This document shows positions 1-64,000 of a DNA stretch of 64,000 bases, piece after piece. Position numbers and translations under genes: made by a program. Location: NCBI GenBank assembly GCA_009663005.1, contig CM018913.1:59935-123934 (forward strand). Direction: 5' to 3'. How positions within the stretch are numbered: the stretch's first letter is position 1; every line of letters starts with the position of its first letter. The stretch comes from Actinidia chinensis (lineage: Eukaryota > Streptophyta > Magnoliopsida > Ericales > Actinidiaceae). The notes under the pieces are model-generated. The model ran no database searches. It was not told the DNA's origin and saw only the letters and a list, made by a program, of their open reading frames with translations.

Positions 1-95
1 GGGGCGGGGGGGGGGGGGAAAAAAATGGCAAAATGGGGGGGGGGCAATAATTAAAAAAAAAAATTGGGGGGGGGGGGGGGGGGCCAATAGTTAAG
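1..95 (+). repeat. G-homopolymer-rich low-complexity start
   Basis: Runs of up to about 20 G alternate with A-runs. They could form G-quadruplexes, but homopolymer lengths of this kind are also typical of assembly noise. Between 96 and 1436 I see no PP2A exon 1 and no other gene; the interval is presumably PP2A intron 1. Confidence 0.7.
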
Positions 96-1436
96 CCATA
101 TTTAAGTTCAACTTTGTGGCGACGCGAACTAATATAATTTGAAAATTTAGTGGCTAATATTACCATAAAATAGAGTTTATTGGAAAACCTGGGTGGGGGG
201 CGGGAGTGTCGCCTGGGGTGGAGTTCGAAGAAACTTAGTTTTAGCGGGGTAAAAATTGTAGAATTATAGGAATTAGGGCAAATACTAATTTTGTAGGACC
301 ACCAAAATGGTATTTATGATAAATTTTATACCCACTGCCCTATAGTGGCTCGTACATGGTGGGCTCACCACAAACCGGCCCCCCGGGTTCATCCCTGATG
401 GGGAGATAGTCCGTGGCTTATTTATGGTAGTTAATTCAGCATGTTATATTTGTAAAAGTATTTAGCCATTGGTAACAAATGAAATGGTACATGGTATGTT
501 CATGCTTGTACATTTTGATTCCATCATTTTCTTATTCTTTTTTCTCAAGACTCGCAAACCCATTATTGTTTTACCAAGCAGGTTGTTGGAGTTTGTTATT
601 GGTGTAAAGACACTGCTTCTTAGTGGCTCCCACTGTTAGTCAAAAAATAGAAAATAAAAAATGCCTTTTGCCCTAAATTGCAATAGACATTATAATATTG
701 GACCTCTAAGTGTGTAGATGTTCATGGTCACCACTCTGGTAATTCCAACTTACCTCTGTGCTAGATTACTGTTACGTTCCATCGGGTATTTGCTTTAATT
801 AGATATGGTCTTATATATCAGATCATAAGTGGTGCGCCTCACAGTTTGAAGTTGCATAATACGTAGACAATTTTGGAATCTACTCGATTGCTTTCTTATT
901 TACGGTATTGAATAAATATCTATTTCTTTAATTTTTTGTCTCAGAGACCTTTTTGCCAAAGAAGGTCAAAGTAATGTTTTTGGAATTGGAACACTTATAG
1001 TGATTTTTCTTGTTACTTGAGGTTTTTTGTTTGCATTTTTTCATAATGATGAGGTTTTCAAATGGCTCAATGTGATTTCTTTGTTGTGGCGTTTTTTATT
1101 GACGAGGTTTGTATGTTTGGCAGCTGCGCAAGTGGTTATATTTTAGTGCCTATCACTGTGTGTGAATAAGCCACCAAAGCTTGAGGATTCTTCTAGCTTG
1201 ATGAATGAATAAGTATTACTATGAAAAGGAGCGTTTGTTGAGGTCCCACCTTAAGAAGGAGTCTATATTTGACTCATTCCCATGACTTAGATATCACATT
1301 AAACATTGCCGCATTGTTATTATTATTTTCTTGTTGAGAAGTGTTGTTATCATTATGATCAAGAGTCACTTCTAGTGGATGTCCTTTTGTTTTGGAATAA
1401 TAGAGGTGCGGTATTGATCTTCTTTCTTTGGTGTAG

Positions 1437-4400
1437 GTTAGGGTGTTATGTGAGAAGGCAAGGGAGCTTCTAATGGAAGAAAAGCAATGTTCAGGTATGA
1501 TTTTGTCCATCATTTTGTGCTATATGAACTCATTGTTACTTAAAAAAAAAAAAAGGGGGTGCAGGATCTTGAGATTCTGCCACATCCTGGTGAGGGGTAT
1601 TTAATGATGTGGCACTTTGTTTAATGGAATGGGAAAATAGGTAAGGATGTGGGGCCATAGTATGTCTAGTCTTCTGTTAGGAATAAACTATGAATACGTC
1701 ATTATGAGGAAGCACTACCAGTTAATATTCAATGTGCTGTTCCTTTTCATGGTACAACCTGTTGTGCTCAAGCTCTTACATGAGGAACTGTAAACACCAT
1801 TTTGATAAATAGTATTGGATTGTTTGGCTAATTTTTATTGTATTCCAGGCTGAGCTTTTAATCGATTCACAATGACTAGAGTCGTCTCCTATTTGGAATT
1901 CTAACCATTGATACAATAGAATGATTGTGTAGCAAGGGCCCATTGATAATGAATTGAAGAATGATTTTTTAGTTGCAAGGGATTATTCTAAGTTTGGTTC
2001 TCTAGCCTTGCCAGCAGGGAAGCAGGGTTTGATTCTATGTTCTTTAATACTGTTGTTGGAATAATTCCTGACAATCCTTCCTTCTCCAACTCCATCAGAA
2101 AAAAAGGACCAATAAAAAGGACACAAAATTACTTTGAAATGTGAAGCACTACTGATATATTTGAACTCTATCCTAAAAAAGTGCAACTTTAAATTTATTA
2201 GCTTTATGGCCTAGATTTGGAGTTCAAATCTTTACTGATTGAAGAAGATATCAGTGAATTTAGCGACTTACTTCAGTACTGAACTTTGAAGGAGCTTTTT
2301 GCTAAAAGGGAAAAGTAGTTTGCAAATTTGAAATTTAGCATGAAATTTAGTAACACTGAATCTTCAAGTTGGTAGACATTTGCGTGTTAAAATTTTAATT
2401 TAAAACCTATTGTTCATTTCTGTTGAATGATGATGTGAAAGTCTAATGATTGATTACATATACATCACAAGTGACTAAATACGCTTGCTAAAGAAACCGG
2501 TGAAGCTTTCAATTTTCATCACTCAGATTTGTCAAAAGCCCATAAATTTACAGTTGAAACCATTATTAAGGTTTCGAGTTGTCCTAACTTGTGTGAGTGA
2601 AGGTGCCTTTTACCTCTTGCACTCAGTGTTGCTTCCTCCCTTTTTAATATTTTTTTCATTTTATGTCTTTTTTCGGGAGTGGGGTAGGGAGCAGGTCAAG
2701 CGGGGCTGGTTCGTTGTTTTCTGTTTTTTCATTTATTTTGTATAACTTTGAGTTTCTATAGGTCTCACTGCGGGTACAACCTAATTAGTTTCCCCTTTTT
2801 CTATCTTTTGTTTGCCTATGTCAGCCTGTGAACCGCCTGTACAATATGTGGTGATATTCATGGGCAATTCCACGATCTTGCTGAGCTTTTTCGAATTGGA
2901 GGGAAGGTATGAACCTTATTTGAGGACCTTGTTGCATTACATGTTGGGCAACTATATAGGCAATTCATTTCCATTGCTAATAGGATGCTAACTTTGAAGA
3001 TTGAAATGGGTGGACTCTTTCAGATGCTCTTTCACATCAAGATCTATGATTTTGTGATGTGATTGTGCTATACGTCAGCATGTTGTTGGGATTTTTGCTG
3101 GAGTCATCCTATTTTTTGTTTATGCGGTATTTCAGAAATGATTAAAAAGAATAATACATTACAATTCATTCACTCAAAGTTGTATGTTTGTATGCGTATA
3201 TGTCTCCTTATGGATCCATACGTGCATCTTACTATGCCGTGTCTTGACTTTTTGGAGTTGCCATCTTGCATGCTCTATGCCTGTTGCCAACTGTCAACAC
3301 TTGTCCATGCTCTACCCGTCCTACCGATTGTAGTCATGAATATTCCCCCTTTTCAAGTTCCTAATTTGCGACTTTGTTACTTTAACGTTTCATACTCCTA
3401 ATACACCTAATTCACTCATCAAATTGTTATTTTGTTAATTTATGTTTTTTGCTTCTTTTTGTAGAAATTTCGTTAATTGATTTTTGCTTACCTATCTTTT
3501 TTCTGATTCATAGTGTCAGATACAAGTATTTGTTCAATGGGAGATTGGTCGATCGTGGTTATTATTCAGTTGAACCTGGTACATAAGTGCATATATTATT
3601 TCTTATACTAAAGTTTTGAGAATAGTCAATTATGAAAGTAAGGCTGGCTGAATTGTAAAATAGTCCTTCCGTCCCTATTTGTTTCTCCGCTTGATGATCA
3701 AAATGTTTTCTACTTTGAAAAGTCAATTAGCAAAAATTTTGTAGACTTCCCCTTTTGCACCTTCACTTTTGAATTGATGTGATACTCCACTTCTTCACTT
3801 TTAAGGAAATTTCCAAGTTGATGAAGGATGATTTTGGTAAGTAACTTTAAAGGGTACCATCTTTGACTCCTTAAAATGTTGGATTCTCCAAATTGGCAAA
3901 CAAATTGGGAAGGAGGGAGTAATAGTCTACCTTACTCTTCATGACTTCTCTGGTTTTCAGATTTAGTTACCCAGGGAAAGGATTTACCTGAATTGCCTTA
4001 TTTGGTTTTGCAACCTGTTGTCTGCTACATCCGTACTCAATTTATGTGTGTTAGCTTTTGGTGGCTTTGAAAGTGCGCTATCATCAACGAATTACTATTT
4101 TAAGAGGAATCATGAGAGTCGACAGGTATTCTTTGGTGCTGCATTCTGATTTTTGTGGTTTTTTTGTTCTTGTTCTTCCAAATTTCGGTAGTCTTTTTAA
4201 TTGAATTTTGCCCAACATTTCATGGTTTATGAATTCCCCGGTAATCACTGTATGATTTGTGCTGAGTGTTTCTGTTTTGGGTTGCAGATCACTCAAGTTT
4301 ATGGGTTTTATGACGAATGCCTACGAAAGTGAGTTTCTCACACCCTTTGCTGTAAGAGGTCAAGTCATTTGGAGTGATGATATCCTCTTAAGACACAACC

Positions 4401-7400
4401 TTGAATGTCTCTGCATAATTTTAGCCTCCTATTGCATATCCAGTGTCTGCTTGTTTCTTGTAATTAAGACCAATGAAAACCACAATAAATTTAAAGAACG
4501 AGTACGCACCGTGTCACGAAATTTTAACTGAAAACTAAAGGAAATTTGTCCCCAAGACCATAAACCCTTATCCAGACCAACCAACAATTCCATATTGAAT
4601 TAAAAGTTACTTGGATTTAGATGCTAGGAATTGTAATCCTTATTTGGTTCGGCTAAGTCTGAAATCCTTCACAATGCTCCATCACTCTAAGTGACTTGGA
4701 TCCAATCAACCTTTTTTTTATTCAACTGCCCTTCAATGTAGCTTCTTGTTTTGATCTCCATTCTTAACCAGCTCTGTTACCAACAGCCACGAGTTGATAT
4801 AATGATGCAGTACGAGTGAGGGTTATGTATAATGAACTCATTCTAGATCATAGGTTGGAGAAATCTCATGTAGACTTGGTTCTAGATTGAGAGAGTATGT
4901 TAAGTGAAAGTATTGGAGAAAAAGAAGCTCTCAAGAAAACTCATGCATTCACATAAAAGCTGCTAGTCTCATGTATACTCTCAATGATAAAAGTAAATTT
5001 TGGAATTGGATACGAAATCCAATGTGTATTTAGCAAATCCCCAGTGTGCTCCATTGGGTGCTGAGTGCTAGCAAGTGGACCTTTTGGACTTGCCCGTAGT
5101 GAGACTAGCAGGTGAAGCCTTTGCCAAGTGATACCTTGTCCTTTAACCTTTTTATTTGTAGGAACTTTGACCATTTGGAACCATTTTTCTCTCTAGCTAA
5201 CTTTATTTGGAACCATCTTACGTAGGGTTCAACAATTTCGTAAGTGATGTATGGTTTACTTAACATTTTCTATGGGATCTATGTTACATGAACTCGGGTA
5301 CAAGCATCAGGTGTGGGGGGTGGGGGTGGGGGTGTCCAAGCGTTTCCTAAACTTAAATCTTAGGGTATTAGGATGTCTCCAAAATTGGGTATGGGTACGG
5401 GAATATATCTTGAACACTTATTTGTATTATATATTGTCTAATATTCTAGGTAATATTTCGTAAAATTATCTATAAATTATTTGAAATCCAAAGGATAAGA
5501 GTAATAAAGAATTTCTGGCTCCCATCCATATGAAAAGCTAGAAATGTTACTATTCTCGCTAACATGGGCTTCTTTTCTTCAAATATCGTAAATTTAGATG
5601 ATCCAAGTGTTAAAATTGGGTTCATGTGTCAGACTCATATTCCACACCCTCATAACCATGTCAAATTAGAAGAGTCTATTACAATATATTATTGTGTGTG
5701 TGTATATATATATATATATATAATCTCATTTAGTGCCGTATTTTTCATTGCCTTTGGATAAACTTGATGTATAATATATGTATGTGTATATATAATTATA
5801 TACTAGGAAGCACGGACACTCCTCCGGAGACAACGTACCGAGTGTCAGACACTCCACAGACACGGACACGCACACGCGTGGGACACGTCTCGGACACGCC
5901 ACATGGCGTGTCCATATTTTTTATTTATTACTTCTTATTTCGGACACTTCTAGGACACGGATTAGACACGTGTGTCTATTTTGGACACGCTAGGGACACG
6001 TCAGGACTCAAGTATAATTATGAAAATAAAAAAGTGGGGGTCACTTTGCAATTGTGAAAAGTTGAATTTTCTCTTAAAATAAAAATAAAAGATCTGTTGG
6101 TTTATATTTGTCATTTTAGTCTTTTAGATGAAATGATATAGTTATTTTATGATATGTTAATACTTTAAGTTATAGAAGACTTGGTATTTTTATTTTATTT
6201 ATTATTATCTTGCACTTATTTAATTACCATTGATTATAATATAAATATATAGGACATATAAAAGTGTATATATATATATATACCGTGTTTCCGCCGTGTC
6301 GTGTCTTGCATGTATATATTGCAGTATATATTGCAGTGCCACCTAAGGTTTGAGCAGAAAGATCATTTTTATTGATTTTTATACTTAAACGTCTTCCTGT
6401 GACTCTTGACGCTGTTAACTCCTTTTGTGACATTTTTGTACACAAAAATTGATCTATATGTTTAAGGGTGATCTTCGTGAGGAAAACTTTCAAATGTTAC
6501 AAACAGTTGTATAAGATTTTGTCACGTAATTTGCTGCAAGGTGAAAAAATGTCCATCAGAATCAATATGGGAACATATATGCGTGAACCTTGAGTCGTAA
6601 GTTCCTTAAGTTGTGTGACCGGAACGTGTTTGGAGGGGGGACTGAGCGTTGGGAGGAAGTGGATTTGGTAGATTATTCATTTAGTTTTGGTAGGAATTTC
6701 ATTAAATTTACCAAATAAAGGGTGAGAGGGGGGCTTAAGTGAAGTTTGTTCACCATAAGTGATGTGGACATGAGGAGCTGGAGAAAGCTTTCCTGCCATA
6801 TTACTTTTAGCTTCTTTAGACAAGCCTCTTGGACAGAATATTTTTGGGGATTTGACAATGGTGGATATTGGCTTGGGGAGGAATTTGCAAGATGCGTAGG
6901 GGGGTATTTATCATCTAATCTTAACTTTCTATGAGCATAGGAAGCATGAAATGGTGAAGAATCCTTGTGTTGGCTTGGAAATAGGAGCGGTTCGATGTGA
7001 AGTCCTTCTAGGAGAATCGCTGCAATTGGCGGCTCTGAGCACCACAAATGCCTAAAGGACCCCATATCCGTGTTCGGACACGTATGGGACACGGAACTCC
7101 GGGGACGATCCAAAATAAGTTATGGGATACAAATGTGGCTGTCCCATAATATAATAATTTACAGTAATTTATAATAATTTTTTTTATGGGGATATTTGCG
7201 CCTCGGGGACACATTTGAGACACGGCGGAAGTACTTTTTACCAATAAATAAAGTTGTTTCAGGGGATCAAATGACCACCGGTAGAAAACGTAGTTTTTAT
7301 TTATACAAACCCTCCATCTTTTATTAAGTAGAAGCTACAGGTACATATTGTCAAGGAGAGATTCATATGTGGATTATAGACTGGAGAAAAAATGTGATTC

Positions 7401-10400
7401 CCATGATGATGATTGTATATGTGTATATTTATATTCAAAAAGATATAAAATAGTATTTTTGCCATGTCCCCACCAGACGTATCTTGATTTTTTGAGGATT
7501 GCCGTGTCCCGTGTTGGTGTCCATTGTCGGTTGTCTATACTGTTGCTTCTTAGTGGAGGGGTGATTTTTCAGGGAGTGAGGGTGTTTTCCTCTTCATACG
7601 TAGATCGTTTGTTGAACCCAATTTGCGATGATTAGCTTGGTCTCTTGGGAGGGTTATGCATAACTAACTGCCTAAGCCTAGATCGTTTGATAAAATTTTA
7701 TTGATTCTATTTATTGTAAGAAGATGTTAGGCCCTTTTCTGTCTTGTGCATTACAGGCGCTATGTTTGGGCAAGTACAGGTTATCATGGTTTTTTTCCAG
7801 TCCTTGTTCTAGTTTCCCATGTTATCCGTTCTTGGCTATATGTAGAAGGATTAATGCGTGGTACGATAAACTTCTTTTGTCGTGTGGAATTGTTTGGTTG
7901 GGGCTTGGATGGACTATGGTTTGGAGATCAAAATATCCTTAGTGCAGTATATGCGCTTTTGATTCCGCCACATAAATAACTCAATGGATATTTAGCCTGC
8001 TGCCTTTTATTATGAAATCACTGAACTATTGATTATTATGATTTGCATTTCTTTTAATGAAATACCATATCTGGATTGCAATATTCTTATTTCCTTGTTC
8101 CATGTATATTAACTGGTTGTTAAACCCTCTCTTGGTTGTTGGCAGATATGGTAATGCGACTGTTTATTTGGAAAATCTGTAAGATTTGTTCGAATATTTC
8201 CTCGGACAGCGTTGGTTAGTATGATTTTTAATTGCATGAATTGGTCTGCAATCTTGCATTTGGAGGAAGAAAAAGGCAATTAATTATATTTTGGTCTGCA
8301 CGCTCGAAGGAGTTGTACTTGTTACGATGCAAGGTTTAGAAAGAAAGAAGAGGGAGGGCAAAAGCTATGAATAAATGTATGCATATTAATAGAATTTATA
8401 GCTTTACAGCATAAAGTTATGAAAGGAGGTTTGCACGGTGACCTTGAAGGTTGGCATTAGATTATATGGAGCTGAATTGAGTTGTGAACTTGATAGTGCT
8501 CCTGCTAGTATGTTTCTGGATGGAAGGAGTAGGCAAATTGTTCATTTTGATAGTCATCTTTAGCCTGCTCGTCTGCCCTCATTGCCACCACCCATAAACA
8601 AGCAGCCAGTGCAGTACTAAAACAAACAAAAAAAGCTTGTTGATGTATCTGGACCATCATAATTCCAGGACCTCTCATTTATATCCTAATTCACTCACAA
8701 CCATGTTGGTCACCTTGGAGTCACTAGCTAAACCAACCATCACTAGCATGTTTTAACTTCATGACGGACACCCCCACTGTTGTTTTTAATGGTTAGTGCC
8801 ACCCTCTCCGCTAATGGTTTGTGCACCTCTCCAAACCTTTGTTATTGCATCTTTTACCCCAACTATTTCATTATCTGTACTGCTACTGTTTTGTGCATCT
8901 CTACCTCTCTTATTGTATCCGTTGTCTGATTATTTGTGAATATCATTTCTGTCCAGAAACATGGATTCACCAATGCAACAAAGCAATAGTGCAGTTTCCT
9001 TTTTTATTGTAGTAGTTTGCTCTTATATTCTTTGCTCTTATATTCTGTCAAGGTTTTGGTTTTCCGACCAAATTTAAGTCAGGTTTTCTAACTTCACTCT
9101 GAAGTGCTTGTGCACTTTTAACTCCCAAAAGTTCAAAGATTCAGTTAGCTACATTTAATTATTTTATAGTTCCATTTGGATGCTTTCTTCCGAATTTTTC
9201 AATGCATGCTTGTTCTGTTGTCATAGACTACATTGCCGTCGGGTAATCCTTTTTCAGATCGTCTTAATTTCCTTGCATATGTTATGAGCCATAAGACGAT
9301 TCCCTAAAAGGGCCTGAAAGCACATTATTATGATTATATTTCAAGCAATAATTGCAAAACTTTTCTTTCCCCTGTTCTCATACCCAGAAGGTTATCGATG
9401 AAAGGCACAAATAAGAAGTTGATATTTTGTTAAGTTTTTCTGTTTATGAATGCCATATTCTTGTTAAAATTTTTTGTTCATTTTGATGTTGATTGGTGTT
9501 GTTTTCCAATTTTAGGTTGAATCAGAAATATTTTGTCTCCACGGTGGACTTTCCCCCTCCATTGAAACCCTTGATAACATACGCAACTTTGATCGTGTTC
9601 AAGAAGTTTCCTCATGAGGGGCCTTTGTGTGATCTTTGTGGTCCGACCCTGATGATCGTTGCGGTTGGGATCTCACCCAGGGGTGCTGGATATACTTTTG
9701 GCCAAGTATCTTCTTGTTTCCTGTTTTCTTTCAGTGTATTTTTCTTCCCTGAAGAAAAAAAGACAGTGCTTTATTTCCTAATTACTTGTATGGTGCTTGC
9801 AGGACATATCTGAGCAGTTTAACCATACCAATAACTTAAAGCTAATTGCTAGAGCACACCAACTGGTTATGGAGGGATTTAACTGGGGACATGTAACTAA
9901 TTTCCCTACCTTCGTGATTTGTTTGGTGTTTTTTTATATTTGGTTCAGGGTGAGATCTCTTGACTGATTGTGGATTTATTGTTACAGGAGCAAAAGGTTG
10001 TAACCATATTTAGTGCAACCTAATTATTGGTTACCGCTGTGGCAACATGGCGTCATCCTGGAAGTTGATGACTGCAGAGGGCACCACTTTATTTCAGGTC
10101 TCTCTCTCTCTCTCTCTCTCTCTCACACCCACACCAACACCCACCAGTATTTGAGATAATGTGGGAGATCCATTTGTCATGTGAGTATGTCTCTCAGCAT
10201 AGTTGTGGTTTGTTGCTGAATATATTATAATGTTACCATTTATTCTATTAGCTTAACAGCTTTTAGATAGGACTAGTAAGTGGTACACAATTTGATAACA
10301 ATTGATCCCAATTAGGATTATCACCGCCTTCCTGATATTAAAATGCGTTGTGAGGAATATAATTAAAAAAAAGTTATTTCCCATTTGGGCTAGGTGGGAA

Positions 10401-10620
10401 TAGTGTACGATAAAACAAATTTTTTTTTGACCCCTCTCTAACAACCTAAGCTTTTGAACGAGTCAATGGTTACCATTTAATATGGTAGTAGTCTCACTCC
10501 TATGATCCGTTTGTAGCTCAAAACTATTATTTTCCGTGTCGGTTGCAGTTTGAGCCTGCCTCCAGGAGGGGAGATCCAGATTTGTAACACGGAGAAGAGA
10601 ACACCAGATTACTTATTATA
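1437..10620 (+). CDS. PP2A: Serine/threonine protein phosphatase PP2A catalytic subunit (exons 2-11, 5'-truncated by window)
   Basis: Catalytic subunit of PP2A, a metal-dependent Ser/Thr phosphatase acting with scaffold A and regulatory B subunits. Exons read by homology: 1437-1494, 2825-2906, 3514-3578, 4055-4125, 4288-4328, 8146-8214, 9516-9705, 9803-9892, 9988-10097, 10549-10620. Visible motifs in order: [30 protein letters not shown], a damaged [101 protein letters not shown]. The [10 protein letters not shown] and CGDIHG signature places it in the plant PP2A-3/4 subfamily. The 30-codon exon at 9803 and the exon at 4288 are uninterrupted; the others carry small indels. The C-terminus reads TPDYLL where the family has the invariant TPDYFL. 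Exon 1 (about 31 residues) was not found. Splice sites are canonical. The 3' UTR probably runs to about 10.9 kb or beyond. Confidence 0.93.
3661..3921. mobile_element. Stowaway-like MITE (Tc1/mariner) in a PP2A intron
   Basis: The left end reads TA then GTCCTTCCGTCCCTATTTGT. The right end reads ACAAATTGGGAAGGAGGGAG then TA. The termini are inverted repeats of the CTCCCTCCGTCCC type typical of plant Stowaway MITEs, with a TA duplication. About 260 bp, no coding capacity. It lies between PP2A exons 4 and 5. Recognition comes from the terminal motif and TA duplication only. Confidence 0.8.
4329..8145 (+). other. Large PP2A intron (3.8 kb) with repeat-like content
   Basis: Interval between the PP2A exons at 4288-4328 and 8146-8214, with a GTGAGT donor and a GGCAG acceptor. 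It contains a G-rich tract at 5311-5336, (TA)n at about 5702-5722, and dispersed GGACACG/CGTGTCC words between 5811 and 7530. No conserved protein was recognised in it. Short overlapping frames at 7724-7979 have no family I recognise. Confidence 0.75.
5811..7530. repeat. Degenerate GACACG/CGTGTC repeat-bearing element
   Basis: The words GGACAC, GACACG, CGTGTCC and CCGTGTC occur many times at 5811-6010, 6283-6310, 7070-7110, 7205-7225 and 7465-7525, and hardly at all in the flanks. The left cluster reads mainly as GGACACG and the far-right cluster mainly as CGTGTCC, so the ends are loosely inverted. Possibly an old transposon of about 1.7 kb. Family, ends and target-site duplication are unresolved. 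Confidence 0.4.
10098..10124. repeat. (TC)n microsatellite immediately after a PP2A splice donor
   Basis: About 13 TC units begin at the first intron bases after the exon ending at 10097, followed by a CACACC-rich stretch. Pyrimidine-rich simple repeat; length is likely polymorphic. Confidence 0.9.
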
Positions 10621-12114
10621 TGCAGTTTTGACTTGAATTATTACGGATCAAGTGGCAATTGTCTACCTGCTGGGTGCTATTTTCCAAACTTCAGAATCAC
10701 ATGATTGCCACGGATAGTGCGTGGGTTGGTTGTTACAGAATGTATAATCAGCTGATAAGGCTTACTTCATGTCAGTTATTACCTGAAATTTTAGCGGTGA
10801 AGAGTGAGATGCTCGGGGCTGTTGGCACATTAGCAGCATACGTATCTTTAGGAACAATACGGGTATTCTGTTCTGTTCTTATTGTTCTTGCCTTGTTTTT
10901 CATTTTCACCCACCCCGACTTTTTGCCTCTTTCTTGTAGGGTATGGTTACTTTGGGGGGTGGGGTGGTGTAGATGCAGGAGTTTTATTTTCTCTATTCTT
11001 TCCTCTCTTAGGGATGGTTGCATAATTTTTGCCCAGTTGAAACCAACTCTTTTCTAGTTTGGTGGCTTGCTTTCTAGCGACTCACACAGTAGCCCTCTTG
11101 AACTTGATGATTTAGTGGTTCTCTTCTCTTTAAGTTACCTGGATGTAAAATAGGTTCTTCCAAATTAACATCTGTTCATCGAAGTAACTGTAAGGAAGTT
11201 TATAGTACGACTTTTGCATAATTTGATGTTGGCTCCTTGATTAGTTGGCTGCATTTCTTTACTTCAACTAAAAAAAGTTACTCTCGAGACCCGGTAAAGG
11301 AATCAAAATGACCCCCCCCTATTAAATCCTCATAGATTTACACTTGTAGTTTCTGAAAGAGCTATGTTGTGGTGATCTATGAAAAGCGCTTGGTGTTTGA
11401 TTGTTGCTGTGTGGTGGAATTGAGGTATTGTGCGGCCTGTATGCTCGCTTGTGTGCCCCTTTTGGAGTATAAGAGAGTGATTCCAAGTATGACCAATAAA
11501 TGTATCTTCTTCTCCAAGTTTAGTGAACATTTATGGTTAAATCTATCAAATTTGTGTTAAAACTGAAATCATATTGATCCAAATCAAAAACATTTGGTGC
11601 GTGTTGTTTCAATCAGGAAGTGAGGAGATAGGATTGATAAGTTTTTTGAATGCTGGTCACGATATGGGTTTCTTATACTCAAGTCTGTATTTTCTTATTG
11701 TAATCTTTAGTGTTTTACGTCACGCAAAAAGGAATTATATTATGTTTTCTAATGGGCTTGGCAACGTAGTGGAACGCAGGACTGTAAAGGAAGACACTTT
11801 CTTTGAGTGGCAGCTCATGTTTAGTTGATGAGGCTCATTTGAGAAACTCAAAAATCCATTTTGAGCACATAATTTTGGGCTTGGCTTAGTGCGATTAAAG
11901 TCAATTTTGAGATCAATTTGTAAGCTAATACACCTATAAAATGCTTCTGGGCCTGGAGAGTGCATCCTGATGTTACAATCATTTTCATGGTTGTAAGAGT
12001 TCACATCTATAATACTCTCAAACCCCAAATATACTCTCCCCTTATCTGCACAATCAAACTACTTTCTGCGTTTTTTGTGGGTATTTTGGTTGCAGAAAAT
12101 GGAAATTTTAATTG

Positions 12115-12280
12115 AAGACCAGACTTGGAACTGATACAAGATCTAGTTTAAGCCAATGGGAGCATGAGAAGCTTCTTGGTCCACCCAACATAAACTCTCT
12201 TTGTCAAGTTATCGTAATCGTTGTCCTTGATCGCATCCAAGCTCTTACGGTACAGCAACAGGGAAATACAGACCTGCAAA
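12115..12280 (-). pseudogene. PSY: Isolated exon resembling the phytoene synthase C-terminus
   Basis: On the minus strand, after a TTTTGCAG acceptor at about 12276, the frame reads [20 protein letters not shown], then a TKRVYVG motif and KKLLMLPLA. Plant phytoene synthase ends with a very similar last exon (SLLLYR, NDY, TKR, YVG, KKLL, LPLAYA). Phytoene synthase condenses two geranylgeranyl diphosphates in plastid carotenoid synthesis. No upstream exons with the two aspartate-rich catalytic motifs were found within several kb, so this looks like a solitary fragment. A LPLA stop is followed by a shifted frame resembling the usual tail. Alternative: a full gene whose other exons I missed. Confidence 0.55.
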
Positions 12281-13037
12281 ATCACCATGAAAATAACCCA
12301 CATGTGAAATGTGCATACACAAAATGCCATAGGGAATTAATGTACAGTTATGCATGAGAGAAGAAAATTTTCAAGGATTGAATCACTACATCTAAACATA
12401 TCGACTATTTGGATGGGACCCACAATGTTTCAGGACGGATGCAAAAAATATAAGAAATGCAGAGCTAATGTCTTATATGGGCCCACACACTACTAAAATA
12501 AATAGTCCTAGAAAAAAATGCAACCCCAGGGGTCTGATTTTTCGTCATTCCCAAGGAGGTGAATCCCAGCAAGGTGAGATCTCAAGTAATATATAACCAA
12601 TTATAAATGATCGAACTAAATCAAACATTGAAGTTACGAACCACTGAATAATTACTTCCTGCGACACTTCAATTTGTGCACTTTTCTGCATATGATGAAC
12701 TTTTTGAAAGTTTTTGAAACAATATGTAGACCTTTGTTCCCACAAAAAGCTCTTTTTGTCCACCCCACTCATCCCCCAAATCCATCCGCACCCCAAAATC
12801 TATTATTATATATATATATGCAACAAAAAAGCTGTCATAAACACTCCAGATCATTTGAACCAAAATTTCTCAAACTATATACAATTTGTGTAAGGTTTGT
12901 TCAATATTTCTGTCAAGAAAATATAAATATATATTACGGATTTTTTCCCGAGGGGGCTCCAGTTTCACGATCATCGATCCCACCCCTTTGGTGGTTAGGG
13001 AAAGAAAAGATGGCTCTGTCATGGCTTTTGAACACAG

Positions 13038-13229
13038 GATCCAGCAACAACTGCTTTCATGAGTTGCACAACAGCCATGGCCAAGATTTTATTCTCGTTA
13101 GGTGTGTTTTGTATATCCTACTTGTAACAAAGACCCTATGATATAAACCTATTTGTAGTACATCAACAACTGCTTTACCGGAGTTGTACTATAGCCATGG
13201 CCAAAACTGTATTATCAATTGCGGGTGTG
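13038..13229. repeat. Diverged direct duplication of about 70 bp
   Basis: Positions 13038-13107 and 13157-13229 both contain CAACAACTGCTTT, a GAGTTG-like word and AGCCATGGCCAA in the same order and spacing, and end in GGTGTG. The copies are roughly three-quarters identical by eye and about 50 bp apart. No known element identified. Confidence 0.6.
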
Positions 13230-15554
13230 AGAATCTGTATGTTGAGATGAGAATCAACATGAAGATGTGGATTGGATTTATTGTAAACAAATTTAAAAAA
13301 ACCCATTTGTTTTGAAAAAAGCCAAGTATCATAAAAATAATAAATAAAAAAAAGGAACATTAAAATGAGTCGTGTTGAAAGGACACTCTTTTCTCTAAAA
13401 AGCATATGATAGGTCATAGCCCGTCTAAATTGATTGGTAAAAACATTAGATTGTTTTCGTTAGAAAGTAGAAAGAAAGCCTTATTTTTATGCTTATATCA
13501 AAAAATAGCCGTTGAATCTCAATTTAATACTCTAACAATGCATGCATCAATAATATTGATTGGAATTATTTTATTCTCCTTTCTTTGTCGAATACACATG
13601 AAGGCCACACAAAAAAAAAATCAATCTTCATATTGGTTTTTTTTTGTAGTTTTATTATGAGATGGTGATACCACAAGATATAACTATCGCAACAAATTTT
13701 TAATAGACGTGGTCAGTTACCTTGATGACCTCGTCTAAAAATTCACTTCATGATTGTCAACCTGAAAAGATAAGGCTTTACAAACTACAAATTTTCAAAA
13801 TCCAAAACACCACGTGGCTCATAATAAAAGAATACAATTTCTGCCAACATTCTAGAGATTGTTATTTCCTGTTTTGCATAAATATTCTGTTTTTCCATTT
13901 GAAGTTATTTTGGAAGATGTGTTTTAAAAGCCAGTGAGATAAACAAACTGACATTGAACGCGTATGAGGAGGAAGGAAAGAGCGAGTGTTATTGGCAATC
14001 TCTATTGCCATCAGTAAACAAGGAAAAAGTCTCTGAGATAACCATACTGAGAATGAACTTAGACTGAGGAAAGAGAACAGTTTCTTTTTTTGGCAATTCC
14101 GTCATGAAGAACAAGAAAAAGTTGATCTGCATAAGGAAAAAGTTATGGTTCATTGTGTTCTTACTTGTCAGTAAATCTTCTTATTTCCAAAGAAACTGGG
14201 ACCAACAGCCTTTTCAAACGATCAAACCATGAAGGATCAGATTCAGAACTGCCAGCAAGTCGAACCCATTTCTTGAAGATGGCTCTATCAATTAGTTGCA
14301 AAGAAATTCTCAGGAAAGTACACTATTGTTAGTGAGCATGGTTGTAAGAGACGAGAACTAACAGAATAAGACATTTTCCACCATATGTATAAATGCTTCT
14401 TGATGAATAACAACTCAGTATACGCTGTTTTTGGCGCTCTCTCTCTATATATATACATATGTACAAGACAATAGATGTGAAAATAGAATATATACTCTTA
14501 ATTGTCTCCTCTAGACATTGGCATGGGTTGAGCTGCCAAAACCACAGCCAAAAACTTAAAGCAAGAAATCCCACCATCCAAACATGAGGTCCTTCGGTGT
14601 TAAGCCCATATCAAAATACTCCCGAGCCATATTTTGCCACCATAACAGCAAATGTTAAAGTAATCTAGGCCCTCAACAATGGAAACCGTAAATTTTCGAA
14701 TACTTGAGTGAATTTGTCCATCCTGTTAAGGTTGATGAGGAGCTGGCAACCTCAACAGACCTTTGAAGCAATACCAGATACGAAAATCCACCATCCCACC
14801 AGTTAGAAGCAAAGCCAGCATTTTCTCCGCTTGAGAAGGATGTGATGAAGAACCAGCAAGTATAAGTAAGCATCGTAGTAAAAAGAGAACTTCAAAACCT
14901 GCATACTTCTATGTTTCTTCATTTGATATGTTATCGCTCATGACAGAAGTAGATGCAAGAGGTATTTACTTAACAAGATCGAGTTGTCCCCAGAAACTCT
15001 GAAATTAGGCAAGTCTTAAGTTCTACATGGAAATGTCACTTCCCTCGCGAGCAAGGTATCCTCGATCTCAAATTTGTATTCATAACCAGCATACTAACTT
15101 CCTTTCTGCCATTTTCCTCCAATGTTGGTTGATACGGACAAAGTGGCAATTAACGTAACACCTCCTAATCTCCACTGGCCTGACAATTGAAACAAAGCAG
15201 AAAGGAAATAGAGGTGGGTGAATAAAATTATGAAGTGAAACAGAACTATTTTTAAACCAACTTCATTTCAATTGGTGGAGATATGTTGGATGGTTCGAAT
15301 ATTGCTCCAAATATCTTTATTATTTTCGGGTTTTGATTAACAAGAAATTGGAAGTGTAGTGGGATTGTGTTTCTGGTTCCTTCTTTGGATTATATTGGTT
15401 GAGTGTAAGGCTATCATGAAGATGAGAACGGATGTTGACTCTTTATGGATAGTTTTGTTTTGTCATGGATGTTGGACTCTTTATGGACCGATTTTGTTAT
15501 TTGTCACTTTTTGGGTCCTCTTTGAAGGGGATTCCCTATTTTTACTTATAGATT

Positions 15555-15728
15555 AGGGGCAACAGGTGACACTGTTTAGTGGTTACCAACTCGACCTATT
15601 AACCTTGAGGTCATGGGTTTGAACTAAGGCCCACCACGTTGTGCATATAATGGCAAATGTTAGGTTTGTATCCAATCTATCCCTCCTAAACCCCCATTAG
15701 GACCTGTGCAGGGGTTGTTTTTTTCTAT
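15555..15728 (+). mobile_element. SINE-like element
   Basis: Around 15565-15585 the sequence resembles a tRNA A box (ACTGTTTAGTGGTTACC). Around 15615-15626 it resembles a B box (GGGTTTGAACTAA). The spacing of about 40 bp suits an RNA polymerase III promoter. A T-rich 3' end (GTTTTTTTC at 15718-15725) follows, as in several plant SINE families. No target-site duplication was established. Confidence 0.5.
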
Positions 15729-17209
15729 TTTTAATTTTACAATATGAGATCACATATAGTGAGAGATTTTTTTTGATTGCTTTTCTGTTTCCCTCTTTGG
15801 GGGCTCCTTGTCCTCCAACTACAAAATGGAACTCATGTTCAACGTACCTTTGTGAGGCTACTTTCGTTAAACAAAGCATTTGGAATAGGAGGTGGTTGTG
15901 AGACTTTAATCACATTTGTCGATAATCCTAGAGTTAAACTGGACTATTAGGATTTCAAAGGGAATTATATACAATTCATTTGCATATAATTGGAACTCCA
16001 TACTTCAGGAAGATTACTAACCTGATTCAACACCGACCATAGCGCTTCAATTTTTCCAGTTTAGGCCCTTCAAAGGTGAACTCATTCAAACGAACCCCTT
16101 TTGGGAAATGGAGTGCATCAGGAAAACAACATTGTCTCTAATTGATTGGAATGTTCTTTCTAAAAACCGCTGGATTCTCGTTAAGATGAGTCACCATTTT
16201 CATCTATCAACACAAAGCCATACAGCAGCATTTAAGTCACTCAGGACCCGATCCATAGATACTACTGTTGTAGCTTGACTTTGTATAAACAATCCGATCC
16301 CCTCTCTTGGAAACATTGTAAACACTTTCTTGAGTGAAGAATCTGGCATAATTCTGGGCTTTGTGAGCGCAAAACAAAAGGCGTGAAGGTTTTGCATAGC
16401 CCTGAAAATTGACTCAGATGTTGCAGACAATGAGTGACCATTTCCAATTGATTGATAAAATCAAAAATTGGCTGCTTAAATCAGGGGCCAAATATAGGCA
16501 AAATAATTCATAGTTAATTGATATGAAGAACGTCCCCGTTTATATGTCACGCGAACATGGACTTTTGAGGAGTCCAGAACCAGTAAGCTGTTGCATACAA
16601 GTTTTGAATGGATCAATTAGGACCGTACGTGTGAAAGCAGTTATAAGTGCATAGGTAGGTTGCATTGAAAAGAAAATTTGAGCCATGTGAAGAGATACAA
16701 GGACAAGGAATTATGCTACCTCTGCGTGAGGCATGCGTACGGCGTCTCTAATTAATAAATCACTAATGTTATCTGTCATCCATGCTCTATAAATCATCAC
16801 ATGGTTTAACTTAAACTCTAGAAGTAAAAGTTTTTCAGATGGATAAGAGCTCTATAGCTGGTTTCTGTATGGTCAACAAAAGTTGAATGTTTTACAATCA
16901 ATAAGATATCAATGCTTCTGCACAAAAGCTCTAAAGTTGCTTTCTGCTGAGCCCATGCCATGATTGCAAAACATAGACAAGGGGTCCGGCTATGGTTCCT
17001 TGAGATCAAAGATAGGCAGGGGAAGCATACCTTCTTCTCCATGGAAGGTTCCCATACTTAAAACCGAGGGAAAAGGAAGGGAAAGCTTAGAGAGATAGAA
17101 AACTCTACACTGTTAGAGAAAACCTGTGGGAATATAGCAACTTGGAGTCCCATGTTTTATTATCGCATGTGCCATGGCGTAATGTTTTTTCCTAAACACT
17201 AAGTCAGTG

Positions 17210-17332
17210 TTGGATCAAGGATTTGGTGAAGGAAATGGAAATGGAAAGGTAGATGATTCAATGATCCCGAATGATTGGATCGTCTAACTTTTCCATTTTC
17301 ATTTCCTTTACCCCACCGAATCCTTGATCCAA
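17210..17332. repeat. Long near-perfect hairpin (miniature foldback element)
   Basis: The left arm starts TTGGATCAAGGATTTGGTG and the right arm ends CACCGAATCCTTGATCCAA. The interior also pairs (GGAAATGGAAATGGAAA with TTTCCATTTTCATTTCC), giving arms of nearly 60 nt around a small loop. Typical of a MITE; transcription would give a double-stranded RNA stem. No clear target-site duplication. Confidence 0.8.
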
Positions 17333-17662
17333 ATACATCCTAAAAGGTGGATCCAGACATCTTGTCGTAAATAGCATCTTGCGCTTAGTACTGGCAGAGA
17401 ATACAATTTTGAAAAGCAGTTAGATAAAAGTCAAGAGAAAAACTCAACGTGACGTTTGAAGCAAACAGGACATAAAACCAGTTGCAGTCGTAGTAATCAT
17501 ATATATTTTTTTATGGTTTGTGGAACTTGTCTATCAAAGTAGCAAGTAACCTCTATGCACTGTTTTGCCACAAAAATGGAAAATGAATAAATTAAGGACA
17601 CTGAATTAGGCTTCCAATGAGCAACTAATTTCAGTGATTGAGCCCCCCTACAAAGACCATAG

Positions 17663-17664
<2 letters not shown>

Positions 17665-17695
<31 letters not shown>
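17665..17695. repeat. (GA)n microsatellite
   Basis: Uninterrupted GA dinucleotides, about 15 units. Confidence 0.92.
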
Positions 17696-17696
<1 letters not shown>

Positions 17697-17955
17697 CCCG
17701 ATTGAGTTCATAGTGAAGATTTGTTTGCAAAAGAAACTGTTTATATTTAACTATAAACAAAAGTTAGAACTTCCAATTCTATTGAAGCCTCAAGTACCAT
17801 GGACCCAATGGAGTTAATAAAAAAACATAAAGGAATTCGCTGAAAGAGTGAATTCAATAGTTGGCTATTTACAGCGTTTGGATGGGGAAATTGGTTTTCT
17901 TTGTAAATTGGTTTTTGAAAATAAAATTTCAATATCTAGAATATATGGAATTTAA

Positions 17956-18263
17956 TGCTCCATTTGGATTGATGTGGATTTCAATTCAAGGGATCTAGTA
18001 ATTAATATCAACAAAATGCAAGAGATTTAGCCATGGGTGGTTTGTTAAACTAGTGGAAGGTGGATTAGAGGTCGATAAGTATTTCCTATATAATTAGGAT
18101 AGAATTTCAAATCACACTATTAAATAATCATTTCAAATCCATCATGAAATGAACTCCAAAACTCAATGTCTAATCCATATGTAAACTAACATATCTACCT
18201 TTAAGCTATTCTCAATGAATATTAATGCCAAATTCTGAAATCCACATATATTCAAATGGAGCC
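17956..18263. mobile_element. Tourist-like (PIF/Harbinger) MITE
   Basis: Termini TGCTCCATTTGGAT and, inverted at the right, GGCTCCATTTGAAT, extended by a shared GTGGATTTCA block inside. The trinucleotide TAA flanks both sides (17953-17955 and 18264-18266), the duplication expected of PIF/Harbinger elements. About 308 bp, non-coding. Confidence 0.72.
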
Positions 18264-18849
18264 TAAAATGTGAATTCATGTGTGGAATTTGCAAGTAAAA
18301 TTGACCTATCTCGATTCAGTGTCTTAACATTAATCTCCCTAATGAAGTCATACAATTATAACCTTTTTACAATTTCCTAAAGTCCAAACCAAGCCCCCAT
18401 TTGTTCTCTGTATAATCACTTACGTTGGACTACATTCAGGCAAATCAAAAGCTACAATCAAACCCATTTGAAACCCTTTTACCAGATTTTTCAATTCTAT
18501 GCTTACCAAACTTTGAAAAAACTAATTAAGAGGGACAACATAAACTTCATAGGAATTGGTATAAAATATTGAGTTCTTTATGAGATATTGAGTTCAAAAC
18601 TTGAATTGAAAACTTCAACAAAGTGATGCTTAAAAAAACATGAGCGAGAGCGGGATTTCGCTACCTTGGAAAGCAGATTTTTTGAGTAAAGAGAAAAGCG
18701 AAGGTGCCTGATCTGGATTCGCGAAGGGGTATTTGTGGGGTATCTGATAAGGAAGCTAGTTTCGCGTTGCAATAACTCAGAGGCCTCGTGGAAAGTGATC
18801 ATTTCTGCAAAATAACCCAACCAGAAAGCAGAAGAGGACTGATTCTATG

Positions 18850-21360
18850 TGGGATTTTTATTTTTTATTTTTGGAACATTTCCACTTTGCCCCCTTATGT
18901 ATATATCATATGGGATGCATCCCTCGTGTTATTTATTCCTATATAATATGTTATAGTTGTGAATCGAAATGCACATCAAATTCTGTTATACTAATAGGAA
19001 AGTGCGACTCCTTGCATAGTGTTTGTAGAAAGTGAACTATTTTCTTAAGATAAAATACTTTAAATTTTCAAACTTTTTAAAATGCCATTGTTTTATTTTT
19101 TATATTTTCTCCTTTTAGTCCCTCCAATCACCACAAACCTCCTCTCTCTCTCTGCCCCAATATCTTCAAATAATTATATATACAACGCGTACTATCCTCT
19201 CTCTCATGACAATAAAACAAAAAGATTAGGGTAATCGAGGTAAATTTATAATACATTGGACAATAGTTGGTCCAAAATCATAGAATGTTATGTGGTGTGA
19301 TTGAATATGATCAAACTACAAGGAAGGAAAAATGAAATTTACCTTTATTTTTGGCAAAAACGGACTTTCATAGCGAAAGCGAAATAATAAAATAGAAAAA
19401 AATTTGAGGAAGGCATATTTTGGGTAAATTATAATGACCTCTCTAAGTTGAAGAATTATATTTAGACTCCCTTTTTTGGAATAATTACACCAGCATCCCT
19501 TAAGGTTTATATCTATATAATTCTAACTCCAAAAACGGTTGGTGAAACAGAGTTGACTGGAAGTAAACATGATGATTTCATTAACTGTGTACTTAATGCC
19601 TATTCACTACTGGTTAATTTAACTATGCGAAGAGAAGTGGTTTACATTCTTAGTAAAAATGTGGGAAAAACAAAATGTCCTTAAATATCCTGTTGCTGCA
19701 ACTTTATCTCTAATTTTAATGCCACCCTGTTTTCCGTGTTGCTCCCCATTCAACTCACTTTTCGTGGCTATCCATAAATGCCATAACTGCATCCACCCTC
19801 ACCATCCGATCAATCCCAACTCAGATCATCCCACCCCGTACCACCCCAAGTTGCTCTCCTCCTCTAATCCCCCATTACATAGCACTCATAAAACTGAATT
19901 GTCTATTCTCCTTTTCTATGCCCTACTCTGATTTTCTAACGCAACATCTCAACCACATTTGAATTCCAATCGCGATTTGCCTTGTTTTAATTGAAATTAA
20001 AAATAACCCTAGTATTTGATTGCACAATTAAACAACATATATACGATGAATCTAATAATTTTATCATAATAGAAACACAATAAATAATCGATATAAGATA
20101 TTTAGAAAAAAACAAAGTAGAAAAAAAAATTACGAATCAAGGAAAAATACACTATCAAAGTAGTCGTATATAAGAGCTCCTCACATCCTATTGTGAATGT
20201 ACACACGGGGTGTCTAACTATTGTTTTTGAATTTTGTGAACCATCTTTCGTGCTACTCTTCTCGCTCCTTCACCTCTTCACCTAATTCGAGTACACCGAG
20301 CATTTAACCCGTACCTTCAAATACTTTCAAATGATTTTTTATTTAATGATTGATTACTTTATAATCTTAGAGCTCGTAAATACCCCGATCATAAATTATG
20401 TAATAGACTCCTTTAGTACAAAAAATTGAACTTATAATCCTTCAAAACGCTGTATTAAATTAAAACATAATTTTTCTTTTTAATAACAAATACTTAAAAC
20501 GTGTAAACTCGACTTTCATGGCTGCTAGTTTCGATTAAGGGGAAGGCGACAAATTTCAATCACTAGCTCCCTGCTTTGTCTCAAAATTATACTTTTAATC
20601 CTTATAGTTTTACTATTTTCATTAACTTTTAATTATGAAAACTTAATTCCAAAGTTGCTTTAAAATAATCATTTATGCCGAATTCACAAACTATCACTCA
20701 AAAACACTCTGAGTGCCAATTCACAGGACATAAATTAAAATAAATATAAAATTAAAATATTTGCCTTACACATTGATAAACCACACGAGAAATTATAGTC
20801 TCAGAAGAAATGTTTTGAAGCAATTGTGACAGTGGGGACTCGGGCACTCACTAGGTTACCCCCCACACCCAAATATTGATGTGTTTTGCACGCCATAGAC
20901 CAGTGACAACGACTCTGTCACTTTTACCCACAAGTGATATTGGGATTCGTTGATCAAATTTATCTAATTCGAGTGTATAGTTTTGATGTTTAAAGTTTAT
21001 GTATGGAGATCGAGTCACTAATTTGGGAGCCTTTTGAAGATTTTGTAAGGACTACTTTTTTAATTACTGGATCTACAACCTCAATATTCAATGTGTACCT
21101 TAAATAGTGTTTTCCGAATGGGCTCGAGCCGCCGTGGTATTATTACGGACTCGCCTACGTGACGCGCCCACATTCACTCATTTGAGTGATGGGACAATTT
21201 TTTTACTTTTTTTTAGTGGAGTCCCTCTCTAATAGTAAATTTAGAGCTTCATATAAATGATCGTAAAATACCACGGGTTCAAGCCCACCACTCGTACCTC
21301 AATCATTGATAGTTCAATGGTAAAGTGACCACCTGTAAAGAAAACTGACGGGGTAAAGAG
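18850..21360. other. Intergenic region upstream of eIF2B gamma
   Basis: AT-rich, no recognised gene. A proline- and histidine-rich frame at 19659-19931 is low-complexity translation of a C-rich stretch and I do not support it as a gene. The promoter of the eIF2B gamma gene presumably lies in the last few hundred bases. Confidence 0.6.
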
Positions 21361-21399
21361 AAATTTTTGACATTTTTCCGAAAGCTCCTCGCCGTCCCA

Positions 21400-21513
21400 A
21401 TCCAACTTCGCTCTTCCAAAATTCACAGGCATACAAATCCTCGGCGTGAAAGCTCTTTCTCCCTCTCTAAAAAACACAACTCTCTCTCTCCGCATACTCT
21501 CTCTCTAGTGTGG
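21400..21513 (+). promoter_or_regulatory. Pyrimidine-rich 5' leader of eIF2B gamma
   Basis: CT-rich tracts (CTCTCTCTC at 21480-21490 and 21498-21506) lie directly upstream of the first eIF2B gamma coding residues, as is common for plant housekeeping 5' UTRs. The transcription start is not determinable here. Confidence 0.45.
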
Positions 21514-24500
21514 ACGGGATTTTCAGGTGGTAGTATTGGCAGGCGGCACTTCGAGGAACTGCATCCCTCTCGTTTCAAAAGGGTTTCGTCTTCTTCATGC
21601 TTTTTTTTTTCTTCTGTATTTTTGGCATATTGTTTTTTTGTTTCCAGTTTTTCGTTATACATGGAAAAAAATAATCTCAGGAGGTTCCGAATGCGCTATT
21701 GCCCGTGGCGAACCGCCCCGTTCTGTCCTATGTTCTGGAGTTTTGGAGCAAAGCAATCTCAAGCATCTCATTGTTGTAAGTCTCTCTCTCTCTTTATATA
21801 TATGCACGTTATGCCGTAACTCCTCATTGAATTTAAGAAAAAAAATATGAGCTAAATCTTGAATGAATTTATCAAGCTGCAAATGAAATTTGTCTTTTCG
21901 TGCGCCTTTTTTTGGTTAAGTTCTGTCCAAGGCCATCCCCAATCCTTACTTATACTTTTAACTAAATTGAGTTGAAAGTTGAGCAAAAGGCTTCATTTGA
22001 TATGTAGCACTCCAATGAACAATGTCAAGTATGAGGAGAAATCTGGGAGTAAAGAAGAGGGAAGTGGAAAGTTTGTGCAAAAGTTGCATGTGTTAAGTTT
22101 GTGTTGGATTTATATTTGAGTAAGGAAAATTGGGCCTTCTTTGATTTGAGTAAAATTGAATTTGATATAAGTTCCAGGTAAAGTATCTGGTGAGGGTTTT
22201 GATGGTTTTTCCTCAAATTTAAGTTTGAATCAAGATTTGAGTGATGGAATGGATGTCCTAAGCAAACATTAGCTTTTGGGTAGAACTTCTAGTTTGTACA
22301 CCCACCCACCCACCCACAAAAAAAAAAACTTTTTATAATTGTTTGTGAAAAAATAATTTCTATGCAAACTAGGGTTTTTAATTTCTTTGTGTATGGAGGA
22401 TAGGTCGTTGAAGGTTGGAAGGTGTGAAGATGCAGCACTTCGAGTTGGTGGTTGGATATCTAGTGCTTATGTGGATCGTCTTCATGTTGAGGTAATTATT
22501 ATATGACTGCCTGATTTGTTTGTTTAAGTGATTGAAGGCATAAGCTTTGAACTGTTTTTGACTTAATTCCGTTATAAAACACAATATTGTAGATACTAGA
22601 GGGTTAAGTTAGTGAATTATATTAACTTGTTATTGACTATTATGTTGTAAATTCTCAATGGTTAACTATACGAGCAATTTTTTTTTTCATTGGAACAAAA
22701 TGAAAGACCCTTAGGAAATAATGAATAGTGATTTTGAGGCTTGGGAGTGGAATGGCATGATTATTTATTATTGATAGGTGTGTGAACGGGTCTGGTTAGG
22801 CACATTGAGAGAAAAAAGTGCAACCAACCTACCCTTGGTGGGTTAGCATTAGTCCAATCCTCAGTCGACCCACCAACCTTCAAAATCAATGGGTTGGTTA
22901 ATTTTTTTGGCAGTTTCAACTCCGTGTGTTTGATGGGTTGGCCGGATAGAAATTTGAGAGAGAAAAAAATCTCAATTTTAATTCACTCTTATAAAATAAG
23001 AGGTTGAAGCACTCTAATAGAAAACTTCACTAGAGAAACAATGAGTACAAAGATGATGAAAAAGGATTTTAGCATCATAGTAAATTTGGTGAGAATAAAT
23101 AGGTGTGAAAAGAGTTATATTTATGACTTATATCTAAATGGGCGGTTTGGGGTCGGCTTAGTAGCATATCAACAAAGTTAAACCCCGTAGTTCACTCGCC
23201 TCAAAAAAATGCTTATCTCCCACCTAACCCAACCCGCTCACCCTCTCAAACTACAAGTTGCGGAGAGGGTCAGGTGGATTGGGTTAGGTTGGCGGGTTTT
23301 TTGCACACCCTTATTTATTAGCAGTAGCTTTTTTCTGTGTCACAATCCGGTTTTATAAACGAACAATATGGTCTACATTGTAAACAACGATTAGTGAAAC
23401 TTACTGAGTAGAATAACCGGGTATAGCTGTGGATTAATAAATATGGGAACAATGATCAACAATCCAAGCTCACGTTATGACTGGTCTAATATGGAAGAAG
23501 TTTTGTGTTGGTCTTGAGATTTTTTGACATGTTACACTTTATGATTGGACTTTGGAACAAATCAGGGGAGGAACTAACCATGCCCCCCCACCCCCACCCC
23601 CAATTCTGTGCAACCCCTTTAGTATCTGTGTATACTTATATGTCTAGAAAAATTATGCTATTGGTACTATTGCATTTGACGAATCACATGCACCAATCAT
23701 ACGTGATGTGCAGGATAATGTGGTTAATTGCACATAAGGTTGATACATGAGATGGTGCCCAAATGCTTGTGACCCCATAGCATTACTGTGAAAATTATTT
23801 ATATGCTGCATTTTGTAATGTTTCCATATGCACGTGCAAATCGCAGTTGCACATGATTTGGATAGCTTGTTATACATTGTTGGACCTATTTCCTAACAAC
23901 TTAAGCTTTTTTGATCAATTGATGATCTAACAGTTTGCGTGTTTACTTCTGTGAACCAAAACAAGCTTTAATGTTTAGAACATGAGTTATTGAGGTTAGT
24001 AGACCTACTAGCGCTCTGTCCTCATCAGATTATTCTTAACTAATGAGTTTCTTGGTTATTTGATAAGCCGACGGCTAGTGGAGAGCCCCACTTCAAATAA
24101 ATTGAAAGATTTACGTGGTGGAGGACTGGAGGCTTATATGTAGATCAAGGATGTTAGCCACTGCATCATCACTCAAATTATTATAGACTTTCTAGTTAGC
24201 CTTGTTGTATTAGCCCTGGCAAATTTTGATTTGTTTGTTACCTTGGATTAGTAATTTATGTGGTGGCCTAAAAATCTACCTTAGATCTTTTAAGTACCCC
24301 TTACGGTTAGTCTTTACCACTAATGTGCATCTCTTATCTGGCTTTATTAGTTATATAATATAATGATGGTAAACCCTAAAAAATATGAACTCTGGAGGAA
24401 TAATTAATGATCCCTATGATTATTGGGATGCTTGGTTACCTAGTTCTATCAAGGCAAGTTAGCAGGTTGTGATAAGACTTTGTTAAGAGTACTACTCCTG

Positions 24501-27500
24501 TTTGAATCATTTTGACCTGACATGGTTATGATATTTTTTTCCTCTGTGGAATTCTTAAAATGGTATACTACTTTCACATATAGTATTTGTGGAAGAAAGT
24601 TCATGCTACGGCCTTAACTAGTTTTACAGAACACCTTGATAGGAATGATTAGTTCACTCTTCAGGTATTGCTAGATGGTATGCACTCGACTTTTTACTAG
24701 TTTTGTCTTGGGTAATGGTGGGTATATTTAGTTGTGGTAGGGTGTTTGATTTGGGGAGATCTCATTTGTTCTTATATTCCCTCAGTTATATTGGGTTTTT
24801 GCTCTTATAATGCCTTGCTTCCACGGCTTGTTCTCATTTTGCCCCCATTTATTGGAATTTCAATTTCTTTAGAAATCTTAATAATGCCGAAGCTAATGAA
24901 TTGACTTATTGTGTTATCCATTCTTGAGGGCGTTTTGTTGAGAAGTGATGTCATCGATAAGAGAAAGTGGTCTATTCATTATTCGGCTCTATTTTCTCGC
25001 AAGGTCTTTTTTGAACAGATTATTGATGATCGCAGTGAACCACTTATTGACCTTCATGTGTGCAACTTGAAAATAATAATATTTGCTTTATCACTTGCTC
25101 ATAAGAAGCTTAATACCAATGAATTGAATCAGAAGAGGAGACCTAATTGCCTTCTGTTTCTATAGTGGTGTGTTTTGTGGAGAGGAAGATAAATTGCACA
25201 ATCCTAGTACTTTTGAAGGGTCCTCCTTTGTATTATTTTTTCTTCATGACATTAGATGAACATTGCAATGTATGAAGACCAAGTCCTTAGCTCTGTTGGT
25301 TGCCACTTGCCAATTTTGTTTCGATTAATGCTTGACATAGAGAATAATACTCCAATTCCTCCTACAACAAGGCGATGTTGTTGGGGAAATCAACTTAATA
25401 GCTAGCCCTTGTAACCAATGATTGACCCACCAAGAGTTAGGCTCCTCGTACATTCTTGCTTCAATAACATGGGGCTGATTGAAAACCCTGTTTTTCCATA
25501 GAAAGCATCATATTCGACAAAACCATTTTGGAGATAACTTTAGTTTTGAAAAAACCATTTGCAGCACTTACTTTGGTTCATTCATACACTCCTCGATCAA
25601 CAAGTGTTGTCAGTCCCCAAACTCCACTACTTCGACCTTGAAGCCAAGACTCGTGATAATCTTTAATGACGAAGGTATCTTCCCATGGAATGCCAGATAG
25701 CCGGAAAAATTTGGAACACGTCAATTTTAAAGAAAATTATAAAGAAAGAAACCCTAGCAATGATAATAATCCCAACTAAATATTAATCTCAATGTCACAA
25801 GTGTTTAACAATGATAATAAGCCTAGGATTTATAGGCTAACTAAATGTTCCCAAATTGGAAATAAACAAAAAATTCCGTAATTACATATTTGATTCCTAT
25901 ACCAAGCCAAAATTAAATAATGATTTTTTTTTCTTCTGCCCTTGTGTCATGTAGGTGCGATCAATGGCAGGTCTCTAGTGATCCCCATTACTTGTTTCCA
26001 TTTGGCTTTTAGAATTTGATGAATAGCATCAAAGAAATATGATTGTCCTGTAATGAGATCTTTCCCTTCATGTTCAAGACAATAACTTTCACATTCTCAA
26101 TCATCATGTCACACCTATCGTACACAAGATGTAGCACAAAAGAATCAGTGTCTGCTTCCCTTAGCATGCCAACAATAGTCACTATAAAACTCAAGAGGTA
26201 ATCTAGGTCATCCATAAAGTATTATTTAAAACTTTTGCTTCACCTCACTAGCTTTAGTTCTTATACATGAGCTTAATTAAGTTACCACCTAAAGGATAGT
26301 AGCGTGGTCAATGTTACACATCCGTTCCTTGTAGTCATGTAGTTGGACTAAACAGAAGCTAAATTGGGGAAATTTATGAATATTTTTTCTTCCCTAACCA
26401 CCAATGTTTCTTCAGCAGTCATATTTTCTGGGTTGAATTCTGCACTGTTGTCGTCTTTTTCTCAAGACCAGATAAGCGCGTTATCCTTGAATGTTGGATG
26501 GCAAGTCACATCTTAATAATCTGCTGATAAGCTCCCTGAACTGTACTTTGGTTTTTATTTCTTCTCTTGTTTTCTCTTTCCTTTTTTTTTGGAAGTGGAA
26601 AAATGTGCTGTTTGTCTTAGTTCAATACTTGCTAAATTAATAAAAAAAAATGTTCTATTTTCAAAACATGTGGTTTTTTTTGTTAGATATTTTGCATGGA
26701 CTTGGGTGTGGGCATGTGTCTAAGGGTCCGGTTCTTCTAATTTTCATCTCAAGGACATAGAGACATGACAATATATTCCTATTCCTAATGTGTCACAGAG
26801 CATTTCATGAGTAATATGAGAGTTTTATGCATCGCACTATGATAAACTCGAATTAAAAATATCACTTGCAGGGTGAATGTCCAACTGAAAATGTAGGGAC
26901 AATACCATCTCCCTACCGGTGAATGGTGTCCGACCACGGTTGTGCTTTGCCAACATTTAGGATAGTCCATGTAACCTAATTTGTTAGTGTAGTCTAGGTT
27001 AGCAGCTTTGCATTATATCATGATTCATAACTTCCTCTAGCCCAATGTTTGATGCTGCTTTGTTAATTTAATAATGGTCCCAAGTTTGTCATACTCGGGA
27101 ATTGGATTTGTTTTGCTCAATTACATAGAAATTTAGGAATTAAGAATCACTTATGAGAACTCCCATTGACCGCTTGTCCAAAATTGTTGTCTTGATGCAT
27201 ATTTTGTCCAAAAATTGTTCATTTGCTCTGAATTAATGTGCCTTTGAAGTATTCTGTGGGAGGCCCTACGTAGAGCTGGCAAAACTTGATTTATTCTTCT
27301 CGTGCTATGTGTTAGTTCTTAAGATCATATCACAGTTATGATACTCACTTAGTTGACAAATGGAGATTGATTGAAGTTTCAAATTTCAGGTAGCTGCAGT
27401 CCCGAGAATATTGGGACAGCTGGTGCTCTTCGGGCCATTGGTCACTACCTGACTGCACATGATATCTTGGTTGGAGTTCTTCAACTTTTGGTGGCATTAA

Positions 27501-30497
27501 TGCTTGTAACAATTTACAGCTATTTTATTCTGTATGTTTATGTAGGTTGTGAGTGGTGATCCCTGTTTTGGGTTCTGTGATGTTCCTCCTGGAGCTTGTG
27601 GCGGCAGCTCATAGACGACATGATGCGGTAGTGAACTGCAAATGCTTTGCTCTGGCTCCTGTGATTGGTCCCATCGGAGTCCAGGTTCCTCCTGGTGGAA
27701 ATGACAAAACCAAGAAAACAGGACGCTATAAATATTATCGGGCTGACCCCACAAAACAATTTCTGTTGTTCATAGCAGCTGTTAGATCCTTATATTTATA
27801 TATCATATCTTATCTAAATGTAACATTTGTTTCATCCATCTTGAGTATTTTTTGGCAGGTGCGGAGGTTGAGAATAGATAGATTTCAAAGAGCATTCTCC
27901 GTGCAGTGGGGCAGTTTTGTCCAAGCTACTGTTAGAAACACGTGGGTGATTCATGTCAATTAATGGCGATGAGAGTCCGATTTTTTAGTTTTCGTCCCCT
28001 TGTTATTAGTGGTGTTGTATTTATTTAGCTTGTTTCCTTGCTAACTATCACATAAGCCATCCTCCTTTTGTGGTATTGTGAATGAAAATGTTTATTCGGA
28101 GATGGTAGCTAGTGATCTGCCTTTGATCTTCTTGATTGTGTCTTTATTCTAAGAAAAAGGAAGAGATAGCTTTATTAACTTTTACTGCTGACATCCTTTT
28201 CTTTCCTCTAGTTTCTGTGCCTTCTTATTTTCATCTCATTTCGTATGACATTTATTTCTTATCCTTCTCTAACTTGTGGTGGCTATTAATTTCATTCTCA
28301 AGTTTGTAAAAAACACGGAAGAAAAAACTCATTTTCATCAGTTGTATACTAGTTATTAGGAAGCCAGTAGATCTAAATATGTTATTGTAAATTTGGGAAT
28401 TGTTTTTTGTCACCTTCCTCTTCTAGTTTTTTCTTGCCATTTCTAAGATTTGTTTATAACCTGTTTCATGTAAAAAATGATTATGTTTGGAAAAATGACA
28501 TCTATCTTGACAGTTTCCTTAATGGTTTACAAGCTTCTGATTGGTTCGTAACTCAGGCTCTCTTATCCCATCTAGATGGAAATTCGTCTGATCTGAATGG
28601 ATGCTCATTTATAGCTTTTCAAGAGGTTTGAGGTTGATCTACTTCCAATTGTGTTTTACTTCATTTTAGAATCTCTGTGCTTATCATATCCTTATTTTCA
28701 TCACCTTGTTTCTTCTAGGTCTTTTCCTCTTCAGAAATACTTGATCAAAAAGAAGTTTCCAAAGCTTAAGGCAGATGTGCTGCCTTAATCCTTGTCAGGA
28801 GCCAGCTGGTTGGTTGATAAGATGCCTGCATGATTTTTTGCATATTTGTATTATTTTGTTCATTATTCTTTCCCCCTACAAAAATTCCGAGGTCTTAAAT
28901 TAATCATTGGATGTTAGCTCAAGCAGAAGAAAATGGGAAGACAAGTTGTTTCCTCCCTGGATAACAAATAATGCTGTCTCAACTTGTGGTCAAGACATCT
29001 TCCTCAAGTTTCCATGACACTTTGTGCCATGGGTCCCAATGGATGGCTGCCCCCCTTTCCTAGAAAAAACCATAATGTTGTGTTTATTGCCAGCAAGGAA
29101 CAAGTATTGTGCACGCTTGAATTCGATTCTCAAGCTTTTAGCGACATTAACCACGAGATGTGAGTTTTAAAACATTACGAGATTTTGTGACTTCTCATTA
29201 TTTTCTTTGTTTATTTTCTTTCCCACTATTCTAGTGTCAGTGGAGTGGCGTCATTTCCAAGTATTTTCCTCAGGTTCAATAAGGAAGAGGGGGCAGGTCC
29301 CTATCAGTATGAGGTGTCCGGTCGTCGTGTGCTCAGTAACTACAAGTCATAATGCCGGAAGTGGGATACTACGCTGCAGTAGCTTATAAAGTCTAGACAA
29401 CTAATACAGGGACTGCTACTACACTCCTTTCATACCAACGGGCCGAATGTAAATATCATAAAGACTAAGTAATGAATACTGATACTAAAATTTGTATTCT
29501 AATAGTGGGTAGCTAGGCAGATGTCTAATGAATCTTTTTGGCAGCAGATATTATTATTTCTTAAATTTACTGATTCAATTGTTGTTTCTAACATCCTTGG
29601 TAATGTTTAGCAAGTTTACAGATCCCTCTAGATTCGGCATAGTAGTATCATATTTCCGTAGCGGATATCATATTACAATACTTCTACTACATTCAAAAAA
29701 ATACAATGGTTCTCACCATTCTTAGCTTGTCTGTAATAATACTGAAAATATATATGTTAATTGAGTTTGTTAATAGTTTATTTATTTATCTTTTTGCAAG
29801 CATGTTCTAGCAGTACCCATTTATTTTTTTCCCGTTTCTCCGTACTGTATACTAATAATTCATATCAGTATGGTGTAGCCACGCTTCATCGGTTTGATTG
29901 TTGTAGGTGGACCACAATGCATCCTGGGAGAAGGTTCACACATGGGTGACAAATGTAATTGTAAAAACGATCCTGTTCTTGGCCGTCATTGCCGGATAGG
30001 TTCCAACGTAAAGGGTGATGATACATTTGTGCCTCAACAACGACGGGAATTAATTCCAACTATGAGAACGAGTCCCATATACTTGTTAATCTATTTTTGT
30101 TCACAAAATACATTTTCATGTATGCTACTTTTCAACGTTCCTTTAAACTGGGGAATTGGCAACACTTTTATCAATTGTACTGCAGGTGTCAATTCAGTTA
30201 TTATACCATGTGACTAATTGGAGATGGTTTGTTCCATTCAAGGCTCTGTTTAATTTGCAGCCAACGTGCAACTCCAAGACCGTTTTGTCGCTGAGAGATT
30301 CCAGTTCTCTCTCTGCTCTCTCTCCTCTCTCTCCCTCTCCCTGGGGTCAAACAGGGTCTGCTGTATGGTGTATTTGCATTGACTGCCCTATGTTTCTTAA
30401 TAGTTGGGCTTTGGTGTTTCTTCTCAAGGTAGGAGCATGTTTTTGTGGTCAGTTGCTGGCCAGCGAATATAAGGGGGAATCCTTGGCAAGGAAATAG
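21514..30497 (+). CDS. EIF2B3: Translation initiation factor eIF2B subunit gamma
   Basis: Part of the eIF2B guanine-nucleotide exchange complex that recharges eIF2 with GTP in the cytosol. Exons by homology: 21514-21582, 21681-21775, 22404-22491, 27390-27469, 27546-27780, 27859-27912, 28576-28625, 28719-28808, 28918-29159, about 29237-29386 (unsure), 29907-30014, 30186-30303, 30429-30497. N-terminal nucleotidyltransferase-like part: DFQVVVLAGGTSRN, ALLPVANRPVLSYVLEFLEQ, SNLKHLIV, RVGGWISSAYVDRLHVE. Middle: AAAHRRHDAVV, KSILRAVGQ. C-terminal left-handed beta-helix: GPQCILGEGSHMGDKCN, GRHCRIGSNVK, and the tail SEYKGESLARK then TAG at 30495-30497. Most exons contain small indels. The expected ATG reads ACG, with an extra G before GATTTTCAG. 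Intron 3 is 4.9 kb and transposon-bearing. Confidence 0.93.
22771..23310. mobile_element. Non-autonomous DNA transposon (hAT/Mutator-type MITE) in eIF2B gamma intron 3
   Basis: The exact 10-bp word TTATTTATTA occurs at 22761-22770 and again at 23311-23320. Between them the ends are loosely inverted: AGGTGTGTGAACGGGTC on the left, and on the right, inverted, GGGTGTGCAAAAAACCCG. The interior also carries complementary GGGTTGG/CCAACC blocks. Superfamily uncertain because the direct repeat is simple and could be partly chance. Confidence 0.6.
25240..26216 (-). pseudogene. Degenerate hAT-superfamily transposase in eIF2B gamma intron 3
   Basis: Antisense to the host gene. From the right, the minus strand gives MLREADTDSFVLHLVYDRCD with IENVKVIV, then FDAIHQILKAKWKQV. 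This pattern is typical of the DUF659/ribonuclease-H-like part of plant hAT transposases. Further on come VVEFGDWQHLLIEECMNEP, WWVNHWLQGLAIKLISPTT, a RRNWSII motif and DLVFIHCNVHL. These match the order of the C-terminal hAT dimerisation domain (WW, AI..LS.T, ERNWS, DLV.V.YN..L). Stops and shifts are frequent, and the N-terminal BED finger was not found. Inactive relic. Confidence 0.72.
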
Positions 30498-30499
30498 AA

Positions 30500-32425
30500 A
30501 TTCGGTCTTTAATCTTGTGATTATTCTTTTGTTTCTTATTGGTAATGTATGGCTTGTTGGAGATTTGATTTTTTAAATTGCTTGTGGGAGGTAGAGCTTG
30601 CATCAAGTTGTGGGTTTATTTGGAATTGTGACCATCAAGTAGGTTGTTGAGAGCCTGTCTTTATTCTCACCTCAATGTGTCTATTTTGAAGTCTGGTGGT
30701 TTAAAATATTTGAATTATCAGATTGAAACTTATTTTTGGAATTAGATGGCAAGCTTGTATGCATTGCTTCTGGTCAGATGAGAGAGAGAGATTACGTACC
30801 GCGATGACCTGAAATTATGCGACCAACTATGCGATCCATGCACTAGAGTTTTTAGTTTACCAAGCCTATGTCTTTTTTGGAGATTGAATTTGGCAGATTA
30901 GAAATTCAGTCGGATTTAAATTGATAACAAATCATCTTAGACTAAGTCAGATTACTATCTTATGAAATTTCAATATGTTTTGTTTGTTTTACAATGCATG
31001 AGTCTTTGATTAAACATTGTTTATTCATGTTTTTCATGATTGCCTTCACATCAGAATTTTTAACTAAATAAAAAAAAGACAGTTTGATGATTATAAAGTA
31101 AATTAATATATATAATATCTATATATCATTTTTGTTATCTTCATTGTTTTCTTTTTTCTATTTTTTTTCCTTTCCCCCTTTTTTATTTATTTTTTTTTCT
31201 CTCTCTTTTTTTGGATGTTTTAGTTTCGTTTTTCTCTTTTTTTTAATATTAGTTTCTGTTTTAAATTTTAACTTTTTTTGTTTATATATTATACACACAC
31301 ACATACATTGTTTGTGTTTCTTGTTTTTCTTTTTTTTCTCTATATTTTTTATATTTTCCTGTTTCTTATCTACTTTTTTTTATTTTTTAATTATTTTTTC
31401 TATCTTTTTTTTTTGCTTTTTTATACTGTTTTTTGAATTTTTTTTTAAAATTATTTTAACTTTTTTCCTTTTTTTTTTTAATTTTTTTGTTGATATTCAC
31501 CCCTCTTTTAAATTTTAATTTATTTTTTTCCTTCTTTTTTCTTTTTCCTTCTTATACATTTTTTTCTCTATTTCTATCTTCTTTTTTTTTTTTGTTGATA
31601 TTTTTACTGTTTTTTATATACTATTTCTGTGTTTTTAGCAATTTTTTTTTCTGTTTTTTTCCTTTTTCTTTAATATAATATTATATATGTATATTTATGT
31701 GTGTGTATGTGTATCTATGGTATATATTCTATTTGTTATTTTTTCTAGTTTTTCCTTTTTACTTATTATCGAGAAAAATGGGGTGTGGTTAAGTGTTACT
31801 ATTTACTTATTATGGGTATTTTACTTATTTAGATTTAATCCAGACCCTTTGGATTTGTAATAATGGGGGTGGGTTTATTACAAATTCAGTCAATTTGATA
31901 GATTAGAAATCCGTCCTCGGATTACATATCCAACCTCAAAGAAAGTCACAAATACCATATTGGTGGTTTCACAAATTTGTAATCCAATCCGACATTTTTT
32001 ATCTCTAAAACAAATATACCCCAAGCCAAGGATCTTATTATTGCGTCTTGCATTTTCCACTTCTTAGCTTCTCATCCGTACAATCGTACCACAAAATTTG
32101 GACATTGGTGATGCAATACTGACAAGTAATATTGAATCCGTAATCTACGCAAAAAATGCCACATTAATTCTAACATTAAGTTGGTAAATATTATAATGTT
32201 TAATCATACTTCATCCTTACTACAGTAGAAACTTAAAAAACAATTTCAAAAATTTTGAGTGAGATCGTCCTTGGGTCTATCTTTGCTCATATATATTTAT
32301 TCTCAACACTAATTTTTGTAATATTAGTAACTAATACTACTATACTATTTAAGATTTTTAATAAATTTTTGAGGTGATGATTGTCCCTTGGGGGCTCCCT
32401 TCTCTTGGTCCATCTTTGCCCCATA
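30500..32425. other. Intergenic region after eIF2B gamma, low-complexity
   Basis: The 3' UTR of eIF2B gamma probably occupies the first few hundred bases. From about 31130 to 31760 the plus strand is almost pure T with scattered C, interrupted by short TA/CA repeats (31290-31306, 31680-31715). Phenylalanine-rich frames here are artefacts of that composition. No gene seen. Confidence 0.75.
31130..31760 (+). repeat. T-rich low-complexity tract
   Basis: About 630 bp dominated by T-runs and CT/TA words. No internal periodicity large enough to call a satellite. It may be the degraded arm of an element similar to the T-rich arms at 32.4-34.0 and 56.7-58.6 kb, but no partner arm was found. Confidence 0.7.
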
Positions 32426-33464
32426 CATATTTATAGGGATAACTTCATTCACACCCCCTGAGATTTTTTTATAATTGCACTGCCTCCCCCTTTAAGAGCA
32501 AAAATTGACCATTATCCCCTGACCCCAGTCCCCCCACCCCACCGCCACCCCTGCATTTTTTTTTTATTTTTTTTTTCGTTTTTTTCTTTTAATTATTTTT
32601 TAGTATTTATTAAATCTAATTATTTTTTTATCATTTTTGTTTTTGGATAAATATTTTTTTATTATATTTTGTGTTTTTTTAATTTTTTTTTATAATTAAT
32701 TTTTAATAAAAAATAAATAAACATAAAAATAAAAAAGAGAACCAAATTTAAGTTCACAAATAATCTGATCATTATATTTAAAAAATTGGTACAACTTTTT
32801 AGTTGTAGTATAATATATAAAATGTCCTTAAAATTCCATTAATTCAATGCCTAATTTAGCTCCTTTTTAAAAAAAATTTAAGTATTTTAGTTTCTGAGTT
32901 TTTTAATTTTTTTTAAATTAAAAACAAAATCGTTTCATCAACAATTTTGATAAAGCCAGTGATGAGGCTAAATCTTGGTCATTAGATCTTAATTCAAATT
33001 AAATATGCCAATCAGATATAAATTCATACATTAGATGGCAAACTTGCTAAATTTTAGATACTTTCCGTTAAAATTTGCTAAAATAATTCTCTAAAAATTT
33101 AAAACTCAGAATTAAAATACTTGATTTTTTTTTAAAAAAAGTAATCCAATTGGCCTTTAATAATGATTTTAAGATTTTTATAATTTATACATACAACTAA
33201 AAAATTGTACACTTTTTTAAATCTAATGATCAGATTATTTGTACCTTAAATTTGTATTCTCTTTTTAATTTTAATTTTAATTTTAAATTTATTCTTTTAT
33301 AAAATAATAATTAAAAAAACTAAAAAAATACAATAAAAAAAACATATAAATAAAAAACTGATAAAAAATAATTAGATTAAAAAAGTAATAAAAATAATTA
33401 AAGAAAACTAAAAAAACTAAAAAAATCGCAGGTGTTGCCTCAAGATAATGCCCATATGAAATTA

Positions 33465-33503
33465 GATAATGCCCAAGATTAGGCTCATCACTTGGGCATT
33501 ATC
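33465..33503. repeat. Perfect 13-bp inverted repeat
   Basis: GATAATGCCCAAG and CTTGGGCATTATC are separated by 13 nt, forming a short stem-loop between the second and third arms of the foldback element. Possibly the fused ends of a smaller element or a recombination junction. Confidence 0.85.
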
Positions 33504-33864
33504 AAATTGTTGATGACGATAAAAAAAATAAAAAAACTCAGAAACAAAATACTTAAGTTTTTTAAAAAGCAGGCCAAATTGGCGTGTAATTAATGAGTTT
33601 TAAGACATTTTTAATTTAACATACAACTAAAAAGTTTGTACCATTTTTTTAATATATGAGCAGAATTATTTGTGAACTTAATTTGTGTTCTCTTTTTTAT
33701 TTTTATTTTTATTTATTTTTTATTAAAACTTAATTAACAAAAAATTAAAAAACACAAACTATATAAAAAATATTATCCAAAAAAAAACTGATAAAAAAAT
33801 AAATTAGATTAAAAAGTAATAAAAATATTAAAAGAAAACTAACAAAAAATAAAAAAAATCGCGG

Positions 33865-33936
33865 GGGTGGGGGTGGGGTGGGGGTGAGGGGCTGGGTCAG
33901 GGGCATAATAGTGTGGGGGGGGGGGGGGTGGGTCAT
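33865..33936 (+). repeat. G-rich tract with G-quadruplex potential
   Basis: Repeated GGGGGTGGGGGTGGGG words, then a run of about 15 G. The left arm has the complementary C-rich block at 32525-32550. Run lengths may be unreliable. Confidence 0.8.
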
Positions 33937-34641
33937 TTTGCTCTTACAGGGTAGGTCAGTTGTTCATTTTTAAAACTACAGGGAAAGTCAGTGCAATTAT
34001 GAAAAATCTCAGGGGATGTGGATGAAGTTATCCCCATATTTATACCCACATTATGGATAATCCAAGCAACGCTTGGATTCTTACGTTAGTTTGACTTTTT
34101 GAATATTTTCTTCTACCTCGATTTAGAGTATTTTGGTACATGTGTTTTTTTTTTCTCAATTTTTTTTAGTTCTTTGGTCCTGTCATTAACTAGAGTTTTG
34201 AGAAAGTCCAACAAATATTTTAAAAACTTCTTAAAGATAATATTATATCGATTCATTTACATATTTTTGTCTTAAGTAGAGAACCTTTTGACAAATATTT
34301 TTATTTATTTATACTATTTCGGCTTGTCACTGCAAACTGCGAAGTAAAAAAGAAAATACCGCAATTGAAATACCTACCTACAGTGTCTGTGATATTGTAT
34401 AGCATATTGACCGGGCCAGCACATTAGTATGTACGAGGCACACACATGTATTCATTGGGGTTGGGGGTAAAGTAGCAAGAAACAGCCATGAACAAACCAT
34501 CAACACCAAACACTAGAACTAACCCCAAGCTCATCACCCAATGAATTATGCATGAATCCTTGCAAATAACCCACTTGTGTTAGAAAATAATGTTTATAAA
34601 TTTCTCAACATACACAATATGTAATACACACCAGCACACAT

Positions 34642-34649
34642 TATATATA
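34642..34649 (+). promoter_or_regulatory. Probable TATA box of the dioxygenase gene
   Basis: TATATATA lies about 160 bp upstream of the chosen ATG at 34811. A CACCACCACCACC leader stretch begins about 25 nt downstream of it. Spacing fits a core promoter and 5' UTR; no experimental support. Confidence 0.45.
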
Positions 34650-34810
34650 GCATTGCATGGCTGTTTGTACACCACCACCACCACCACCTCTCCAGAGAAA
34701 CAGAACCCTATTCAGTGCCAACCTCATCTTTCCTTGAAACTAATCTTACATCATGCATTTTTGGTCCTACTGACATCTGGCTCCTGCCAAATTCTCTACC
34801 AACTCATTGG

Positions 34811-36197
34811 ATGTCAACGAACTTGCTAGTCAACGAAGGCAACGGAGTGAAGGCCTTGCAGAAATGAAAATCAAAACCCTACCCGACCAATACATCCAAC
34901 CACTCCAAGAAAGGAACAGTTCTATGACAACCAACAAACATAGTAGCGGACGAAGATGAGTCCATACTGTCATTGACATGCAGATTGGGATCAAAGCAAC
35001 AGGTGCAGAGTCCATCTGCGTGCAGCAGAAGAAGTGCGGGATTGTTTCAGATTGTGAATCACTCGGTACCCATTCAAGTGCTTGAGGATGTGAAGGGGGC
35101 GACTCATCGCTTCTTCGCGTTGAAAGCTGAGGAGAAGAGGCAGTACTCCAAAGAGGTTCACCAACCAACAACTGCGTATGGCACGAGTTTAGCCCTCAGG
35201 CGGAGAACGCTCTAGGAGTGGAAGGATTATCTCCGCCTCTTCTATGGTTTCAGATGAGAAGCTACTGCCATCTTGGCCTCTGTTTGCAAGAACTTTACAA
35301 TCTACAACAAGACACACACACGCACGCGCGCACACACAAACATATTCATCGTTTATGCATTGCAAATACAATAGTACATGCATAAAAGAATGGGACTTGA
35401 TGGCCGTTTGATTGTGTTTTTAGCTTTTTAGGTTAGGATGGGTTTCGATTGTTTTGAAATATTTAGAGGTATTTGTGATTGCGGTGTGCATTCGAATTGG
35501 GGAATTGAGAACATTCATCAACTGAGTATTATTTTGATTCTGGATGAATTTTCATGAGCTGAATATATACGAGTCCAAACCAACGATGATGAGATTAATT
35601 TGAGTCAAATTGTTGTTTTGCTTCAGGATCAAGCACTCGAGTTCATGAAGAAGTCGAATTTGTTATCAAGAGGCTTTTAGAAGCACTAATGAAAAATTGA
35701 ATGTGAAGGATATGGATGAAACCAAAGAATGCTTTTTATGGGGTTCAAGAGAATTACCTCAACTATTATCCCATATGCCCTACCCTGAGCTAAAGGTCGG
35801 AGTAGGCCGTCACTCTGACGCTCTTTCTTTCTTTTGACCGACCGCTCTTCTTCAAGATGATATGGAGGCCTTTACGTGCGAAAAATAGCCGATGGACAGT
35901 GGGATTCATGTAGCCAGTCGCCGTTCTCTTGTGATCAACATGGGAGCCCACTTAGATCATAGCAATGGACGGTAGAAGAGCATTGCAGCACCGGGGACTG
36001 CCAACGGAAGCAAGAATAGGTTTCAATTCCCAATTTTTGTGAATCCAAGACCTAGTGAAGTCATTGGCCCTTTGCGGAAGTGATGAGATGGGGAGAGAAG
36101 CAGGCAGTACAGCAAGTTCTCTACTCGGATTATGTCAAGTATTTCTAAGAAAGCTCATGATGGGAAGGACACCGTGGAATTTGCAAAGATAGGATGA
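34811..36197 (+). CDS. 2-oxoglutarate/Fe(II)-dependent dioxygenase, feruloyl-CoA 6'-hydroxylase-like
   Basis: Two exons, 34811-35290 and 35627-36197. The start is the ATG of MSTNLLVNEGNGVK. Then come LAEMKIKTLPDQYIQPLQER, FQIVNHSVPIQVLEDVKGAT, RFFALKAEEKRQYSKEV, FSPQAENAL, FYGF, LEFMKKS, NYYP, VGRHSDALSF (first iron ligands, HxD), LLQDDM, LYVRKIADGQW, SLVINMG, a SIEH-like second iron histidine near 35975, the 2-oxoglutarate-binding RxS block near 36027, FVNPRPSEVIGPL, QVLYSDYVK and KAHDGKDTVEFAKIG then TGA at 36195. The order and KAHDGK tail are those of plant DOXC enzymes that ortho-hydroxylate feruloyl-CoA en route to scopoletin and other coumarins; exact substrate not decidable. Several one-base indels. 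The donor at 35290 is followed by AA rather than GT, suggesting lost bases. Confidence 0.88.
35313..35338. repeat. (CA/CG)n microsatellite in the dioxygenase intron
   Basis: Alternating CACACACACGCACGCGCGCACACACA, just after the first exon. Confidence 0.88.
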
Positions 36198-37600
36198 AGT
36201 TTCAAAGTTGAATGTGCTCATTCCGGTAATCTATAAGAAAGACTAATATGAAGAGAATAAAGGCTGATTGAAAGGGTTAAGGCAATGTTTAAGAGAAGAG
36301 AAACTAGGACTTCAAATGCGAGACCCAGTGTGTGTAGTATGTAAACAGGTTAACCTAATGTTTATGTGTTTTTTATTGTTTGTTCTCATCTTCTTCTTCA
36401 GTTAAAGAATAACTTGAAAGGTAATAGTAATTCTACTGAATAGGCCAGAGAGAGAGGGTTAATTGCGACCATCTGTGCTTTTACCCAACTCCGCCACAAC
36501 AAACAAGGCAGAGACTTGTTTTACTTGGCAACCACAATTTGGCAACGAGGACAGCATAGCCATCAAAGCCCCTGACAGCTAGTACAGGACTACAGAGAAG
36601 GCCACTAATTTTGGTACACAAAATCAGAATGCAGGCCAAAAACTATGACGTCTTTAATATGAAACAATATTTGTAAAATTGTGTCACCGACCAATGAGAA
36701 AACCCCAATAGGATTTAAGGGGGCCCGCCTTGGTTCACACCTAACTGAGCAGTGGTCCCACCCACAACCCATTTAAAGCCTCCTATGGTTGTGGTTGCCG
36801 CACAGTGTCACTATTGCATGCAATATATGGGCTAATTTCTCTGACAAGGGCGTTTTTTAGTCTTTTTCCCAAAATGAAGACTGTTTAAACTTAATTTCAG
36901 AACCATGTTAAGCGATTTTTTTGAAAAAGCGTTTATTCGATAATACGTAGATGTAAACAGTATATAAAATGCTTTTCTAAATATTTTTATTAAAACGCTT
37001 TTGAAACGCGTTATCATAAAAAACGTTTTAATTTATGATGAACACTTTTTGAAAAAACGTTTTACTAAAAAATTAAGAAAGAAAAAACTAAAAAAGCTTT
37101 TGGAAAAGTGTTTTTACGCCGTTGTCTAAAATATAACTTCAGCCTTGTGGGTAGTAGGTTCTAGCCTTTGAGAGATCAATTCACAGTTAAACATAACTTT
37201 TTAAAAAAAGTGCTTAACAGAGTTCCAGAATCAAGTTTAAACGGCCCATTTTGGAAATAATAACCCAATATATTGCCCTAACATGCATGTTCCATCTCCT
37301 AGGTACATACTGGATGGCCCATATCATCCAGTGTGAAGATGTTAATCAAAACAAAGCTGAAATACATGAGACATTCATATCATAGTTGAATGCTTGAGCA
37401 ATTATTCCTCACTTTTGTTACAAGAAACACATCAAATCTCACAATGAATATTGATGCTATATGTTTCACCCAACAGAATGAAAGTGAAGAATTTAAATCT
37501 GTCTTTTTTGGCCGAAATAATTGGCTTTCAAAGAATTTTAACCGCCTAAATTCTTATTCATCCATTCTCAGAAATAAAACACAAGCACGAATACAAGTTG
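36198..37600. other. Intergenic region between convergent genes
   Basis: It holds the dioxygenase 3' UTR, and the region from 36.9 to 37.1 kb is rich in AAAACGTTTT/AAAGCGTTTT palindromic words. No gene recognised. The minus-strand acyl-activating enzyme ends just to the right. Confidence 0.65.
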
Positions 37601-37619
37601 AAAACCGGGCATCCAAGAA

Positions 37620-40600
37620 TTATGGGAGTTGACTGACATTTTACTCTGAATGTGAGCTCACGCTTCAGTTGATCCCTCAGAACTCTCCTAAGTAATTTAG
37701 AAAGCTTTCGAGAAAACTCTGGACACAATCTTTACAAAGCTCACCTGTGAAATAAAGATAACAAACCCAAATCATAAGTTCATCATGCAGGTTATTCTTA
37801 TTTTATTTATTTTTTTATGAATTCAGTCCATTTTGGATTGAAGATTGTGGCAACACCTTTAAGCAACTTGCCATATACATATTGGCCAAAACTGCGACTG
37901 AAAGGATTGAGCCAGAGGCAAGCAATTGTATCGTGCGCATATGTACATATTCTAATGTACAATTTGGAGGGACCTATAATCCATCTAATCTCCAAGAGAG
38001 AGAGAGAGAGAGAGAGAGGTCTTTGTATTGTTGGATTCTTAAAACACTTCTACTTCTACATATGCAGCTTAAGTGGAACTTTTTTCCGCTTCTGTATATT
38101 TTCATTTTGCTCTAAATTTATTGGGATTTGTCTTCAGAATTTTTTTTTTATAAAAGTTAAAGGAGGGCAGGCAAACATTTACTTTTGCTCCAACCTTATT
38201 TGATAAATTATGGCAAAACTTGTTTTGAATATACTCTGAATCCACCAACAGAAAATAATTTCTAGATATAACTGCTGAATACTTGTAATAATCATGCCTT
38301 CATGTCTCATGGAAAAAAGCAGAATTAAAGTAGGTCATTATTATAATCAAATTACCCTAAACCTGTACAGATGTACAAGTCAACCAAAAAGGAAAGTGGC
38401 AATATGTTCACGGTCATGAAAAAGAGGCACAAACCTTAAACAAAGGGTTAAGACTGCTTTGAATGGCTCTTGAAAATAGCATCTTCAGCTTATCTCGTTC
38501 ATGGTGAAATCCTTCTTCAGTACCACGATATAGTAGCTGTTCTGGACCACACGTACTGTTGCAACACTGACTGCAGCCGTTCATGACACTTCATCAGTCG
38601 GTACCACACACGTCAATTTCAACTGAGCTCGTCTGTATGTTACGGAACTCAAAGTTATTTTTCAGTTTTGTAATTAGTCAAAGCAAATAGATACCAAGTG
38701 ATGCAAATGATGATAAATTCAAAGTCAATAAAATTACCGAGCATATTGGGAGAGGGCACAAAGTAGGGAAGTCACTATTGTAAGCAGGGACCCAAGAATC
38801 CATTGCCGAATAATTTTATGCGTTGGGGGATTAATGTGAGTCAACCAGACTCTGAAAGGAGAGAGGATCATAGGCGAGTGTGACACCTTATGCCACCGAG
38901 ATTCATGGTGTCATCAGCCCTCCATTTACAACATATAGCCACAAACAGTTATCTTGATGATGTCTCAGGGCCTCCTTAGTGCTGTAAGAAGCAAATCATG
39001 TAGAAAGGCACTTTAGCACCAGATCATAGCAATTTGTACGGATGCTGATTATTATCCATTACTCACATATCGGAACAAGGAACCTGAATGGCAATCACAG
39101 TGAACCCCTAGAAAAAAATTTATATTTGTTATCCAAGTGGTTTTCTTACTCAAGTTTTGTTCTTGGAAAGGTATGATGTCATAAAGCACACAAGATAGGA
39201 ACAGAACATCAATGAGAAGACAAGAAGAGTTATTACATCAGCAGTCTCAAGGAATAAGAGGTTAGATGAGGATATGGCCTAATGCTTTATTATGTCTAGA
39301 AAATTTCATGATGCCCTACATTGAAGAACACAGCCTATTCTAAATCGTTTGTATTAACCAAGTAATTAGAATTTTAAAGAAACAGCTCTTATGTTATTTG
39401 TAAAAACTAGAACTAGGGTTATTGTAAGGACACGCAACATACGAATAAAGTATCCAGTCATGAGAAGGCATGGGGGATGCAGAGAGGTCTTCACCCCTAT
39501 ACAAGGGCTATTCCCGACCGACTACATTGCAGAGGCAATACTACACAGCGAGACAAATTGGCGCTCGGAAGAAGACAGGAACGGGCTCCAACCTAACCGG
39601 AGCTCGGGGAATAACTCTTGCTACATGGCGGCTACGCCACAGTCACGCCGTAGCTCGGGAGACACACAGATCGACGGGATCCCCACGGATGACACGCCAC
39701 ATTAGCGATGCGTGCACGACATGGGTTGGATTGACAGCCCCAATCGGGCGTGGAGATTCACGGTACAGGAGGACAACCACCTCTCTGCAAGGATTGGTGA
39801 ACTGCCTCGATAGCCAGTCATCTGTTGGCGCTCAAGGCATGCGCCGAGCTGACTATATAAGCAGAAGGCAGTTGTAGAGGTAAAGGGGGATTTTTCCTCT
39901 CTCTCTCTCTCTGGGATACCTACCCGAAATTCCCGGTCATCTCACTTACCGTCAGGAGAGCGTTTTCCCGAAAACAGCTCCGGCGGCCGGACTTATGTCG
40001 TCTGGGTGCAATTAATTAAGGTGACGTCAAGCTTGGTTCACTTCGGAGCCAAACCGAGGGCATTTCGTGGGTGTCTACTTTCGATTTCCGCACTGTAAAC
40101 TCACCCTCCATAGTTTATACAATTGAGAAATTCTATTCTTTAATTTCAAAAACTGCTTTTCTTTCGTGATCTTAAAACCAGGGATCGAAGATTTGATACC
40201 TGATGCTTAACACCAATCAGGCAACCAAAAATATAACTCACCCATTATCCTGGTGGCCTGGAGGTGCAATAATACCTTTTCACAGTTGGACATGCATGAC
40301 TGAAACTACTTGGGCACTTCCATTTTCTTTATGGGTCTTTATATTTGTCCACAGGTTCGCGACTCATTTCACTATGAATGATCTAATGCATCCTGAATGG
40401 ATTCCTAATTGTTTTTTACCACTGCAAAGCGTAGATGTGCATAACTTGACTAATAACTTGTAACTAAGAACTCAGAGAAAGGTAACTCCACAAAGCATAC
40501 CATTCCTTTATGCATGGGCAGTCCTTTGTGAAGTACACTTCCGCTGATCAGCATTAAGGCAATCTATCAATAGCCCCCATGTATAGGGAAATAAACCACT

Positions 40601-43600
40601 TCACCAACATCAGCTTGATCATCTGGCTGCACATATTTCAAATATTCCACTCCAATGATAATGCCAGGAATCGCCAGTGGAAATCAAGTAGATTAACTTG
40701 TCTTGATGGTAAGTTTTACAACTACCATTATATCACTAACATTACAACAGTCTCTACAATCCATTCATAGCAGAAAACGAGGGCAATATCTGCCAACATT
40801 TCACTTTTTTTTTTTTGATCAACCTGTCAACATTCACTGAAGGCTTAGCAAGTGAAATATCAGAATAATCCTACATGGAGGTTAAATTCCAGCGTAACCT
40901 CCTGCTATGGTCTGTGCAGTGATAAAATTGCGATCGTAACATTACCCAGAAGCTAAAATTTAGTCCCAGAAAAAAACTCTAGAACGTTTCTTACATAAGG
41001 AACCCCATTTTCGTCGAGGATGACAAAGCCTGTTGCCATTGATGCAGAGAACTAAATGCTCCAAAGCTTGTGGTGCAGAAGACTACCTTGGATGTAGGAT
41101 GATGCGAGCTCAGTGCCCCCACAACATTCAATGATGGGATTGTAGTAAGCTCTCGAAGAAAGCCAAAGGTCATCATCAACATTAGAGGCTTCTCAGTAGA
41201 AGCAAATGAGCTGCAGATACTCGTATTTAAATATGTTTTCAAGTGAATCTTGCAATCAGAAATTAATTGAAATTCAAACAGAAGATTGCCTTATTTTTGT
41301 CCAATCCAGGCCTTCCATACACTTTGTACTCTTCCATGCTTGACCAAGCTCGGGACCGTGCCCATTTAGTAACACCTGCATCCTGAAAATATGTAACAAA
41401 GAGAAAGGCGGTGTCTGTAGAACAAGAGTCAACTACTTGAATGTGGCCTATTAGAAGCAAAGTAAAACTTGAGTTCCTTTCTCTCACTTAACTATTCTGA
41501 TTTATGTTTTATAACCATTGTCCAAACAGAAAATTAAAAGGAATACAAATCCCAAGGAACAGATAGCAGAAGGAATAATTATTGCATAAATTCAGAATGC
41601 ATCTAACAGTATAAAACAGCAAAAATTTCCATTCTATTCTAGATGCACATAAAGGAAAATGTTCATTTGGGAACCTGAACAAATTTGCCAAAAACCACGG
41701 CTGAGAGGAGATCCATGATAAAGAGCAAGAGTTTGTCCCTGTTAGAAAGGATGAATAGAGAAAATGGGCCCCAACCCCATCCAAGATTTGTGGGCCAGCA
41801 GAAGACATCACCAGGTTGACCATCAATATGTGCCCAGGAATCAGCAGCACATCGAATGGAGAAAGTGGGGCCAGTTATGTATAGGACTTTGGACCCCATG
41901 ATGAAGCAAGGAAAAAAAAACATAGAGAATCAATGGATAAGAAAACACCAAAATTGAAGTGTTACGAAACAAGTGGTCATGCCAAAGAATTTACCTGTGG
42001 TTCCGGATGAGAGAGGTAATTAGTCATGGAATCTATTGGTAGATAGACTGGAGAATAGTCAATTGGTCTGGCAGAAGAAAAGGGAAAATGCGGTGAAAGA
42101 AGTCTGTTAGTAAAGTGCAAACAAAGTAAATATGACTTCAATACGGGTATTGGCTTTAAGGAGTGGAATTTTATTACAATATCCCTCATTCCAAAGAATG
42201 CTAGTAATTCTTCTCTGAAAAAGTATAGGACCATAGCATGCTGTAATGTTCCTTACAAATGCATTCTAAATCCCGGATAATAGGTTGCAATTGTCTTGCC
42301 TCTATCGGTAAACCAGACTCAATCTGCCTTCATTACTGGAAGGTCTATAGCTGATAAGATCCTACTTATGTGAGAATTAGTTAGGAATTATCACGGGATG
42401 ACGGAAAGCCTTATGAAAGCCTACGATTCAATAGATTGAGATTTCTCATTTGAAATTTGAAACTATGGCTGCCTTGGAGTGTCCTGAGCAATTCATTGGT
42501 TGGATAGGCAAGGGTTACCACTCTAGGTTTTGACATTGTTATAAATGGGAACTTGAAGGTTATTTTTCAAGGATCCGAGAGCCTCTAAACGGGGATCCTG
42601 TTTTCCATATTGTGCATTGCTAGTGTAGAAGCCTTTTATGTATTCACGAGTTAATGTGAAGAGTTAACCACCAACTCATCTAAAAGCGTAAGTTGTTAGA
42701 AAAAGAGGGGCAACTTCATTATTTATATTATCTCAACACGTCCATCACGCGGGCTGGACTTTCCTCTATAAGTGAGCAATGGACTTTCTCTTAAGCGGTC
42801 AAACAAGGTGCAAATATTTTTAATGAGGTAGGAGGTGAGATTGAACACAAGATCTATTGGCATACTCTGATACCACGTGAAAGAGATAACACACCAACTC
42901 ATATAAAACTTAAACTGTAGGAGAGAGGGGCCAATTTATTATTTGTATATTATTTCAATAGTAACAATGAGGAATAGGAGCTACTGACACTCAGATGCCA
43001 GCACACTAAAGTCGTCACAGTTGGCATGGCAGATGATTTATTCATCTTACGCGGAGTTGATGTGGAGCCTTTCCGCGAATATTGGCAAATCTTACAGAAA
43101 GAAGTCATCTCTATTCAGGTCTTAAGCCTTCTTGCGGGGGTATTAGTGAGGATAGGAAAACATTTTTGTGAGAAAAGTATCTTACTATACCGGAGGGGTT
43201 ATTCTAGTGATGTGGTAGATGTGAGACCGTAGGCAGATCAAGAGGAATCTTGAAGAGAATTCAGGGGTGGTTAATAGACTGGTTCCATGCTGGAAGATCC
43301 ACACTTACTCAGGGATTATTCTCTTAGTTCAAAGGATTATTGGAGTTCATATCATAAGGTTATGAAGACATCGGAGGAGCACTTGATGGGCTTTCCTTTT
43401 GGTCTGGGCTGATTTTAAACACCTCTTGTGTAAAGTGAAATGGATGATGTCTTGCATGCCTAAGGAAGAAAGATTAGAATAAAGCCACCATGCTTAGGCA
43501 TCTTTGGGCCATAAGCAAGAAGGAGACTCAAAAGAGTGAAATGGGTGGATAAGTATGTGACAATATAAAGCAGCATTTCTGGGTGGACTATGGTTCTCCT

Positions 43601-46600
43601 GCTGACGCTCTTGGACCCAGGAAAAAAGCTATATAACATGATATCTTTCGATGCCTTGATGCAGGCATACTATTTTGGGAGACCAGTTGGACTTCCTATC
43701 GGGTAGGGTGTAATGGCTCAATAGTTAATTGATAGATTTGGGGAAAGGGTAGCATTAAACCCCTGGGGAAAATTTGGTAGCTAAAGTAGAAACCTATCAT
43801 CCATCACAGGCCTTGGAAGTTGGCCTAAAGAGAAGGAATAGGGTCATATTGAGATCTTGAATAACACCACTGCTACTTCCTGCCTCATCCTAACAGATGT
43901 ATAGAGTTGCTGGGTTCCAAGTTCCAACTTCTAAGGGCGAATAGACTGCTAGATCGCTTGAGAGCAGCGAGGTGGTCCATCCACTGTCCCAGTTGGTATA
44001 AAATTTATCTGTCTTAGCATAATGCCCCCAGGAAGGGCTTTCATTCAATGGCTTACTTTCCAAAGCAGGTATGCTCTGAGATAGGGTTGGCTGAATGGCG
44101 ATTAGTGGCCTGAACCTTGGTGTCCTCAGTGCAAGGATCACACGATGTAGGTTCCCATAATCATCTCTTCTTCGATAGTGCCTTCTCTAGTCAGGTATGG
44201 CAAACATTTTCGGAAGAATATGGAAATGTTAGAGCCCTTTGATTACTTGAAGGAGATATCTTGGGCAGTGTTGAAATTGTTAATTATGAAATTCCTTTAG
44301 AGGCAGAGTATAAATTGGTTTTGTTGCTGTCATCTGTTACTGGGTGAGAGAAAGCTTGGACTTCCAACACAGTCTATGGATTTGTTCACCAAACTTGCTT
44401 AAAATGGAGAATGGACATTGGATTGAAGGTGCCGCTATAGTTCTCCAGAAGAAAAGAAAATGTTATGCTTGGATGAAATTTACTATTAGGTTTTGAGGAA
44501 ACTAGTCCTTGACCCTTAATTTTGTTTTAGTGGTTTAGTTTCCTTATGTGGACTCTGGTGTGAGACCTATTTGATGTTTTCTTGATTGTTTTGGCTGCGG
44601 TGTTTGTTCTGGGACGGTTCCAGCCTTCTGGTAAGATTTGATTTTTGCTACTGAAATCTTAAGTACCAAAGAAAAGAAATAACAAACTCGCTAACCATTG
44701 GCATGATGGCATAACAGACTTTTAGTGCCGAAAAATAAAAAGTAACAAACAAACTTCGAGAACAAAAGTGCTTACATTACCTAGGAAGATGGATAACACT
44801 GAAAGAAATCGTTTCCAGATAAGTTCCGTCTTCCGCAATAGAACATCCAAATCCTTTCCAGACACAGGAAATCCCAATAGCTTTCGGTGGAATAGACTTC
44901 TAAACTCGACTTGCAAGGAAAAAAGTGAAAACAGCATAATTGTGCCATAACTTACTTTCAGAAGAATGTTTCTGGCATATAATATGACAAATGATAGGAA
45001 ATGCTGCTGTATGCCTTTAGTGCTTCTAACCAAGTGTTCAAGGCAAATCTCTCAGCATTGAAATTGCTGTGTTTGCAAGTTTTAACAGAACAATGACGTC
45101 TACATGTCTGAAACTTTAACTACACTGTCCACAAATATTGTTAGCAGTTTGAGTGCGGAGTTGCCATGAATAAATTCAGCGAATGATGGAAATTGCAACT
45201 TTGAAACAAAATTATTCAAAAGTCATCTGCTCCAGCCTCCATTTCCAGGGTTTGATGACTAACTCATTCAGAGATAAGTTCAGAGCTAAACAGTTATTTG
45301 GAAGGTTATGAAGCTGCCCCAAGCACTCCCTTACTTGCAATTTTTTTTCTCAATATGTAAGAGAAGATTAGTCCATGTCCATCAAGCCTTGAATCCTAGC
45401 GTTCCTTTTTTTTGGGGTGGGGGGGGGGTGGGGAAGAAGCTGCCCACTCAAGCAAAAACAACGGTCGTTTCAACAATTCACTCCTCCCGAGCTACTGGCG
45501 AGAGCTAAATAACACTTAAAATAAAAGGACCCTATACTTATTGACTTCAAAATAGTTAAAAATTATTCTAATTCTCCATTCTGCTATACATACAGCATAT
45601 TTTTTACTTACGAACATAAGTTATATGGCATATGAAAACGAGAAATCCCAGGACATAGATAGGTCTTTGGCAGTAAATTATTATGCAGTTGTGCCTAAAT
45701 GATGGTCTTAAGTGGAAACCCTTACATGATAAAGGAATTTCCGACCCCTCGTACTATAAAATCCGATTTAAAATCAAGCAATAAGCAATTTCCAATAATA
45801 AAGCTACACGTAAAATACAAATTTAAGCAACTGTTTATAGAATTCTAAATACCCACCGTTAAAAATAGTTCTAGTGGACAACTTTTAGTTTTATATAATG
45901 AAAGCACACATCCAATGAATGATGAAGAAACTCCATTTAAGTTACAAATACTTTTACCAGAGCTCTGTAGTAAACTTATACACCACAAACACAGTATGTA
46001 GGATCCATTAATGGTTGGTTGGAGAAAAGGTATTTTTTCCTTTCTGGTTTTTAGATAAAAGTTAAGGAAATATGTTCCGCATACAAGTGAGTTCCAGCCA
46101 TAGAACTGTGTTACCGTAATCTAATAGGGCACAGTGAAACTAGTGGATAAACTCCACCAATACGTGGAACTGAAAACACATTCGTGAAAACTATGAACAT
46201 TCAACTTAAATTTTTATTTTTTCTTGATTTTCCTGACAAGTGTATATCAATAATCAAACAGAAATCATCTAATACTCTAAAGATCACTTTCGTGAAATGC
46301 ATGCATTTGGAGATACAGAACTCAGCTTCCGTTCATGTTAGCGCATTATGAAATCATGAACAGAGATCTCTATCATTTAAGAGATGGAAACTATTCGACG
46401 AACAAGGACAAAAGCGGAAAAGTAATTAAGTATGAAGTTAAACACAGGAAATAATGAAATAAAGAAATGTAATTTATGACACAAAAAGAGACTAAAAAAA
46501 GAAAAGAAATGAAATAACATAATTAGGAACATTAACATCAAAAGAAGGTATTCAATATCTTGAAGAATACACATGGGACTAAATCTGAATATCAGCAATT

Positions 46601-49600
46601 GGTGAACTTATGACACATTGACATCTGTATGTGATATTACTAGTGTGCATATAAGTAGGGACGTGCAGAGGAACAATCAAACAAAAACTCGGTAACACGG
46701 TATAATAATTGTGTGGGAATGTGTTGGGGTGAAGATAGAACACGCAGATATGCATTGAATTAATGATATCCATCATGTTATTCTGTTTTTCTTTTGGTTT
46801 TTTCCTATAAAGTACTTGTGTACAGTGATGCTAGTCCCTTAACGAAAAACAGGACCGTGTTGAACAAGGATATCCTACCTCCACGGAAACATTCATGAGT
46901 TTAAGACAAAAGGCTCCTCATATTCTCTTGAATTAGAGAATAAAGAATTTGTGGGCTTGTTTCACTGTATTCTTGCGGGGCAACAACACAAGCAAATGAA
47001 AAGACATGCATTCTACTTTTACAGGTCTTTACTCCAAGAAGCAGCCATCCGTCATAGATCCAAGTTGGCTTCTTAAAGAGAGTGTAAAAGATAATTAGTA
47101 TTTTTAGATGTTCAGAGGTCAAGAGCTTAAGTGTATGGAAATAATAAACATCCAAAACATGCTAGGCAAATGGGGCCCAATATACGAATAAGGAGTTTAA
47201 GTGTTTGAATTACAGAGATGAGTTTCATTGACAACTACTGATCTTTTAGAGCAAAGTGTGAGGAACGATAACATTTTTGTAGTTCTATTTTCCCTTTGAG
47301 ACACGATAACATTTTTGTAGCTTTAATTTACCCTCACTTCTAAGCATCTCATGAGCATCTTAGGGGTGTTGAGCATGAACCATCACGAGGAAGATGTGCC
47401 AGCAAATTTTAGGGCCAACTCTGTAACAGAATCTGGAAAAAAACCTAGCTAATGGACATTGGGTAAACATGCAACTTCCTTTATGCAATCCAATAATTTT
47501 ATCTATGGGTTTATAGTAAAACAACCTGAGTAAAGATAGCCTTTGCTCCAGGAACCACGCAAAACGAGTGGCACAATTTCCTTGGGAGCAAAGCTGGGCA
47601 GCTATGATACAACAAACAAATCTGCTAGTATACATTGCCAGGTATATAATGACTGCAGTGACTGTCATGGGCAGATCAATTGCAATTGTATCTCCTTTAG
47701 AGAATACCGTGTCCAGAGCACTTGCCACCAACCTGTGGCATTTGTAAATACACAACAACCGAAGAAAATAAATGACAAAGGACAACAAAGTGAGCAAACA
47801 AGGTGGTCTGAAGTGAATGATATGCTATACAAAATAATGTTCTTTCTACATGTGTTTTGCATTCAGTGGCGGAGCAAGTAGGGACAGGAGAGGAACACAG
47901 CTTTTCGAAAAATCAAGAACAGACGGAAGCATAGCCAATAACAGTTTTGCATTTAAAATAAAAATATGCTCTGCGATCCATGCTCTCACTCCTAAAAAGT
48001 CATACAGCCAAATTGCAAACTATATGAACCATAACCAGAAAGACAAAGATAGAGGTAGAAAATGTGGAATCTATTATTTGTTCCAGAGTTCTTGAAATTT
48101 CATCTGATTTAGCAGGGGAATCATTACAAAAACCCTATTATAATAGAATGTAAATACTGCCATCCTGATTTATCGGACACCTGGTCTTATGTAAAAAGAG
48201 AGCACCTGAGCAAATAGAATTTGTGATGACAGAAAAACATGTCAGCAAATCCATGCACCAAAGATAATAAGGGTGGAATGGGTCTAATATTGAGGGCAAA
48301 AGAGGGAAATAATGAATGCATTACATACTTGCTCGCGGAGCTCTTTTAATGTATCGGATAAACTTGGATAATCATCCAACCTTCATCCTCCCCACATGGC
48401 TAAACTATCATCCTGTTGCTTGATAGTTGGTTGGCAGTATACAACACTCCTCAATATTCAAAACTGAACCAGGAAGCCATGTTTCCCCCATGTTTTGATT
48501 TGTCAGAAGTATCCAGAATGCACTTTGGAGGTCACGAAATTGAATGGAAGCTCTTTTAGTATGAAGGACCAGTAACCTGACAATCAAAAGGCATTATTAA
48601 TTTGAAATGAAAACGAGACCAACTGTACACAATGTTAAAGAGGGCCTTACCTCAGGTGCTGGTACACGAACTTCTGAATAGACTTAAGCTTGGTATGGGA
48701 TCTTGTAGGATGCTCCAAAAAGCTTTTGACCCGTGAGTTTCCATGACGCGACCCAAGTTTGTGTATTTTGGCCTGATTCTGTCAATCATGAAACCAGGTC
48801 AGTAGAACCGATGCATATAAGAATTGAATCGATTTTTGGGTTTTGTTGAGATTTTTGATAGATGGGAGCTATAGATTAATATATTTCCATTTTGCTTTCC
48901 TCGACAAAGAATAGCTGGAAGCCCGAACTCTTCTTTTTTATAGTTCAACTCTTTCTATTTTCCTTTTGTTTTTCTTTCCGCTCGGACAGAAAACAAGCAA
49001 CTAAACACGTGCACGTACTTCCTTGTGACTCCAGATTCCACTTTATCAGAAATAAATGCCAGTTGTCAATTTTTGTGCAACACACCATAGAAATGTACAC
49101 GCCAAAAGTTCATACAAATGTATGCACAACACCCAAATGATTTCACTTCAAAACAGAACATTTCATCAAAATAAAAATGATTAACAAATTTCTATATTTT
49201 TAAATCAATTTTGTTAATAGAACGAACGATGATAAATGAACCTCAAAAAATATCTAACGCAAACGGAAAAATGCCCCCAAGTGAACCACCTCTCAAAAAG
49301 TTCATGAATTTGCCCCATTTGCTTAGTTTTTTTGAGATTTTTTATGATTTGGATTTTAAAATTTTTTCGTCTTTAGTTATATTCCAATTAAAATTTTATA
49401 TATTTTTCGATTTACAAGATCACACTCTCAAAATATAAAAATTCTCAATCTTATTTGAGAAAAAAAATCTCTAAATTAACAAAAAAAAATTACTCCAACA
49501 TATTAGCTAAATTTTAACTTGGATTTTTTTTCTAAGTTTGAGTAAAATTGTTAATATTTTCGCATTTTTTTTTTAAGAAAATTACAAAAATTACAAAGTA

Positions 49601-50002
49601 TTTTGATTACAAATTTTAATTGACGAAAAAACTCCAAATATAATTTAAAAAAAAAAACACTAAGCGAACAGGGGTACTTTTCTGTTGGAAAGAATAATTC
49701 ACGAGTCTTACAGAGACACAGGAATCCAATAGAGAGTGAGGGCCATTGGAGGACGCATCGTAGTTCTGCGTGATCTGCATAGTATACGAGCTGGTGCACG
49801 GCGTGTGGGTGCGACGGTTCGCATCAAAAAACCCGCAACCGCCGAGCCGTGAGCTCGCGCCATAGTCCCTGGGGTTGGACCCACCACCTGATTCGATCAA
49901 TTGTCCACTTTGAGGCCTCTCTCGATCACCTTGGCCTCTTCGCACCCAAGCCCAGCCTCACCAATTCTTTTTTCCACTCCCACTTACTATTCTTATCCCC
50001 AT
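37620..50002 (-). CDS. AAE18: Acyl-activating enzyme 18-like (AMP-forming acyl-CoA synthetase family)
   Basis: ANL-superfamily ligase activating a carboxylate as acyl-AMP; plant AAE17/18 are predicted peroxisomal. Exons, 5' to 3' on the minus strand: 50002-49712, 48778-48651, 48576-48329, 47732-47526, 44909-44781, 42067-41995, about 41895-41675, 41382-41290, 41210-40995, 40626-40501, 38981-38887, 38633-38435, 37744 to about 37620. Motifs in order: [80 protein letters not shown], split SSGTTG (P-loop), [135 protein letters not shown]. Indels occur in most exons. A short segment after exon 4 was not found, and the terminal peroxisomal tripeptide cannot be read. Confidence 0.92.
37995..38019. 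repeat. (GA)n microsatellite in the last AAE18 intron
   Basis: About 12 GA units between the final two coding exons. Confidence 0.92.
39390..40200. mobile_element. GC-rich LTR-like insertion in an AAE18 intron
   Basis: From about 39420 to 40090 the sequence is clearly richer in G and C than the AT-rich intron around it. It contains CTATATAAG at 39853-39861 as a core promoter, followed by a CT-rich leader and a GC-rich stretch, as in the U3-R-U5 layout of a plant LTR. The left boundary may be TGTAAGGACACGCAAC at about 39423. The right end and a 5-bp duplication were not found. No gag or pol. Probably a solo LTR or LTR fragment. Confidence 0.5.
42290..44500 (+). pseudogene. Degenerate L1-type LINE reverse transcriptase, antisense in an AAE18 intron
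   Basis: Plus-strand fragments: [24 protein letters not shown] (catalytic-region motif), FDIVINGNL, then after the nested TRIM the ADDLFI motif at about 43027 (the family FADD/YADD box). Next come [33 protein letters not shown], and near 44010-44190 a zf-RVT-like region with a frame containing [13 protein letters not shown]. This is the order of plant L1 ORF2. Multiple stops and shifts make it inactive. The 5' end and endonuclease were not found; the poly(A) end is unclear. Confidence 0.82.
42655..42960 (-). mobile_element. TRIM (terminal-repeat retrotransposon in miniature) nested in the LINE
   Basis: Two direct repeats of about 85 bp, 42655-42738 and 42876-42960, share AACCACCAACTCAT-like, GAGGGGC and TTATTATTT words. 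Directly inside the right copy, the minus strand reads TGGTATCAGAG (complement at 42865-42875), the primer-binding site complementary to initiator methionine tRNA. The 5' terminal repeat is therefore the right one. The element is about 306 bp with no coding sequence. Flanks GTTAA and GTAAC may be a damaged 5-bp duplication. Confidence 0.8.
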
Positions 50003-53000
50003 CTCTCTCTTCTTTGTGTTGTATTATGCTAGTATAGACCTATAATATATATTATATATATATTATTATATAATATATATATATGGTGTGTGTGTTGGTA
50101 TGTATATTTAATGAAATGGTTCTAGTTATGTGAGTAGGTAGAGGATGGACTGTAGGAGAGAGAAGGGAAGGAAGTTGAGTTTGGGGCATTGTGATGAGTA
50201 GAAGAAAGGCATCAACCTTATTTTGGTTTTAATTAAAAAAAAGGTTAAAATGATTATATAACGTCATTATACCGACACATTCCAAACACTGCATAATCTA
50301 TTCTAAATAAGTGTTTGAGTGATTTGAAATTGTAAAGATTGAATGATTTATTGTACAAAAAATTAATTTAGATCGAGGATAGGATTGATAATTAGAATCA
50401 TAAAAAAGCATAAAAGATTCATAAAATTCATTAAAAAAATTATTTCTACAACAAAATATCTCATTAACAATAATAAAAAAAATTATAACAAAATAAATAC
50501 GATTCATTAATTCACAACTAATTATTCGTTAACAAAACCAATACGATTCATAAAAAATAATTTAACTGGCTATCAGTTGTCATAATTAGTTTTAATTTAT
50601 TTAAATATTTATATTAAAAAATTTATTTAAATAATTATTAAATAAGATGTAATCATACATCTCAAATAAAGAGGTTCTAGTGTAGGTTTCCCTCAAAATA
50701 AATGGTCTTCCACGTGATGTATCAGTTTGGTAAACTAAAGAAAGAAAAAATCCAGTAAGATCCAATTGAGGTATGTTTGGATTCCCGTGTTAATTCATGG
50801 AATTCCAAATTAGGTAGACCAATAAGGCCACTGCCCGCCATTTTTTTAATTGTGTAAAATTAAATTTTTTTAACAAGCCAAACGGGACTTAACGCAGAAA
50901 AATACTACGTTTGGGCTCCAATTCCAAGTTTTTTGTTATTGTTAAACACTGGGACCTCCTATTGTGCTCTTGTTCATAGAGACTCTTATTGGGTGCCCAA
51001 CTGCATTGCGAGGCCTCACTTTGGTGACTGGGAGACCAAGGAAAAAAACAAAAACAAGGTTTCAGACACTTTTTCTTTTTCATTTTTTGAAAAAGCTCCC
51101 AAATTTACTTGATTTTTTTTATAAAAAAATTGATCCTTATTTTAAAATGATTATTTTTATTCATGCATTTTATAAAAAAATTCATAATTTCCCAAAGATT
51201 ATGGAAAATCCTAAATTGTACATTTTTTTCCTGAAGTTTATATATATATCTATATTTCCTGAAGTTTATATGTATGTATTACATATACATACAAATATAT
51301 GTATATGTAATTTGGATTTGTTGAAGCTATCGTTTGATTATTTGGATTTGGATCATATATTTCAATTTACCAGCTAATTTTGTAGGTGTTGATCTTATGG
51401 CTACCAAATGCTTTTCAGTGCCATTAATTAGTTTAGTAATCCACCAAATTACAAGATCAACAAAAAATTAATCGTCAAATAAATATCATTTGAGATCAAC
51501 TCAATAAACATACAAATTAAACCTGAACACTAGATTTTAAAGCTTTGTTAAGTTATTAAACCAAGCTTAAACAACCTCTGACTTGATTTCACTTGTTGGC
51601 AACCTAACCAAATAAAGGTGATTAGTATAGGTATATTTATTTAGTCATTTACAAATAATAGACAGGGAAGACTCTTATGATTTATTCTATAAATTGTCAA
51701 CACTTTAATATTAATATGTACAAGTAACTAAAGTCAAAAACCTTGTTGGAAAGGACAAGGGAAGTACCCTTACACATCTAGTTCATAGTTTTGTGCCCTA
51801 TGTGGGTGTGGCGTGGGGTGCCTGCAACAACCATTGATAAGCAAATGAAATAAATAAAGATGCCTGGCTAGGTACATGTGGGGCAACTAGCTGCTTTTGA
51901 CTCCCATTTATATTTCTAATTTAATATATAGATGTAACAATAGAGCAAAAAATAGAAACAAGGTGCCCACAAACCTGCCCAACCTATTATCTAGACATTG
52001 ATGCCATAAAAAATTAATACAAGATTGTAATCATATGGCAAGTTGGCAACCCAAATAGCTTAATTGATTATGACCATCTATACAATTTAGTACTTATCCA
52101 TACTCTAAACTCTATGAAGAAAAAACCAAAAAACTCCAATCATTTTAGTAGGTGGTCACTTATAGGAAAAATGAATACAAAAAATGAGCTAGATTTCATT
52201 GAATCGGGTTGATGGAACCTCCTTTTATTCCTTGATTAGGGCTTGTCCAAACTTTGTATCAAAACTTGAGTTATTTTTTGCCAAATTGAACCCAAGCGTC
52301 ATATATTGAACTGGGTCAGGCACAACTCCACACTTGGTTGCCTATAAAATTAAGTGCCTAGTTGCTCAGAAAAAATCGCGACGAAAGTCATCTGAAAATA
52401 TCTCGCCAAAATCTTCTATTTACATAACCTATTTGTATTGTGGTAAACTATCTTTGAATATCTATCTAGGCACTTTTGAGATGAGCCATTGATGCGTTAT
52501 TATTTTTTTATGTTTAGGGATGTAACCATTACGTAGTTGATAAATTATCTTAATTTTAATATCCATCTAGCTAAAGTCATAAATTATCTGAATTTTATTA
52601 TTCTTTTAATTACTTTTTAAACTTTTCTAGTAATTGTAGAAAGTGCTCCAGTTGGACGAAAAACCTCATCCATGATTGAATTAAATTATAAAAAAATAAA
52701 AAACTAAGATTAGTTTTTCAAGATTCTTAAAACATTTTCTGTCAAAAATTGTTAGTCTGGTATTTTTATTTTGCACCCCTTCAAACTTTTACCATATTCC
52801 ACTTCCGTCCCTCACATTTTATTTGGACAAATCAAACCTTTAACTTTGGAATCAGTCGTATGTGGACCATTCGTCTATATCATTAGTGTTGTGAACGAAA
52901 ATAATCACGTGTCACTCACGTGATCACATGTTGGGTTTTAAATTAGTTTAAAACATAATATTATTGTTGATTCTTTATATTTTTTTTAGGAATTTAATCG

Positions 53001-53715
53001 AAATTTTATAATTTTTGAGTCTCTTGGATGAGGGGAGTCTAAATATATATATATTATATATTATCTAATTTTCGATAAAATTTCATAAAATAGAAAAAAA
53101 ATCATTTTTATCGCCATATACTATTTTTTCCTTTGTAAGGTCAATTGCATGACCATGACTTTTTCGTTTACAAATTCTAACAGATGGACGGTAAAGGTAC
53201 ACATGCAACTGTCTCAAAAGTTATGGTTAAATATGTCAAAATTAAACATAAAAAGAGATTAAAAATGACATTCAGGTGAAAGTAGAGGGTATAAAATGAA
53301 AATCACCCTTATGTTATTAAATTACATTACAAGCTAACACTGCATTGATTCGTATTCGTTTGAAGGGTTAAGTATCAAACAACTAGTCGACCTCTTCGGG
53401 AACGTTAAGTTATTGTCAAAACCATCCATATTCGACATTGATAAAGGACTATGTCAACACATTAGATAACGTAACCTTTATAGACAATTCAAAACAAACT
53501 CATAATTTTTTTAGGGAAATGATGGACAAACAAACTTGTTTTTAGTATTATTAAATTACAAAATATAGATCTTCGTACCAAATTCCGGTGCACTTTTTTC
53601 AAAAAATGCAAGGAATTGTTTATATGACAAATGGAGAGTGAAAAAATCATTTCTTTTATATTCGTGTTGGTTTTCTTGCAGTGCTAGAGCCATAACAATT
53701 ACATAATGTGTGAAT
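50003..53715. other. Gene-free AT-rich region upstream of AAE18
   Basis: The AAE18 promoter lies here. (TA)n at 50041-50087 is about 40 bp upstream of the chosen start. No other protein family recognised. Around 52908-52935 the CACGTG word occurs twice (TCACGTGTCACTCACGTGA). Confidence 0.65.
50041..50087. repeat. (TA)n tract
   Basis: TATATATA repeats with single-base breaks, immediately upstream of the AAE18 leader on the minus strand. Confidence 0.85.
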
Positions 53716-53723
53716 GTTGCATA

Positions 53724-54436
53724 CAGACCCGGCCCTGGGTTGAATTGAGTTTTAGGATCACCTTAAAAGCTCAAAATTTAGGGTTCCAATTCGAAAAACA
53801 AAAATCTATTCTCCAGTTGTAATTTATAAAAATATAAAAAACGGAAACATAAATATATAATGCAAACCTGGTCAAATGGTTTATGATAGTTAGTATTATC
53901 CTTAAAGTTCACGTTCCGATTCTATGCATCCACTTGCAGACATTTTTTTCTCCCATTAATCTACCTTTTTGTATTAATTACAAGATATACCCTAGAGTAT
54001 TAAACTATCTTCAAACTAGGTCTAAGTTCCTAATTTTTTTTAACACCACAAACTTTTTAAATTCTATTAATAAGAATCTCAATTCATGTCTGTATAATGC
54101 TTGATAGATTGAAAAATGTGTGCCTATTTTACACAAATAAATATTTCTTACAAAAATTGACCAATTTACTACAAAACTGTAATATTTTTTTCCTTATTAA
54201 AACCATATAATCTTTTAATTATGTCAATGTACCCCTGTTATCGATGTTCGTGATGTGTAACGCTAATATTCTTCTTTCTCTCCCTAGATACATAACCAAA
54301 ATGTCATTTTATATGTTTTTAAATTCTCATAATAATGATGTCTTTTTACATTTACATTATCTATAAAAATTTTAATATATAAAGACCTCATATTATAAAT
54401 TTGTTAAGGACCCCAAGAAACTCAGAGCCGACCCTA
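53724..54436. mobile_element. Non-autonomous hAT element
   Basis: The left end is CAGACCCGGCCCTGGGTT. The right end, inverted, is TAGGGTCGGCTCTGAGTT. Flanks GTTGCATA (53716-53723) and GTTGCAGG (54437-54444) agree at six of eight positions, in line with the 8-bp duplications of hAT elements. About 713 bp without a transposase frame. Confidence 0.65.
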
Positions 54437-54444
54437 GTTGCAGG

Positions 54445-56560
54445 GCGGAGAGTTTAATTATGTCTGGATGCAGGTTGTGTCTCACATGAAGAAGTATATG
54501 CAAATGAATGCCCGCCCATGTTGGTGCAAATTAAGAAACTTGTTTAATTTTCAATCTGAACAAACGAGCTAAGAAAAAATTTGGTTAGGGTGGGTGGGTT
54601 GGCTTGTTTCTGGCAGTAATAAAATGAATGTCAACACTCGGGGAAAGGAAGTGGAGAAGTACTGAAGAGTCACAACTTGTGTGGAAGGAACTAACAGTAC
54701 TGAACTTATTCGGAACGTGTAAACTGGTGGGGAAAAATTCTACAAATACAGAACTTATAAAAGAGGCTGTTAGGAAAGAACTCTTTTCCGGTGAAGGTAA
54801 GAAAACTCTCACTAAAGACGAAAAAAAGACCTCATATTGAACGTGAAAAATAGATTTCTATTTTTTGTTCTCTATCTAGTGAACTTTTTTTCAAATAAAT
54901 AACAAATTACATTACACTGTTTAGATTACTCGTTTCAAGAGAAAGAATTTGATAAAGAAATATATAAAAATCAATAAATACAAAAAAAAATTAAAAGCTT
55001 TAATTCGTTTAAAAACTTTTCATTAATTTCAAGTTTCCTTTCACTTTTCAATATTTCAAAGGTTCTGGCAACGATCCCGTGGTCGGCGAGAAGCTTCGTA
55101 TTTCCAAATTCCTTGAATATTTGGACTCTTCAAACCTTTGGTATTCAAATTATTCTTTTCTGTTGAGTTCATATTTTTGAAAAGGAAAAGGAAAATAAAA
55201 TATAAGCAATATAATTAAGAGGAAAAAAAAAAGACGAGAGGGTTTAAAATTGTTATTGGAATTAAAACGACATAGTTCATTGTTACAATTGAAACTGATA
55301 GATTCAATTTTGTTTCTGTGGTCCCAATCTTGGTTTTTTTTTGTTGTAATTTTGTATTTTTTTTATTGCTAATATTTAAAAAAAAAAAATCACGGGAAAT
55401 AAAAATATAATTTTTTTTTTTTTTTTTACTCATAAGGATCAGGAACAAATTGAAAGATACTATCATTTTTAATGTTTTTTATTTCCAATAAAACACAGAT
55501 CATGTTCTAAGTAGTTTATTTCTGTTTACTCTTCTTTTCTAGACAAATTGCAAGATAAAAACAAAAATCTTCGAGATGCAAAAATACCTGTCTATTATAT
55601 GCTTCAAAATTTCTAGTCCTTAACATGATTCACCTACTATCCATTAAACTCAATATTTTTCTGATGTTGATATTATAATAGTTCTCATGACTAAAAGAAA
55701 ATAGATGATTTAGAGTGACCGTATTTATTATGGTCACTTGGATAAAATTGACCTTCATAATCACGTATTAGGCTCAGCTTGTCAATTAGATCAATTTTGG
55801 AATTAATTTTAGCTACATTATTTCTGAGTTTTTTTTTTTCGTCTTTAGTGAATTTTTAAATGTTTCATCAACATTTTATATTTTTTAACTCCTCTTAGAA
55901 ATAAATTTGATAATGTTATAATTTTGACATAATTTTAAAATGAAACTATTAAAAATAAAATTATTTTTATCTTGACAATAACATCTTCCGTTTTTTTTTT
56001 TGGGAGGGGGGTTACCAAATCTTCTGCTCATTAAATTTAGATATGTTATAATGAGTAAATACCCATCCGGAAATGGATTAGGATTCAATATAAAGTTTCG
56101 TTGTACATAAATGTAGATTTGAATTTAGTAGTTTTTAACAAGTTATACCCTTTGATTATTTTAGACATCGAATATCGAGAAGGTGGTCCAATTATCATGT
56201 CAACCAGAAGATTAAATGTTGACCGTATGTTTTGCTCTGGGAACTTAAAACAAAGGTATGGAACTATCTTTGTAACGCATGCCTTGACCAATGAGCACAG
56301 AACTTTGTCTTGACAGCTTTTGGTAAACAGTGTGGTGTGTGTGTGTGTGTGTTGTGGTGTGTGACCCCTCTCCTACTTGCTTGACAAGTTCATTAGAAGG
56401 AGGGAGAGGGGTCCATGGGGTTGGGCCCGTTTGTTTAGATAAGAATTGAAATCGCCAGCAAACTCACTGTCTGTGTGAGAATGTTTTCTTCAGAACTTGT
56501 CGTCATCCGTGGGCCCAAAGTTACTTGTAAGGAAGGTTGCTGTGTATTCCGAGGGGAGCT
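54445..56560. other. Gene-free AT-rich region
   Basis: No recognised gene. A (TG)n stretch lies at 56331-56352. Short frames at 54628-54840 and 56101-56313 match no family I know. Confidence 0.6.
56331..56352. repeat. (TG)n microsatellite
   Basis: About ten TG units with one interruption. Confidence 0.9.
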
Positions 56561-56896
56561 TGCGACGCGCCCCCCCTCTGACAAGAAATTCACCCCGGGT
56601 CCACACCCAAAAAGACATTATGCCCCTCCTTTTTCCTTTCCCTTTCCTTCTCTGGTCCAGTGGACAGTGTTCTCTCTCCTCTCTCTCTCTCTCATCTCTC
56701 ATGTTGTTTTTATTTTCTCAGTTTTTTTTTATTTTTTTAATATTTATTTGTGTATTTGTTTTTAGTTTTGGTTTCTTCTTTGTTTTAATTATTTTATAAT
56801 ATTTTTTAAATAATTATTTTTTCATATTTATAATCTTTTGTTTATTTTTTATTTTATATTTAAGGAGTCATTACTTAAAAAAAATTTTTTAAGAGT

Positions 56897-57230
56897 CATG
56901 GGTTTGGAGGGGTTAATTTAAAGGGAGATGGGTTTCTGATATATGTCAAGGGTTTGGAGGAGAATAATTTAAAGGGAGTAGAGGTGCTGACTGTGTCAAA
57001 GTTAGAGAGTAATTTAAAGAGAGGAAGATTTTTTGATATGTGGTCCAAGGTGGAGGGGGTAATTTAAAGATGAAATGTTCTCAAGGGTGGGAGGCAATTT
57101 AAAGAGAGCGGATGTTCGAACATGTGTCACTTGTTTGGGGGGCAAATTAAAAGAGACGGATGTTTCTAACATGTATCAAGGGGATGAGGGGAATTTAAGG
57201 GAGGGGGAGGTTCTGACATGTGTCAAAAAT
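56897..57230 (+). repeat. Degenerate tandem repeat of about 50 bp, seven copies
   Basis: Each unit contains GG(A/G)GG, AATTTAAAG(G/A)GAG, then a TTCTGACATGTGTCAAGG-like end. Three further copies occur at 58095-58225 in the second unit. Confidence 0.82.
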
Positions 57231-57307
57231 TAAAAAAAATGTAAAAAAAATAATAAACAAAAATGGTTAAAAAAATAAATTTAATATAAGATAACGACAT
57301 CAATTAC

Positions 57308-57690
57308 ATAAAAAGGGGGTTAACTAGGAAAAAATGAGCTGAAAAAAACGGCTTAATTGAAAAAAAAAGCTAAAAGATAATTAAAAAATTAATAAAAAAT
57401 TAATTAAAAAATAAATAAACTAATCAAATAACGAATAAAATTTTCTAAAAAAGGAGGTAACTGAAAAAAAATGAACTGAGAAAAGGTAATTGAACAAAAA
57501 CTTAAAAAACAACTAAAAAATAATTAAAAAAAACTAATAAACAAAATAATTAAACAAAACTTATTAAAAAAGAAATAAAATTTTAATAAAATAACTAAAT
57601 AAAATTACCTAAAAAGGGGATTAACTGAAAAAAAATGAACTGAAAAAAAGGATTTAATTTGAAAAAAAGGCTAAAAGATAAATAAACCAT
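57308..57690 (+). repeat. Tandem repeat of about 147 bp, three copies
   Basis: Copies start at about 57310, 57455 and 57605, each with AAAAAGGGG(A/G)TTAACT, GAAAAAAAATGAACTG and a GGCTAAAAGATAA-like end. Confidence 0.8.
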
Positions 57691-58411
57691 ATAAACCCCC
57701 TTTTCTCTCCTCCCTTTTCCCTTCCTTTCCTTAGAGATCCCTATTCGCCCTTTCTCTCTCTTTTCTCTTCTCTCTCTCTCTCGATTTTTTTTTATTTTTT
57801 CAGTCTTTTTTTTTATTTTTTTTTAATTTTGTGATTATTTTTAATTTTTATTTCTTTGTTTTCATTAGTTTTTTTATTTTTTAATTAGTTTTTTTTTTCA
57901 TAATTGTAAGCTTTTTTGTTTATTATTAATTATAATTTTTGGGAGACATTATATTTATAAAATTTTAAAAAAGTATAAAATAATGAAATCCAAATATTGA
58001 TTTAGCCATGTTAGGGAAGAGTACTGTAATAATACAAAAAAAAGAGATACATAAAAATTAAATTCTATAAATCGATATTGCCCTCCAATTCTGCCATGTG
58101 TAAGGATTGGAGGGATGATAATTAAAGGGAGGGAGAGATCTTGACACGGTCAAGGGTTGATTGGGGATAATTTAAAGATATGGGGAAGATTCCTGCATAT
58201 TTCAAGGATGGGGGATTAATTTAAATATATCGAGGTTCAACTTAAACAAAAAAAATTAAATTGAAACAAAATTAAACAAAATTAATTAAAAAATAAACAA
58301 AACTATAATAAAATTATAAACAAAAATAAAAATAAAAAAATAACTACATAAAAATAGGGAGTTCATTGAGAAACAAATACAATTAAAAAAAAATTAACAC
58401 TGAAAAAAAAA

Positions 58412-58600
58412 AAGCTGAAAAATAATAAATTAAGGATTAATTTGGTTAGGGGATAAGGGTGAGAAACCATAGGGGGAGAGTATTATGAAAAAAAAAGGCA
58501 ACTAAAAAAAAGTATTTTTTAAAACTAAAAAAAAAACTGAAAAATAAATAAATTTAGGTTAATTTGGTAGGGGGGAGAAGGTGTGGAAACAATTAGTGGG
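58412..58600 (+). repeat. Two-copy repeat of about 120 bp
   Basis: GCTGAAAAATAATAAATTA at about 58412 and ACTGAAAAATAAATAAATT at about 58535 are each followed by GGTTAATTTGGT-like and GGGG(A/G)GA words and a GAAACCA/GAAACAA block. Confidence 0.65.
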
Positions 58601-58967
58601 TGAGGGGTATAAATGTAAAGAGGGGAGCCAGACAAAGGAGGGGACAGGGGAGGGGCGCTGTCAGGGGGGGGGAGCGTAGCAATTTACTATCCGAGCCCTG
58701 TCTTCAAAAAGGTAATTGTCGGTCGTGATGGCATGATTGAAGGCGATGTTTCTGTGATGAGGACATACAAGAATTGTTGGAAAATTAACCGCGGTTTTTT
58801 TTTGTGTGTGTGGGTCCCCATATTTTGATTGCAATTGATTTCCGGATCTTTGCCTTAAGGCTCAGTTGAGCAAGCGTCTAATACGGACCGTACGCACATT
58901 GGTACCAAACGTTGGGGTACGTGCCTATTTTTTGGAGATACTAACGGCAAGATTAAAGGATTGTGGA

Positions 58968-59781
58968 ATAGTATCAGAACGGATCGCGACATTGAACTGG
59001 TCAAGACACGAATTTAACGGTTCACTGGTTCAACCACGGTTTAAACGGTTCAACCGCCTTTATAATTAATAAAATAAAAAAATATCTTTTATTATAAATA
59101 ATAAAAATTAAAAAACTTTTGTATTACCCTTCAACTACCAATGTAACATGTTGAAAGTTAAATTATGAAAATATATTTAAAAATATCAAAATATTAATGG
59201 AAAATTACCATTTATATTTCAAAAATCGTTTAAAAAAAGTAAAATGAGAAAAAAGATTGAAAGAAAAAAAGAGTCAAATTGATACTCAAATCAAAACCTG
59301 TAACTCAAGGAAAATAAATTTAAGAGTATTTCAACCTAAATTAGAAAAATGACCTAAAATAAAATAATTCCAAGAGAACTCGCTACATTCAATCAATAAT
59401 TTTTTTGTAAAATTATATTTTATCGGTTTGATGGAGTGCGAATCAACACATTATGAGGGTCATTGCCTCAAAATTATATTTTTGAAAAAATATAATTTTT
59501 TGATAAAATCAAGAAACTATAGCATTCAACTCAATAATTTCTTAAGAATGGAGTTAAAGAAAGGGAGGTCAATGTAATCAAAAAATTTAAGATTTGATTT
59601 GTACAAAAATTACAAAAAATTAAAAAAAATAAAATGCCCGATTTTTTTGAGTGTTCCGGTAAAATTCTCGGTTAGTTCATGCGGTTTACTTGCATTTCAT
59701 CAATAAATAGTTGGACTTCAAACTGGTTCAGTCTCGCGATTCTCGTTTGAATCGCTGATTCGGTCCAGTTCTGATAACTAT
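58968..59781. mobile_element. Foldback/MITE-like element with AGAACTGG termini
   Basis: The left end is ATAGTATCAGAACGGATCGC. The right end, inverted, is ATAGTTATCAGAACTGGACC. The sub-terminal regions also carry complementary GGTTCAACC/GGTTCAG words. About 814 bp, AT-rich centre, no coding potential. Target-site duplication not resolved. Confidence 0.65.
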
Positions 59782-61907
59782 AGTTTCTGGTATTCTTTTG
59801 CAAAAAGGGTACATATTGATCGTTATGTACTGGTACGTACGATACAATATAATCAGTTTGATTTGAATATTCAATTCGTATAGCTGCGAAAACATTCAAA
59901 AGTACAAAACAAAGCAAACCTAACAATGACTACAAATATAAAATAAGCGATCATTAAACAAATTTGTAGTAAAAAAATAAACAATAAAATAAGTTTACGT
60001 TGGTTAGAGATGTGCCTACGTTCACGGACATCAAACTAGTTAAAGACTTTCACTATAAATTAAACATAATGCTTCGAAGAGCTACAAGTGATTTTTTTAG
60101 AAAAACACTATCTCAAAAACCTTATAAACCATATTCAAAACCAAACCCAAACACTCTATAAACTGAATATGATCAAAGATCACATAAAGAGCTAATCTAT
60201 ACAAAGTCCACAAAAAATAAAAGTCTACAAAGAGATCAAAGATATTATCACTCTCCTCCCATGGGGCCCCACGGAACTATTAAGTCCCTTTCAAAAACTC
60301 AAAGGCACCAAGTCCCTGCACGGTGGCAAGGTGGCTCTTAACCAAACTCTAAATAAGAGCAACTAAGTTGAGAGAGTTTTCCTCAAATTTATAACTAAAG
60401 AGTTCTTCGAATAACAATTCTAAACAAAACCCTCCCTAATCAAGTGAGTAAGCCTTCCAAATCCACATCATAAAAATACCAAAAACAAATCTTTTAGAAG
60501 TCCAATCAAGCCAAATTAGGACTCCTTCCCAAAACAAGTCCCCACCTATGTGAAAACGTTCAAGATGGGATCCAAACCCAAATCAAAGCGGAGCCGAGCC
60601 AAATTCCCAACAACTCCTCACCTGCAAGATATCCAACTACTATATCAAAAATGACCTTTGCCAAAGATGCAACATTGAAGAAATTTTAGCATGCTGTTTG
60701 CGTTCAAGTCTTATTATTATTGGAATTGATGTATTGTTGGAAAGAAACGTAAACGAGTTTAGTCGAGCCGAGACTGGTTTTGAGTCTACCTTTTTTTTAG
60801 TTAACATGACAAGTTTTAAAATACGTGCTCAACTTTTAATTTGTTAACATTTTGAACTAATATTAACACAGTTTTAGAATAATAATAATAATAATAGATT
60901 CATGAGTTGAGCGCAATAGCTTGATTTTGTTTACATTTGATGAGTTTTTTTGATTCAAGTATTTGATTGTTCAAGTTTTGATTTCGAAAAAGTTAACAAG
61001 CTTGAAAATCTATAGAGTATTTAAACTTGAATGATGCTAAACGAGCCTTTTTAACAATCCACAAAGTAATGCAAGCTCAAATAACAGTGATTCATTTCCT
61101 AGCTCAGAAAGACTATCTTGGTCTGACTATCACGCCTTGCACACTTAATTTATTTAAATCAAGAAATTTGAGAGAATTTGTGAAAGAAAAAAAAAGTTGG
61201 AAATTTTAGTTGTTGGATGCATCAATTTGTCTACTTTTTTTTGTTCCTCTTTTCATTTCATAAATCCATTAATCCAAAGAAATAGAGGTTCTATAAAGCA
61301 AAAATAACTTATTTTTTAAAATAAAACCATTACCACAATTGATTATTTTTTATTTTTTTTGGTGGAATATTTTGATATAGGAATTTTTTTTTAGAAAAAA
61401 TAATTTTAAGACGAATTGAAAATAAAATGAAAAATTAATTAAAAGATAAAAAAATTCCACTACAAATAAAAATAATTTAAGTTATGTTGAATCGGAACCT
61501 ATTTTCGTGACTTGCACGGAAACTAGCTACAATAATGTTAGCCATACAATTTCCGATATAAAAATTATTTACAATGAAATAGGGGAAAATGAGAAAAGAA
61601 AAAAAAGGGAAAAATTATAAGTTTTGCTGCGAAATGTACACGGTCAACAAAGATAAAAAATGTTGACTTGGAAGTCCAGCTGTAGCGGTACCGTACGCAG
61701 AGGAAGAATTTTAAGCCTTGGACTGTGTAGCGATTAGCGTGTTTTGAATCGGATCATTGTTCGTCCGGTGCTCCTGAAGTGTAAGCGCGTTTTCTCGGAA
61801 TTCGTGCACCCATCAATTAAAAAGCGTCTATGAATTTATAAGGGACCCACAGTTTGGCAGTACAGCTGCATTTTGACTGTTCTAGTTTGAAATCAATTAA
61901 TTATTTT
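59782..61907. other. Gene-free region
   Basis: AT-rich. The stretch 60240-60620 has a different, A- and C-rich composition that looks like old retrotransposon LTR sequence, but no ends, primer-binding site or protein were found. No gene supported. Confidence 0.5.
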
Positions 61908-62311
61908 AGGCTTCATGTAGATACATAAATTTTTTAATTTATAAAATTCAATCTCTAAAAATTTTAAATTTGAATTTCAAATCCTTCATTTATATGTAAT
62001 TTTTTTTTAAGATTTCACTTAATATAGATTTTTAATTAACACATTTTGGTGAGAGAGGAGGGGATTGAGAGAGAGGGGATGAAGAGAAGAGGAGAGGAGA
62101 TAGAGAGGAAGAGAAGAGAAGAGATGACAATAGAAGGAGAGGAGAAGATAATGAATTATTTGAATTTTTTTATTTTGCTCTTGAATTCAAAAGGTGATAT
62201 TTTCTGATCAAAAATTATTTAATCTATTTGTATTTTAAACATACTCGATGAATTTGAATAAGTATTTGAAATTACTAGATTTGAAATGCATGTATCCAAA
62301 ATAAAACCTTA
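61908..62311. mobile_element. Possible Tourist-like MITE
   Basis: The left end is GGCTTCATGTAGATACAT and the right end, inverted, GGTTTTATTTTGGATACAT, with TTA on both outer sides. A GA-rich block (62050-62150) lies inside. Weaker than the two other Tourist-like candidates because the terminal match is imperfect. Confidence 0.45.
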
Positions 62312-63600
62312 AATTCTTTTAATTTTTAGTTATTTGTTTTAATATTTTTTAACATTTTTTTTTACTTTTTTCAATTTGGTCTCCATTAAGAGGAATTAGA
62401 AAAGTACAATTATTTTTTGTTATCCAAAAAACTAAAACGCAAATTATTCAGCATAAAACAAAAATAATCTAATTTTTAATTCATGTGGATGTTTGTAGTT
62501 ATTGAAATAAAAATATATGTTTATCTTTTCTAGTCCGCTATTCGGATGAAACGCAAAAAAATTAAAAAAAAATAATAATTAAAAATTAAAAAAAAAACTC
62601 ATTAAAAATAAAAAATAATTAAATTATCTTAAACATGGCCTTTGTTAAGTCTGGTGGGTTTGTAATCCAATTTTATTCCCGCTGAAAAAAAATATTTTTC
62701 TAAGTAGTTACAAGAGTTTAATATATGATTTAATTGATACAGAATCCATTGCAAATTTTAAGTTATTTCTTCTCATATCGTTATGAAAAATTAAAGTACA
62801 ATATCTTTGCATAGTTCTAATAGAATTCATTATTGACTTTTACTCAGTTCTTAAATAATAATAATAAATGATGTGATAATAATAATACTGAAATTTAATG
62901 TTTCTCTTTTTTTCAATTTTGAATTTGAGTTCGAGTTTGAGGTAAAATCATAAAATAAGAAAAAATGAAGTTGATTTAAAGATTTCTTAAAAAAAAGGAA
63001 AAAAAACGTTCGGAGAGAAGAAACGTGGGGAACCAACACGTGAATATACCACAAGATAGGGTGTCCCGCGGTTTTAGTATGTTTGTCTCAATTGTAAAAC
63101 GGGGTCAATGAAAACTCACACGTGACATGGGAACAGGACCAGCTCGTACGGTGCAAAGTACCCTCCGTTGAACTTTTCTAGTTTGCATGGGAGATTCGGA
63201 AAGGGACAGTTGGGACCTCACGATGGCTGGTCTGATTTCTTTTGATTGTTGGTATTAAAAATGGAAAAAACACTCATGAACATCTAGAATTGGATAAAAA
63301 AAGTTTTTTTTAAAATTCATAATAAGTAATTTATATTTATTTATATGTAATTCAAGTTAAATTTGAATTATTAATTTTTTTTTTAAAATATAAATTTTGA
63401 GATCGTAGTAATGTTTATTTTCTAAAATATTTCAACTTATACTTAATGTGGGATTTCTTTTCAAAAATAACCGTTTTTCTCTATAATAGTTATATTAACA
63501 ATTCAAAGGGCACATCAGGTGGCTCCTTTCCAAATTTCAACCAAATATTCACTTATCCATTTCTTTTTAATTTGACCAATATAAAACCCCCATGCACTTC
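62312..63600. other. Gene-free AT-rich region
   Basis: Long A- and T-runs. No protein family, RNA gene or bounded repeat recognised. Confidence 0.6.
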
Positions 63601-63603
63601 TTA

Positions 63604-63791
63604 GGCTCCGTTGGGTATTTGTCAGCTTTTTTCTTGTTTTTTGCTTAAAATAAGTTATTTTTCTAGTTTATTTTTTTGCTTAGTTTTGTTAAAAATAACC
63701 ACAAAGCAAAAAGACAAAAAAATTTTAATTTTTTTAGTAGCAAACCTTAAAAAAAAAAAACTTGACTTATTAAGCATTACCCAAAAGAGCC
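63604..63791. mobile_element. Tourist-like (PIF/Harbinger) MITE, 188 bp
   Basis: The left end is GGCTCCGTTGGGTATT and the right end, inverted, GGCTCTTTTGGGTAAT. TTA occurs at 63601-63603 and 63792-63794 as the expected trinucleotide duplication. T-rich left half and A-rich right half, so it folds back on itself. Confidence 0.78.
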
Positions 63792-64000
63792 TTAGTGTGT
63801 TGCAAGTTAATCCTATATTGCGGTTTCTTGACTGTGTTGCAATGTTAATCTTATGTTTGGTTCATTTAACAAGTGGATGAAAAAAACATGTGCAATGCAC
63901 CATGGCCTATACAAAACAGAGGTTATGGGAGGGAGAGAAAAAAAAATGCATCCTTCACTCTAGATATACAAAGCAGGGGAAAAAAAAGGGATTATGAATT

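Follow-up and report, generated by a model that had tools for sequence, protein, structure and literature searches.

A 64-kb stretch of Actinidia chinensis sequence with broken genes is very probably a duplicated, uncorrected assembly of a region that lies inverted elsewhere on the same contig

We examined a 64,000-nucleotide stretch of the Actinidia chinensis genome (C26:59935-123934, the forward strand of the 20.3-Mb contig CM018913.1; hereafter the window), and conclude that it is very probably a duplicated, uncorrected second assembly of a region whose correct version lies inverted at about C26:530-602 kb. The duplicate layout is probably a false haplotypic duplication. The original prediction held that the broken genes of the window reflect assembly error and not four pseudogenes. 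Its case for error stands, with indels exceeding substitutions and splice sites mostly kept, but it missed the duplication: because intact inverted copies of AAE18 and of the PP2A 3' half sit on C26, the window is a duplicated as well as an uncorrected layout. At least two of its genes also occur in intact form about 0.5 Mb away on the same contig, and on this ground we read the genes of the window as an unpolished duplicate.

Four genes are recognizable in the window.

1437-10615, plus strand: PP2A catalytic subunit, an error-ridden copy with exons 2-11 (the placement of exon 1 is unreliable), from protein alignment; we take the subtype to be PP2A-3/4.
21514-30495 (limits approximate), plus strand: eIF2B gamma, an error-ridden copy with 13 exons, from protein alignment.
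34950-36200 (limits approximate), plus strand: 2-oxoglutarate dioxygenase, two exons with broken-looking frames, from matches to DIOX_N and 4xae_A.
37634-50000, minus strand: AAE18 (CoA ligase CCL12), an error-ridden copy with 14 exons, from protein alignment.

Frame events were counted with a custom protein-to-DNA aligner that allows introns, substitutions, insertions and deletions. The references were P0006 for PP2A (best of 18 tried), Rhododendron P0122 for eIF2B gamma (best of 29 tried) and A. chinensis P0241 for AAE18. When the joined AAE18 pieces were used as a query, A. chinensis was the best of the matches listed (568 bits), followed by A. rufa (518) and Camellia (487). PP2A required 21 frame events over 282 codons, with 20 substituted codons, in a count that leaves out the unreliable exon-1 alignment (31 codons, 9 of them clean). 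For eIF2B gamma there were 68 frame events and 57 substituted codons over 461 codons, and for AAE18 84 frame events and 43 substitution-only codons over 728. As a control, 17 intact plant homologues were back-translated and run through the aligner against these references, giving 0-19 frame events, with 10 or fewer in 16 of the 17; the maximum of 19 came from Camellia AAE18 (P0243). Simulated clean orthologues gave no frame events in four runs. The originally proposed need for frequent frame changes is thus confirmed for PP2A, eIF2B gamma and AAE18. Pfam scans of the raw frames found no match over AAE18 and one sub-threshold match over eIF2B gamma.

The same proposal had included the dioxygenase, for which the frame count does not set it apart. 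DIOX_N is seen in one frame only. Joined together, the pieces resemble feruloyl-CoA 6'-hydroxylase (PDB 4xae_A, E 2.8e-33). The 26 frame events over 207 codons, obtained against this distant reference, overlap the range of intact controls, which gave 4-11 events at 30% divergence, 5-26 at 40% and 15-34 at 50%.

Indels were found in all 14 exons of AAE18, all 13 of eIF2B gamma and 8 of the 10 PP2A exons, in agreement with the expectation that nearly every coding exon would carry one. The three indels that had been singled out, two in PP2A and one in eIF2B gamma, coincide with frame events placed by the aligner (at 4109, in the exon at 9516-9705, and at 27405).

Splice sites are mostly kept, as had been predicted. 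With the aligner favoring GT-AG, introns with these ends numbered 10/10 in PP2A (including the first PP2A intron, which borders the dropped, unreliable exon 1), 11/12 in eIF2B gamma and 10/13 in AAE18, or 31 of 35 overall. Removing this preference left GT-AG in only 3/10, 1/13 and 3/13, respectively, a count that is uninformative because intron ends slide; decoy dinucleotides were used instead. Demanding GT-AG cost 15 bits in PP2A, 42 in eIF2B gamma and 40.5 in AAE18, far less than any of 12 decoy dinucleotide pairs, which cost at least 62, 79.5 and 112 bits. One odd AAE18 intron (window 41211-41289) is a true GC-AG intron, with the same ends in the intact copy (C26:560262-560339).

That intact copy was found by searching the plant's own genome (638,422,350 bases in 1,499 contigs) with P0241. 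All 20 exon matches fall on C26. Seven are broken and lie in the window; the remaining 13 lie at C26:551125-563271 on the plus strand, opposite to the strand of AAE18 in the window. Aligned to this second locus, 726 of 728 residues equal P0241, with no frame events. Three of the 13 matches had been flagged for an internal stop in an intron-blind six-frame search, whereas the intron-aware alignment contains no stop. Aligned in this manner, P0242 of A. rufa is identical to intact AAE18 at 710 of 720 aligned residues, which places the source at A. chinensis or very near it. An intact 3' half of PP2A lies on the minus strand at C26 ~590.7-593.2 kb, with 171 of 174 codons encoding the residue of P0006 and no frame events, compared to 13 frame events over the same 174 codons in the window.

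The counterpart of the window as a whole is C26 ~530-602 kb, inverted and 0.45-0.5 Mb away, and the mirrored coordinates sum to ~661 kb throughout. Taking the assembly as haploid from its size, it thus contains a second near-identical copy of one locus, as a false duplication does. The eIF2B gamma protein gave five matches in the own-genome search, all in the window, and the region in which its counterpart is expected reads N. Judging from the position of the block, an intact eIF2B gamma would lie in the N region, as would most of the dioxygenase. An array of TTTAGGG telomere-type repeats, among them many variant units, adjoins the intact block (C26:526010-527310); it is possibly a misjoin or an interstitial telomere.

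Read-type errors and a few differences in structure are all that separates the window from its counterpart where both copies are readable. Three features were identified by this alignment.

1-95: a poly-G/poly-A tract within a ~200-bp piece that is missing from the counterpart; it looks like low-quality sequence.
23438-25919: a low-error patch in an eIF2B gamma intron, with 2 mismatches and 20 indels relative to the inverted counterpart.
39422-40115: ~690 bp within an AAE18 intron that the counterpart lacks, LTR-like by eye.

The ~690-bp segment begins with TG, has a GC content of 53% and has a short direct repeat at its flanks. Two open frames that overlap, one of 111 and one of 137 aa, span most of its first part. 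Conversely, ~386 bp are present in the counterpart only. Because read error does not make differences of ~690 or ~386 bp, the two copies must be more than two readings of one molecule. Such structural differences favor an origin from the other haplotype over a single molecule, and the LTR-like insertion may mark a second haplotype. Yet alongside these possibly haplotype-specific differences there are almost no substitutions in the low-error patch, where the only two mismatches in 2.5 kb are 3 bases apart, and therefore the underlying sequences are nearly identical there.

The same differences bear on a reading in which the duplication is real: a very recent inverted segmental duplication near the chromosome end, with a second copy that was left unpolished and whose damage is artefactual. 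We consider this unlikely. In its favor are the ways in which the two copies differ structurally, among them the LTR-like insertion, and the unusual position of the counterpart beside the TTTAGGG array. The contig start, ~55 kb from the matched block, also has an undamaged frame (a 146-aa open frame in C26:1-6000, kinase-like by eye), indicating a better-quality context. However, a real duplication sits poorly with the low-error patch, from which true substitutions are nearly absent. Protein cluster P0241 of A. chinensis has one member sequence on one contig, which weakly favors a single locus. In addition, same-scaffold false duplications are common, making up 61-92% of the false duplications in newer assemblies, according to the available part of one survey (PMC9516828). 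A fuller version, in which a young inverted duplication of ~70 kb next to an interstitial telomeric array acquired its own retroelement insertion and only the base damage is artefactual, is a shade less probable still.

A fold-back origin was also considered. A sum of ~661 kb would place the center of a giant fold-back read or palindrome at ~C26:330 kb. C26:326-335 kb contains no inverted repeat or center of symmetry, and the outer mirrored stretches, where readable, gave no match (C26:1-6000 against 655-662 kb, and 35-40 kb against 619-627 kb). The fold-back was therefore rejected.

The differences between window and counterpart were counted over 35,656 aligned bases. There were 853 mismatches (2.39%), 678 insertions (1.90%) and 916 deletions (2.57%), and most events were of a single base (832 of the deletions, 91%, and 518 of the insertions, 76%). 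This count takes in flanking pieces on either side of the window, at about -1432 to -105 and 69001 to 71144. It leaves out window 51280-56048 (4,930 columns with 155 mismatches and 198 gap openings, overlapping its neighbor by 22-23 bases), as well as pieces of 300 columns or fewer, on the other strand or off the ~661-kb diagonal. Mismatches are frequent, at 2.4% of aligned bases, and the scarcity of substitutions that the original prediction implied was not borne out. Transitions numbered 202 and transversions 651, a Ts/Tv of 0.31 (0.33 or 0.35 with other gap costs), and the indel/mismatch ratio was 1.38-1.90 over three gap settings. Exons (2,638 bases) had 2.58% mismatch and 4.09% indel, and non-exons (33,018 bases) 2.38% and 4.50%. 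Indels that are mostly of a single base and similarly frequent in coding and non-coding DNA are as expected of an uncorrected long-read consensus, and the presence of such apparent sequencing-error differences in one copy is as expected of a homotype false duplication. Error density along the window is patchy.

The protein alignments gave a similar result. With the closest references, the window had 1.04-1.79 frame events per substitution, compared to 0.84-0.99 for simulated read noise and 0.18-0.37 for simulated pseudogenes. With more distant references, where real divergence contributes further substitutions, the ratio was lower, at 0.64 and 0.81; we nevertheless counted these values against our explanation.

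These spectra weigh on the possibility that a duplicated block has decayed into four neighboring pseudogenes. A non-processed pseudogene block from a segmental duplication has introns, broken frames and an intact parent. The intact parent that such a reading needs is present for AAE18 (whole) and for PP2A (3' half), and since an intact parent block exists, four neighbors dying together is no longer unlikely in itself. Neutral decay, however, leaves more substitutions than indels and more transitions than transversions, and the window shows neither. Unlike a block of this kind, it has a Ts/Tv of 0.31, an indel/mismatch ratio of 1.4-1.9, exon rates close to non-exon rates and near-zero divergence in one patch, and its event/substitution ratio lies above those of simulated pseudogenes. 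Natural plant mutation is of opposite character to the differences seen here: in the accessible part of a report on Arabidopsis, control lines had 31 and 60 SNVs against 8 and 10 indels, respectively, and one control had a Ts/Tv of 2.53 (PMC8145854). Decay is thus highly improbable.

It had also been suggested that the indels fall often at homopolymers. Overall, there is no such enrichment. Runs of at least 4 make up 12.2% of bases and 10.8% of single-nucleotide deletions, and in coding DNA they touch 18 of 153 one-base events versus 139 of 1,182 clean codons. Both the deletions and the coding events are near-random with respect to runs, and a homopolymer explanation was rejected on this basis. 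Only the cleaner bins lean toward homopolymers (26 of 113 indels in runs of at least 4, versus 201 of 1,481 elsewhere), as if the residual errors in low-error bins were of another kind.

With regard to a sequencing platform, inserted bases copy their neighbor at a frequency of 0.745, compared to 0.45-0.53 at larger distances, and A/C or G/T exchanges account for 504 of the 853 mismatches. Copying of the neighbor is described for PacBio subreads, and A-to-G type mismatches for ONT reads, in the available text of PMC5553090. On that description, the insertions fit the PacBio pattern, and the mismatches, which are weakly patterned and not dominated by A-to-G errors, fit neither PacBio nor ONT well. 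A search for SMRTbell and ONT adapter remnants found none, the best score for each falling inside the spread of 10 shuffled controls.

Finally, the whole assembly could be noisy, with every gene broken; in its favor, a search of all 638 Mb for Metallophos (PF00149) gave a single match, far below the plant expectation, but this may stem from only two candidates having been scored, and the intact AAE18, the intact PP2A 3' half and the undamaged frame at C26:1-6000 make this reading extremely unlikely, the first two ruling it out for C26. Base damage is not spread over all of C26, because intact AAE18 and the PP2A 3' half are present on it, inverted.

Under our preferred explanation, a duplicated and uncorrected second assembly, about 7% of positions in the window would carry near-random long-read errors (single-nucleotide deletions, insertions and transversion-type mismatches). 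The second layout may have been built from reads belonging to the other haplotype, or from noisy reads that failed to collapse with the first, and would then have been placed into the same chromosome sequence the other way round. Polishing would have failed in the window since accurate reads map to the cleaner copy. By the same reasoning, mapping of accurate reads could mislead as a check on the window, as such reads would tend toward the intact copy.

The survey of false duplications cited above is reportedly the work of Ko et al. (2022). Its available part distinguishes heterotype duplications, which arise from two haplotypes, from homotype duplications, which arise from read errors, and associates false duplication with false gene gains (PMC9516828). 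The window shares with these cases a second copy of a locus on the same scaffold and the presence of sequencing errors. It differs, as far as that part of the survey describes them, in that its two copies lie 0.45-0.5 Mb apart in inverted orientation, and its error load together with its structural differences straddles both types. An uncorrected long-read consensus (Kastor, in the accessible portion of PMC12007338) is similar in that single-base indels break the frames and residues remain recognizable. Compared to that case as described there, the window has no overall homopolymer enrichment, has mismatches about as numerous as either class of indel, and belongs to a duplicated block with an intact counterpart. 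Of the papers listed in our literature search for Actinidia assemblies with indel errors, none concerns a kiwifruit assembly.

Annotated as it is, the window would present four neighbors resembling a dying duplicate, with the broken PP2A, eIF2B gamma, dioxygenase and AAE18 appearing as spurious fragments or false pseudogenes. As to the original concern that annotation would fragment real genes, at least AAE18 and PP2A would not be lost, since intact sequence for both exists elsewhere on C26. The window shows how unpolished sequence can accompany a likely false duplication inside a 20-Mb contig. Even without reads, an error copy can be told from a pseudogene block by the ratio of indels to substitutions, the Ts/Tv and the equal rates in exons and introns.

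Some further observations concern the locus and its surroundings. Among the matches listed, the Citrus sinensis PP2A, eIF2B gamma and AAE18 proteins (P0047, P0156 and P0326) apparently share a contig, judging by its length, and the Paulownia PP2A and AAE18 have gene numbers 018542 and 018546. The grouping of PP2A, eIF2B gamma and AAE18 may be old, as for an ordinary locus, judging by these few entries among the matches listed rather than by mapped positions. Beyond the window, C26:133901-134463 looks coding and, by eye, also seems to change frame, and the noisy block may extend past the matched part. Within the window, AT-rich repeats of similar sequence are present at 32531-33884 and 57231-58410. 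The first of these intervals contains inverted arms (32685-32764 and 33665-33744) that are 91% complementary, and a repeat pair (33093-33435 and 33524-33868) with 37 mismatches and 27 gap openings.
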